Assembly: GCF_039555335.1 (NCBI RefSeq)
Contig: NC_092644.1
Span: 52,293,365-52,357,364, forward strand
Length of the DNA stretch: 64,000 nucleotides
Reading direction: 5' to 3'
Source of the DNA: Amphiura filiformis
Taxonomy: Eukaryota; Echinodermata; Ophiuroidea; Amphilepidida; Amphiuridae
Shown one piece after another: positions 1-64,000 of this stretch (position 1 is the stretch's first letter; every line of letters starts with the position of its first letter). The notes below the pieces were generated by a model. It was not told the origin of the DNA. It was given only the letters and a program-made list of their open reading frames with translations, and searched no databases. The translations under genes and the position numbers were made by a program.

Positions 1-177
1 TGAAAAATATCAAATTTTAATAATTTGTCATAAAATTTGTATTATATCGTGAATTTCAAAAAATGAAAATTATTTGATATCAGGAAGACATTCTTCGTAT
101 TCAAAATGCAATTTGGTATGTCTGATGTGCTCTCATGTCACACAAAAAATACTGTCGAAACGCTCATTCCAGATCCC
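1..177. repeat. Right half of a TTAA palindromic MITE, cut by the window edge
   Basis: The stretch matches the right arm of the complete element at 24965-25616, including the phrases ATTATTTGATATCAG, GTGCTCTCATGTC and AACGCTCATT, and it ends at AGATCCC followed by TTAA at 178-181. The left arm lies outside the window. It is non-coding. Confidence 0.8.
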
Positions 178-181
178 TTAA

Positions 182-1089
182 TGTGCGCGCATCTATGCAG
201 CACTGGTTTGGTCAATTTAATCAATGGTGAGCAATTCTGGGCTACCAATGATGATTTATATTTTACGTTTGATTTGGGAAACTTTTTAATAACAAAATAC
301 CCTTGATGTTAATGAATGAGTTTAATGACTGTTGTTGATGTGCAAATGACAAAAATCAATATACTTTCTTTTTTTTCCCATCACAATTTACAACCCTATT
401 AGGTGTAAAAAATATGGGCACTTGAAATGATTTGATATTTGTCATTTGCACTACAACAAAATCATATCCAGTAATTAGCCTCCAAATTATGGGTATTTGT
501 GTAGAAAGTTTCCAAGACTGTTGAAGCAAAAATGGAAGATTTCCAAGTTCTTCTTTGACTAATACAGTATTACCAAACTTTGCACTGTAAATAGCTTGGT
601 ATAACATGAGCAGTTTACAATGTGTTTAATCCGAATAAAGGGAGGGAATACTATTAAACAGAGAAGCTGAACAATGTGTTTTTGTTGAAAAATTCTGTAT
701 GGTGCCTAAATATGAAAATGCAAATAAAAACAGAAAAACAAATATTTTTACAAGTGTGATTTTTTATTATAATATTATTTCTACAGAAAATAGTGGGCAA
801 GTACACAAATTCATTTCACATAATCTTTTAGATACATTTGCAATTTCACTCATGGATCCAGAATTTAAAACAAAAAAGTTACATTCACTGGGCACCGGGT
901 CACAAATTCTTGCCCCCAGAGCTCCATCCTGGATCCCTTTTCTCTTTTGGTTAAAAAAATTTAATCTTAAAAATTCAGAAGATTAAATAAAACAAAACTA
1001 AGGTTATTGAAAGTACCACAATTTTGATATCGCGTTCAATCACAATTTAAAAAAAGACTGCACAAAAAGTAACGCAGCTGTTATAAATA
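182..1089. other. Intergenic, no gene recognised
   Basis: AT-rich DNA with only short open frames that show no domain, no conserved residues and no convincing splice context. I see nothing I can name here. Confidence 0.6.
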
Positions 1090-1488
1090 TGCCTATAGCT
1101 TCAGAACTAATAATTGTTTTCAACAATTCAACAATATTTCAACATAGAAAGAAGGGCAATTTATGTATGCGTATTTTGATACCCCATTAGTCCAATTTCA
1201 TTCAATATTAACAACACAGCGGTGTCTTTAAAGAAAAATACCTGAATTAAAAAGTTGCAGCTTTTTTATTGATTTGAAGTCACTGTGAAGTTAATGGCAG
1301 GTTTTACGTACAATGCTTGTGTAATAACCATTGATCGCTGTAAACGGCAAATTTTAAATTCAGGTACATTGTACTTTTCTTTAAAAGCACTATTGTACTG
1401 TTAATCAAAATCTATGCAAATTATCCATTCTTCTTTCTATGTTGAAATATTGTGAAAAAAATTATTAGTCAAGAAGCTACAGGCATAA
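1090..1488. repeat. Inverted-repeat MITE-like element
   Basis: The arms pair over most of their length. Examples are AATATTTCAACATAGAAAGAAG on the left (written here only in part) against CTTCTTTCTATGTTGAAATATT on the right, and outer arms around AGCTTCAGAACTAATAATTG against ATTATTAGTCAAGAAGCT. No open frame lies inside. Confidence 0.6.
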
Positions 1489-1742
1489 TTCTTAAACACT
1501 TGAGAACGTTCCTGCAATCTTATTGGTTCTTACCCAGCTTTACCCGTGTAATATGACACGATATTACACGGGACAGCATGTGTGTGCGTCGACGCGATAC
1601 GGGTACTTGCTATTTGGACCAATCTGAGGCGCACAGTAACAACGGGACTGATCGATTTTAAGCCCTAGGTAATTCCTTGCAAAATGTAGGATTTAGTTTG
1701 GTTAAAATTTGTATGATATTTTTACTTGAATTGAAGTGTTTA

Positions 1743-1932
1743 AGAATGAGAATAAAGGTATTGTTTTTAGCAGCTGTCGTTGCATCTATCGTCTCATATA
1801 ACAGGCGACATCATTATTTTTGGCGTAAAACAACTCGGCCGCCTCGTTGTTTTACTTAAAATAATGATGTCGCCCGTGTTATATGAGATGATAGATGCAC
1901 TCCAGGGGCTAAAAACAATACCTTTATTCTCT
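1743..1932. repeat. Hairpin repeat with AGAATGAGAATAAA arms
   Basis: Near-perfect inverted repeat. The outer arm AGAATGAGAATAAAGG mirrors CCTTTATTCTCT, and an inner arm around GGCGACATCATTATTTT mirrors AAAATAATGATGTCGCC. The outer arm sequence is shared with the hairpins at 5016-5209 and 56216-56408, so the three belong to one family or use one terminal motif. Confidence 0.7.
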
Positions 1933-2496
1933 AATTATAACACCTGCGTTACTTTAAGCTACTTTATGTGCAGTCTTTATATGAAAAAAATAGCTTGGAA
2001 CCAGATTTTTACCAGAATTAGTAGCTATGTCCAAAATTGATGTTTTTAGTTCACAAGTATGATTCTTGTTCACATCATTTTTGAAATTCTACCTTTGGTA
2101 ATTCAAATTTCAAACAGAAATTAAACTTGGAAATTAAATTACATCTTAGAATTATACTGTTGGGCAAGATAACATACAAAATATAGTGAATGGAAAACTA
2201 TTCTTACATCAAATGTAAATGTCAAGAAATGGAAATAATGTACTTACTGGTGTACACACCACAATAACCTTTACCAAATCAAATCACTCATTCATACATC
2301 CATATTTAAAACTTACAACGCAAATTAGTGAAAGACTTATGTTCATAATTATTTATATTACGTTGTCCGATCATCTGTCCTCAGTGTTCCCAGGATTAAG
2401 TTCCCAATAAGATCTTGAACAACTCTGAAAGGTTTTTCTCAAAATTAAAACATAAAAGTAATTGTAGCCAATTTTGTTTGACACAACTTGTCCAAT

Positions 2497-2895
2497 TTAC
2501 AATGTAACCCATTGTTGCGTTTGGTTCACAGCCGTTTTTGCCAAACGTTTGTCAAACAATTGCCGAGCACAAGCGTTTGTGAAACATTTTAAATGGCGCC
2601 CGTAAGCGTTTGTAAGCGTTTTGATCGCTAAATGTTTGTCAAACGTTTGGCGAAAGCAGCTATGTTACACTGGCTCATTGTTTAAGAAAAGATGTAGTAT
2701 TGAAAGCTTAGGTTCATTCAACTCTCAGACAATACAGTATGCCTGATCACCTGTACATTACATTCTGCATGCCCACTTTGTGAGATTTTACCAAAGTGCA
2801 AATACCAAAGTGCAACTTTCAAACTGCATCTTTTCTTAAGTAATGAGCCATTGTGACCAAACGCAATGCGTAACTTTTCCAAATTATTTGAAAAT
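2497..2895. repeat. AAACGTTTG-rich inverted repeat
   Basis: The palindromic word CAAACGTTTG and variants recur between 2530 and 2655. The flank around CTGGCTCATTG..AAGAAAAGATG (2660-2690) is inverted at 2825-2855. It looks like a small non-coding transposon remnant, with boundaries approximate. Confidence 0.45.
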
Positions 2896-3567
2896 AGTCT
2901 TAGGGAAAAACTGTATAACTTTGAAACTAGTGATCGAAATAAGGTGGGCCCTCGGACCCATTTTACTAATAGATGGCACATGTTGCATGTCCTTTACCCA
3001 TTGTAAGTACAAGCCCTTCATAACGCAGCATATAAATCCTATTGAAGAGTTACTATGGGTTTGGATAGGGGTGAGGTACTCGGTGCAAATGACCATACAT
3101 GTATGGGTATGTGCCGCAAACATGGGTCTCATTTCCGGCCATTTGGTGTATCAATGACCATGATGACCCCCTTTTCAAGGCCAATTTTGGTATATGGATG
3201 GTAGGTTTTCAAAACTTTCCCATTTGTTCTTGAAAAATAGCCCAATTTTGCTTAACTGTGGCCAAAATTTCAAAACTTGCTGAAAATTGCGACAATTTGC
3301 ATTACATTTGGCCGAAAAATGGACTCAATGGGACCAAATTTCTTGGAAAATAGGTATTTATGGATGGGGCTTCGGTTAAATTCTCAGCGGCACATCCCTA
3401 CCAACTAAACTTGAGTACATGTACCCCCCTGGGTTTGGACTTGCGATGGGTTTAGATACATCTTGACTATACAGTATGTAAATATGTATAGTTACTGTTC
3501 TTTTCACAAGAAGAGTTTACATTTGGAGACCAAAGGGGGCATATACATTTATAGCTTATTTTATGCT

Positions 3568-4672
3568 CAGTGCCAGAAGTGGGTAAGTGCAATAGCTGCC
3601 CTGGGAACATTTGGCAATTTACACACAGTATACAGGGCTGTCAACTCTCACGCATTGGTAGACTGCGCTGCATTCCTTTTTTTTTTTTGATAAACAATTC
3701 ATACGTTTCCATGCATGAAACCATTTTAAATCTATGACGAAACACATCACATTTCCAGTGACTGCCCTGCCCAGAGAAAAAAGGACTGCGGTAGTTGGAT
3801 ATGACCTGTGTGACCCACCATATCTTAACACATAGACTCAACCTCTTTCATCTCGAATCTGAGATGAATGTTAATGAAGTAAAAATCAATGTGGGTGGTA
3901 AATCTTAACCAATAACAGACAGGCAAGCATATATGTTTATGCATTAGCCCAACCCACTGTGTTCACTGAACCTAACCCACGTGGGGTAGCTCTATCTGGG
4001 TGAGGTAAAGTTTTATTCAGATTTCATTTGACTGCTTAACCATCGCGTATACGTGCGCGACGTCAAGCGTATACATAGGACCTTGTGCAAATAATATGCG
4101 CTGGATGGCTATTCAAACGGCTTAATTTGTAAAAACCACAGGATATGTGCATAAACAGCCAAGACTGCATTTTGAATGAGGTAACATTACACCCACTATA
4201 GAGTGCATAGTTCATTGTATATTCGAAATACAGTAGACCAGTTTTCTCATGGATAGGATAGGAATGATGAGTTTTCCATGGTCAGGTCAGAGAGATTAAT
4301 TTAGGGAATGATAAATTAAACTGGTCTACTACAGTAGACTAATGCATTGGCCGTGAGTCTCACGCATTGGGTCACTTTCTCACGCCAAGGTAGTATAATC
4401 TCACGCCTAGGTAGTAAATCTCACGCAAAAAGCTGGAAAATGAGTAAAATCTCACGCATCGTCATGAATAATTTGTTGCTCCTACCATCCCCCCCGCTTT
4501 TCACATTCGGCGCCGTGGCTCAAATATTCATGGTACAGAATGAACATTGGAGTCGGCAAATTCCGGTACGCCTCTGTCTCACGCCAATCAATTCCAAAAG
4601 TTGACAGCCCTGAGTATATTGTACTTATAAACACATGGCAGCTATAGCACTTATCCCCTTCTGGCACTGAGC
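3568..4672. mobile_element. Palindromic MITE interrupted by a second element
   Basis: The two outer pieces, 3568-3632 and 4613-4672, form the arms of a MITE with CTCAGTGCCAGAAGTGGG at the left and CTTCTGGCACTGAGCAG at the right. An uninterrupted copy sits at 53509-53654 and reads straight through the junction as ACACAGTATATTGTACT. The 980-bp interruption is the separate element at 3633-4612. Confidence 0.75.
3633..4612. mobile_element. Nested non-autonomous DNA transposon, TIR CAGGGCTGTCAACT, 6-bp TSD
   Basis: Terminal inverted repeats CAGGGCTGTCAACT and AGTTGACAGCCCTG are flanked on both sides by AGTATA (3627-3632 and 4613-4618). The uninterrupted MITE copy near 53.57 kb carries that AGTATA once, which supports a true target-site duplication. 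The word CTCACGC recurs near both ends, as subterminal transposase-binding repeats often do. A smaller inverted repeat (CAGTAGACCAGTTT against AAACTGGTCTACT, about 4231-4333) is nested inside. No transposase reading frame remains. The superfamily is uncertain. Confidence 0.75.
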
Positions 4673-4737
4673 AGTTGATACATGATTCTTAGTCAGTGGG
4701 AGTGGTCTAGTTCGTAGACACATTTCTGATTGGACAA

Positions 4738-5209
4738 TCGCATGATTTCGGGTGCCGTCTATCAGGCCGTAGAGCGACCCCACGTCATCATGCGTCTTGA
4801 TAATGCGTAACTGCAGCGTGGAGAGGTCTTGGCGTATGTATCGCGCTGGATCGTGAGACTACTGTGAAATCTGTGAAGCGCTAGCAGTACGCGCAACAGA
4901 ATACGTGAAGTTGTAAACAAGTTTCGTTCATTTTATAATGAGGGAGTTTTATGGCGGAAACTTAGTTTTTGCTTTAAAAATAGTTTACTTTATTAAAATA
5001 ATATTTAACTGACTAAGAATGAGAATAAACGATAGGAATTTTATTTTGCCTATCCTCTACCGTGTGATAGACGACAGGCAGGTCCAATATTTGCCTGAGT
5101 AGTGGATACCGGCTGCGCCGGCATCCACTACTCAAAATATTGGACCTGCCTGTCGTCTATCACGGGGTGGGGGATAGGCAAAATAAAAATTCCTATCGTT
5201 TATTCTCTA
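4738..5209. repeat. Dispersed repeat ending in a long hairpin (copy 1)
   Basis: Shares long stretches with 55952-56408, including GCCGTAGAGCGACCCCACGT, ACAGAATACGTGAAGTTGTA and TATTTAACTGACTAAGAATG. Its last 190 bases (5016-5209) form a hairpin whose arms contain GATAGGAATTTTATTTTGCC and CAGGCAGGTCCAATATT. Non-coding. Confidence 0.75.
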
Positions 5210-6230
5210 AATTTACAACATTGTTCCAATTTGATCAATATTTTTGAAAATAGCACACAGCAGTATGATCGTCAAGACACAAGTCTTATTTCAATCAGAA
5301 TTACAAGCATGTATGAAATTAGGGGTGTACACAGCAACTATCAACCCTGGCAGGGTGAGTGAGTAAACTAAAATGTATCCCAAATAGGCTGATTTGTCAT
5401 GCTTTTGTCATAAACCTGGGGGGATTGAGCCCCAAAGCCACCCCATAGGGGACACACCTGAAAGTAGATCCATTCTGCAGAAGGCATGATGTAAAACTTG
5501 TTTGATCACAATACCTGCCTAACCTGATATTGTGCGATTTGGCTTCTTAAACTTCCTTTCTAGGGCTTGGAACCAGAACTGCTTATAAAGTGACCCATAT
5601 CTAAATTGACTTTCCCCAGCTTAGCCCCTAATTCACTGGAGCTCACATTGTGGCTGCACTAAGCTGCAGCCTAGCTGGGGAAGGTGGCGCACTGGTAAAT
5701 ATATAGGTATGGCCCTAAAAGGGAATCTGTTTTGGGTTCACCATTGGCATGGTCACTGCAGTATCATATTATTGTTTTTGTGCTGGGATTTGAATCAAAT
5801 ATTCAAACTCCAAACATCCATTTTGGACAGCTATTTCTGGTTTCAAGCCCTGCATTATTATTTTATTGATTGTTCCTACAACTAGGTGCACACACAGCAA
5901 ACCAGACTCAAAATTTTGGTATACTTATCAAGTGCTTTTACATACATTAAATTGCACAAAATTCCATTCTATATAAGATGTATAAAAATCTGAACTTTTT
6001 TGGAGGCTGTGGATCATGAGGTGCCCCTTTAAGGCCTTTCATACACATGCTTTTATTCTTAAATACTACTTATTTGGATACTTGCAATTTTTGTGAAACA
6101 AAACAAACAAAATACAAATTTACCCCCCCAAATAAACATACCACAATAACATAGTGGCTTAAAATTAGAATAGATGCTTCTTCCAACAAGATGTGATTAT
6201 ACTCAGTACATTATTTTGTAGGGGAAAACA
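5210..6230. other. Intergenic, nothing recognised
   Basis: No open frame with protein character and no clear repeat arms. The part nearest gene A may be its distal 3' flank. Confidence 0.5.
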
Positions 6231-6231
6231 T

Positions 6232-6237
6232 TTTATT
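6232..6237 (-). promoter_or_regulatory. Candidate polyadenylation signal of gene A
   Basis: TTTATT on the plus strand reads AATAAA on the minus strand, about 780 bases downstream of the gene A stop codon. It is the first canonical hexamer I noticed downstream. The call rests on position only. Confidence 0.35.
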
Positions 6238-6680
6238 CATGCATAAATGTTCAGTAGTATTGCTCATTAAGACAGGCATGAGACTGCACTTTCCTAAAAA
6301 ACTGAAAATACTGAAAATGTGTGTGAAATTGGGCAAAAAGTACCAAAACCAGGCTGAAATTAAATCAAGTTGCTGAAATTCAGTTTTAAACCTGAAAACT
6401 CTCATGCTAAATAAGACTTGACCAGGTCCGCCAACAAGGGGCTAAAAAGAGTACCGTAGTCATAGTTAACCCATTTCATAGCATTTTGGATGACTATTAA
6501 TTGATAAAAATATCATGTGTACTTTGTATGCATTACCTATACAAATGCATTATTTCGATATACATGCCTTGATAAGTTGATATTATTACATGTATTATGC
6601 TGACTCGGGCCTGCTGGTCTATTGGCTTTCGACTTACTTCAGACTGGATGAAACATCACCCTAAAGAAATTTTGTTAGTA

Positions 6681-6853
6681 CTTTTGTGATCCTGGCATGC
6701 GCTGGTGATCGGCGATCGCGTAGAAGCGATCTCCTCCCATTGTACGCGCCAGAACCCAATGGGTCAACCATCTTGTTATCAAGACCGTTGATCAATCAAT
6801 CAGCCGATTGTTTATCACTTCTATGCTCAATGCACAGGACAGACCACAAAAGC
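6681..6853. mobile_element. MITE in the gene A 3' flank
   Basis: Ends TTTTGTGATCCTG and CAGACCACAAAAG are imperfect inverted repeats. The interior (ATGCGCTGGTGATCGGCGATC, cited in part; CCCAATGGGTCAACC; CAATCAGCCGATTGTTTATC) matches the host element at 22001-23070, where the same family is interrupted by a LINE. This copy shows the uninterrupted junction. Confidence 0.65.
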
Positions 6854-7013
6854 ATTAACAAATTTACTTTAGATCACATGTGCTTTCAAAAAACGTGCAT
6901 ATCATTATTCTCTCAAACCATAAATTCATAATTATAAATTATCTTCTTATATTAAGTTAATTCCTGCTATGTACATATTTTAAAAATCCAGCTGCTATTA
7001 TCTGATCATAAAA

Positions 7014-9134
7014 TCAGCTCATGTTCTCCCAGGCCTGCTTATGTCTATCCGTCTCATGTCTCCGCAATATCGAAGGCCTCACAAATCCTTTCCCGCAGAG
7101 TTTGCAATGGTACGGGTATTGCCCGCTATGTCTGAACATGTGATCACGCAATTGTCTTTGTCTTGAGAAGGCCTGGTTACAAATCTTGCAAGAAAACAGT
7201 GGTGTTTGTGCATGGGTTAGTCTGTGTTCTTTAAGTGTGCAATTATACTTATATGAATTTCCGCAGATGTCGCAGGTGAATCGCCCATCTTGGGAGACCA
7301 TGGGAGGAAAGCCTTCTGACTGGGCGATGCTTGCAGCTGCATGAGCCATGGGTAGTTGTGTCGGATTGGACAGTAAAGAGATCCCTGGGAGTAACCCTGG
7401 TAAAGCTTGTTCTAAGACTGATGTGATGTTAGAGTTTGGGTTGAGCAGTGGTCCTGCTGGAGGGAAAGGTAGGGACTGAGATTGGTGTAAACCAAAACTA
7501 GTATTATCTAATGCGCTAAAAGGTGGGAAGGACATTGCATGTGGCCCAGATGGCATGAAAGAGCTTTCACTTGTGCCAGGTTGGTCAAATGATTGCGAAG
7601 ATAGTGGTGGTGGTGTTGGGGATTTCGCTTCTTCTTTTATAAGACTTTCTGATTGCCTGTTAGTGTCTTGTTGTTGATCACTGTTATCACCAACATCATC
7701 ACTTTCTGGTGGTAACTTTCCAGCAGATTTGTCTGGTGCTTGTGGTTCATCAGATTGCATATGCTTCCTCATCACATGTTCCTCCAGCTGCTCCCCTTCC
7801 TCAAACGCCATTCCACAAACTAAACAATGATATTGCTTTGGCTCATGATAGCTGTTGTCTTTGGTTTCTTCTTTCTCTTCTGATGGGGAGCTTGGTTTAA
7901 ACCGTTTTGCTTCTGTAGGTGACTGCTCGACTGGTCGGCTTGATTTAAGGCTACTTGATGATGTCGGTATTGGTTTTGGTCCTGAAATAGAGCTAGTTTG
8001 GGATAGCTGCAGGCGTGGATTGGGTTTGCTATGTACTTGCACATCTGGAGGACTGCTAACCGTATGAACAGGTTCGGATGGAATGGAAGGCGTGCTGTGT
8101 GTAAGCTCATGTTGCTTGAGGGCAGCATCGCTATAATAACCCATGCCGCAAACTTTGCACAAGACAGGTGATACGGTAACCGTATCGTGCATTTTCACAT
8201 GAGCTTGTAGATATTGGGCGAGCTTATAGCTTTGTCCGCATATGTTACAGTAATACCTCATTCCTCTGTTCATACCGTGGAATGTCTGAGCATGTCTGCT
8301 CAGAACCTGTATGCTACCAAATGTCTTCTGGCATACACCACATTGATAAGGTCTAATAGAAGGAGACATTGCTGGCATTGGCTGCGAAGACGTCCCAACA
8401 TCAGGTGAAGTCTTATTTGCTGCTTGGTTCATTGAAGAAGTACTTTTTTCATCAGGTGGTGGGATTTGGGGCTCCCTTTCTTTCTCCATGGTACTACCAG
8501 GATTAAAGCTATTTACACTTAGAGAAATCTGTTTGGGCATGGACTCTACTGGCTCTACAGATCCTTCTAATGCACAAGTTGTTTCCTGTGCTTCATCTTT
8601 AATATCCTTATCATTAACATCAGTCTCAGGAAGATCATCACTCTTAGAATTCACCCCATTATAAGCTACCTGAGTAGGTAGAAACTGACTATCATCATCA
8701 TCTCTGTACATCTCCTCTTCCTCATCATCATAGTCATCTGCATCATCCATATCATCTTCCTCTGATAGTTCACCCTTCACTTGAGATTGATGGGTGACAC
8801 TCTCTTCACTTGTTGATGTAGAGGATCTGATACCACCTGGCAAGGATTCCTTACGATTAGAAGCTGATGCTTTTTGATTACGATGTCCCTCTTCATCACC
8901 CTCCTCATCATCACCATCATCACTCGAGTTCTGACTACCTTGGTCAACCATTTTGGTTACAGGTAATCCTGTTTCTCCTGACACTTCCACCTCACTGGTA
9001 GACTTCTTCAGCTGGTTGCTGTTATAGGTCTTTTGAAGGGCACCAGTAGCATAGTACTGACACTCAGCTGTATCCTTCACATCATCGAGTTTGATGAGAA
9101 CTTCACATCCAGTTTGAACTGCAAGTGCATGGGC
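7014..9134 (-). CDS. Gene A, exon 2: C-terminal part of MADS-like / seven-C2H2-finger transcription factor
   Basis: This exon gives 706 of the 730 residues. It starts at 9134 after a TTTCAG acceptor in phase 0 and ends at the stop codon at 7014. Residues 25-62 complete the MADS-like domain (AHALAVQTGCEVLIKL, then YYATGALQK). Residues about 75-220 are serine-rich and very acidic (EDDMDDADDYDDEEEE). C2H2 fingers lie near residues 287-310, 319-340, 349-370, 459-482, 643-665, 671-693 and 699-722; a proline/glutamine-rich linker separates fingers four and five. VKGELSEED and IKEE fit the SUMO-acceptor pattern psi-K-x-E. It is presumably a nuclear DNA-binding regulator; targets are unknown. VSGETGLPV and finger one are clearly shared with gene B. 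Here the whole region is one exon, while gene B splits it with two introns. Confidence 0.92.
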   Translation of the reverse strand, partial: AHALAVQTGCEVLIKLDDVKDTAECQYYATGALQKTYNSNQLKKSTSEVEVSGETGLPVTKMVDQGSQNSSDDGDDEEGDEEGHRNQKASASNRKESLPGGIRSSTSTSEESVTHQSQVKGELSEEDDMDDADDYDDEEEEMYRDDDDSQFLPTQVAYNGVNSKSDDLPETDVNDKDIKDEAQETTCALEGSVEPVESMPKQISLSVNSFNPGSTMEKEREPQIPPPDEKSTSSMNQAANKTSPDVGTSSQPMPAMSPSIRPYQCGVCQKTFGSIQVLSRHAQTFHGMNRGMRYYCNICGQSYKLAQYLQAHVKMHDTVTVSPVLCKVCGMGYYSDAALKQHELTHSTPSIPSEPVHTVSSPPDVQVHSKPNPRLQLSQTSSISGPKPIPTSSSSLKSSRPVEQSPTEAKRFKPSSPSEEKEETKDNSYHEPKQYHCLVCGMAFEEGEQLEEHVMRKHMQSDEPQAPDKSAGKLPPESDDVGDNSDQQQDTNRQSESLIKEEAKSPTPPPLSSQSFDQPGTSESSFMPSGPHAMSFPPFSALDNTSFGLHQSQSLPFPPAGPLLNPNSNITSVLEQALPGLLPGISLLSNPTQLPMAHAAASIAQSEGFPPMVSQDGRFTCDICGNSYKYNCTLKEHRLTHAQTPLFSCKICNQAFSRQRQLRDHMFRHSGQYPYHCKLCGKGFVRPSILRRHETDRHKQAWENMS

Positions 9135-9215
9135 CTGAAACATTAACAGAAAGCAAATTAGATGGTATTCATTACATCTTTACCATCTCTGCTGCTAATA
9201 TATCGATTCACTTAA

Positions 9216-9370
9216 TTTCAAATACTGACAGTGCATGTACCTGACACGAATGTGATATTGTATGTCCGTCGTAGAGCGCATGTACCTGACACTGATGTGA
9301 CATTGTTTGTCCATCGGTCGGACATACAATGTCACACCAGTTTCAAGTACATGTACTGTCAGTATTGAAA
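9216..9370. repeat. Inverted repeat in gene A intron
   Basis: TTTCAAATACTGACAG at the left mirrors CTGTCAGTATTGAAA at the right, with inner GTGCATGTACCTGACAC units repeated twice and inverted once (GACATACAATGTCACA). Small hairpin element, non-coding. Confidence 0.6.
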
Positions 9371-9600
9371 CTCAATCAAATCGCTTGTAATGTTATATGA
9401 TTCACATACAAAAAGACACAGGTTTTTGATATCTATCTATCATCATATCACTCATACATAAATTCTTAATTGATCAGTTCATTACCATTTGATATTGTTA
9501 CATCAACGAACACCATTAACCATTTGATAGTTCCAACAAGGGCATAGCCAGCTTTTTTGGTCTGGGTGCAAAATATAAATTTTGGGGCAAAGACAAAAAC

Positions 9601-10972
9601 AATTGAATACCTGAGTGGAAGAAGGGCCCAACTCCATCAAAATTGTTTTTGAGATATTAAGGAAAAACTTAATAGTTGGAAAAGTTTTATAGGCAGAATG
9701 TTTTCATCTTCAGTGGACCTTCAATACATGAATATACAATATTACATACATTCAAAATTAAATATGATGTTTCCATGGCAACGATACAGGTCTTAATACG
9801 AACTGGAGTTGGGCCCTTCTTCCACTAATATACTGCAAGTGCCAGTTTCATAAGCAGATGTGTTATAAATAGAATAGAAATTTGGTAATTATCCATTAAG
9901 GTGGTTATGGAGGCATTATAAAAGTGCTCTAAGCATGTTTTAAACAGATTAATTGAGTAGAGCAAAGTACACTGATCAATATGCCTTTTGTTTGGAGTCA
10001 ATCGGACATACGGTTGTCAAAATATATCAATTTATATTTTCTTTGTATCTTATTGTTTTTATCAATAATCAATAAAGTTAATGAGCTAAAATGACTGGAG
10101 AAGCTCATTAACATATAATTTTTGCCAATATTTTGCGAAAAATCCATGCATAAATGTTCAGGGTACTTTTATTTTGCATATTTTTTTGCCCTGAAACTTG
10201 GTCAAAGTGTTTCTAATATGTTCTAATGTATTATATAGTGAAGCCGCCCCTAATTTGCATATTTGCATAATTAATTAGCATTTATGCAAATTAGCTCATT
10301 AATTATGCAAATATGCAAATTAGAGGCTGCTTCATTATATAATACATTAGACATATTAGAAACTTTTGACCAAGTTTCAGGCAAATTATGTAAAATAAAA
10401 GTACCTGAACATTTATGCATTGATTTTAGCAGAATATTGGCTAAAATTATATATTCCTGAAACGTGGCAGTAATATTATAAAATTAACGAGATTAATTAT
10501 TGACTAAACAAGAGGATACAAAGAAAATATAAATTGATGTATTATGGAAACCGTATGTCCGATTTGCGCCAAACAAAAGGCATATTGATCAGTGTACTTT
10601 ACCCTACTCAATTAATTTGTTTAAAACATGCTCAAAGCATTTTCTAATTTCTAGAAAATGCATCCAATACCACCTTAATTGCACAAGTAGAAGCATGTCA
10701 AGAAAGTTTATTGTAGTAAAAAGCAGATTTCATGGATGAACAAAATTCCTGTTTAACCCAATATTTGTGGAAGAAGGTCCCAACTCCATGGAGTTGGGCC
10801 TTTCTTCCATGAAAACCATGATTAAGTGTACTTGAAAGACTATTTGGAGAGTTGATTTTGGCTCATCTTTCACACACAAGGAAGAACAATCTGCTGGCAA
10901 TAAAATGCTGGGTCTAACTCATTTTTGTAAAAAAATTGGAGTTGGGCCCTTCTTCCACTCAGGTATTCAATT
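9601..10972. repeat. Giant compound inverted repeat in gene A intron
   Basis: AATTGAATACCTGAGTGGAA continues into GAAGGGCCCAACTCC at 9601-9635 and is inverted at 10937-10972. The word GGAAGAAGGGCCCAACTCC occurs five times in both orientations (about 9617, 9805, 10770, 10793, 10940). The centre is the TTAA element at 9900-10674. The whole block could fold into a stem more than 1 kb long in the pre-mRNA of gene A. Confidence 0.75.
9900..10674. mobile_element. TTAA-flanked foldback MITE
   Basis: TTAA at 9896-9899 and 10675-10678 flanks ends GGTGGTTATGGA and its imperfect mirror TCCAATACCACC. Most of the element is an inverted repeat, for example ATCAATATGCCTTTTGTTTGG against CCAAACAAAAGGCATATTGAT, and at the centre TTTGCATATTTGCATAATTA against its complement. 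A TTAA target is typical of piggyBac and Kolobok transposons. No open frame, so non-autonomous. Confidence 0.75.
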
Positions 10973-11254
10973 CTTGGTTGCATCATTTTGGCCCAGTATT
11001 AAATAGGATAAACACTTAAATAGCAAAATGGTTTTGCAAAATGCTCCAAATAACATAGACTCCTGCACAAAAGAAGACTTTATAATGCCATTACTGTTGG
11101 GACTCTTAGATTCTTGATCATATTACATGTAGGAAAAAAATAGGTTTTTAATGTTCTCTTTTCTAATTTTGAAAAATGGGAATTATCCACAGTTATTGGA
11201 AACAATAACCAATGGCATCCATCGATTTTCCAATTCATGCCATTCATTCGTGTC

Positions 11255-11430
11255 ATTAGTTCAAATCCTCCAGACACGCTCCTGAGAAGACATGCAAATC
11301 ATGCATGGAGTACATGTACGTACAATGCAATGGAGTACAAAGTTTAACTGGTATTGATGGAAGTAATTCTTTTGTACACTATGCATTTGCATGTCTTGTA
11401 GAGCATGTCTGGAAGATGATTTGAACTAAT
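11255..11430. mobile_element. Short MITE in gene A intron
   Basis: Arms ATTAGTTCAAATCCTCCAGA and TCTGGAAGATGATTTGAACTAAT form imperfect terminal inverted repeats about 25 bases long, with inner GACATGCAAAT inverted as ATTTGCATGTC. Confidence 0.6.
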
Positions 11431-11911
11431 GTGCTACAGGAGTAACTATGGTAGCGGCCATCATTTGGTACACTATGGCAAGATTTTTGCAACATTTTGC
11501 TTATTGATCATTTTGATAAGGTATTGATTAAAGGAAGCCCAGAATGCATTGTGGACAAAATACTTTTTGTCACACTATGCATTTTGGGGTTGTGTGAAAA
11601 TCTTCTTTGGCCTTCCAGCTTCCAAAAAGAACTTTGTTGGAACAATGTGCACTCGTATCACACAAAAATTTGGTATTTTACTCTATTTTGGGCCCATAAT
11701 CAGGGTGAATTTTGGTCGAAAGCAGGTTACTTGTAAGAGGAGCACTTTTCTCTTTCATTTTTTGTTGGGGGGAGGGCACTCGAAAGTTTGTCCGAAGCAC
11801 TCCCGGTAAGCAAAATAAACAATTAATGTTGAAGTCTAATTTTATAACCACTACATGTATAAATACAATTCTATAAAATATATAAGTTTAATATTGTATG
11901 AATATCTATAC

Positions 11912-11983
11912 CTTTTGGAATATTGCTTTTCGTAGACTCTCTTTCACCCACTCACGGAGCTCTGAGTTTTTAATGAATCGCAT
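11912..11983 (-). CDS. Gene A, exon 1: start of MADS-like domain (24 codons)
   Basis: ATG at 11983-11981 opens a 24-codon exon (MRFIKNSELREWVKESLRKA, then IFQK) that ends in AAG followed by the donor GTATAG. It joins exon 2 in phase 0 to read IFQK-AHALAVQTG. The paralogous exon in gene B (26197-26268) has the same length, the same phase, about 63 percent identity and the same split point, which establishes this otherwise tiny exon. A CTAG acceptor at about 12064 could open the exon on its 5' UTR side, implying an upstream non-coding exon that I cannot place. Confidence 0.88.
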
Positions 11984-12063
11984 GGTGACCAGGGTTGAAG
12001 GTGGATGTCCAACCAGATGATGTATCACAAACTTTCAACTGGAGACGCCAAATGACAAATTCC

Positions 12064-15000
12064 CTAGAAATGAGATAAAATGTTTAATGTCAGATGGTGA
12101 TATCATGTGATTAATGCAATACAGCAAAATGAATCATTTGTCAAGCAATACCAAAATTCAGTTGTCAATTTCATTATGCCATTTTTAGAGCTTTATGTTG
12201 ATGAAAATCCCATCACAATTTAACTTGTGGTTTCAGAGTTCATTTTCACAAAGGAAGTTGAATATTATTAATGGTCGCATCATGAATTGGTCATCTTTTG
12301 TGCAACATAATGTAAAATGAGAAAAATATCACCAATTTTGATTAATTTCATACATTTTAGACCATTATAAGTACATATTTCTGGAAAGCTTATATTACTT
12401 TACAAGGATGCCAAATCAACAAAGTACAAACAAAAATGTATAACATCATAATACTGGGTGGGTAAGAAATATATACAGAGTGGAACAACAACAAAATTAG
12501 CATCTTTCTTGTCATGGTGAACCCCATATTTCCTTTTCTGAAAGCTATGTAGCTCATAATAAATATGGATTCAGAAAGAAATTGCAGGGGCCCTTCGAAA
12601 AAAAGAGTGAGTATCCTTTGCATTACACACACAGGGTGGTCAAAAATTGTAAAATAGTTTTAAAATTTTTATGACACTAACAACTGAAACTTTTTTCCTC
12701 CATTTCTGGCACTAAACACTAGTAGCATTTAAGGGTTTTATTCGATCAAATTTTTTTAAATTGACATATTTCGTGTATTAACATGTGTAGATAATAAATC
12801 AGTAAAAAAACAGGGGGTGCCGGACCTCATTTTTGAGCTACAGCCGTTTTAGGTGTACATTTCCAAAAATCTCTGTACACTTCAATGGCAAAATCAGCAA
12901 TTTTCTCAAAATAGACAACCTTTTGCGTTGTAGAAAAAAATTGTATCGATAAAATTTTATATATAATGTTATGAAAAATAAAAAGCTCTGTAAATCGCGC
13001 AAAAAAAAAAAAATTGGGGTACCGGACCTTGTTTTCGCATAAATTGACCAAAATAGGTCAAAAATGCATTTTTTCTGCGACACCATGCGTAGTTAATTGC
13101 GTACATGGATATTTTAGTGCGTACCAACGCGCTGGTATACACACGCGATCTGATGCCGGATAAGCGTTCGTTTACGCATATGGCCACAAAAAAGGAATTG
13201 TCTGTTTACGCAGGAAAGTTTTCATGTAAAAAAAGTTACCTAAGAAGTTACCATAATAGGATCAATTATTCTAATTTGGTGTATTTTGGTTAAACGGGTG
13301 TAAGAAAGACTCCCATTCTGCAATCTGCAAAGATATTGGACCAAAGAGTTATCAAGTTACACAAAGTGAGGAATTTACAGCTTTCACCATGTTCACCTCA
13401 CTCGATCGACCAAAAAGAGGATTTATTAAACATGTTAAAGCGAAGCGTTTGACACCATGGCGAAAGTGTTTGACTATAACAGGCCTACAATTATTATAGG
13501 CATAGGCCTACTTAGCATGCTTAGTGCCGTTTACCGAGAGGACAACTTTTTTGGTCACAAAAACTATATACATGTAATACGGAATTATCTCGAGGTGGAT
13601 TCATATCACATAGAATTCAATTAAAGCAAAGTTAAACACTGTGTTGCCTATAGCTGTAGAAAAACATTTGGCCTATTAGGCTATGATATTATTTTTGAAA
13701 TTGAATAGTTTTGATGGTGTTGTCTATATCGCATGCATTATGAATTCAGTGCACGTAGTAGGCCTAGGTCTTTACACAATAACGCAAAATGCTTTAAAGA
13801 TTTAAATGTTGGATTATAAACTTGCCGTGTGGTACGTTTCATTATGAAACGTTCTACAAACGTATAACCTTTAATAATAGGCCTATAATATACCGGTAGT
13901 GGTTACCCAACATTTAGGCCAAAATATTATTAAAACGAATTAACCAATTTATCTAACACTCGTTTAGGCCTAATGTTAAAAAACAAACTTGATTCTGTGT
14001 TTGTTGGGTAGGCCTATAACTTCATACCATCTATTGGACCCTACTGTCGTAAGCCTACTTTGGAGGAGGGGTCCAGGTCCATTATCAGTGGAAGCACGCT
14101 GGCAAAATTTGGTTTGTACATGTAGGCCTACATGTTATATTTAAGCGGCCACTTTTCTTGCGCTCAGCAAACATTGTTTTCTTTATTTTGTGGCCCTGCT
14201 TATCACCGGTGCGCAAAAAATGCATTGACACGCACAACACGCATCGTTCTCTGCGATGTCTGCAACGCAACGCCAAGCACGACGCGGAGTACGCACACGT
14301 TGAAAAGAGTCGCAATAGTCGAGTCGAATCGGGTGACGACGGAAAACCCTTAATTGAATTCCTCATCAAATTTCCATAAACGTGTGTACTTTTGAATAAA
14401 CAGGGTGACTCAGGTAAGATATATAGGACATTTAGAAATGTCGGAGCATTATATGTCATGTGCACATTTTGTACAGTAACTTATAGGGAAAACTGTTGTA
14501 ATTAGCATCTAATTAGGCAATTTCTTAGTTAAAGTTTCTTAGGTGATCTATTATGAGATAGATAGCTACAATCCAGGATGATATTTGCAATTTGTGGTCC
14601 ATGCTATTTGCACTTTTAAAGATACAATTAAAGGTTTGAAGTTTGCCATATTTTCAGTATTTTGTGTACAACTCTATGGGCTGTTCCGGTACTGATTCCC
14701 CCATTGACATCTCTTATATTGAAGTCTATATCTTACAATACTTAAATCCTATTGACTTGGGAGTTTTTGTATTTGATAAAGGACATAATTATCTACAAAA
14801 TGACACCAAACTGTCTACAATTTATTATAAACCAAACTTGAAGTGTGAATAAAGCATTTTCATGTAACGATTCCCCCATTTTTTCCTAATGCAGCCTTAA
14901 TATTAATATGGGCTGTATCTCAAAATCAATATTACTGGTGACAAATGAAAAAAAAAATATGTCGCCCAGCGATCGAGTATAAATTATAGTTGTGTAAATT

Positions 15001-16515
15001 GTAGTAGTTTGTATGCGAGTCAATGTTCATGATATTCAATCGAAAATAATTAATTAAAAAAATAATTGAAATTGATTGTTTTTAACAATTGTCCAAGGCC
15101 AAGCCTATTCCGGTTCTGTATTCACAATAATTTAGCCTTAAAATTTAAATCCCAGGGCTATATTTTGCAGACATAATTTAAAATAACAGAACATCAACAT
15201 GAAAAATCTGACTGTCATGATGACCGTCCATACTCCATGTCTCTTTAATTACCATACCACAATTTATACTATTATGGTGATCTTTTACTTTTAATCTATA
15301 GACCACACTCGCTATATGGACTAAATTATTGCTTTTTCATCAAGGTTTACTTAAATTGCATCAAAGTTAAATAGTTGCCAAAAACTTTGAAGTCAAGGTT
15401 TAATGTAGGCCTAGTATTGGAAGGAGGGCAGGGCTTTGATAAATGAGGGAAATTATGGGGTAAATAATAAGGTTAAATTAAAAACAACTTTTTGAAAACG
15501 GCTATTTTGTCTCAAGTTTCTGTCTCAAAAAAAAAACAATTTTAAAATTATCGGAAAAGCAAGAAACATACCTTCATAAAATCGACATCACCTCCATCAC
15601 ATAAAAAGATGATCAGATGAGTGGAAAGTGGCAAAGAATTTGTGAAATGAGGAAATTTTTTAAAAAGAAAAATACTGTACATCATGTTTTTCGAGAAATT
15701 TAATGCCAAAAGCCACCCAATAAATGCAAAATTGTGCCACACAGTAAAATATTGTCAAACACGCTTGAAAATGCTTGATACGTGAGTGTAAATCATGTCA
15801 AACAAGTTAAAAATAAGCGCTCGCTGCTCGAGTGCTACGCAAAAGTTTTAGTTTCAGAGTTTGCTTCACCGATTTTGCATTCAGCTCTTTTACGTCAAAA
15901 AATGCGATAAAAATGGATTTTGGAACAAAATAAAACTTGTCCGACGAAATAAAAGGTACCATACTATACATTTGTATAGAACATGTTTAACCTTGTGAAC
16001 AATGCAAAAGTTTAATTTGATAAATTCGTAATTTTAACATTATTCGCAATTCCAGAATCATGATACGTTGTGGGTAATATTTGCCAATTTTTTTGGAGAT
16101 AAACACGAGGAGGCTGCAGTGCATTTCCAATGGCGGCGAACTTTGCACTTCCTTCAAAAACATATTTTGTAAAACATTTTTTATTCATTCCTACAAAAGT
16201 ACATATCGGTAATTAATACAAATTCAGATTTCCTGTGAAGACCAAACTCAAACTGTCAGCGAAATTCCAGTGCAAAACGTTTGTATGCAAACGTCAAAGT
16301 ACACCCCACTGAAAATGTACAGTAGCCTCGTCGTTATCTCTAATTCTATTTGGCGACTTTGTTTCTGCACATGCGCAGCTGAGTTGTAATTGCGAAAGGG
16401 CATGCCATATATGATAGCCTATAGCTCGGCATCAAGTTCTTATCTAGCCAACCGTCTGGCCGTCATTTTACATGGCCAGTTTGCTCCTGGGATGGGCAAA
16501 ATTAATGCCTTTGAC
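12064..16515. other. Upstream region of gene A, no further gene recognised
   Basis: The 5' non-coding exon(s) and promoter of gene A should lie here, but I cannot place them. Two CpG-richer islands are visible, 14190-14345 and about 16120-16390; the latter holds AATGGCGGCG and CATGCGCAG, which resemble YY1 and NRF1 sites. Open frames on both strands at 14085-14465 carry no recognisable domain. Between 13480 and 14130 the word AGGCCTA recurs about eight times. Confidence 0.4.
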
Positions 16516-19500
16516 TAGAGTTGGGCGACTAAGTCGCCAATAGTCGTTAGTCGCGACTATTACTGATAGTCGCGACTACGACTATTGAAAACCAAAAGTC
16601 GACTAATGCAAGTATATTTTTGTGTTAAAAAATTACTTTAAAAGTGCCAGTTATTCGCACCAAAACCAACCAAATACTAATACATATACATTAAACTGCG
16701 AAAAATGTGAAAAAATGTTAGTCATTGTCTTACCAATAGTAACACTAACCAACAAGTAATCATAATGTCCATAAATCATCATTAAATTGGTGTTATTGAC
16801 TTGTTGTCGAACTACTTTCCCACAAGATAAAAGCCGTTAAAAAACTTAAGTTACTTAGAACTGTCGAACATCTCATTATGATTATAATTTATGCAGCGAT
16901 AACAGGTGTAGCAGCGTCATAGCGTGCATGTACAGACCCAGGTTGGGTGTTTGTACCAACTACTGAAGGTATGAGATTATTTCAACTTTGGAAAGAAACA
17001 GCGAGAACTTCCGAGAAGTGTTTTCCAAAAAGGAAAAATTTAGGAAAATATTATTAGATTAGAAGTACTTTTCACGTAATTTCAAAAAGCTATGCTTATT
17101 GTGGTAACAGAATATTTAGAAAGCAACAGGAAAATAAACAAATTAGCTGACAAACAGTCGTAATGTTGCAATGCCACCCCTGTAGCGACAAATGCAGTAG
17201 TCTAGATGAGGTCAGGTGGCGTAGGTCGGAGGTGAAAGTTAATCGTACATGCACGATGCAACACGTTCATGAGCATACCATGGAAAATATGCACTGCCGT
17301 GCCGGCATGTTTACATATTTTCATGCACAGCAAAACATGGAAACGAACGAAGATCGCTATTGGAATATTGAAGGTTTGAGAAATTATATGAAGTTTCTTG
17401 TGCTGTTGCTGGAAAGTGGCAAGTGAATTTAATTGAACAGAAAAGTTAGGCCTATATTACAGCATTTTACAGTCAAATATTTGCATCGCAAACGTGCGAT
17501 ACAGTGTAGCAATTTGTATCGCAACAGTGCTGGTTTGTGTAGCAAACTGTGATGCGATGCCGGCAATCACGGGTCCTGTAATCATGCATTATAAATACTA
17601 TATGGTCATTTTCACAGTAAAGGGTGTAACTTTTGATTTTTAGGGTCAAAATTTCAAACCACTTAAATATGTTTCTGTTTACTGTAATCATGCATAGAAG
17701 CAACTTAAATTCCAGTAAAATAGTGTTTCAAGGCTTAAACCTTTTGATTTCTGATAAAAATTTGACATTTCCATAACATTTTGGTTAAAATCTAAGAAAA
17801 ATGTATTTTACATAAGCTCAGAAAATTATGACATGAAAGCTGGAATACATGTGAAATCCCATTTCAAAGTAAGTCAACAGATATAAGTTAAATTTTATAC
17901 CATGTTTTGCTATGTTTGTAATTGCAATTTTGAAAATTTTTAACATCAAGGGTCATTTGCAATGGAAATTTCCCAACCTTAAACATATTTTTTAAGTTTT
18001 AATTGGGTTCCTAAAATAATTTAAATGTCTAACTTCATGTACAAATACTACTTGATGAAAGGAACCTCCCAGCCAAGTTTCACAGAAATTGGAGTTATTT
18101 TTTAGAATTGGCAATTCAAGCGATTTGTGTTTCGGAGGCTTCAGTTAACAACACAGGTGATCATAAAAGTAAAATATTTGGCTAACTACTACAAGTTGAC
18201 ATGAAAAAATAGGTAAAAAATATCACAATTACCAATTTTCATGCTTTGCTTCTAAGTATTGAATTTCAGTTGTGACAAAAATTAAATTATCACAGCAAGT
18301 CAGTTTTTTTGTTTCGGAGGCTTCATGTTTACAATGGTTAAACATGGCAGAAGTAGTTTTTTTGAAAACAACACTGTTGGGATCATCTAAGCTGTTGTTT
18401 TCTTGTGTGTATTGAATCAATGATTCTATGCGGCAGATATTGCAGATTTATAACATGATAATTTTTTCACCCATTTGTTAAGTATGGTGTTATTTGCATG
18501 TGAAGCCTCCAAGCGGGCTTTCTTGGATATCAGTATATTTTTCAAGCATTAACCATAATATCGATTTTTTTTTAAATTTATGACATTCTGCACATATCAT
18601 GCAACAATTACAATGCAGATATCAATATGGAACATACCAATTTAGATATGCATAGATGATAATTAAGTTTACTGTTGTTTGGAGGCTTCATTTGTTTGGA
18701 GGCTTCAATTGTTAACGGAAAGTTTGTATTGGGTCCCATTTTCAAGCGGTGATATATATCTCCATGATTTAAAAACAAGTGACTTGAGGATCTACTTTGC
18801 TACATTTTGATAAATAGATTGGATGAGCTCTTTTATTTATATTTGCCCAAGCTTGCTGAACAGTTTGTTTCGGAGGCTTCAAAAAAGTTAACGGAAAATC
18901 GGCTCTTTGAAGTCAAGATTTTATAAAAATTTTAAAAGCTTGCAAATCAACTAATTTTTGTTACCCATTTCAAGTTAAGATATCAACTGTTATGAATCAA
19001 GAAGAAGTGAAGAAATAACCAAGAATTATGAACCAAAGCTATACCCACAAAGTTTGTTAACAATTGTTAACGGAAAATGAAGCCTCGAAACGACAAATAT
19101 CGAAGTCCGGTTCTCAAAAATACAGGGCTGTTCACAATTAAATCTAATGTGGCAGTGTTTACTGAACATATGACCGTACTTTCAGGATAAGAAAAATTAT
19201 CCATGAACTAACTGAAGAAAACACAGGGTTTTACAAAAATGTTACTGTTTTTTACAGTTTTTCAAAATGGCAATATTAGGTACATTTAAGCCTGCTAAAA
19301 CTGAGCGCAGTAACTCCGAAGATGATTATGCTACCCAAGGTAGCTGCTAACTAGATGACTTATGTGGCCAAAAATCATGGAATTCTGTGGCTTTATTAGA
19401 AAACTACGGATCAAAATGTTAAAAATCCAAAGTTACACCCTTTACCGTGAAAATGACCATATTGCCACCAATCTTTCACCCGATTTTTCAGTCCAATTTT

Positions 19501-19589
19501 AACCACATATAGTCGCGACTATAGTCGTAGTCGCGACTATTTGCTGCCGACTAGTCGACTAGGAAAAAAGTGATAGTCGCCCAACTCTA
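16516..19589. mobile_element. Non-autonomous hAT-like transposon, 3,074 bp, 8-bp TSD
   Basis: Ends TAGAGTTGGGCGACTA and TAGTCGCCCAACTCTA are perfect terminal inverted repeats. Both are flanked by the 8-bp direct repeat CCTTTGAC (16508-16515 and 19590-19597), as expected of hAT elements, whose ends often read TAGnG-TGGGC. Palindromic TAGTCGCGACTA words are clustered inside both ends, presumably as transposase sites. The interior repeats GGAGGCTTCA seven times and holds an inverted pair around ATGGTCATTTTCAC (17599 and 19440). No transposase frame is present. Confidence 0.88.
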
Positions 19590-19670
19590 CCTTTGACAGA
19601 TGTTATCATAAATTGTATGTTTAGAAAAGCTAATTGCCTAGTAGACCCAAATTATAGAACAATTAAGGCC

Positions 19671-20404
19671 ATCCCTTACCATAAGTCGAGGCTAAATAAG
19701 CCTTACCTTAGCCTCAACTTAGCCTCGATATCTTTTGAGGCTAAAAATTAACCTCAACTTAGCCATCGAGGCTAAGAAATTAACCTTATCGGTGACAAGG
19801 CTAAGAAATTAACCTCGTCTTAGCCTGAAATGTTTTTGAGGCTAAAAATTAACCTCGTCTTGGCCTGCTTTAATTTTGAGGCTTAAATTAACCTTGACTT
19901 TTTTGAGGCTATTATTAGCTTCAAAAATATGGTCACATGATAGGTCAGAGGTCACCAACTGTCAGGGAGCAGACTACTGTATGCTGCTCAGAATTGCCAA
20001 TAATTTTGAAAAATTAACAGTTTAAAGGGTATTTTTATTATAGGCACAAAATTGGGCAGGGGTGTAGTACCCCCTTAACTAATTTAAATAATTCTAAGGC
20101 TAATTTTCAGGCTAAGGTGAGGCTAAGATGAGGCTAAGACAAGGCTAATTATTATGAGGCTAATATTCCGAGGCTAATATTTTGAGGCTAAAAATGTGAG
20201 GCTAATTATACGAGGCTAATTATTTGAGGCTAATTATGCTAATTATTTGAGGCTTATCTAATTTAAATAATTAGGCTAATTTTCAGGCTAAGGTGAGGCT
20301 AAGACAAGGCTAAGACGAGGCTAAGGATATTAAGGCTATTCACGAGGCTTATTTTCCGAGGTTAAGTTGAGGCTTAGATAAGGCCTCGACCTTTGGTAAG
20401 GGAT
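19671..20404. mobile_element. GAGGCTAA-repeat MITE
   Basis: Terminal ATCCCTTACCA is inverted as TGGTAAGGGAT at the right end. Between them the octamer GAGGCTAA (or its complement TTAGCCTC) recurs more than 20 times, on one strand in the left half and mostly on the other in the right half. A fragment of the TTAA MITE family found at 27465-27816 (GGGGTGTAGTACCCCCTTAA) is embedded near 20055-20080. Confidence 0.7.
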
Positions 20405-20412
20405 ATCAGCAC

Positions 20413-20879
20413 ATAGACCTTTTTCTGATGACTTCACCTACAATGTAATCGATATTGGGGTCTCAGATGTAAACAAACAACATGTGCGTTTCCCACGTGC
20501 CCACGGTGTGAAAACACCAAATACTGCGTATTTTCTCCTGTTTTGTCATCTTTCACGATAGCTTCCATAAAAGAATTGTTTAAACGGGAACTGTACACTG
20601 GTATCTTTATTTCGGCCTGTTTTGATGCTATAAAATACAAAAGATACGGAAAACCTGCGATGCTTTTTGAAATTCAATCTTTGTTTTGTTTCACATTTTT
20701 GTTTACATTTACACCGTGGCGAACGAACGCGTACTGCATGCTGGCAATACCGCGCAGGACGCCCAGCGCGGCGCAAAGTTGATCGCGCGCGCCAGCGCGG
20801 TATTTGCGTTTGGGTGCTGATGACTCGAATGCTGGACCCTAATATCGATTGATTGGTGACGTCTGAGAAAAAGGTCTAT
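20413..20879. mobile_element. Inverted-repeat MITE
   Basis: ATAGACCTTTTTCTGATGAC (left) mirrors GTCTGAGAAAAAGGTCTAT (right), followed inward by ATCGATATTGGGGTC against GACCCTAATATCGAT. The CG-rich interior has short overlapping frames on both strands and no recognisable protein. Confidence 0.65.
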
Positions 20880-22000
20880 TTGAACTCTTTGAACCCCCCA
20901 ATGGGCTATAGATGTCTGGTAAATATTTTAAAGGTCAAATTAGGACAGGCAAATTTATTCAAATGACGGGCGTCGGGCAACCCTCAATTTCTAGCTAATT
21001 AGGCTAATACCCTGTCGTGTCGGATCGGGCATAAAAGAAAAGATCACCGCTATATTATAAATAGTATAATTAAAGTATTGATTTTTTTCTTGCTGTTTCC
21101 GCTTCAAACATGCAATGCCAAATACCATGAATACTAGCATGACTGAGCAATGCATGAATGGCAATGCAATATAATCAATCAATCATGATCAGATGATGGA
21201 CATTCACTGACTGGTGGGCAAGGCATACAATGTAATGCTCATGTGCACAAGTACAACACAACGGCTACGTGGAATTTTACCTTGTACGTTTTAGTGATAT
21301 TTACTTTGCTGTCTTATTCTGACTTCTACCTTCTTTTTAGCCCAGTACATTCACGGTTTTCATCACAACAACATCCAGGCAAACAACAGCTCCTTGCAAT
21401 GACCTCGATGACCTGAGCAATAATTTTGTTTAATTTATAGAAACGCTTGTTGAAAAAAGCACTTGCCCTAAAAATTTTTAAAATTTTAAAATTTTAAAAT
21501 TCAAATTATGTGATACTTTTTCTTTACGTCGCGTCACTGTGTTTCTTTTTTCTTTAAACAGATTCAATAAAATTTTATTTTTTGGTCAAAATCGTTTGAA
21601 ATTTTATGATTAAACTGTGTAAATTTTTTGAATAATAGAAACATGTGACCCAACCCCACAGACGAGTACGAGGGAAAACAGGCACAACACGTCTCATCTT
21701 TCAGCCAATATTTTGTGTAAATTAGTACTCCAAAACAAGCCTGTGGGTAACATTGAGTAAGTTTTTGGTAAGTTTTGTTGGCGATCCTTTCTTTTAGACA
21801 ATCATCGCTATCAAGGTTTGTTTAATTTTGCAAGTTAGCCTACTTTCAGTTTCACTCACAGTCTGCTCACAGTCAATACTCATGACACTGAGCTGACTTT
21901 TAATTATGCATGACTGCTTTCATGGCTTTCATTATGTTCATCATGCATTGTGCATGCATGGAGATGGAGCCACTGATATGCACAGTGTAATTTACCCATT
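20880..22000. other. Intergenic, nothing recognised
   Basis: Contains a low-complexity AAAATTTT run near 21470-21510 and otherwise no gene, hairpin or repeat arm that I can support. Confidence 0.5.
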
Positions 22001-23070
22001 AAAGTTGTTTTCTTTAAACTTCCGTGGTCCGGGTACGCGCTGGTGAACGTGAATTGCGATCACGTAGAAGTGATAGTGACAAGGTCGCCTACTACTACGC
22101 GCCGCACCGAAGACCAAATGGGTCAGCCGGCTTGTTGTCAAGTGCATTGATTCAACGCTGACAAATGCGAAGTTCTCAGAATCTCCAACAAGCGAAGTAA
22201 CATCTTGGGTGCAACCCCGTACTCAATCCATGGGACTGCACTCCGAACTGTTGATGAGGCAAAGTATCTGGGTGTCACTATCCACCGTAACCTCAGCTGG
22301 AAGCCGCATGTTCAGAACATCTGCAACAAAAGCAACAGCACCCTCGGCTTTCTCCGCCGCAATCTGAGGCGGAACTGGCCTACAAGACATATGTTCGTCC
22401 CACACTGGAATATTCATCTACGGTGTGGGATCCACATACGCAGGACCTGATTGCCCAGATTGACATGGTCCAACAGGGTGCTGCTAGGTTTGTGACGGCC
22501 GACTACAACCAACAGAGCAGCGTAACCCAGATGCTACAAAGTCTACAATGGCAGACACTCTATGAACGTAGGGCCCATAGCAAAATCATCATGCTGTACA
22601 GGTCTTGCCGCCATTCCTGCTGCCCCACCATACTTGTTCCCATCTTCATCAGACCAGACTAGAGGCCACAACCAACAGTTCAAACAACAACACTGCAGAA
22701 TCCTGTCTTATCAACACAGTTTCTTCCCAAGTGCCATCTGTATCTGGAATTCACTACCAATCACTGTGGTGTCAGCTCAGTCACTGGATATTCTCCGGAA
22801 CCGTCTGGGACCACTCACCCTCCGATAGTCTGCCACAGGGTCATCTTTTTACTTGCACCATGTTTTAAGTTATCTGCACATTTCGTTGAAATTTGTTCCC
22901 GTGACCAAGCACCTTTTGCACCCAAGTACGACTATACTCCACTACGGAGGGATGTACTCAATGGAAGAAGAAGATCAGCCAATCAGCGTGATTGTTTATT
23001 GCTTTTGCGTTAACGCTCGTGTACGCGATACGCACAGGTACGACCACGGAAGTTTAAAAAAAACAACTTT
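22001..23070. mobile_element. MITE hosting a LINE insertion
   Basis: AAAGTTGTTTTCTTTAAACT with CCGTGGTC at the left is inverted as GACCACGGAAGTTTAAAAAA plus ACAACTTT at the right. The parts outside the LINE match the uninterrupted relative at 6681-6853 (GGTCAGCC against GGTCAACC; CAGCGTGATTGTTTATTGC against CAGCCGATTGTTTATCACT). Confidence 0.7.
22156..22974 (+). pseudogene. 5'-truncated LINE: C-terminal end of reverse transcriptase
   Basis: The readable protein begins ADKCEVLRISNK and runs through YLGVTIHRNLSWKPHV, LAYKTYVRPTLEYSSTVWDP, IDMVQQGAARFV and FFPSAICIWNSLP. These are the C-terminal landmarks of CR1/Jockey-type non-LTR retrotransposon ORF2. At least two frameshifts, near 22365 and 22600, break it. 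The catalytic core of the reverse transcriptase and the endonuclease are missing, as expected of a 5'-truncated insertion. About 140 bases of 3' UTR follow, containing an 'AAGAAGAAGATC' tail. It is a dead copy. Confidence 0.85.
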
Positions 23071-23928
23071 ACCAACTTCAAAGTAATGCGCCATATACAT
23101 GTATATTGCCTTAGCTCCAAGCTGCAGCACCCATATTTATCCAACAGTCAAATATGTTGTAAAATCACTCATTAACTTTCATGTTCATTTATTTTTCAGA
23201 TTCAAATTATTGTTAAATTATTCAAATGCTTATATTTACCCAATAATGTATTTGAGATTAAACATTGACTTGTCTTTGTTGTATATTTTACACCCTGCTA
23301 CGATTGGTACACGCAGTCAGCAGTACTAGTGATTATGCATGCAGCGCGTGCATAGCTGAACCCCGTTCCCACACACACACACACAGCGGCCATGCGAAAG
23401 ATGGATTTTTATATAAAAAAAATGTCACAAAAAACAAAAGATCTGCCAAATTTGCAACGGATCCGCCTCACAAGCGAACAGCGCATTCAACGCTACGATA
23501 TATATATATAATACACGATGTTAATTTGAGATAGACAGTGACATTCATAAATAATTACAAAAATTAAATATTTGTAAAAATTAAAAACTTGTGTTTTTGA
23601 ACGATTCTGAATTTTATCAATGAAAATGCAGCGATGACGTCATTGGGTTAACGATTTTCCAACTGCTGATTGGTTGATTGCGTAACTGTCTGTGATCTGT
23701 GCATGCACGGTACGGTCCGTACGGAATGATTTTTCGTATGGGTAAAATACACTGTGCCATGCCCATGGATACACCGTAGAAGTGACATCATAATCGGATT
23801 AACTACCATAGCAATAGACAGTCATGTAGATTAGAATTAGATAAATTTATAAATTTTTATAAATTACAATTTTTGAATTTTGAAATTTGAATAGATCGCC
23901 CTGCACCTGCAGTGCCTGCACTATACTT
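23071..23928. other. Intergenic with simple repeats
   Basis: Contains an (AC)n run at about 23371-23384 and an (AT)n run at about 23497-23508. No gene recognised. Confidence 0.5.
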
Positions 23929-24199
23929 ATTAGCCAAAATAACAATTTCTCGATCATGAGAGGATGTACCTTCTGCATCAGCGTACTTTTCATAGAATAA
24001 CACAATCGCGCGACCTGCATTCACCGAACCTTGACCTTGTCCTTGCCTAGCCTAGTCTAGCAACGACCGTGTGATTGGGCAATTCACAAAAGCTGTGTTT
24101 GCGCCGTAAGCGCCGGTATTTGCGTAGTACGCTCGGCGCAAATAACTGAGCGTACCCAAGTTGGCTCTCATGATCGAGAATTTAATATTTTGGCTATAG
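23929..24199. mobile_element. Inverted-repeat MITE
   Basis: TTAGCCAAAATAACAATTTC with CGATCATGAGAG at the left is mirrored by CTCTCATGATCGAGAATTTA with ATATTTTGGCTA at the right. Non-coding interior. Confidence 0.65.
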
Positions 24200-24344
24200 T
24201 ACACAAGCAGATTGCACTATACAATGTAGGAATTCCAAGTGAATGAACTCAGTTTCAATACAATAGCTAGGCACATACCGATCCTTCGTAGAGGGCGGTG
24301 CACTCACTCTCTAGTATTTGTCATTACGCATTTGGACAGGGTCG

Positions 24345-24358
24345 GCGCCATCTTGGAT
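24345..24358 (+). promoter_or_regulatory. YY1-like site, candidate core promoter of gene B
   Basis: GCGCCATCTTGGAT matches the CCATCTTG core of the YY1 motif, which in animals often sits at the start of TATA-less transcription units. It lies in a locally CG-richer stretch about 1.8 kb upstream of the gene B coding start. A 5' non-coding exon probably begins nearby, but its donor is not clear (candidates at 24804 and 24883). This is inference from one motif. Confidence 0.3.
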
Positions 24359-24964
24359 TTTCGTTTTCTGCACGTATTTCAATGGGCGGATGAATTTATT
24401 TTTTATTAGATATTCGGTTCGCCGGATATGCGATTTATCGATATGACCTGACCTAAGATAGTCCATACTTCATTCATAAAAACAGCTCGGGTGCCGGGCT
24501 GCCTTGTGCTGCGACGACAGATACAAGTTTCTGTGGCGTGTTACGGTAGTGATTTTTGGTCGCACTTTTCCTCATTTTTCCCGATTTTGAGTTTCCCGCG
24601 TTTACAAACTATCAAATCGCGTAAAATATATTGTTTACTGAATCGAATCATGTATAGGCCTAACACATGTTTCTACGTTGCCACTATGTCGAGGTTATCC
24701 ACATGCCAAAAGATCGTTCTCAAAAATGGGCTGCCGAATTCGGCATGCAGGATTTGTTCACAGTGTATACAGCACACACTGCTATTGATATGCTCACGAT
24801 TGCAGGTTATTATTTAATATTTTGATTACTTTTCATGCTTAATTCTTTTTAAATTATAATGACATGCTAAATAAATACCAGGTGACCGGGGGGGGGGGGG
24901 TTACATGTACATGGTGGGGTGATGGGGGGTCGACACCCCGCTTCTGAAGTTCTGGTACTGTTAA

Positions 24965-25616
24965 GGGCTGGGGTATGAGCGTTTGGACAGTATTTATTTT
25001 GGGACATCAGAGCACATCAGACATATCGAATTGCATTCTGAATACGAAGAATGTCCTTCTGATATCAAATAATTTTGATTTTTGAAATTGCAATTTAATA
25101 CACATTTTATGGCAAATCATTAAAAATTGATATTTTGATATTTAACAGTACTTGAAGTAAACTTTATAAATCTGATGATTTATACTTAAAGTGTATGTAG
25201 GTGGGATGAAAAGCCGACGATCAATTGAAAAGTTTGACCTTTCGTATTGAAGATATGGATTTTTTCCCAAAACACCAAAAAAATTAGGTCTTTTGGAAAA
25301 AAATCCATATCTTCAATATGAAAGGTCAAAATTTTCAATTGACCGTCGACTTTTCCTCCTGCTACATACACTTTAAGAATATATCATTAGATTTATATTA
25401 TTTACTTCGAGGACTGTTATATATCAAACATTTGAAAAGTATTAAATTTTTATAATTTGTCATAAAATTTGTATTATATTGTGATTTTCAAAAATGAAAA
25501 TTATTTGATATCAGAAAGACATGCTTCGTATTCAGAATGCAATTCGATAGGTCCGAGGTGCTCTCATGTCCCACAAAAATACTGTAAAAGCATAATAAAC
25601 GCTCATTTTAGATCCC
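24965..25616. mobile_element. TTAA-flanked palindromic MITE, complete copy
   Basis: TTAA at 24961-24964 and 25617-25620 flanks ends GGGCTGGGGTATGAGCGTTT and AAACGCTCATTTTAGATCCC. The arms pair across nearly the whole length, for example ATTCTGAATACGAAGAATGTC (in part) against GACATGCTTCGTATTCAGAAT, and ATCCATATCTTCAATATGAA against its near complement. A partial copy opens the window. Confidence 0.8.
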
Positions 25617-26196
25617 TTAAAATCATTTCTTTGCTCACTCATTAATTTTGAAAGCTTTTATGAGGATTAATTTTTATTTTATTTTTATTTTTTATTTTCG
25701 TTGTTTTTATTTTCACAGATTTGTTCTAACCTTTTTTGGGGTGGGGTTTAGGGGGATGGGTGGTTTCCTCCATTCATTAATTAATTGCATTGTTTCCTCC
25801 TTACTTAATTTGATGGAAATATATTCACTAGATGTTCGCATGTCATAAGGTGACCAGTGTAATTTGTGTTACATGTTCAAAATTGACAAAAAAAGTATTT
25901 TTTGATATGTTGTAATTTACTACCCTCTAATCATTTATACCAAGTTTGAGTTCAAAATGCCTCTCGTTTTGGCTTAATTGACCAATTACCGGTAATGACT
26001 AATTAGTGCATAGGCGGCAATGTATCGTCTACAACAATTCATTTTAATTTCCGACATAAAAATGGAACAATAGTACCTTAGTTCATCAAAAACTTGTCTT
26101 AATTATTAATTTATTACTGACATTTACCTATTTGGTTTATACAGATGCTGCTAAGGTCAATACATATACGCAGTTGGATGTTCTGAAGTGTCAAAA

Positions 26197-26268
26197 ATGA
26201 GGTACATAGATAATTTTGAGTTACGAGAGTGGGTCAAAGACAATCTTCGAAAGACCATCTTCCAAAAG
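26197..26268 (+). CDS. Gene B, exon 1: start of MADS-like domain (24 codons)
   Basis: ATG at 26197 begins MRYIDNFELREWVKDNLRKT and IFQK, then the donor GTAGGT. An upstream acceptor (TTTATACAG at 26136-26144) suggests this exon starts at 26145, so at least one non-coding exon precedes it. A short upstream ATG at 26145 ends at TGA before the main start. Length, phase 0 and sequence match exon 1 of gene A. In an ungapped comparison with the SRF MADS domain I see the shared motifs [FY]IDN, RKT, KKA/QKA and ELS/ALS. The domain would bind DNA or mediate dimerisation; this is inference. Confidence 0.88.
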
Positions 26269-26781
26269 GTAGGTAACTAATTTGTTTAGTTTTGTTTGAT
26301 TTTACTCCTAGAGCATACACATGGTTTTTAATCATCAATTGTCAAGTTTTGCTTGCCTTTGATCAAGAATAATATTTTGACTCAGTAGTGTGGATTACTT
26401 GTGTACAATGATTTTTGTGTTAAGGTGATGAAAAAAACCTCTTTTATGGGTGGATGGACTTTTTAAGCAGGGATTTATTTATTTTTGTCTCAATGCTAAA
26501 ATGACTCTTTTATTAAAATTTCACAGAAAGCTTGAATAATCTGGCAAAAAATTGATTTTTTTTTTTTTGCATGTAATTTTAAAAATGTTCTGATTTTTTT
26601 TTTCAAATATTTTCAGTCAAAATCAACATTTCCTGGTCAAATAATGGCTGATTTTACATGATATTAGCCAAATTAAAATCAAACAAAAAACTAAAAATCA
26701 AAATCTGCGTCGATGGAACCTGTTTTTGTTTCTGTTGCCTAACCTATTATTTCACTTCTTCTTTGCCACCTGTTTACTTAG

Positions 26782-26923
26782 GCCCATGCTCTAAGCATTC
26801 AAACAGGGTGTGAGGTTCTCATCAAGTTGAAAGATGATGCAGATGAGCTAGCGGGTCAGCAGTGTTATGCTACAGGCAGTCTACAGAAAGACTATGTCAA
26901 CAAGGGGCTTAGAAAACATCCAG
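26782..26923 (+). CDS. Gene B, exon 2: rest of MADS-like domain
   Basis: TTTACTTAG acceptor, then AHALSIQTGCEVLIKLKDD and later QQCYATGSLQKDYV; donor GTTTGT after CCAG. The exon has 142 bases and ends in phase 1. Together with exon 1 it reads QKAHALSIQTGCEVL, which lines up without gaps with the KKAYELSTLTGTQVL helix/strand of SRF, and CYATGSLQK lines up with the TFATRKLQ strand after a three-residue gap. Gene A encodes the same domain. Confidence 0.88.
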
Positions 26924-27464
26924 GTTTGTAGAACACATGAAGAGTTCAGATGTAAAATGTGATAATCGGTATCTCCAAAGGCTGCTTGTTCTTTCTATTG
27001 ATGGATTAAATATTTTCATCTTTTATTGGGGATTTTTTTTATTATGAAATTTTGTGTTGAATAATTCAATAAAAACAAAACAAAAACAAGGCAGAGATGT
27101 ATTATCGCTTTTGCATTTGAACTCTTCATAATACACAACAAACCAGGGTCAGAATTTCGGCGAGAATCCACGAATCGATTCTCGCAAAGATTCTTGTAAA
27201 CAGGTTTGCATGAATCAGAATTGATTCTCGCAAACTTTTGTAGTTTACACAGAAGTTGATCTGCAAGAATCAAATGATTCCCACGAATGTATTCTGTAAG
27301 AATCAAGATTGATTCTTGCATCAAGATTGATTCTCGCACTGTGAAACAAAATTCTGACCCTGCGATACACTACATGTACAATGTACATCATGTCAATCCA
27401 AGGATATCTACTCACTGTATTAACCTCAATATTAGGGGCTTCTATATGATACATCTACTCTTAA

Positions 27465-27816
27465 GGGGGTACTACACCCCTGCCCAATTTTAAGCCTATT
27501 TTTGCATTTTTCTCAAAAATTATAGCACATTGGTGGCAAGTAAGATATGTACATTATAGGGGCAAGGACTACAACTACTGCACTGGAAATTTTATTTCGA
27601 CACAGACAACAGTTGTGGAGTTACAGTCAAAAATGAGGGAAAACCAATATTTGATCAATAAATCAATAACTACTTGCCTTGAGTTGCTGAATTTTCAGTG
27701 TAGTAGTTGTAGTCCTTGCCCCTATAATATACATATCTTACTTGTCACAAATGCGCTATAATTTTTGAGAAAAATGCAAAAATAGGCACAAAATTGGCCA
27801 GGGGTGTAGTACCCCC
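27465..27816. mobile_element. TTAA-flanked MITE in gene B intron 2
   Basis: TTAA at 27461-27464 and 27817-27820 flanks GGGGGTACTACACCCCTGCC at the left and its mirror ending GGGGTGTAGTACCCCC. The arms extend inward through GCCTATTTTTGCATTTTTCT. A fragment of this family is also inside the element at 19671-20404. Confidence 0.82.
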
Positions 27817-27834
27817 TTAATGAAGTACTCTTAA

Positions 27835-29759
27835 AGGTGAACCTCATTGAAAATAAAGTTATATATCAATGAAAAGCTTATGATGTCAGGATAGTAAAAA
27901 TTATTTTTTCCGATTTTTTTGATGGCCAATAAAGCTGAAAAATGAAAAAAATTAATGAATTTTTGGTCTTTTTTAAGGCGCCCAAAAAGCACCCAAATCA
28001 ATCGTCTATGACCTTGGGAATGCTCATGGCGTAAGCTCAGGGTTCATGAGTCACGTGATCCTACTCGGAAACACGTAAACAAGACTTGCTTCCTGTACTT
28101 TGCAAGCTGCCCGGCAAGTCTGATTTTCACAATAAACATGATAAAGCTTGAAATTAGAGGAATCTTCAAGTTCCTGGTTCCTTCTATATATATTAGAAAT
28201 AATAGAATTATTGTCAACACATAAATTTTCCGTAAATTTTTGACAAAATCAGTCATAACTGGCTGGGTATAACTGGGTAATTGAGTTTGAATTTCGCGCG
28301 GGCGCTGGGATCAATCCCATGCGCAAATGCTTGCTGCTACCGAGTACCGTTCATGTCATGGACTGAATAAACATGATCGAATAACAAATTAAATACTTGT
28401 TTGTGACATTCCGTATTCTTGATTCATTTTAAAATATCTGATTTTAAAAAATATCGTCTTGCAGTAATCAAAAAATTAATAAAGAACCGCCGATTTCGTC
28501 AAATCCAGCCCATATAAAGGTTTTCATATTTAGCGCATTGCGGTAATACATTCTTTCCACACAATCACGATTGAAAGAAACAGATACTCGGGCAGATACT
28601 TTATGATAAAATAAATACAATTTAGGCTTAGTAGACCGTTATTAAATGGAAATCTGAATAAAATTAAAACATTGTCACTTGTGTCACGATTCTTTAATGA
28701 TAGTACAATCAGTGTACGGTACTGAAAAAGTGAAACATTCATGTTTTATGGATTACCGAACACGATGCGTAAATTGCTGAAGAAATTGTAGGGACGGATA
28801 TGCACAAACACAGCGACTCGCTTGGGGCTTAAATCCGCCCGGCAGCACTTGCGTTGTGTGTTCCATATATCTGTGGTTTCATGGGGTGTTTCAGCAGATT
28901 TGATCAATCGTTCCCTTATATTTGGAACATTTACAGGAATCAATTTTGCTGATGAAGTAACAATAAGTTGGAAATATCAGAATGTGAATATCAAATCGGT
29001 CATTTTGTCTGCAAGTACAGTACAGTCGCGGATACTGGACACTCGGCGTAGTGAGACTCAGTCAGTCTGCAGTCACTGAGCTCATCCCGTATGTATCTAT
29101 ACAAGTTCGCCTATCATACATGACCGGCCATGACCGGTTGTAAAGCTAAGAAATAATTAAAAAATCCTGTACATGTACCTTATTCTATTCCTTCATTTTC
29201 TCATTGTGTTCATCTCAACTTGGTGTGACGATCTGAACTGGTAGCACTAGCAGTTATTTTTTGCAATCTGTTTTCATTCGCTGAATCTTCGCTCTTCGTG
29301 CTTTACTGTAATATTCCCTATGCATATCGTGGATGGCTTGGCCTATCCCAAATCACCCCGCCAGCACTTTTCCCATTTTAAATCCCCACACTTTATTCAG
29401 GAACTTCATTCTTGATTTGATCATGATATTTCCTTCATGTAATTCTTATTTTATTGAAGATATTTTTTCATGTAAAGTTGACAATGACTGAATTGGCCCG
29501 ATGCATGCCACAGTAATACACGGACATTGTGTTTACAATCAAACCCGGAAGTAACTGTGTGTCCCTGGGCTGGCGTCATCAACTAAAGCGCCCAATTTGA
29601 ACGATTTCGTTTTGTAATTTAGGGGGTGCCAATATCCAATCTTTGCATGGAGATTATGTCTAGCCTGATACGCTATGCAAATAAAAAATATTCTTTTCTG
29701 CTTCCTGACATCATAAGCTTTCCATTGATATATAACTTTATTTTCAATGAGGTTCACCT
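27835..29759. mobile_element. TTAA-flanked 1.9-kb non-autonomous element in gene B intron 2
   Basis: TTAA at 27831-27834 and 29760-29763 flanks AGGTGAACCTCATTGAAAAT at the left and its mirror ATTTTCAATGAGGTTCACCT at the right. The inverted repeats continue for about 55 bases (ATATATCAATG, AAGCTTATGATGTCAGGA). No transposase frame inside. It starts only ten bases after the neighbouring TTAA element. Confidence 0.82.
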
Positions 29760-29763
29760 TTAA

Positions 29764-30231
29764 TACTGATTTCTAAAACCAATGATGTCTGTAAGTCTTA
29801 TTCAGAATTTGAGAAATGCCAACAACCTAGCCGAATGAAATCGCCCGAGGGAAATCGGGACAAATGTTGCCACACATCAACTGACCTGTAACAATGGAGG
29901 TCCATAGCTCTTGGTCAATGTAAGCTACAGATCACCTGACATTATGTTATAGAACATGTTATTGGTAGCCTATTCAGCAGAGCCTTATCTGCTTCACTGA
30001 CCGTGGGCCAATGCAAGCAACCATGGGCCAATGCAAGTAGGATCAATATAGTACATATAACAAAGAAAGTATTAAGTACTTTTCCTTGGGTAAACATAAT
30101 TATTTACTTTTCATTTATGGTGTTTGGAGGGAAACTTTCTGATCTCTTTTACTCTTTGTATAGTTATATTTTATACTTTAGCTACGTACTTGATTGATAT
30201 CTTTCTTATTGTTTCCTTTTCATTATAACAG
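29764..30231. other. Rest of gene B intron 2
   Basis: Between the TTAA element and exon 3. It ends in the pyrimidine-rich tract TATTGTTTCCTTTTCATTAT before the exon 3 acceptor. No gene. Confidence 0.5.
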
Positions 30232-31090
30232 AGGAGTTTTTTGTGTCTGGTGAGACCGGGTTACCGTTGGTAGATCAGGGCATACAGAGTGACGAGACCA
30301 GTTTACCTCCTAAAACATCATCAAGAACTAACAGTGCTAGCAGTACACATCAACAAGCAGGTCATGATGATTTAGAAAGTTTTACACAACTTCGGGGACC
30401 ATTAGGAAAGGGAGGGACTAGATGTGTGTCAGATCAAAGTTTCCAAACAGATGTACTCACAGCATCATCTCAGCACAGTGATACTGAGATGAAGATGAGA
30501 GCTGTTAGTCTCTCTCAGAACACAGAATTCCATTCCACAGTAGAGACAGAAGGATATGGTCCATCATGTGCCATGGATCAATCCATGCAAGAAGAGGATG
30601 ATGGCGGTGGTGGTAGTGGTGATGATGACATCAGAACGTTAGTCAAAATGGAACCAGGCATAGATCTTGACCACATTCCAGCTGCACTTTCTTCCAGTGA
30701 TACCCCAGCCGGGGTTATAAGTAAAACAGAACACATCTCAGGGAATATTGATGTTGATGCAGAGGATGCACAAGATATGGATGATGCAGATTTGACATCT
30801 ATGTCGCTCACGGATGCTGCACTATCCCAAGAACTTGATGGCAGTGGTGCTGGAATGTTTAGTGATTTACATGTAACACCATCTCAAGATACTACCAGTA
30901 AGCCATTTCAGTGTGCCATATGTCAAAAGGCCTTTAGAAGTGTACAGGTATTACAGAAACATAGCGTGACTTTTCACAGACAAGGACAACAAGGTAAAGC
31001 CATCCGGCTTGCAGCTCCCCGTTCAAGAAGTAGAGGTGGTGGAAAACACAGTGGAGGAATGCAGTCCAGAACAAACACACAAACATTTAT
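30232..31090 (+). CDS. Gene B, exon 3: acidic linker and first C2H2 finger
   Basis: CATTATAACAG acceptor; the split codon G-AG restores the frame to give EEFFVSGETGLPLVDQG, matching gene A EVEVSGETGLPV. Residues 72-357 are Ser/Asp/Glu-rich. LVKMEPG near residue 208 fits the SUMO-acceptor consensus. The C2H2 finger at residues 297-320 (FQCAICQKAF, then QVLQKHSVTFH) is the orthologous position to finger one of gene A. A basic Arg/Ser/Gly stretch (RSRSRGGGKHSGG) follows. The exon ends in phase 2 at ACATTTAT before GTAAGT. The GTG at 30243 is not a start; it is an internal codon. Confidence 0.9.
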
Positions 31091-31600
31091 GTAAGTTTTA
31101 AAATATGGATGTTCATGTAATAGCAGGGTACAATGGGCTTAAAAAATTGTAAAATGGTGTTCACACATGGCACATACGCACAGTATGTGCAGCACCTACG
31201 CAAAGTGTGACTGACTGCGTGCACACTTTTTTGAAGAAAAAAAAGGAATGCTTGCATCTACTAGGTTTCACATGAAGAAGATTGACCTGCTCATGAACAA
31301 AAAACGAATAGTTCCCCCCCGATAACATGTTGAACAAAGTACATAATTGTGGTTAAGTATTGTTCACTGTTGGAATCAAGGCAGTTCAGCTAGCGTCCCA
31401 CCGAACCACACGATCAGAAGAAATTGTGAAAACATTGATGGCTGGTGGCAAGAATTTTCACACCAAATAAGTCAAAGTTTACTTTTATGAAGGGCAAGCT
31501 GTACCAAAGGTGTGACCTGATGTAAAGGGATCAAGTTTTCAATTTCAAATTGTGTTCTTAATGTTTTCTAATTAATTTTGTTGTTTTTATTTCTTCACAG

Positions 31601-31886
31601 GCACACTTGTACAATTTGCAACCAAAGATTTCCTGAATCCATCCTTCTAAACGACCACATCGTCAAAACCCATCTAAATGTGTCTCAAATGATCCCCTCA
31701 GCTCAGAACGCACCAGGCCCATCCCAGTTACAGTATGCTAACACCCAAGGAAGCCCCCAACTGCCCCAGATAACCTCAGTGAGTTCTCTTCAGTACCAAC
31801 CCCCCATGAACCCCACACCATCTGCAGCATCATCTTATGGTCAAAGCCCAGTAGCACCAAAGCCAAGTACTAGTCAACAAGGACAG
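31601..31886 (+). CDS. Gene B, exon 4: second C2H2 finger and the common splice donor
   Basis: TTCTTCACAG acceptor; the first base completes ATG, then HTCTICNQRFPESI and LLNDHIVKTH form a C2H2 finger at residues 359-382. A Pro/Ser/Gln-rich stretch leads to the donor CAG-GTAAGTG at 31887. The constant exons 1-4 sum to 1,359 bases, exactly 453 codons, so the donor is phase 0. Every downstream cassette must begin on a codon boundary to be joined here, and they do. If the donor is not used, translation stops five codons later. Confidence 0.88.
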
Positions 31887-32343
31887 GTAAGTGTGACATG
31901 AGTTTGAGCTTTTAAGTGTGTTGGGGATGGAATCAATACTCAACCTGCAGGTGTTTTCCTGTTCCGCCCCGTTTTGGGTGGTTCACTTTTTGTGCTGAGT
32001 ATATTCATGCATACTAGACTAAACACTAATAACCGCCAGTTGATTTGAGCCATCAAAATAACGGGAATGCCGATCTGTTTTTTCATAGTCACAATACATT
32101 GTAGCGCATTCTTGATTGATTGATTAATTGATATTTCAAGCCTGAATATTATGGGATGCTGAGTTCAAATTATCATAAGTGAAACTAGAGCTGTATTTAA
32201 GCCCAGGAATTAGGGCAGTTTACCAAATGCTCTGTTTAAGTCGGTATGTGAAAACTGTTTCAATCTTAAATCTTAATAAATTACTTATTGAAATCACAGT
32301 CGGGTAGAAAATGTAAATGGTCAAATTATGACTTTAAATCCAG

Positions 32344-32802
32344 ACTAGCCACAAGCCTCCTGTTGCAGCCGCCGGAGCACCAGCCATTCTGCTTCAAGAA
32401 CCCTCTCAAGTTTATTACATACTTTCTGAGGATTGCGAGGATGTCATTTTCCCTATCAGGCACGAGATGGAAGGACCGCCCAATGCCTCATACGAGCCAG
32501 TTAGGATCCCAGCTGTAAAGTTGCAGGACATGAGGATAAGATGCTCGACAGCAACCAGCTTCACACGCAATCTACTCAGTTATTTTTTTGACCAGAAGAC
32601 GAGGGCAACTTCAAATTTTAACGGTAAAGGGAGCGTGATGACGCCCCAAGGATCCATTAATAAACACAAACTTGATAGGAGGATTGTACTGACCATGCTG
32701 GACCAAGTTGAGTTGCAGTTCCCCGGATCTACAACAGAGCGCAGTAACTTTTCAAAACTAATTGAAGCTATCAATGACAAGTGCCGTCATTCATACACAT
32801 AG
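32344..32802 (+). CDS. Terminal cassette T1: classical BEN domain
   Basis: Acceptor TTTAAATCCAG, phase 0, 152 codons plus TAG. In-frame stops lie just upstream (32305, 32314), so the open frame starts at the acceptor. The BEN domain covers roughly residues 75-150: FTRNLLSYFF, a TSNFNGKG turn, HKLDRRIVLTMLDQVELQFP and INDKCRHSY. BEN domains are alpha-helical DNA-binding and protein-contact modules found in transcriptional repressors and insulator proteins. This is the closest cassette to the constant exons and the most classical BEN in the array. A second pyrimidine-rich acceptor 25 bases downstream would shift the frame. Confidence 0.85.
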   Translation, partial: TSHKPPVAAAGAPAILLQEPSQVYYILSEDCEDVIFPIRHEMEGPPNASYEPVRIPAVKLQDMRIRCSTATSFTRNLLSYFFDQKTRATSNFNGKGSVMTPQGSINKHKLDRRIVLTMLDQVELQFPGSTTERSNFSKLIEAINDKCRHSYT

Positions 32803-35240
32803 TCTACTAATGTTCCTACATTTGTATTTCATCTCCTAGACTGTGTGCATCAATTGTTGAATTTTAACTTTTAAGGCCAGCAAAAAAATCCCAAAGCGGT
32901 ATCAGTAATGATCCAGTATGGTTACTAAATCAGTAAGTGTGAAACGCATTATTTTAAATGGCATTTTGGCCCACCTTTTTCCCACCCGTTTGTGGCCGAA
33001 TTTCTGATTTTAGCATAGAATAAATGCCAGCGGATTGAGTATTGATTTCATCCTGTATATACTCCATCAACTCAGAAGTACAAAGTAAATAGACCTCGGA
33101 AACTGGAGGTATGAGAATAATTATTTCAGTGCAATGCATGTGTAAATTTATGCTTCTTTGGGACACCAACTGCTGCGTGAATTGTACTTGCCGAGTGCAC
33201 CACGCTCTTTATGTGCAACATTTTTTAACACACAGTGCGTGTGACGCAAAGCATCAACCCCCGGTGCCACGGACTTGGTTTGTACTTCTAGGTTGAAGCA
33301 GTAGGCCTATAGAAAATAAGTGCTTCATTTTCATCAGCACATAACCACATAACACATCCCACCAGAATGGCCAACAGCTACATCATTTGAATAATGTTTA
33401 GTACCAATCAGTTTTTCATGTTTATTGAAAAGCCTGCCTCTTTAGAATGCAACATTGCATCAATCAACCATTAATTATTATAGCGCCTAACACCAAGAAA
33501 ACTTGAATGTACTGGAGGTTCCTGTATACATTGATTGAACAATAATCTGCAGTGTCAGAAATAAGGGGAAAATGTAGTTTGTCCTGAGGACAACCTAATA
33601 GATTCTACTTGTCCTTAAAATATTTCATTTGCCCCAAAACTGATCTTTTAGGGCATAAATCAAATTTGTTTTGATGTTTTTGGCTCTGGAAAGTCTGTAG
33701 CTAAGAAACATGACACTAGCTTCAAAATTCACCAAATCTGATATTATGGATTTTGATCACTGGCACCATCGGTTAACACAGAGAAATGGATAATTAAAAT
33801 GTTCAGAACATGCTGAGCAAGCAGACATCACAGAATTCAGTATGCTAGTGTGGGGATTGGTACAAATGACATTTAAACATGGCAGCAAGTCAAAACTTTT
33901 ATTCATAAATCATGATTTTGGAGGTAAAATATAGTGGTTGTTCGTCGGACAAGTGTATGGCTCATCATGGTTGTCCCCAAGGATTTTTGGACAAGCGGAC
34001 AAGAGAATAGTGTTTATTTCAAACGCTGAATGATATACAAATGAATGGAAGGGAATATATAATAAATGCATGATATCATTCAATAAAGATACATAGTTTC
34101 ATATAGAAAATTAGTGCTTATTCTAAACGCAGGGGTGTGATCCTTCAGGATTTAACCAGATTTCCTGGATTTTTTGTGGCCAAAATTTATGCAATTTTAT
34201 TGATTTTCAGCCCAATTTCATGCTGTTTTCAGGCTTTTCTACTCCTTCCTGGATATTTCAAAAGCTTTGAAAATTGAATCACACCCCTGTAAATATCATG
34301 TTTTTTAAAGTTTCTTAAAGAATGTCAATGAATGGATCCTGCACTTCCAAATGTGATCAGTCAGCTTGTTACAGATATGAGGGCTCTGTGAATGTTGAGT
34401 TCTTTGTTCGATAAATAGCGGTGCTTATGATGTTGGTAGAGCAGACATCTGCGACCACTCCCAATTGGTTCATGGAACATACTTATGATCTTAAATTCAA
34501 CTCAGCATGTTAAGCTATACATGTAACTATTGTAAGTTAGGTGTATCAACATAACAATGGTGCATTTTGGATAGCAATTTTTTCTTGGAAACTGATGGTG
34601 GGTTCCAATGATTTTGATAGCTTGTATGAGTATGAAGAATGTGCAGAAGTTTTTAACTTTCCTCTTTTCAACAATGTTCCCTTCTTATTCTAAGAACTAC
34701 ATGTAACTCTTTTAATCCCAACAGCTTACAACATTTGAAAAAAAACATGAATTTACCCCACATTTATATTGAAATTATAATTTTCAACAGAAATAAAGGG
34801 TTTGCAGTAGCGGTATATGCTTTATGGATTCCTTGTGATTCTTGATCGAACAGGTTTGCATTAATATTGTGGCAGCTATTGTTTTAAAGTTCCTCCAACC
34901 TCAAATTAAACATTTGTACCATAAAGTGTTTATCACTATACTTTAAGAAATAAAAGTTATAACTGTACAAAAAATATGTGAATGAATCTTGAATGAATGA
35001 ATCTTTATTTCCATAATAAAAAACAACAAAATACAAAGAAATTCAACATCATATGTTTGGGAAGTTGATGCTTTCTATAGCCTTGCTAATATACAAGAAA
35101 CACTTTGGTAAGGTATTGTATTCATTAGAGGGGGTCAACCCCTTAGTAAAACATAAAAAAGGCCTCCGATCCTTATTCCAAATACGGGTATTTACACAGA
35201 TTTTGCAAAAAATAAAAAGGGCTCCTCTTCCTCCTCCCAG
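32803..35240. other. T1 3' UTR and spacer, no gene recognised
   Basis: An AATAAA at 33019-33024 could end the T1 transcript. The rest is AT-rich spacer without a supported frame or clear element. Confidence 0.5.
33019..33024 (+). promoter_or_regulatory. Candidate poly(A) signal for cassette T1
   Basis: AATAAA 217 bases downstream of the T1 stop codon. The call rests on hexamer and position. Confidence 0.4.
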
Positions 35241-35726
35241 CTTCCAGAACCCATTGTGATGGCAGCTCCTGAACCAGGGAAATTCTACTTGGGTTCGGAC
35301 ATGGGGATGGTTCGGGACATTGCAGATTACAAGGCTATGCTACGTATTGTCATGTCTAACAAACGGAACACGGATGAGGAGAATGGGCGTTTTCTTTGTG
35401 GGGCATTGCTGCGCTTTGAGTTATCCGAGGAACAATTGGCTACGGTAAACATCACCGGATCATCCCGAGACTCCGAAACAAAGAAAAAAGAAAACTGGAA
35501 AAAAATAGATAAGAAACTGCTACATGCCATATACACCCAGGCAAAGTACCAGTTTGCAGGATTTAAGGACCTATACACAGATCATAAGAATAAAACTTTT
35601 ATATATATCCAAGATAACTGTAAGAAGGCAAGAGCAAAACTTCGCAAGAAACAAAAGCAGAAGAGAGTGACAGAGGTTGATTCCAAAGCGGCCCTGATGC
35701 ATGGTAATTTGGACATTTTGAGATAA
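35241..35726 (+). CDS. Terminal cassette T2: YLGG-class BEN domain
   Basis: A strong acceptor (CTCCTCTTCCTCCTCCCAG) opens the exon in phase 0; 161 codons follow to TAA. GKFYLGSDMG begins the module near residue 12; then NGRFLCGALLRFELSEEQLA, VNITGSSRD, DKKLLHAIYTQAKYQF and NCKKARAKL. The helices and the LD/ID-x-x-[LI]-x-AI and N-x-C-x-x-AR signatures are those of BEN domains, preceded by an extra conserved YLGG..DYK segment that defines this class in the array. A basic lysine/arginine tail could act in nuclear import or DNA contact. Confidence 0.85.
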   Translation, partial: LPEPIVMAAPEPGKFYLGSDMGMVRDIADYKAMLRIVMSNKRNTDEENGRFLCGALLRFELSEEQLATVNITGSSRDSETKKKENWKKIDKKLLHAIYTQAKYQFAGFKDLYTDHKNKTFIYIQDNCKKARAKLRKKQKQKRVTEVDSKAALMHGNLDILR

Positions 35727-37728
35727 ATCCATATCTTGGGTAGTGTGAGGGTGCTCTTTCCATTGGTGGCATCCTCAAATCACCACCGTGCTTCATTTTG
35801 AAGATAGCAGAACCTATCTTGACACTTTTTTGTCACTTTTCGTGTATTTAATGTGGTAAACTGAGTTATCTCAAAGTTTTACCACATTAGTCAAGACCAT
35901 CTAAAAACCCTAAAGCATTGATGATAACACGGCAAAACAACCTATCTCAATATAGATCATTAGGTTTAATAATTTATTTTATTCAAAAAGAAAAACGTCA
36001 AGTGTTCAAACTTAAAAGCTCTTTTTCTCAAAACAGCGATTTTCAAGTTAGATCATTTTACCAAATCAGGACCGACAAGCACTTGATAACAATTTCAGTT
36101 GTAGGCAGACCTACCTGGTGGACTTACTTGAAGATCAAAGGTTTGTCATGATTGCTATACATTTGGTCACAATAATAGTACACAATTTGCAAACTTTCTG
36201 TGTGTTTGTACATTTGCTGCAGTTATCATAATGACCATGATTTCAAGATATTTAAAATTAATGTTGAACATTTTAAATTATCTAATTATGACCAAAGGTC
36301 TAGCATAATTGGTTCTAAAGTTTTTTTTTATGTCTATTTTCTTATTATTTTATTGTTTTTTACTCCATATTTTTACCTTTATCTCAGTTTCAAATTTGCC
36401 ACCTTTGGCCCCCATGGACCAGATCGTGTCACATATGTAGTAAATACTAGATAGGCTCCAACATGTAACTTCATGAACATTGAAAAAATGTCAATGTTCA
36501 AATGATTGAAAGCAGGCTGTAGGAGAAACTAGAAAGTTTGAGTAGAAACGATGTAACACTTTGCCATTTTTAGGCGAGGTTTCCAGTAATTGCATACAAA
36601 CACATTTGCATCAAATGCAATGCTTTGACTCTATATCTTGAATGAACATTTTGGAACATTTTGATGTGTAACTAAATTCCAGGTCTACTGCCAAGGAATT
36701 ATCACATTTGAGAATGTGTCATAAATGTATCCCACTTGAAGTATGATTTGTGAACATCACCCTATATTATAGGGCCTATAATGTGTCAAAGTTGTGTATT
36801 CACTATGTGCGGCCTCTGTTATTAAAAAGCCCATGGTAGAAAGGGATCACTTTCTTCCAAAGAGCCTTTTTCGCTGTGCACCCCAAATGGAATGTGTTTC
36901 TGGTTTATAGTTTAAATGACACACCCACTATAAATGTTCTTTATAAATGTAGCAGTCAATTAATTGACGACCAACACTTGCTTTCTGTTGCCACCATGCT
37001 TACAAGCAATATTTACTTGATATTTTCCAGATCTACACCTGGCTGTTTAACCCCTCATAAGCAATGATATTGCAGACAGAAAAATAGATGTGAATTTTCT
37101 CATTATATCATAGAGTCAAACATTTTGAATTCAACAGTTTCTTTATTTTTCCCCTATGGCTTATGGCATGTGACTTATGGTTTCTATCCTAATGGGGATG
37201 GCACACAGACTTGAATTGATACATCCCCAAGATTCATCGGTGCACTTGTTCCAGACCAAATACTGCAAGGGGAAGATACAGGTATGGGACGGTACATCAA
37301 ATAGTATGTGAAGTTACTCAAGTATGTCAAATCTAGAGCAAATGTGATAGTGACCGATGACTGATTCTGTGCATGACACTTCTAAGAGCAAAATTTTTGC
37401 ATGAAGAGCTAGCTATGACATTACAGGTTCGTCGCGTGATGTTAACAAAAAAACCTTTTGTTACTTTATTGTCATTTTTAATGAAAAATATAGATTTTTT
37501 TTCACAAAATAACAGAACTTCAGTTACTTCACATAGCCACATCTAGGCCTGTAGGCCCACCGTTGATTAATATAATTGATTAGCCATCATAATACTTGCA
37601 TTTATTCGCTTTTCAATCGTATTCTTTGATTAAAGGCTGAAATACATGTAGCTTCATTGAAGGACGCTTTGGCATTTGAACGAAAACAAGATCGTGACCT
37701 GATGAAAAAGATATATAGCTAGCTTCAG
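35727..37728. other. T2 3' flank and spacer, nothing recognised
   Basis: Open frames at 35918-36454 are low-complexity translations of AT-rich DNA. No gene or repeat arm that I can support. Confidence 0.5.
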
Positions 37729-38418
37729 CAGATGAGCAGCAATTATGAAGCACCAACTACGAGCAGAGCAACCGCCACACCAGACCAGACGACAAGAAAG
37801 CCCGCCACCACGCACACCCGTGACAGAATTGATATAGGCCTACCTGCTACCTCAGTTATACCTGACATTCCCGCCACACCCGCCAAACCAGCCGCGTCCA
37901 CCAGACCTACTATACCAGTCACGCCTGCCACACCTGTCATGCCAGTCACAACAGAATTGGCTGCACAGAGAAATCCGTTTGAAGCTCGTTACTTCAGTGC
38001 AGCATCCGCAGGTCAGCTTTTGCTTGGTGGAGACCAAGGTTTCCCACGAAATGTCACATGGTATAAGGACATACTCCAGCAGGTAAGCTGGAAAAAGAAG
38101 ACTGTGGATGACGATAATGGACGGCTTCTGTGCATGAAGCTGTTGAGAGCGGAGTTTTCTCAGGAAGAGTTGGCGTCAAAGAATGTCACCGGGGTCACTA
38201 GGAGTCGTGAGAATCTCAAACTCATGAGGATTGAACAGCTGGACACGAACATCCTCACAGCCATTTTTCTTCAGGCCAAACATCAATTCCCAGGATTCAA
38301 TCAATGGTATACCAACACCAAATGTGCGACAGTTAGAGAACTTAATAATATTTGTCAGAAAGCAAGGGTCAAAGCCCATGCAGATCAACGCACAGTGCAA
38401 AGCGACAATATGGAATAG
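37729..38418 (+). CDS. Terminal cassette T3: Pro/Thr-rich linker plus YLGG-class BEN domain
   Basis: The in-frame TAG at 37720 is followed by CTTCAG-CAG-ATG, a tandem NAGNAG acceptor; either AG keeps phase 0. The cassette encodes 229 residues. Residues 1-85 are Ala/Thr/Pro-rich with imperfect repeats such as PATPAKPAA and PVTPATPVMPV. The BEN module follows: GQLLLGGDQGFPRNV, NGRLLCMKLLRAEFSQEELA, KNVTGVTR, DTNILTAIFLQAKHQFPGF, NNICQKAR. The long linker is unique to this cassette. The polypyrimidine tract before the acceptor is weak. The antisense open frame here is a shadow. Confidence 0.83.
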   Translation, partial: QMSSNYEAPTTSRATATPDQTTRKPATTHTRDRIDIGLPATSVIPDIPATPAKPAASTRPTIPVTPATPVMPVTTELAAQRNPFEARYFSAASAGQLLLGGDQGFPRNVTWYKDILQQVSWKKKTVDDDNGRLLCMKLLRAEFSQEELASKNVTGVTRSRENLKLMRIEQLDTNILTAIFLQAKHQFPGFNQWYTNTKCATVRELNNICQKARVKAHADQRTVQSDNME

Positions 38419-39137
38419 GTTCAGATTCGAATGATGACATGAACAGTAACAGAGCCTGATCCATTTTACATGGATGGACATTTTTCTAATTTTGATAGAG
38501 AATGCTTGTAAAAATGAATCCATGGACTTTTCATTTAGGTTCAGTACCTCATAGGTTAAAGTGTTCTCTTGTCCATCACTATACGTGGAAAGTTTGAGTC
38601 AATGGAAAACAAATTTTTATGCCGTGACAGCTCTTAAAGCAAACAGCCATAATCATGGTAATGTCAATACAATAGATTGATCTTACAATAGTACTTGTTT
38701 GTATGTGTAGCCAACTTGTATCGGTAATTTATTTTGCTCAAATAATTTTGTTGATAGATGGTGCGTGGATTAATTTATCTTTCATCAAAAGCACTGCATA
38801 ATGCATATGCTTGTAGGCAAGGTTTATGGTATATGTAGTAATACAGTTCGATTATGAAGAGTTGAAAATGATGATGAAAAGAAAAGATTGTGTATTGTGT
38901 CATCAGTCATATTAAAATTTGAGGTTTTTCAAACCAGTTGGACTTGACTAATCTCAAGCTTTGGTTGTCTTTGCATTTGAGGGTATATGATTTGGGAGAA
39001 ATTATAATTTTTGAATTATTATGCTGTTATCCTTCTGTAGCTTATATTAAACCATGGTTTTAATGTCTGTGATCTATTTATTATTGTTGCTATAGGGGCC
39101 TACTATTATTATTTTAAACATGATTTATTATTATTAG

Positions 39138-39641
39138 GCTGGTATGCCTACAGTGGAACATGCAAAGAATGAGATGCCACCACACCGTCCGTCTACTCAG
39201 CAAATTCCATTAGATGTATATCATCCCAGATGTATTCATTCGCCTACATCAGGGATGTACTACTTAGGAGGTGATACGGGAAAGGAACGAAATATCACAG
39301 ACTATAAGAAAGTGCTTCACGAGGTAGCGCGGCATCGGAAGGATTCCAATGAAGGCCGTGGTAGACTACTGTGCTCCGCACTTTTACGCCAAGAAGTTTC
39401 TGCTGAAGAATTAGCCACTAAGAATGTCACTGGTTTATCGAGAGGAGTCGACAGGAAGCCATTTCCAGTACCCAAAATTGATCAAACAATCATTCATGCC
39501 ATTTTCAGCCAGGCACGGAAGCAATTTACCGGTTTTACAGACTGGTACACAAATTCATGTTCACAAACTTTAGGTGCGATGAACAATGTATGCAAGAAAG
39601 CTCGTCTCAAAAAAATGAAAAAGAACCCTAATCAATCATAA
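39138..39641 (+). CDS. Terminal cassette T4: YLGG-class BEN domain
   Basis: Acceptor TTATTATTATTAG, phase 0, then AGMPTVEHAKNEMP; 167 codons. GMYYLGGDTGKERNITDYKK starts the module, then GRLLCSALLRQEVSAEELAT, KNVTGLSR, DQTIIHAIFSQARKQFTGF, TDWYTNS and NNVCKKARLKK. AATAAA follows 75 bases after the stop codon, which gives a compact terminal exon. The alternative reading, a stand-alone gene, would need its own promoter in the 700-base spacer after T3; I see none. Confidence 0.85.
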   Translation, partial: AGMPTVEHAKNEMPPHRPSTQQIPLDVYHPRCIHSPTSGMYYLGGDTGKERNITDYKKVLHEVARHRKDSNEGRGRLLCSALLRQEVSAEELATKNVTGLSRGVDRKPFPVPKIDQTIIHAIFSQARKQFTGFTDWYTNSCSQTLGAMNNVCKKARLKKMKKNPNQS

Positions 39642-39715
39642 AATTATAACTGGATCTCAAACCAAACCAATAATGTAGGCTGCAATGATCAGGTGACAAC
39701 CAAAATAATGAGTTT

Positions 39716-39721
39716 AATAAA
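39716..39721 (+). promoter_or_regulatory. Poly(A) signal of cassette T4
   Basis: AATAAA in GTTTAATAAAGAC, 75 bases after the T4 stop codon. Confidence 0.55.
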
Positions 39722-39779
39722 GACAAAAATCCTCTATGCTTATATACTGCTGAGTGGCTTTATCGGCCTACTACAAATG

Positions 39780-40077
39780 TACCATATTCGTTCCAATAAG
39801 CGCCCATGCTCCAATAAGCGCCCATCCAGGGTATTTTCAATTTGCTAAAGGGTAACATTAATGTTGAAGTGACAGATAGATGTTGATACAGTGAAATAGC
39901 TGCAGGACTACCGGTACAAGTCCTGCGTAAACTTTTCAAGCCTTCTATAACATACGTAAATTCGTCTCGAATGAATGCCCGTTACGAAAAAATTAGGTAA
40001 ACAAGGTAAAAAAATAAGCGCCCACCCTAAATGACTTTGTTAAGCGCCTTGGGCGCTTATTGGAATGAATACGGTAA
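39780..40077. mobile_element. Inverted-repeat MITE downstream of T4
   Basis: TACCATATTCGTTCCAATAA with GCGCCC at the left mirrors GGGCGCTTATTGGAATGAAT with ACGGTA at the right. A decayed right half of the same family lies at 46451-46516. Confidence 0.7.
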
Positions 40078-40657
40078 TTATTATGACATGCTTTATGTGT
40101 CGGAAATTGTCATCATTTTGCCAGATCACATCACTTTGTTTGTGATGTGCACTGATTATATTGGAATGTGCTAATTTATTGTCATTTTTTTAATTGTTAT
40201 TGGAATGTCGGTGTCAGTAAATGAAAATTTAGTTTTGGATGTTTAACATTGAATATTATTTTAACATGCTATCACATTAATTATATGCAATTACATGCAT
40301 GTACAAGTAGGGCCCAGTGCTATTTTTGTGATTTTTTGATTCAATTGAAAAATCACAAATAATAATTGGGCCACCTTATTTCTATATTTTTGCTTTCAAA
40401 CTAGAAAATAATTCCTTCAGATTTAACTATAGTGTGTGAGATCAAAGATATTTTTAAGATCATTTAGATGGATTAAACATGTTAAAAAAAGTCAAGCTTT
40501 TATATGATCATATTTGCATTAATTTGTAATTTATGTTGACCGCTGAGTGCATGTACACATACGTACGTCGTAGGCTTTTCATTTCAAATATTTTGTACAC
40601 AAAGTGCATTGAAATTATTGAATGGCCATTTCATTAATTCTTTTTTAACATTAGTTT

Positions 40658-40857
40658 ATTGACCTTTTTGGTAAAAAGCCTTTTCGAGTAGACCTGAGAT
40701 GTCGTCATTTGACATCAAACCGATGCGCATATTGTTACTGCGCACTTCACAGCTTTGATATGAGCAGCAGCGATGTTCACTTAACAATGTTCGCATCGGC
40801 TTCACATCATCTCGGGTCTACTCGTAAAGGCTTATCGGATTTATCAAAAAGGTAAAT
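40658..40857. mobile_element. Inverted-repeat MITE
   Basis: GACCTTTTTGGTAAAAAGCC, then GAGTAGACCTGAGATG at the left; CATCTCGGGTCTACTC, then ATCAAAAAGGTAAA at the right. Inner GATGCGCATATTG and GTTCGCATCGGC are also inverted. Confidence 0.65.
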
Positions 40858-41753
40858 TACTGTTGTAAACTTATAATATTAGGCTACACAAAAATTATAG
40901 GCTATAATGGATGACCATTAGTTTATATTCTTCTGGTTTTTTTAACGTCTTGTTAAAATATCTTTGCACCCAGCGATTGGTGGATTGCTGTAGCTAAGAG
41001 TACATATGTAAATCATTTTTACTTGCAATGAATTGTTTTTAAGTTCGAAACGGAAAAGAAAAGAAGATGGTTGAATTATCAATGCAATGCTAAGAAATGA
41101 GACAATTCACTTTGTATTATTAAAACTTTATTTGTTGTCTGAATTCATTTGTCATTGTCCTTTATTTTTCTTACTTTACCAGTTTTCGCAAATTTTGTCA
41201 AATTCAAACTTGACTTTCAAAGTTCCTTTGAGGTTATGTGGGAAGGTAGCTCATCTAATCCAAAAGTGATCTACCAAAACAGCTAGGAGAGGTGGTAGAT
41301 ACTTGGCTACCAAATTTTCACTGGCATCCCTGTTATTATCCATTATAGTGTTGGGCATCCTGAAGTCATTGAAATTATATTAAGTTCTTGTGAATACAGC
41401 ATTTACTACTCGACTTACATGTATACCATGGTGCATCTTGATTTGGAAATGGTTTGAAAATAGATTGGGTTATACCAGCATGTGGACAAGAAGTATGGGT
41501 GTGTTTATACTCTCTCTACAAGTGAAAGGACCTATAGCAACCTAATAAGGATACAATTTGACATTTTAATAAATAATTTTTCAGTACAGTATTCCTTATA
41601 AATATGTCAATTTTCCATTTGAAAAAAATTCTTCCTCAGCTATCAAAGATTTTTCATACCCAGGGATCACTGCATGGTAGTGCCTTTAATTTGAATTTTC
41701 ACCCCTTTGTCATAACATCAATGACATTTTATACCATTTTACTGTGTTTGCAG

Positions 41754-42284
41754 TTCTTGTACAAAGGCATTGTAATGCCTAAACTGAAGCCACAACGGAG
41801 GAGAGTAGTTCTTAAACTAGAACAGAAGCTTGAGATTATCCAAAAATTGGAGAGTGGTGCTAAGCAAGCTAGAGTGGCAGAAGAGTACAACATAGCGACA
41901 TCGACCGTATCAGAAATATACAAGCAGAAGGATAGGCTAAGACAGTTTGTTGCCGGTACCACTATGTTTGATGTCTTGGGAACTAGAAAAACGATGCGAT
42001 CTCCTGACTTTGAAGCCGTGGACACAGCAACATACCAGTGGCTCATACAGCAGCTAGAGCAGAATGAACCTGTCTCCTGGGATCTTGTCTGTGAGATGGC
42101 ACGGAAGTTCAATGAGATGCTCCTTCATGGTGGGACAGGTGGTAGTGAGGGTTTCAAAGCATCCCAAGGATGGTTGGATAAATTTAAGAAACGCCATGGA
42201 ATAAAAGCGCTGTCTGGACAAGAATGTGTCGTCTCTTCAGATCCTACACCTGTAGATTTGTTTCAAGTGGATGATAATCAATGA
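41754..42284 (+). CDS. Terminal cassette T5: CENP-B/Tigger-type DNA-binding domain (exapted transposase DBD)
   Basis: Acceptor ACTGTGTTTGCAG opens the exon in phase 0 (FLYKGIVMPKLKPQRRR); 176 residues to TGA. Residues 17-67 are a psq/CENP-B N-terminal helix-turn-helix (LEQKLEIIQKLESGAKQARV, AEEYNIATSTVSEIYKQKD). Residues 80-160 match the second CENP-B/Tc5-type HTH (TYQWLIQQLEQNEPVSWDLV, FKASQGWLDKFKKRHGIK). In Tigger/pogo transposases a DDE nuclease follows; here the frame stops right after the DNA-binding part, and no DDE remnant is seen downstream. Same strand, same phase and same position class as the BEN cassettes suggest it is spliced to the gene B constant exons. A stand-alone jerky/CENP-B-like gene cannot be excluded. 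Confidence 0.85.
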   Translation, partial: FLYKGIVMPKLKPQRRRVVLKLEQKLEIIQKLESGAKQARVAEEYNIATSTVSEIYKQKDRLRQFVAGTTMFDVLGTRKTMRSPDFEAVDTATYQWLIQQLEQNEPVSWDLVCEMARKFNEMLLHGGTGGSEGFKASQGWLDKFKKRHGIKALSGQECVVSSDPTPVDLFQVDDNQ

Positions 42285-43001
42285 TGGGGAAATTTACAAT
42301 ATCACTGAAAACCTTCATCATTCTGATTATGAAGTAACATTTTTCTTCTGATAATAGATTTATTAATACAGATTTGTTGAATGAAATTTTATACTGGAAC
42401 TAATTTGATTGTTTGCAACTATATATAGCTACTTTGATGATACCATCAAATTTCTTTAGGCAACTATACTTTTCAACAGAACAATGTAAGTGTTCTCCAT
42501 TAATCAAGGCAAGAGATCAAGCTTCTAGAAAATCATCTAGTTTGTTCTAATATCATTGAATGTAAAAAAAGAATATTTCTACTTTTAAATTAATTTTTTT
42601 ACAGGTTTCAAAATGGTCACTGATCTGATCATCACTGTGCTTTTCAAGTCCTTAGATCTAAACACAGTCACATATATACTTTTACTTGACCATAACCTGT
42701 TTTTTCTTGGTGTATTTTCTCTGTGGGATATTACCATAAATCCAAACCAAGCATCTAATATTGTTTACACACTTGCCGAAACATATGTATTGTTCATTCT
42801 GTTTCGTGTACAGAACTGATACTGTACCCACTCCATTCATTTTTTATCCACTTTTGTTTTTAAATATATTTAATATATATCCACTATTTAAAAGAAAATA
42901 TACATAACAAAGACGTTGTAGTTTCTGTACATTTACAAAGGTAGCTATAGATAACCTAATGCTATTAAATGCATGGCATAAAGAATGTAACATTTCTTTT
43001 C

Positions 43002-43007
43002 AATAAA
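43002..43007 (+). promoter_or_regulatory. Candidate poly(A) signal for cassette T5
   Basis: AATAAA in TTTTCAATAAAAGAAC, about 720 bases after the T5 stop. Confidence 0.35.
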
Positions 43008-44546
43008 AGAACAAATACTGAAAGGGAGTGCTTTAACTTTTTTATGTGCAAATTTATTGCGGTCTAGATTTAAGCACATATTCCGATTATCAAGCGGGTC
43101 TTGGTAGAAAGTTTGCATTCAGGTTGCATAAAAGAATTGTTTTGGTTCTCGTCTCCATCCACTTCAGAGTGCAGTGACCTTTTTCTTTCCTTTTTTCATT
43201 ATTATTAGAAAAACATAAAAACTGTTTATGTCCAATGCTGTCTAAGGCCTCTAAGTAACTAATCTTTTACATCTCTCCAGATGAAATATGAATGAAACCG
43301 GCTTCGGAAGCGCTAGCCAATGCTAGCAGTCTCGCTCGCTATTTGATATCAATAAATGTTTGAACGCTTTTGTACATGTCAGATACATGTAAATTGCTAA
43401 ATAACAAGTGGTTATGAGCGATTTTAAATAGTCTCGCATAGAATTCGAAGTAGTGTAAGCTGTCACAGTTAGTTGGCAACACTCAGCAGATGACAACATC
43501 AAGAAATTCCAAGGTAAAATTCCTTCTATTCTTAAGATTAGCAATAGTGTTTTAAGGGACTTTCAGAGATCTGTGAAGAACTAGTTTTAAAATGGTTGAT
43601 AAATTGGGAAAATACTCTTGCACCATTTTCTGTTCAGAAGTATCAAAACAATATGAACAAAACTGAAAAGTTGCATCAGTCTTTGAGGTTCAAGTCCCTC
43701 CATTAGATTTGCACCCAGTTCCTTATGCTGGTATACCCATGCATATAGAATTAAGATGGGCCTCTATTGACAAGAAAACACAGTTTCTAGCTTATTCATT
43801 GCATGAGCTGGTTACTATATTACTAAATATTCTCTTTCTAAAAGTGACAAAAAAGGCAAGTGGTGAATAGTGTAGTTTGGGATTGCCGGATCTCTGAATA
43901 TCCTTTTAAAGCTGAACGTTTTTTTGTGTGTGGTAACTTACATGATGATCGATTCAAAGCTTTTGAATGGTGCAGAATTTATGATCCTGAATGTATACTG
44001 ACCAAATGAATCAGGAAAACAAGTTTAGGATTGAAACCAACTTAAGATCCTGTGACGGACCATGCTGTATACATGAAATAAATGAATAAGGAATTCCCTA
44101 GTTGAATATGTATGTGATAGTTGAATATATATTCTTACATTGCTACAGGTATTTTTGATTACAAATGTATCACTTTCATGACATTTTGTAAAAAGTTCCT
44201 ATAAATTGGTCCCTATTTATCAGCTTTGAGAAATGATGAGCATAAATGGATGGTACGTCTCATTTTGTTGCATGATTTACCATAAATTACAGTCACTTGA
44301 TGTGTGACCAATGACTGCAATGTGCGACTCTGACTAAATAATAATTAATAATAGAGCAAAGCAAAAACCTCCCTTGCTCATAAATTCATGGAAATCCCTT
44401 CAGATGAGAACCAGCAATTGTTTTATGCAGCCTATACTGCTTTAACATGTCTCACTCATATGGTTTGGTTATCATTCATATCTGAAAGTAACCAATAATA
44501 ATCTTGCACAAGCCTTCATGCTTGCACTGTTGGTAACCCACACTTT

Positions 44547-44935
44547 CGAAAGGGTGGGTTTGAGAGGTCCACAAAATGCTTAAAAGGGTGGGTTTGAAAA
44601 ATTTCTGGTTAAAATGTGTGTCCAAATATAAAGGGTGGTCACTGATAAAAAGGGTGGGTTTAGAAGTCACCAATTGCAATCTCAAAGCTTACTTTAATTT
44701 CCGACTGAATGACACTAAATGAAACACAAAAAAACATTGAAATCCCATTCTGTAGTGTTTGGTCATCTAAAACTTCAATATGTAATTCTCTTTGGATGCA
44801 AATCTGCACCTCCTGGACCACCATAACCACTTATCTATGATTAGTAACCACGCTTAGAAAGGGTGGGTTTTGGAGTTTTGGTATAAAGGGTATAAAATAA
44901 AAAGGGTGGGTTTGAAATAAAAAGGGTGGGTTTGT
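44547..44935. repeat. Cluster of AAAGGGTGGGTTT words
   Basis: AAGGGTGGGTTT occurs at about 44549, 44584, 44649, 44861, 44900 and 44919, with AAAGGGTGGTCAC at 44630. It ends about 110 bases before the T6 acceptor. The flanks GTTGGTAACCCAC and ATTAGTAACCACGC are alike, so this may be an internally repetitive element. Confidence 0.6.
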
Positions 44936-45045
44936 ATCACCACTGCTAACTATGGCTTGGCTGCAATCCATGTCCTGATTTTACATGTGTCAAAAATAGT
45001 TTTTGTAACTTTTCTTTTCTTTTCCCCTAAACCTTGCTGTTTCAG

Positions 45046-45286
45046 AAACACCTTATTCCTATTGACCCAAATTATGCCAGTGTGCTGGTGAACCAGTATG
45101 AATTTGAAAGTATGCTTACAGAGGCTCCCAGATCTGCCAAGCCACATGAGTTCATTCTTAGAAAAACCATTGATTTGGTTTTCTCTAAGGAGGAGCTCAT
45201 ATCTTCAAGAGGACTGGGTTTGAGGAAAAACAAGGATTCAGAAGGAAAAGAACCTCTTAACAGTGTCAAAGTGCAAGCTGTGAAAG
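45046..45286 (+). CDS. Terminal cassette T6, exon a: first half of a split BEN domain
   Basis: A strong pyrimidine tract and TGCTGTTTCAG acceptor start the exon in phase 0: KHLIPIDPNYASVLVNQYEF, then FILRKTIDLVFSKEELISS, RGLG and LNSVKVQAVK. The donor AAAG-GTATGA leaves phase 1. The pattern L-R-x-x-[IL]-x-x-[VL]-F-S-x-E-E-L, then a G turn and AVK, is the N-terminal half of a BEN domain. The second half is the exon at 45939. Confidence 0.8.
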
Positions 45287-45938
45287 GTATGAAATGTTGA
45301 CATCTCTTGTTACCTAAAACAATCACTTATTTTAATAATTTTTTTTAAAAAACATAATAAAAATGTCTTTCAAGTCAAATGTGTTTGATATCACCCTGGT
45401 TACCATTTAATTTTAATGAAATATTTAAGTTTTCATATTTAAGTTTTGTATGTTTCATTGGTAAAATATATATGTAAATTAGTTTTGAAGTCATGCAAAA
45501 CCCATTATTAATGACTCTTAAAATTATTAGGACAATTTTTGCGACCAGTATATGGAGTTGAATTCAACCTCGCTCAATATATATATATATATATATAGTT
45601 CATAGTGATGGAGCAAATCAAAGTTGACAGCTAAACAAGTATGATCTAGAAAACAAAATTATGTATACCATATTTACGCTATTAAACACCCTGGGGACAT
45701 TGCAATTTCAAAAAAGGGGTGTTTATTAGAAGTGAATTTTCTCGCAAAATACGACTTTCGGAATTCACAAAATATGACTTCTGGTTTGAAATTCAATATG
45801 GCGGCAACCATACAGGAATCACATTGGAAAATACTATCAAATTATTCTAAGTTGAATTTTTATGCAAGAATGCAATTTATTATGTGTACATTCTAAAATA
45901 ATGACATTCGTCGTTCTGACTAATTTTTGTTCCTGCAG

Positions 45939-46054
45939 ATTTTGTGACGGCATACTGCACAACTCAGAACTGGGTTATACCTGACGAGAAGTTTTTCAGG
46001 AAGAGATTTTGCAACAAGGTCACTAATTCTCGGCGCTTAGATACATGTAGATAG
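45939..46054 (+). CDS. Terminal cassette T6, exon b: second half of a split BEN domain
   Basis: Acceptor TTTTGTTCCTGCAG; the split codon G-AT gives AVK-DFVTAYCTTQNWVIPDEK, then FFRKRFCNKVTNSRRL, stopping at TAG. The W, the FCNK and the NSRR signature are the usual C-terminal helices of BEN domains. T6 totals 118 residues. The phase-1 intron at AVK-D is shared with T9, so the two are paralogous split cassettes. Confidence 0.78.
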
Positions 46055-46160
46055 ATAATTAACTTTCTTTATTGAGGATGAAAACAGCTTCAGTAACAAG
46101 CACTGCTTTCAATGCAGGGCCTCATATGAGTTACATATACCTTATTTGTTCCATTTACAG

Positions 46161-46349
46161 CCCACGTCCGTATTCACCAGCAAAGTGTTATGTGTAATCC
46201 GATTATCACTATGTCAACTGGATCACGCTTTTGAGTTCTGCACCACGATCAAAATGATCGCAACACAAATTAAGTCTATGTACTACCAATTCCAAAAGGT
46301 GCGTGATCCAGTTACTAAAGAGTTACATAACCACTTCGCTGGTGAATAA
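46161..46349 (+). CDS. Possible small terminal cassette, unknown domain
   Basis: A good acceptor (TTTGTTCCATTTACAG) opens a phase-0 frame of 62 codons, PTSVFTSKVLCVIRLSLCQL, then IKMIATQIKSMYYQFQKVRD and stop. I recognise no domain. It lies only 106 bases after T6. In phase 1, as an alternative to T6 exon b, the frame would be short and not BEN-like. It may be a young or decayed cassette or a chance frame. Confidence 0.3.
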   Translation, partial: PTSVFTSKVLCVIRLSLCQLDHAFEFCTTIKMIATQIKSMYYQFQKVRDPVTKELHNHFAGE

Positions 46350-46450
46350 GCAGTGGCTTTACAATAAGCAAACTGATATTAGTTTATTAACTGCCCATGC
46401 AAATCTGAATCATGGGCTGAAACATATAACACACTGATGATGATAGATGA

Positions 46451-46516
46451 ATATTTTGGGTTCACCCTAAATGATTTTGTTAGGCACCCTGGGCGGAAAT
46501 GGAATGAATACGATAC
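46451..46516. mobile_element. Decayed right half of the 39780-40077 MITE family
   Basis: CACCCTAAATGATTTTGTTA with GGCACCCTGGGCGG and TGGAATGAATACG matches the right arm of the complete copy. The left arm is absent. Confidence 0.55.
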
Positions 46517-46569
46517 AAGCATTATAAATAACCAGGCATTGTGAACACCCCAAAATGCACATGATGCAG

Positions 46570-46652
46570 ATTGTGTCACCTCATACTGTACATCTCAGAA
46601 CTGGGAAATACCAGAGAGAAGCCGAGGTGTGCTGGAGGAACCTTACCTATAA
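46570..46652 (+). pseudogene. Degenerate duplicate of T6 exon b
   Basis: After CATGATGCAG the frame reads DCVTSYCTSQNWEIPE, plainly a copy of T6 DFVTAYCTTQNWVIPD. It then diverges (RSRGVLEEPYL) and stops at 46650. Past a frame change the DNA still encodes KITNSLCG against KVTNSRRL. It lacks the BEN C-terminal helix in frame, so as an alternative second exon for T6 it would give a truncated BEN. Probably decaying. Confidence 0.65.
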
Positions 46653-47797
46653 GATTACTAACTCTCTGTGCGGCAAGGCCCTTGAAGATTCATAATGCAC
46701 ATTGGAAAACAAACAAAGAAGATGATTAAGATGATAGACTTGACTTCCACATCACCATGTTAATTGTTATTGCTTGCCAAGAACACTTTGTAGACCTTCA
46801 GCTGGATGTTGGTGCCCCTCAGCATCTATGACGTCTCCCAGGCTAGTGAAAGCACTCAAGTATTTTATAAAGTTATTACAATTTTTTAAAAAGTTTTTCA
46901 TTTCTTTTTAAAATGATGTACTTGCAGGAAATTTGAAGTCACATTAAAGATCATGTAGATTCATATGTAAGACTGAGAGCAATTGGGATTTGTACTCTAC
47001 CAAATTTTAAAGGTGATTATTATTACTCACCAGGAGGACTTTCGCCTAACCTGGGGTTTTCAGCTGTTGTTGATGCTCTGACCCAATATATTCTAGGTGT
47101 AATTACTGTGTGATGATGTCACATGATTAGATGACATCATCATATTCACAGAAGAACTGGCCAAAAAATCCCATTTTTTATGTAGTTACTTTCTTTTAGT
47201 TATTTTGGTTCTTGGGTTTTTTGTCTGTCCTGCTTGCTTCTTGGGCATAATTTGTGGGCGGAATTGACTTTGGGCTCGTGTTGTGTTGTTTGATTTCATT
47301 TTTTTATTAACCTATGCTTATGTTCTCTCAGCTGGCTTGAAGTTCTTTGGTTCTGCCTGTGTGAATTCATGGTTTGTAGTTTAAGGTTAAGATAGTGTTA
47401 AAATATTTTATCATGTTATGACGGTTGATATTTGACTTAATTTTTGATTATTTTTCATTTCACTGTTTAGTGTTTATATTTTTGAATTTGTTTGCTCTCT
47501 GTATTGGGAAATTTAGGATCAGTGTTCAAGATAAAGCACTGTATAAATGTTTTATACAATTATTATTTTAAAATGATGTACTTGCTTATTTGAATGTACA
47601 GTAAGATCATGTAGATTCATACATACATGTAGTAGTAATAGTAAAATTAAAAATAATTTGCACTACTGAATATGTTTACTCACTGCAATACTTTTGCCAG
47701 ACCTCAGGTTGTCAGCTTTTGTTGATGCCCTGACTTAATACTCCACTTGCGGAATGCTAAGTCCCCTTGCTGATTGATGATGTTACATGGTCAGATG

Positions 47798-48004
47798 ACT
47801 TCAATCAGAACCAAATTGGCTGGGGTAGACCAGACAGGAGCCAAAAGCTTCCCAAGATGGGTCCATGAAGCAATTCACATTCACATTTACATTGTAAGAA
47901 GGATGGCCCAAAATCTGTACAGAGACAAATGGCTAGACGTAGACCCATCTGGAACAACTTCGTTACTTCCTGAAGAGGACTCGCCACAAGATATGCAAAT
48001 TTGA
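47798..48004 (+). pseudogene. Possible Penelope-like retroelement tail
   Basis: The frame reads SFPRWVHEAIHIHIYIV, then LYRDKWLDVDPSG and LLPEED. The pattern W-x-EAI-x-I and LNRD-like 'LYRD' recalls the C-terminal end of GIY-YIG-bearing Penelope-like elements (KEAIEIRK..LNRD). Only this short tail is visible. The call is tentative. Confidence 0.35.
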
Positions 48005-48234
48005 TGTCACTTGGTCATGTTGGATATTAGGTCAAAGCATCAACAACACCTGATAAAGTACTCCCAGCAAGTAAAAAATACTCAGTAGTATGTAGTTTGT
48101 TCAGCTTAAAATTGGCGGAATTTATTTTATTTGTTTATTGTTACTGCTCACGTCAATTAAGTCTCGCCGTTGATTCACACAAGCGCACCCCAACAGTGCA
48201 CACACCATTCTTTATCAAACTATAGAAGTCTACA

Positions 48235-48400
48235 TTATTCTCAGTTTCACATTCTAATCTGTACATAAACTACTTTTAAAAATCGTGAATACATTATGTC
48301 TTATACCTTTTGTACTTTATTATTATTTTATAAGTCAAGCTGAAAAGCTTTTTAAATATATTAAATACCTAGCATCTGTAATATCAACATTGACCCTTGT
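48235..48400 (+). pseudogene. Orphan 3' flank of a lost T7/T8-type cassette
   Basis: TAGAAGTCT, CTAATCTGTACATAAA, CGTGAATACATT and CTTTATTATTATTTTA match, in order and spacing, the 3' flank of T7 at 53272-53450. No BEN coding sequence remains before it. It looks like the surviving end of a third duplicated unit. Confidence 0.55.
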
Positions 48401-49903
48401 TGTTGTTTGATTGTGTGAACTATGTCCTATGTGTTGATACTTATTTAGCTATGAATGCTATAATATTGTTAAACAAAGCACTGTATAAAAAAACTATGAT
48501 ATGACTTTCAACATAAAGGGGCCATCTTAGTACATAATATTTGTGTGCATGAACTTATAAATCATTTCACATTTCGGTTGTTTGACAAAGACATCCTCCG
48601 ATTTGAAATATCTGTCTGTTGACAAATAAAAATTACAAATGCAAATGCAATGTCTGCAGGGGTAGCACTAGGTTTTAAAACCAGGGGTTCTCAGAACCCC
48701 TGAACCCCCTGAAAGTGTTAAAAATATGCGCTCAAATCCTAAAATGAGGGGTTCTCTAGTCAAGTATTGAATGCCCGTTTCAACTGAGACGAATAGGTAT
48801 ATTCGTCTCAGCGTTTCAATATATCAGTATCAGATTTTGTGATTTTGGTTATGATGTGTAAATAGTTAAGGCCTGGCAAAAACGCGATCTCCCTTTCACG
48901 CCCGTGATTCTCGCTATTAACCAACTATCTGGCTTTTAAAGAAAGTTCCCACGCAGTGTACTTGCTATAAAAGTGTTGCTTTATGCCATAAAAGTTAGCG
49001 AATTCCATAAAATGCAGTTCAACTTGCAAAGTGCAGAATTCAACAGCATTGCAAGTCACATGTCACGAAAGTGAAAAAGCCATGATTTACTCAATAAAAA
49101 TGACATTTCATTGCAAATGAGTTCAAGTTTAGGCCAAATATCATGATATTTATTGAATTACTGGAGTATTTTGACTATAAAACATAATTCAAGGGCAAAT
49201 TTTTGTCACTTTTTTCTTCTACGGCCTCAGTAAATTTCACATGCGGGCATATCTCTACACACCACCCTTGAAGCATTTCTTACAGATCCCTAGAATTAGA
49301 AATTACCAACTCACGTGACGTGTCGTCATTCAGTACTGCAATAAAACTCATCAGTGATTCTAGACAATATCACAATCTGTGTTAAATTACGCTGGCGGTG
49401 TGTATTTTATTTTATTTTTAAATTATGTTACAATGCTACTGGCGACTTCACATCAACATTTATGTTATTGCATTTTATGTTACATAATTTCTGGACAGGT
49501 CGTAAATATTGGAGATCGAAGCTTTTATTTTTCTTTCACATGTTTTCATTTTTCTGCGCGCATGAAACCCCCGAACTGGTATGCAAAAATGAATAGATGC
49601 GCTCAAACTTAAAAAAATGCGCGTGGCGCGCAAGAACGCAACTTAGCGCGACCCCTGAATGTCTGAATCAAATGCAATGTCCGAATCAAATTTTGCAATA
49701 TCTATTGAAACAGACCCTAAAAAGAGGATGCTGTAATCACAAAAATGTCCATTTAAGAGGAAAAAGGGTTGGTCTGGTCAATCAATTCTAATAACATAAG
49801 ATCTGATTTGTATTTATATACTTCATTAATATATTCTTGTTCATTGATTGGTTAAAAGTGGATCACATGACCAAAAATAGTTCTACCATCAGTACTCCTA
49901 TCC

Positions 49904-49990
49904 GTAAATAGTACCTCTAAGCCGTAAATAGTATTTTCAATGTCCCGGATGAGCCGTAAATAGTACCTCCAAGCCGTAAATAGTACTTTT
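49904..49990. repeat. Cluster of CCGTAAATAGTA words
   Basis: CCGTAAATAGTA occurs at 49902, 49922, 49954 and 49974, three of them as GCCGTAAATAGTA. No gene context. Confidence 0.6.
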
Positions 49991-50239
49991 GACCATGCAT
50001 TCCGCGTGCGCGCATTCCATGCGACGGAACAGCTCACGCACGCTTGAAACTGCCATAGCGTCATTTCGGCGCTGCTGTAATTGGTTAGCCTGATTTTAGG
50101 CTATTCGATTTTTGAAGGGTAGGTTGTGCTTAAATTGGTCGTGCTGTTCACTCAGGATAGAAGCGGGAGAGTCAAAGCGTCAAATGATTTTCTTTTAACA
50201 AATCAATGAACAAAGAACATATTAATGAAGTATATAAAA

Positions 50240-50369
50240 CAAATATATACTGCCTTTATTCGAAGTTCTGGTTAAAACTATGGTCCCTCGTTGAGATCAA
50301 TTAATACTATTGATCTCACCTCGGGCCCATAGTTTTAACCAGAACTTCTCATGGCAGTATATATTTGTA
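50240..50369. repeat. Perfect-arm hairpin
   Basis: CAAATATATACTGCC and GAAGTTCTGGTTAAAACTAT on the left mirror ATAGTTTTAACCAGAACTTC and GGCAGTATATATTTG on the right, around a loop containing GATCAATTAATACTATTGATC. Confidence 0.7.
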
Positions 50370-51038
50370 TAATAGCATCTGCAAGCAATTGCAAAATGTT
50401 TGCACTGAGGTTTGCGCCAGTTGACAAGTCATGTTAACCTCATACCCATATGTACTGCTCTGGACTGAGATGCTCACTTATGTTATGCCAAATGCTATAT
50501 AACAAATAAGCTTCTATTAACCCTTCATGAATGGAATGAGATTTCCTGCTTCCCCTTTAATAACCATGCATGAAATGATGTGGAAAATGTATTTACTAAT
50601 CCTATAGTATATAGTATAGTAAGCAAAAGCAATCACTTCAAGCATGTATAAACTAGGGAAATATTTTATAAATGGGCTAAACAATCATTTGCTTAAATAA
50701 GGGATCACAGTCACTTTATTACAAACAATTGATCAGTGCATTTTGTAGGAATCAAATCATTAATACAAGTGATTGATTCTTTTATAGCTCATTAAAATAT
50801 ACACAGCCAATGTGATTGCTTATTTCAGTAATTGAAGCCTTATAAGGCATTGATTGCTAAAAACAAGGCATCAATCAATATTGATCACTTATTAAGCAAT
50901 CTGTTGCTAAGCGTGTGTACAAAATGTTTCTCAGCTCCCCTTTGTATTCAGGCAATATGAACATAGCATGCAACAAATCCCTTAGGTTAGAAAATATATG
51001 ATTGTGGAAATTAAATGGTTGCCCCATCCCCATTACAG

Positions 51039-51140
51039 ATATCCAAGAATAATGTTGTCCAATTCGCAAGTCAACTTCAAGAAATCCACCAAAGTATGGC
51101 ATCAAGCTTGTGTGGAGGAGACACAGGGTGGCACATTAAG
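51039..51140 (+). CDS. Terminal cassette T7, exon a (5' part)
   Basis: Acceptor CCCCATTACAG starts phase-0 ISKNNVVQFASQLQEIHQSM, then CGGDTGWHIK. The exon ends CACATTAAG at a GTAGAA donor that belongs to the inserted TTAA element. In T8 the same coding sequence runs on without interruption, so this donor was created by the insertion. With the next piece it restores the IKEEP motif exactly. Confidence 0.72.
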
Positions 51141-52048
51141 GTAGAAACATCGGCTACGGTGTCATGCACAGATTTGGTTTAAAATGATACAGGATGTGTA
51201 GTTGGGTGAGAAAAACTTGCCTGCCAAGTTTTAATTTTTGCCAACAAAGCATTTTTGAGTTATGCCATTTTTTATCATTAGAAAGCCCCATTGACTTTGC
51301 ACATAAAGTGGTTTTGACACTAAGCCTTGTTCACTAAAATTGGTAAAAGTTTGAAAATGGATACTATGTTTAAATATTATTTTTTCTCCTTTCTATCCCA
51401 TTTATAGAACTGCTTTTTGGATCTTTTTATTACAAAAATGTTACCAAATAATATTAGTGACTTTTTTCCAATATATTGGTCAGTAATATAGGGGATATTT
51501 GAAGGTGATGTTAGTACTTGCTCAAATTTTCTTGATTTGATCTAGAAACACTGAATGACCCAATTTCATAATTATTGTCTGAGCTAACCATAGGGCCAAT
51601 TATAACAAACAAGGTGTCATATGAAAGGTTATTAAATTTAGAAACTTTTCTCGCCAGCTTTTTTTAATAAAGTGTTTCTATTTTAAGTTATGGGTGTTTC
51701 TAGATTTCCCTAATTTAAAAATAGAAAAAATGATTTTTCTCAAAAAATAAACACTTTATCCAAAAAATCTGGCGAGAGAATTTAGATATTAGGCTTATTA
51801 ACCACCCCACAAACTATGGAGACCATATCACATTCCCTCTAGGCTAGCAATAATTATTAGTAGAAAAAATTAGGGAATTTTCAAAAAATAAAGAAAAACA
51901 TAAGAATTGTTTAAATTTTCATGAAACATTAAAAATCAGTGGAGTAAAGACTTATCTTCAATTGGTTATATATTTGAAATGGATACATAATTCTGATTTG
52001 AAATAGTGGCTATTTTCCTGCATGGGTCTATTATCCGATGCTCCTACC
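51140..52048. mobile_element. TTAA-flanked transposon acting as a candidate new intron in T7
   Basis: TTAA at 51136-51139 and 52049-52052 flanks ends GGTAGAAACATCGG and CCGATGCTCCTACC, imperfect 14-bp inverted repeats. The paralogous T8 exon has a single TTAAG at this spot. Splicing from GTAGAA at 51141 to the TTAAG acceptor at 52053 removes the element and one target copy and keeps the frame. Inside, CTCGCCAGCTTTTTTTAAT and AAACACTTTATC are inverted around 51650-51780. No transposase frame. Confidence 0.75.
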
Positions 52049-52053
52049 TTAAG

Positions 52054-52123
52054 GAGGAACCTATCAATTCTGACAATGATGATGTAGATACTGATGCTGA
52101 GGGCACTGTAGTGTCAATACAAG
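52054..52123 (+). CDS. Terminal cassette T7, exon a (3' part): acidic SUMO-like motif
   Basis: EEPINSDNDDVDTDAEGTVV, then SIQ and a phase-1 donor GTAGGA. Joined to the previous piece it reads HIKEEPINSDNDD, a psi-K-x-E site followed by acidic residues. This is the pattern of a negatively charged SUMO-acceptor motif. Confidence 0.72.
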
Positions 52124-52332
52124 GTAGGATTTTGTTCATATAGATTTGGTATTGAGAGTTTGGAGAAATATAGATTGACTTAAATGGTAGCTTGCTGTAT
52201 TTTGGCCTATACTAAATCAAACAATTTGTACTTTAAGAATTGAGATACTGCAATAAAGGGAACAAAATGTATTTACTAGTACGGGTCTGTAATATTAGAG
52301 TCATTATCAATCATTGTTTTTGTCAATCACAG

Positions 52333-53204
52333 ATAGAGATGAGGAAACCATGACAACAACAGAGGAGGGAGTGTGTTTGGAGCAACTACTAAGTCATTCA
52401 AATCCAGCAGCATCTAGTGAGTTGGTTGAGATACTGAAACATATCAAAACTGCACAGAATAATATGAATGACTCACTCAGAGACTTATCAACAGTGCTAG
52501 GAACTCTTACAGCCACCGTTGATGACAATCTCAATAAAACTGAACTGGTGAGAGAAGCTCTGAGACTGCTTAATCAACAGCCTAGGATGGCTCAAAGTTC
52601 TACCCATCATGCTCAAGATATTCCTTCAACAAGTGGGGTAGTGCAAGAAGCAGACCATAGAGGCGCATCAACAGGTACCAGTTATCAACAGCAAGTGGGT
52701 GAACATGAAACTCCTGAAGCAGCATTATTAGAAGCCTCCACTCCAGATCTTCCTATTCCAACAACAGGTGTGTCATTCACACCTAGGTGCATGGATGGAC
52801 CAACTCCAAATAGCTTCTATATGGGAGGTGTCAAGGATTTTGTTCGATCAAAGGCAGTTTACTATGAATGTATGAAAGAAATTCAGGGTTATAAAAAGAC
52901 AAAGACCAAACCTGAAGATTTTGGACGATTGTTGTGTCTGGCTATGCTCAGAAAAGAATTCAGTGCGGAAGATCTCAGAACAAAGAATATTACCGGAAAT
53001 TCAAAGACCGCTGATAAGAAGAAATTTGTGGTGGGAAAGCTTGATCAAAGAAGGCTTAAGGCCATTTTTGACCAAGCATCGATGCAATTCCCAGAATTTG
53101 TGGACCAGGTGATGGACACATCAAGCAAAACTACCCGTGCCATACAAGAGATTTGTAAGAGGGCCCGGAAGCATAACAAGCATCAAAATTTAAAGCTGAC
53201 TTGA
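52333..53204 (+). CDS. Terminal cassette T7, final exon: coiled coil plus YLGG-class BEN domain
   Basis: Acceptor TTGTCAATCACAG, split codon G-AT giving DRDEETMTTTEEG. Residues of the exon about 15-85 are heptad-like and helical (LVEILKHIKTAQNNMN, LGTLTATVDDNLNKTELVRE). A Ser/Thr/His-rich linker follows. The BEN module is NSFYMGGVKDFVRSKAVYYE, FGRLLCLAMLRKEFSAEDLR, KNITGNSK, DQRRLKAIFDQASMQFPEF, QEICKRARK. T7 as spliced has 347 residues, against 360 in T8. An AATAAA at 53385 could end the transcript. Confidence 0.85.
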
Positions 53205-53384
53205 ACCATTTATCATACAAATAATTGTTAATTTTTCCATACTACCTTCTCTTGCCTTGTTCAGTAGCATACGTAGAAGTCTGTGTTACTCCCAGTATCA
53301 CATTAAACGATGAAAATGTTGTAAATCTTTTGCTCCAAGTGCATGTTTTTGTTATTTGATTCTAATCTCTACATAAAATACTTA

Positions 53385-53390
53385 AATAAA
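53385..53390 (+). promoter_or_regulatory. Candidate poly(A) signal for cassette T7
   Basis: AATAAA in ACTTAAATAAAGTAATC, about 180 bases after the T7 stop codon. Confidence 0.5.
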
Positions 53391-53508
53391 GTAATCTTGA
53401 ATACATTTTGCATCATACCTTTGTCCTTTATTCATTTTATTTTACAAGTGAAGTTAACAGCATTTTTTTAAAGATATTATCTGGCAGGGCCTCTGATATT
53501 ATGGGTAA

Positions 53509-53654
53509 TATCGACTGCTCGGTGCCAGAAGTGGGTAAGTGCATGCAATAGCTGCCCTTGATAATTTACACACAGTATATTGTACTCATTTATGCATGGC
53601 AGTTACACATGACAGCTATTGCACTTACCTGCTTCTGGCACTGAGCAGTCGATA
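53509..53654. mobile_element. Complete palindromic MITE (empty-site copy)
   Basis: TATCGACTGCTCGGTGCCAG and its mirror CTGGCACTGAGCAGTCGATA end the element. It is the uninterrupted relative of 3568-4672 and carries the single AGTATA that is duplicated there. Confidence 0.75.
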
Positions 53655-54318
53655 TGTGCAATTGTGTGTAACTCGCAAATGCAATGTCCAAATCAACTGA
53701 CATTATAAACCCCTCACTGAATGAATTGAGCTGTCCTGCTACCCCATGTATGTCAAATGTTCTTCATTCACAAGATCTGTGGAAAATGTATATACTAATC
53801 CTACATAATAGACAAATTGGATTGCCTCAAGAGCAATCACTTCATGTGTATACTGTAGACAAGAAATATTTAATGACTAGCAACCAATTGCTTAAATAAG
53901 GCATTGTAGTCACTTGATTACAAATAAGCAATCAGTGCATTTTTTCAGGAATCAAATCATCAATACAAGCAATTGATTCTTGAGCTCATTTAAATATACA
54001 CAGCTAAGATGATTGCTTATTTGAGTAATTGAAGCCTTATATAGCATTGATTGCTAAATACAAAGTATCAATCAATATTGATCACTGATTTAAGCAATCA
54101 ATTGCTAAGCTTGTGTACAAAATGTTTCTTGGCTCATGCAGTTGAGTTGCTGAGAAGTAACTGGGAAAACCCATAACTGGTACATGGCATATGCTTGTGC
54201 AAAAACCTATATATACTTTTTATTTGAGTGAGGCAATCATAGCATGCAACAAATCTCTTTCTTAGATTAGAAAATATATGACTGTAGAAATTAAATGGTT
54301 GCCCCATCACCATTACAG

Positions 54319-54502
54319 ATATCCAAGAATAATGTTGTCCAATTCGCAAGTCAACATCAAGAAATCCACCAAGGCACGACATCGAGCTTGTGTGGAGGAG
54401 ACACAGAGTGGCACATTAAGGAGGAACCCATCAATTCTGACAATGATAATGTAGATAATGATGCTGAGGGCACTGTAGTGTCAGTACAACTTGTACTACA
54501 AG
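54319..54502 (+). CDS. Terminal cassette T8, exon a: SUMO-like motif
   Basis: Acceptor ACCATTACAG, phase 0: ISKNNVVQFASQHQEIHQGT, then HIKEEPINSDNDNVDNDAEG and SVQLVLQ, donor GTAGGA in phase 1. It is the uninterrupted form of the two T7 pieces and so shows the state before the TTAA insertion. IKEE followed by acidic residues fits a SUMO-acceptor site. Confidence 0.8.
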
Positions 54503-54713
54503 GTAGGATATTGTTCATATAGATTTGTTATCAAGAGATTAGAAGGAAAAAATGAATTATTTTATCACAAATGATTTGCAATGGTATAGCTTGCTGTGTC
54601 AATCAATTTCTATTTAAATTCAAGATTCTTCAATAAAGGGAACAAAATGTATAGCTAATACTAATACTGGAAATTTTGGAGTCATTATCAATCATTGTTT
54701 TTGTCCATCACAG

Positions 54714-55612
54714 ATAGAGATGAGGAAACCATGACAACAACAGGGGAGGAAGTGTGTTTGGAGCAACTACTAAGTCACACAAATCCAGCAGCATCTAATG
54801 AGTTGGTTGACATTCTGAAGGATATCAAGAACGCACAGAGTCACATCTCTTCAACTGTCGGTCACATGAATGACTCACTCGGAGACTTGTCAACAGTGCT
54901 AGGAACTCTTCAAGCTACCGTTGATGACAATCTCAATAAAACTGAACTGGTGAGAGAAGCTCTGAAACTGGTGAATCAACAGCCTAGGATGGCTCAAGGC
55001 TCTGCCCAACATGCTCAAGATATTCCTTCGACAAGTGGGGTAGTGCAACAAGCAGACCATAGAGGCATAACAACAGGTACCAGTTATCGACAGAAAATAG
55101 ATGGACATAAAACCATAGCATCATTATTAGGAGCCCCCAATCCAGATCTTTCTATTCCAATATCAGGTGTGTCATTCACACCTAGGTGCATGGATGGACC
55201 AACTCCATATAGCTTCTATATGGGAGGTGTCAAGGATTATGTTCGACCAAAGGCAGTTTACTATGAATGTATGAAAGAAATTCAAGTTTATAAAAAGACA
55301 AACTTGACAAACACCAAACCTGAAGATTTTGGACGTTTGCTGTGTCTAGCCATCATCAGAAAAGAATTCAGTGCGGATGATCTCGGAACAAAGAATGTTA
55401 CCGGAGTTTCAAAGACCTCTGATAAAAGAAGGAGAATCGATTTGGAAAAGCTTGATCAGAGAAGGCTTAAGGCCATTTTTGACCAAGCATCGATGCAATT
55501 CCCTGAATTTGTGGACCAGGTGACAGACACAGCAAGCAAAACTGTCATTGCCATACAAGACTTGTGTAAGAGGTTCCGGAGAACATATCAAACATCAAAA
55601 AAGCTGCCCTGA
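54714..55612 (+). CDS. Terminal cassette T8, final exon: coiled coil plus YLGG-class BEN domain
   Basis: Acceptor TTGTCCATCACAG, split codon gives DRDEETMTTTGEE. The helical region (LVDILKDIKNAQSHISSTVG, LGTLQATVDDNLNKTELVRE) suggests dimerisation. The BEN module is YSFYMGGVKDYVRPKAVYYE, FGRLLCLAIIRKEFSADDLG, KNVTGVSK, DQRRLKAIFDQASMQFPEF, QDLCKRFRR. Compared with T7, the length differences are whole codons (SHISSTVGH, and NLTN before TKPED). The frame is kept, which argues that both copies have been under coding constraint. AATAAA lies 15 bases after the stop. Confidence 0.86.
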
Positions 55613-55627
55613 ACCATTTGTCATTCA

Positions 55628-55633
55628 AATAAA
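55628..55633 (+). promoter_or_regulatory. Candidate poly(A) signal for cassette T8
   Basis: AATAAA in ATTCAAATAAAGG, just after the stop codon. The T7 copy reads AATAAT here and may use the downstream signal at 53385 instead. Confidence 0.4.
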
Positions 55634-55951
55634 GGTTATTTTGTTTCCATTCTTTTGATTGTAGGTGTGTGAAATTTTTCATGTTGGCAGACAAACAATA
55701 TTGACAACAAAAGGAGTTTAAAGGCACTATCATTGATTCCCACAAATGAGTAAAAATATTTCTTTTTAAAGTTAAGGACAGGTCCATACAACCCATTCCC
55801 TCCACACATTTGACATTTGACTAAAGATTACCTAAGCAGTTGTTAAAAGATGATGTATTGTATAAATTTGATCTAATCTCTGATATGATATACTTGGTCC
55901 AAAGGGGAAATTTAACTTTTTTTTTACCATTACTATAACTTGCTCAGTACA

Positions 55952-56408
55952 ATCGCAAGATTTGGGTGCCGTTTATCAGGCCGTAGAGCGACCCCACGTC
56001 ATCATACGATGCTTGGCGTATGTATTGCGCTGTAATGCGAGACTAGTGCGGAATACGCGACGCCGCTAGCAGTCACGCGCAACAGAATACGTGAAGTTGT
56101 AAACAAGTTTCGTTCATTTTATAATGAGGGGAGTTTTTATGACGGTAACTTAGTTTTTGCATTAAATTTTGCATTAAATTTGTTTACAGTTATTAAAATA
56201 ATATTTAACTGACTAAGAATGAGAATAAGCGATAGGAATTTTTATTTTGCCTATCCTCTACCTATGATAGGCGACAGGCAGGTCCAATATTTTTTATCGT
56301 AGTGGATACCGGCGCGCCGGCATCCACTACTCAAAATATTGGACCTGCCTGTCGTCTATCACACGGTAGAGGATAGGCAAAATAAAAATTCCTATCGTTA
56401 TTCTCTAA
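55952..56408. repeat. Dispersed repeat ending in a long hairpin (copy 2)
   Basis: Matches 4738-5209 along its length. The terminal hairpin at 56216-56408 again has GATAGGAATTTTTATTTTGC and CAGGCAGGTCCAATATT arms around GATACCGGCGCGCCGGCATC. Confidence 0.75.
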
Positions 56409-56735
56409 ATAAAGGCAGTTGATATTGAAATAGGAATTTTCTCTCTTGACTCAAATGATTGAGAATAATATTGTTCATATGATTTATTGTGAGTGGCCTT
56501 TTGTTACTTGTTCTTTATTTTCAATTCTTGTTTCTCTCTTTTCTTTCTGTAATAGGCCACCATGGTTTTATACCTTTTAACCAAACTTGAGCATTTTGCT
56601 TGAGTCTGGACCTAACAGGACTCAAGTGGGTCTCTGCACAGAGCAACCATTTAAACAAACAAATGATATGTTAAAAACAACGAAACAGGTTTTGTGTAAA
56701 TTAGTCTGACATAGGATATAATCATGATAATTATT

Positions 56736-56960
56736 GGGCTTAGGGCTCATATTGAAATACCCTACCACGTTTTCACACAGAAAGAAGGCAGGATTCCCCT
56801 CGCTAAGCGTGCGCCTCAGGAAAGCTTGGTCATAAAACGGATGGATGATATGCATCAGTGATACACCCTGCCCAGGATTTTAACAAAAGGCTAGCACAGG
56901 AAAGCTGCAGGATGACGCACACCTTCCTGTGTAAGGGAATTTCAATATGAGCCCTTATAA
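56736..56960. mobile_element. Inverted-repeat MITE
   Basis: GGGCTCATATTGAAATACCC at the left and GGGAATTTCAATATGAGCCC at the right form the arms. The interior is non-coding. Confidence 0.6.
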
Positions 56961-57574
56961 ATTGCATGAGGACAATAGGTTGTATTGAAAGGGTAAAGTA
57001 ATTGTGATTTGGTCACCAAATATTAAATCAAAATATATAATTAGGCAAGAGTGTAAAATATCGGTATTTAAATGAAATGGTACAAGTACATATAGGTAAT
57101 TTTGACTACTAATGAATGTGACACCTAGGTGGCATATTTATGAACATGTATGTTTTATATGCCAGTAGACAAATGTCAGTCCACATTAACAATGCATGAT
57201 ATTTTTGAATACGAGTTGCTTGATTATATGAGAAATAAACCAGCACACTATGAGATGTGGGGTGTGTTTGTTAAATTGCAGTTACTTGTGAATCGTCTGT
57301 CAATTTTGCTTCAATTTGGAGCTTGCAAGCATAATTATTCCGTGTGCACGTTGGAAACTTCATTTCATATCTTCAATAGAGTGGTCAGGGAATAGAAGAG
57401 TATCTTTCATTATACATGTAGATGGCAGGCAAGTCATATGTGGCATCCGTATTGAATGATGGTATTTATCCCTAACCCAACTGAGTCTCACTAAAGCTCA
57501 CTATTAAAACCACTCTGCGTGCATGCATTCCATGTGACCTGATGATGCAATCAGCCCAAGTCAAATATACCCAG

Positions 57575-57690
57575 GGTATTGCTGCCCAGGGCAGCCAAAC
57601 CTCGGTAGCTACATGTCGGTGATTGTGTGCGTGGCATGCGAGGGGTACTGGGTTCGAATTCCGGGGTAATAAGTGACTTCTTTCTTCACC
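57575..57690 (+). mobile_element. Possible tRNA-derived SINE head
   Basis: GGGTTCGAATTCCGG at 57650-57664 is a good RNA polymerase III B box, as in tRNA genes. A weaker A-box-like CTCGGTAGCTA lies about 45 bases upstream. The clover leaf does not close convincingly, so a functional tRNA is unlikely and a SINE head is the better guess. Confidence 0.4.
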
Positions 57691-58188
57691 TTCTCTCCTT
57701 TTTCGTTCCTTCTTTCCCTTCCGATAGCAAAAAAACACGGGTAGGGTTAGGGCTAATATGCATGTTTTTCCTAGATTTAGGCCTTGATCTCTACCGCTTT
57801 TCTGATTCTTTTCAAAAAGGGTTAAATCCTAGGATTTGAATATTGTGTGAACTGATGTTATGCTGCAGGATATAGTTATCCCTTACATGGGGAAGGAGTG
57901 GTGGTTTTGTGCATTCTTTCAGCTGTGCCAAATAATAATCTGGTTTCACTTTTGGTAGTTGAGGTTTGTACTACACAATGGCACAGAGTGTTGGATCTTC
58001 CTGTATGGTGAACAAGGAAAATGGTATTGGCTGGTCACAGTGGTGTCTTTTTTCACATTCTTCATGATGATGATTTGTTGTCATCTGATCCCCGGGATCT
58101 GATCATGTCATTCATTTAATTACTATGCTGCATGAAAATATAGTCTACAGGTTGGTGATAGCAATTTGGTTTATCATCCATACTGCAG

Positions 58189-58423
58189 GTACAAGATATT
58201 GTAGCCACAGCCTGTGAGGTGTTGAATTTGACTCCAACCCACCTGCGCATACTTCAAGTACAACACAAGGTTGCAAGCAAGATGCTTGGTGCCCTGATGC
58301 AGAGACAGTGGGGCAAATTGACCCTGTCTAACAGCAGTGTCTTTGGGTCTAGGGTTGCTGTTAATAAGAAGGACGCAGGGGCAACTACACGGCTACCACC
58401 TGTGGAATTTGGGGCCATAAAAG
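58189..58423 (+). CDS. Terminal cassette T9, exon a: first half of a split BEN domain
   Basis: Acceptor CATACTGCAG, phase 0: VQDIVATACEVLNLTPTHLR, then KMLGALMQRQWGKLTLSNSS, FGSR and LPPVEFGAIK. The donor AAAAG-GTAGTT is phase 1, at the same place after A[IV]K as T6. The second half is at 58898. Confidence 0.77.
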
Positions 58424-58897
58424 GTAGTTATTATGGAATGTATACCTTGTAATTTTTTATGTATAGGAGATGAATGCTTTGGACTAGTCTTGGCCTTCAA
58501 GTAAATGGTTTAAAGTTAATTCTTCTGTAATTTGGATGATTTATTTTTCTGAAGGACCATAATTCCAAAATATTGCTAGGTTTCATTACTCCAAAGTTGA
58601 AAGTTCATAGTTGAAAAGTCAAGGGGATATTTGGAAATACAAACATACTGATGTCATGACTATGTTCTTGAGGCCCCAATGGACATATGAATGTCCTTTG
58701 TGCCATCCTTACTTCAAGTTGGCGATGCTTGCTTTGTGCCCATCTGATATTGAAGACATTCTCTTGATCACTAGTGTTATTTCAAAGAAATACAGCAGTT
58801 TAGTTCTTGCCTTGTTGCCAGTCATATTCAACCATGTCAGACTATTTTGCTATAAACCTTTTGGATTAAATCATGTTATGTGGTGTTTTATTTTCAG

Positions 58898-59016
58898 CTC
58901 TTGTGGCTTATTTCTTCCCGGATACAAAGGAAACTGAAATGCACAGAGCCGCCAATGCAAAATGTTCAACAGCTCGAAGGAGCTTAAGGAGCTTCCAAAC
59001 TAACCCAACTGGTTGA
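58898..59016 (+). CDS. Terminal cassette T9, exon b: second half of a split BEN domain
   Basis: A good acceptor (GTGTTTTATTTTCAG); split codon G-CT gives AIK-ALVAYFFPDTKETEMH, then RAANAKCSTARRSLRSF and TGA. N-x-K-C-x-x-x-RR is the C-terminal BEN signature. T9 totals 117 residues, close to T6 (118). Confidence 0.77.
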
Positions 59017-60913
59017 CACATAAAATACTTTACCTTATAGTTGAAAACTCTATAATTTGCATCTGCCACATGTTAACTTTAAACCTGTTGGATGCACATG
59101 GTATGGGTAGGGGTGCCCTATGATAAGTAGCCTACCAATTCCAGGGAAGGCACACAAGGTGTGTGGGAGCCTGTGGGTGTGGAATTTGCTAGAGATAGTA
59201 TTTATAGAATAGAAAAATTTGCCTTTTGAGAGCCAGGTTTTTATTGTTGTATAGTTTCTTACATGTACATTTAGTTCTTTAGAACCACTGGAAGCTGAAC
59301 GTTTTCATCAGGACTGTTGTTGAAACATATTAAGTAGGAAAAATTTCATATTTCTAGTCCAATAATGCAGTATACTGACTGAAAGTCTTGCAGACTTCTT
59401 TATCAACACTATTGTTGTTTTGTCAATCTCTTGTTTACCGCAGATGGTACTGGTTGCTCTGCAACAGAGTTGCCAGTTCGTTTTTCCAAGAAGATCATCA
59501 AATAATACAATCTTAGTCACAGATTTGACATTTACTTGGAAAACAACCTGGCCACCACTGTCAACCAGTATCATCCCCGGGAGTATCATCTGCTGCAGAC
59601 GTCACAATTACTGGTCTTGAGTAATAGAGTTACAACACTGCACTGCCTGAGTTCAAGACTTCCAGGGCTTTAGTTATTTGGAAAATATTGGCCATCAAGA
59701 AATGGGGGTTTAGGGTCCAGATTGATGTGATGTTATGAAGATATACTTAAGCAATTGAATATATGAATACAAAAGCCACCCAAGTCCATACTTTGGCCAA
59801 ATTGAGTTAAGCATGGGAAAGTGTTGCTATACATAGACCTGTCATATGTGAAAAATAGCATGTATGAAAGAATCAACCCAAGTCCATGATTTGAGTCTTG
59901 TAACACATTGATTGAAATCCAGTATGTATAAAAGTCCACTTGTAACATATTCATTGCTGGAGAGTGACTTTTGAAAAAAGAATGGGTTTAATCAAGGAAA
60001 GTGTGTGGTTTATATTACATGGCAGAATGCTTATCAATATTATACATAACTGTGTGCTTTATTTTGTATTATCTTACTAGTGGTAATCTCATTCCAACAT
60101 TATTGTCTTTGTATATGATTCAAAAACCACCCAAGTCCAGAAGTTAAAATGAACCCCGCGAAGTCCCTGAAATGCTAATCGTCATACCTAATACAGTTTA
60201 TACCCACCCATTTGCACGTACAACTTACCATATTGACCAGGTAAATCTAAATGAAGGAATTAAAATGATACACAGGTTTTTTTCTCAAAATCACGTCCGA
60301 TGGACTTAGGTGGGTTTTGGATTCATGTATTCAATTGCTCAAATATTATTGGGGAGGCCATTGCTGCCCCACTTGCTAAGGCCCAGATGAAATCACAGTT
60401 GGGAATCTCATCCAGTCATGATTGCATATACTTTCAAATATTTTTGGCATGAACTGATACAAACAATTATGCATACATGTTCTGTAAAACACTTAAATTT
60501 TGTGGGTACTTTACCAATCAAATATCCTTGCCAAGCTTGTTACTATACTAATAGCAATGGTCCAAATATGAAAGGTTTATTAATTATGCATATCAATAAT
60601 GGTGAAAAAAAGGCCGAAATTAGTGTAGCTTGTCATTTGCTGAACAAGTAAAGATACCTGCAAGAGTTATGATACTATAATCGGCGAATTCGGTACTGAG
60701 ACAAATATATACCTCTAGTCACAGATGCTATGTGTCTTAAAAGTGTTTCCTTTCTGTTCTTTCTTGCCTGTTACATTTTGTGCGCTTGTTCTTGTTTCAT
60801 TTTGTGCTCTTATTGGTTGTAGTTTTGCTTGCACCTAAAGTTTTGTGTTCAATGTGATAACTAAGTGATACACTGCAAGCTGAAAGCATATCAATTTATT
60901 ATCATCTTCGCAG
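59017..60913. other. Spacer after T9
   Basis: Contains one MITE (59747-60342) and a frame at 59444-59620 with a CCGCAG acceptor but no recognisable domain. Otherwise nothing supported. Confidence 0.5.
59747..60342. mobile_element. Inverted-repeat MITE
   Basis: GCAATTGAATATATGAATAC, AAAGCCACCCAAGTCCAT at the left mirror ATGGACTTAGGTGGGTTTTG and ATTCATGTATTCAATTGC at the right. The phrase CCACCCAAGTCCA recurs inside at about 60128. Confidence 0.65.
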
Positions 60914-61426
60914 AAAGCCAGTGCTCGTGACGTTGATGATGATTTCTGGAGAACAAGGCCACAGTTTGCTCCACGTGTGATAACAATGCCAGCATCATCA
61001 GGACAGTTTCTTCTGGGAGGCTTTTCAAATTTATCACGGAGCATCAAAGAATATAAACAAGTGCTGAAGAAAGTGTCATTCTACAAGAATCCAAACAACA
61101 ACGAAAATGGACGACTCTTGTGCATGCAACTTCTGCGACAGGAATACTCCCTTGCCGAACTCGCTACGAAAAACGTGACTGGCTTCTCTCGAGAAAGGAC
61201 AGGATATCGGAAAATCACAATGCCCAAGTTGGATGAGACTATCTTAGCTGCTATTTTCACGCAGGCAAAACATCAGTTTCCAGGTTTTACAGATTGGTTC
61301 ACGCATAAAAGATGCAAAACGGTGACGTCTTTGAATGATTGTTGTAAGAAAGTCCGATACAGTTTGAATCCTGATGGGAAAAAGGAATCCTATTATAGTC
61401 TTACAAAAGATGATGCTGGGTTTTAG
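60914..61426 (+). CDS. Terminal cassette T10: YLGG-class BEN domain
   Basis: Acceptor ATCATCTTCGCAG, phase 0: KASARDVDDDFWRTRPQFAP, then ITMPASSGQFLLGGFSNLSR. The domain continues NGRLLCMQLLRQEYSLAELA, KNVTGFSR, DETILAAIFTQAKHQFPGF, TDWFTHKRC and LNDCCKKVRY. It has 170 residues. The acidic start DVDDD and the PRVI-x-MP lead into the module are shared with T11. AATAAA lies at 61718. Confidence 0.86.
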   Translation, partial: KASARDVDDDFWRTRPQFAPRVITMPASSGQFLLGGFSNLSRSIKEYKQVLKKVSFYKNPNNNENGRLLCMQLLRQEYSLAELATKNVTGFSRERTGYRKITMPKLDETILAAIFTQAKHQFPGFTDWFTHKRCKTVTSLNDCCKKVRYSLNPDGKKESYYSLTKDDAGF

Positions 61427-61717
61427 TACTTATGATTGATAAAAGAGACAAAGTTGCATATATATTCGAATAGGATTCATTAGATGCTTACTCGGACAGC
61501 TCATACAAAAGAAGTTAAATGCTGAAGTTGGTTTTGAGATACTAAAGTTAAAGTTGACACATTTCTTTGCTTTTAATTGCTTTGTTTGTTATTTTGATTA
61601 GTTTTTAATTATGAAATTATCTTATTTTCGGAATTACTGCATGTCACTTCAGTTTTGATGAAAATTTCCAACTATTTTTGCTTGAACAAAATTGTTTAGA
61701 TTGAGAGAAATTTGTTC

Positions 61718-61723
61718 AATAAA
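61718..61723 (+). promoter_or_regulatory. Candidate poly(A) signal for cassette T10
   Basis: AATAAA in GTTCAATAAATC, about 290 bases after the T10 stop codon. Confidence 0.45.
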
Positions 61724-62297
61724 TCATTCATTTTGCTTGATGGCTTAATGTTTTTGCTTCTCCATAAATATAGAACATAGGTTTCTAGCCTGTTGCCACC
61801 CCAAATGTTGTCACAACCCTGAACAAAGTTACAAACAACCCTGAACAAAGTTACAAAATAATAAAACATGATATAGGGGTTCAAAGACTGCAATTTAATT
61901 TAAAATAAAGTATAATCTGTATTGGGACATGTGACACAATTTGACATTGGGTTGGAAGATATCTATATTCTAACTTCCAACTCCTGTATAGGATTTACAG
62001 ATGCTATGTTAACCAAAGAATTAGAATGCAGAATACATGTTCCACTAAGGTTGCAATGGTTCAGAGTGGGTAAAATTATGTTCCTCTTGATGTAGTGTGT
62101 GCATGTGCAAATTCAAGCTCATAATTTGTGCTGACAATAAACTTATCTACAGGATGAGTATGTTTTGTTATAACCAAAGTAATAGAATCATGATGAAGAA
62201 TTATATGTATACTCCACCAAGAAACTGAGGCAAGAGTCCATGTTCCTCAAGAGCTCTAGGGTAAAGTAGTGTTTCTTCTGCTGATGTACATGAAGTA

Positions 62298-62472
62298 CAG
62301 TGGAAACTCATTAACACAAAGTTGTGCGGAATTCAAATTTTACTTCTTGTTATCAGGAGTTCGTGTTATCCAGTTCTAATAACATGTGAAATGTATGCTT
62401 GGGAATATAAAACATACTTCTTGTTATCAGGAACTTCATGTTAAGAGGGTTCGTGTTAACAGGTTGCCACTG
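62298..62472. mobile_element. pogo/Tigger-like MITE just upstream of T11
   Basis: CAGTGGAAACTCATTAACAC at the left and GTGTTAACAGGTTGCCACTG at the right are imperfect inverted repeats flanked by TA (62296-62297 and 62473-62474). CAGTGG-AAC-TC ends with a TA target are typical of pogo/Tigger transposons. Inner GTTATCAGGAGTTCGTGTTA and GTTATCAGGAACTTCATGTTA are direct repeats. Confidence 0.65.
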
Positions 62473-62623
62473 TATATACATTTGTGTTGATGAAAGCTGC
62501 AAATACTATAAGGGAATATGCAAACTGTGGCACCTCTTTATATTTTCTTAGATATGTGTTCTTATATACATCAGACTGATCAGATTTTATTTCTTGTAAA
62601 TATTGTGTCTTTGCATGGAGCAG

Positions 62624-63135
62624 ATAACCAGCAAATACAACACTGGGAACCAATCAAGTACCGGTACTCCATCCACAGCAGATGTCTTCACACCACGTAT
62701 CATAAGCATGCCAGAACCAGGAAATATTTCCTGGGTGGAAACGATTCTTTTGTCAGAAATATCAAGGATTATATAATGCTGTTAAAGAAAGTTGCAGTGT
62801 TAAGATCATATGCTGATAATGCAGAACGTGGCCGGAAACTGTGTGGACTTCTTTTGAGACAAGAATTCAGTAAAGAAGAGCTTGCTTCAAGTAATGTCAC
62901 TGGGTTCTCTCGAGATCAAAACAAGAGAACCATACCTATAGCTAAATTGGATCCAGTAGTTGTAACAGCTATATTTAGTCAAGCCCAACACCAGTTTCCA
63001 GGTTTCACAGACAGATATCTGATGGAAGGAGTTAACAAAACGTTTAAATATTTGAATGATATATGTAAAAAAACAAGGCAAGAGATTGGGAGATCATATA
63101 CTAATTCACTGAAATTGAAGTCACTTGAAAATTAG
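62624..63135 (+). CDS. Terminal cassette T11: YLGG-class BEN domain with a probable 1-base deletion
   Basis: The natural acceptor TGCATGGAGCAG would start phase-0 ITSKYNTGNQSSTGTPSTAD, then VFTPRIISMPEPG, matching the lead-ins of T10 and T2. That frame breaks at GGAAATATTT near 62722, where other cassettes have one more base. The BEN module then continues in the next frame: KYFLGGNDSFVRNIKDYIML, GRKLCGLLLRQEFSKEELAS, SNVTGFSR, DPVVVTAIFSQAQHQFPGF, LNDICKKTR. An acceptor eight bases later (AACCAG, exon start 62632) would give an open phase-0 frame of 167 codons. So the cassette may be rescued, a recent pseudogene, or a sequencing error in an A run. Confidence 0.75.
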
Positions 63136-64000
63136 TTTGTAGCTCACAAACTGAAAACAGCTCTAAGGCTGATTATGGTTTACTTCTACGAATGATGCAT
63201 CATTGATGCTATTAAGGTTTATGGTGTGTATTGGTCTACTGTGATCAGATAATTACAGTTAAGTGTGCTGAGGCTTGTGGATGCATTTCGCATTATTAAT
63301 TACTGCTTTTTTTATCAAGTGCATACAAGTTGATTATCAGGATTTGAACAAGATTATATAATATGGCCCCGTATTTGGAGTGATAATGCTGTAGGGCTTT
63401 TATGGTGCAAGTATTTTGCTAGTCTTTGATGCAGCATGAAAAACACTGTCTAACCCAGATACATTATTACATACAAGTTGTGGGTGCATGTGGTCCAGAG
63501 AGAGTTAAATATAGTGCCCCTGCTGAATGCAAATTGTACAAGCTTATTTAATTCATTTTTGCTGATGATAAAAGCTGAAATTACCTTTTTTAAAGCCATA
63601 TTGTAACATTTGAGTATAACACCCTCAACGTTTTTCAAAATTCTGATTTAACATGATTGTAAACTAACATACCCAACCAAAATCAAGGCTTTAGGTGTTG
63701 ATAGTTGTGACAAAATCTGAGATTTTGAATAAAATAACAGTGTATGTTGTTGAATTACCACAACTGAAATATTAGTCAAATGGGTACACTACTACATACA
63801 TGGTGTGCTGGAAGGTCATAACACAAAAGATGCCGATTTCAGTTATGATGAACATAGTGACACGCATTTGCGACACAAATGTTCGTGTATGCGCTTGTAT
63901 TAAATACTGATTTTCTGTGTTTTGTCTCACTGTTCACATCAAAATTAAAAGGAGACATATCTGACAGTGAAAACTAACATTTTGTTGAAAAGAAATGCAA
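63136..64000. other. T11 3' flank to window end
   Basis: AATAAA at 63728-63733 is a candidate poly(A) signal. No further cassette is visible before the window ends, but the array may continue beyond it. Confidence 0.5.

Follow-up and report, generated by a model that had tools for sequence, protein, structure and literature searches.

A probable lola/mod(mdg4)-like locus on a MADS-like chassis, with BEN-type ends, in the brittle star Amphiura filiformis

Does a gene of the brittle star Amphiura filiformis join one constant N-terminal half to several alternative 3' ends? The question is raised by gene B, whose four constant exons face a row of candidate terminal exons (cassettes T1-T11), all on the same strand, in a window of 64,000 nt (the whole stretch of DNA analysed; Table 1). 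The fly locus lola combines common N-terminal exons with unique C-terminal exons, mostly encoding DNA-binding fingers, in at least 20 isoforms (PMC1947980), mod(mdg4) has a constant half and more than 30 alternative 3' ends (PMC12692577), and both were termed "two exceptional loci" within the BTB genes of the fly (PMC11426971). Gene B likely works like lola or mod(mdg4) as a gene, and we consider it probable that this lola/mod(mdg4)-like locus belongs to a brittle-star transcription-factor family, built on a MADS chassis and furnished with BEN ends.

Table 1. Positions in the window of the constant exons of gene B and of the candidate 3' cassettes.
Feature	Positions	Strand	Remarks
Constant exon 1	26197..26268	+	MADS-like domain, first 24 codons
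Constant exon 2	26782..26923	+	remainder of MADS-like domain
Constant exon 3	30232..31090	+	acidic linker and first C2H2 finger; relatives P0014, P0057, P0059
Constant exon 4	31601..31886	+	carries the second C2H2 finger; donor following 31886 is phase 0; P0001 departs here
T1, BEN cassette	32344..32802	+	5' end uncertain; weak acceptor, best 32369, phase 1
T2, BEN-type cassette	35241..35726	+	intact; strong phase-0 acceptor
Decayed BEN fragments, two frames	37110..37423	+	
T3, BEN cassette	37729..38418	+	broken; in-frame stop 37720-37722, upstream of listed acceptor
T4, BEN-type cassette	39138..39641	+	intact; acceptor 39138 or 39201, each phase 0
T5, CENP-B_N and Tc5 HTH open frame	41754..42284	+	alternative end or transposon remnant
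T6 exon 1, BEN cassette	45046..45286	+	phase-0 acceptor, phase-1 donor
T6 exon 2, with stop	45939..46054	+	T6 intact; like X4 tail
T7 exon A, first piece	51039..51140	+	
T7 exon A insert	51140..52048	+	inverted ends, TTAA each side; alternatively possible GT-AG intron
T7 exon A, second piece	52054..52123	+	
T7 exon B	52333..53204	+	coiled-coil-like stretch and BEN-type end
T8 exon A	54319..54502	+	phase-0 acceptor, phase-1 donor; T8 intact
T8 exon B	54714..55612	+	coiled-coil-like stretch and BEN-type end
T9 of preliminary description	58189..58452	+	open frame only, with neither domain nor second copy; rejected
T10, BEN cassette	60914..61426	+	intact; phase-0 acceptor
T11, BEN-type cassette	62624..63135	+	frame broken

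The constant half was rebuilt from the window DNA exactly as the preliminary description had given it, with exons of 72, 142, 859 and 286 nt that add up to 453 codons and end at a phase-0 donor (CAG/gtaagt). With the 453 residues as a query, 76 proteins were obtained (7988 candidates scored; 249-793 aa covered), and all rows that named an organism were from A. filiformis. The best match was P0001, annotated as "isoform X4" (598 aa), which is 100% identical to gene B across all 453 constant residues and then turns into a 145-residue tail, the switch point being exactly the donor at 31886. The X4 tail is BEN-like (Pfam, 20.9 bits vs. a cut-off of 23.2). It is absent from the 64,000-nt window, where its sole good match is T6 (32% identity over ~105 residues, E 5e-12, and 35.8%, E 1e-8, when the window was searched with the tail; all others E > 0.8), so that the X4 joint, if cis-spliced, spans the whole cassette array. 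A palindromic element, recognised by eye, lies at 27465-27820 in the intron preceding constant exon 3, and its ends are gggggtactacacccct and its complement.

Profile and fold comparisons support a MADS (SRF)-like N-terminus, as proposed earlier; the constant half also has two C2H2 fingers. For the N-terminal 72 residues, SRF was the best profile match (E 0.00089), and the first 17 rows of the structural comparison were all MADS entries. Unlike SRF and MEF2, gene B scored below the Pfam SRF-TF cut-off (20.2 vs. 26 bits) and has C2H2 fingers and putatively swappable ends after the domain; at E ≤ 1, SRF-TF matched all 12 scanned N-termini (best 9.3e-05). Animals are not otherwise known to have MADS proteins other than those of SRF and MEF2 type. 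No BTB domain was found among the Pfam matches of the constant part and, judged by its N-terminus, gene B is outside the BTB family of lola and mod(mdg4).

Constant-half matches were grouped by their first 40 residues, with at least two representatives per group. This gave eight sister loci in A. filiformis with 10, 2, 3, 3, 4, 11, 2 and 18 distinct annotated tails (53 in all), and the tails of each set diverge at a single residue or no more than a few positions away. Isoform names in the gene B family reach X24. Seven of the eight loci, together with genes A and B, are on a contig of 64,221,909 nt, and the eighth is on one of 102,728,465 nt. Forty-six of the 53 tails (P0002-P0056) form one domain family with a motif of about AILLxxGPV; profiles built without a locus's own tails matched 8 of 10, 2 of 2, 3 of 3, 1 of 3, 3 of 4, 10 of 11, 2 of 2 and 17 of 18 of them, and three scanned examples (P0010, P0044 and P0054) gave no Pfam match to this domain. 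One sister locus has a FLYWCH end (P0018); neither FLYWCH nor the common tail domain gave a hit in the window. The annotation shows end-swapping at these loci, and the 53 tails behind eight N-termini indicate that gene B's family does combine a constant half with alternative ends. The proposal that gene B carries a constant N-terminus with swappable 3' ends gains support from the sister loci and from the use of the donor by X4, whereas T1-T11 were found in no visible protein. Gene A (P0060; 7014-11983, minus strand), which is arranged head to head with gene B and has the same MADS-like N-terminus, has one annotated fixed C-terminus made of several C2H2 fingers.

The eleven cassettes proposed earlier did not all withstand inspection. 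T2, T4, T6, T8 and T10 are intact, and the frames of these five and of T1 are open across their BEN parts; T3 and T11 are broken, the latter as already described, and T5 is perhaps a transposon fragment. T9, which has neither a domain nor a second copy, was dropped. The acceptor at 37729 was likewise abandoned for T3, given the in-frame stop and the similarity of relatives extending upstream of it, and a three-exon model of T6 was rejected because exon 2 reaches a stop at the point that matches the end of the X4 tail. The ~909-nt TTAA-flanked element with inverted ends in T7 exon A (51136-52052) has edges that make a frame-keeping GT-AG intron, and is possibly a transposon turned intron.

Pfam BEN scored T1 and T6 above and T3, T10 and T11 below its cut-off, and had no match at E ≤ 1 in T2, T4, T7 and T8. 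As judged from its predicted structure, T10 has a BEN fold, the first 15 structural rows being BEN proteins, and the other cassettes of this type are assigned to BEN by similarity to T10 or T1. Compared with solved chains by sequence, a BEN profile gave no BEN hit; the relationship shows in the fold alone. T5 encodes CENP-B_N and Tc5 HTH domains (45.6 and 54.5 bits, each above cut-off), the longest open frame behind it (42285-45000) is 79 aa, and it is equally likely to be a transposon remnant or an alternative end. Rfam gave no match at gathering scores.

Two general arguments for the array were not upheld. Of the 11 cassettes, among them T7 and T8 as copies of each other, 8 had their best acceptor, as scored against an acceptor consensus, in phase 0, but phase 0 was not in excess among acceptors with long open frames (6, 9, 2), and the phase match was dropped as proof. 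Poly(A) signals do follow several cassettes (5 of 11), but about as often as chance would give (0.42 each), and were dropped as well. The dN/dS of T7 vs. T8 was 0.82, near neutral. Both keep an open frame across 345 aligned codons; random change over this length, simulated as substitutions only with T8 as the starting sequence, gave ~4.4 stops and none in 1.3% of trials; this statistic is weakened because both were picked for being open.

When seven cassettes of the window served as the query of a profile search, 19 relatives of 140-319 aa emerged (6137 candidates); these are probably from other brittle stars. In a tree of 26 rows, T3 grouped with P0077 (98/98) and T7/T8 with six relatives (100/99), and, under the strong-support mark, T11 grouped with P0092 (94/85), T10 and T11 with six relatives (90/87) and T4 with P0091 (82/84); T2 stood alone. 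In P0080, P0083, P0093 and P0095, all T10-type, the similarity starts by eye directly after a glutamine, like CAG/A in T10, which fits the phase-0 acceptor of T10. When relatives of constant exon 3 were compared with 13 Amphiura representatives, gene B was the best match of P0014, P0057 and P0059 (163, 137 and 127 vs. 72, 62 and 59 bits) and, by a smaller margin, of P0065 (115 vs. 90 bits). P0014 and the T7/T8-type P0086 and P0088 are each on a contig of 57,649 nt, and the T10-type P0083 and P0089 are each on one of 17,306 nt; these equal sizes suggest, without proof, that the three share one contig and the two another.

Is any of T1-T11 used? In the constant-half search (249-793 aa), X4 was the only representative with the constant half of gene B, and since P0001 stands for two sequences, one further isoform may be hidden. 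A query of the chained cassettes, run without a positive control against cluster representatives of 272-866 aa, found none that holds any piece of them, the T7 and T8 products (~800 and 813 aa) being among those unseen. The absence of annotated products counts against the array. On the other hand, the name X4 implies X1-X3 and, as higher isoform numbers accompany shorter proteins in the gene B family, X1-X3 should exceed 598 aa, as products of T1, T2, T3, T4, T7, T8 and T10 would. Use of the cassettes is therefore putative; it is most probable for T6, followed by T8, T10, T2 and T4.

One alternative is that T1-T11 are separate BEN-only genes or pseudogenes in a long last intron, with gene B using only ends beyond the window. 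BEN-only genes are known, such as Drosophila Insv, Elba1 and Elba2 (PMC6911014), T2, T4, T8 and T10 hold possible start codons, and no visible annotated protein links the cassettes to the constant part. This reading is nonetheless unlikely, as T6 resembles the X4 tail, which is itself joined to the constant part of gene B, no Amphiura-named stand-alone protein appeared in the profile search at 126-400 aa, and the sister loci employ arrays of like ends. Another alternative is that the cassettes have promoters of their own and are trans-spliced to the constant transcript, as in mod(mdg4). Alternative 3' exons of mod(mdg4) have such independent promoters (PMC12692577), and the distance to the X4 tail, if in cis, would exceed 32 kb; however, mod(mdg4) has some of its ends on the opposite strand (PMC4667647), whereas the cassettes are all on the strand of the constant part, and we hold trans-splicing here to be unlikely.

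Also unlikely, in our judgement, is an array that has become a graveyard of former alternative ends, most of them no longer used, while gene B depends on ends outside the window. The broken T3, T11 and 37.1-37.4 kb copy, the interrupted T7, the near-neutral T7/T8 ratio and the invisibility of T1-T11 in the annotation would fit such decay, but six cassettes keep their BEN parts open, as T7 and T8 do over their aligned codons, the latter point being weakened by the choice of open frames.

In the favoured reading of gene B as a lola/mod(mdg4)-like locus, exons 1-4 would encode a constant protein in which an SRF-like MADS domain, which probably dimerises, is followed by an acidic linker and two C2H2 fingers. 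Its last donor would be joined, presumably by cis-splicing, to one of several 3' BEN cassettes of one or two exons with their own stop, and the DNA sites to which the constant half is directed could differ with the end that it carries. The cassettes may have been born by duplication and lost by mutation and insertion.

Gene B resembles lola in that shared N-terminal exons would be joined to differing C-terminal ends; unlike the BTB protein lola, it has an SRF-like MADS domain, two constant C2H2 fingers and BEN ends. Trans-splicing is known in lola. mod(mdg4) is likewise built on a BTB chassis, and its FLYWCH ends have a counterpart at the one sister locus with P0018 (PMC11426971). Identity to the BEN-domain proteins NACC1, BANP and Insensitive is 15-17%; in gene B, by contrast, BEN would serve as an exchangeable end among others, and BTB is absent. 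No paper on such loci in echinoderms was recognised in a literature search that covered few subscription papers and no bioRxiv preprints; "splic", "zinc finger" and "FLYWCH" do not occur in the main text of the Amphiura genome paper (PMC11310086), nor do "zinc finger" and "MADS" in PMC11959729.

More broadly, we think it reasonably likely that brittle stars have a lola-like system of independent origin on a new chassis, in which about a dozen loci, most of them on one chromosome, lead from an SRF-like MADS and C2H2 half to dozens of ends (BEN, FLYWCH and an unnamed domain). If true, animals would have a third kind of MADS protein, and transcription factors that swap their ends would have arisen a second time. 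Such a family in a deuterostome, alike in logic but with another N-terminal domain, would mean that end-swapping behind a fixed half evolved more than once, and the sister loci would offer a comparative system for how one donor picks among many ends. Upstream of gene B, open frames at 22080-22828 on the plus strand resemble, by eye, the last part of a LINE-type reverse transcriptase.
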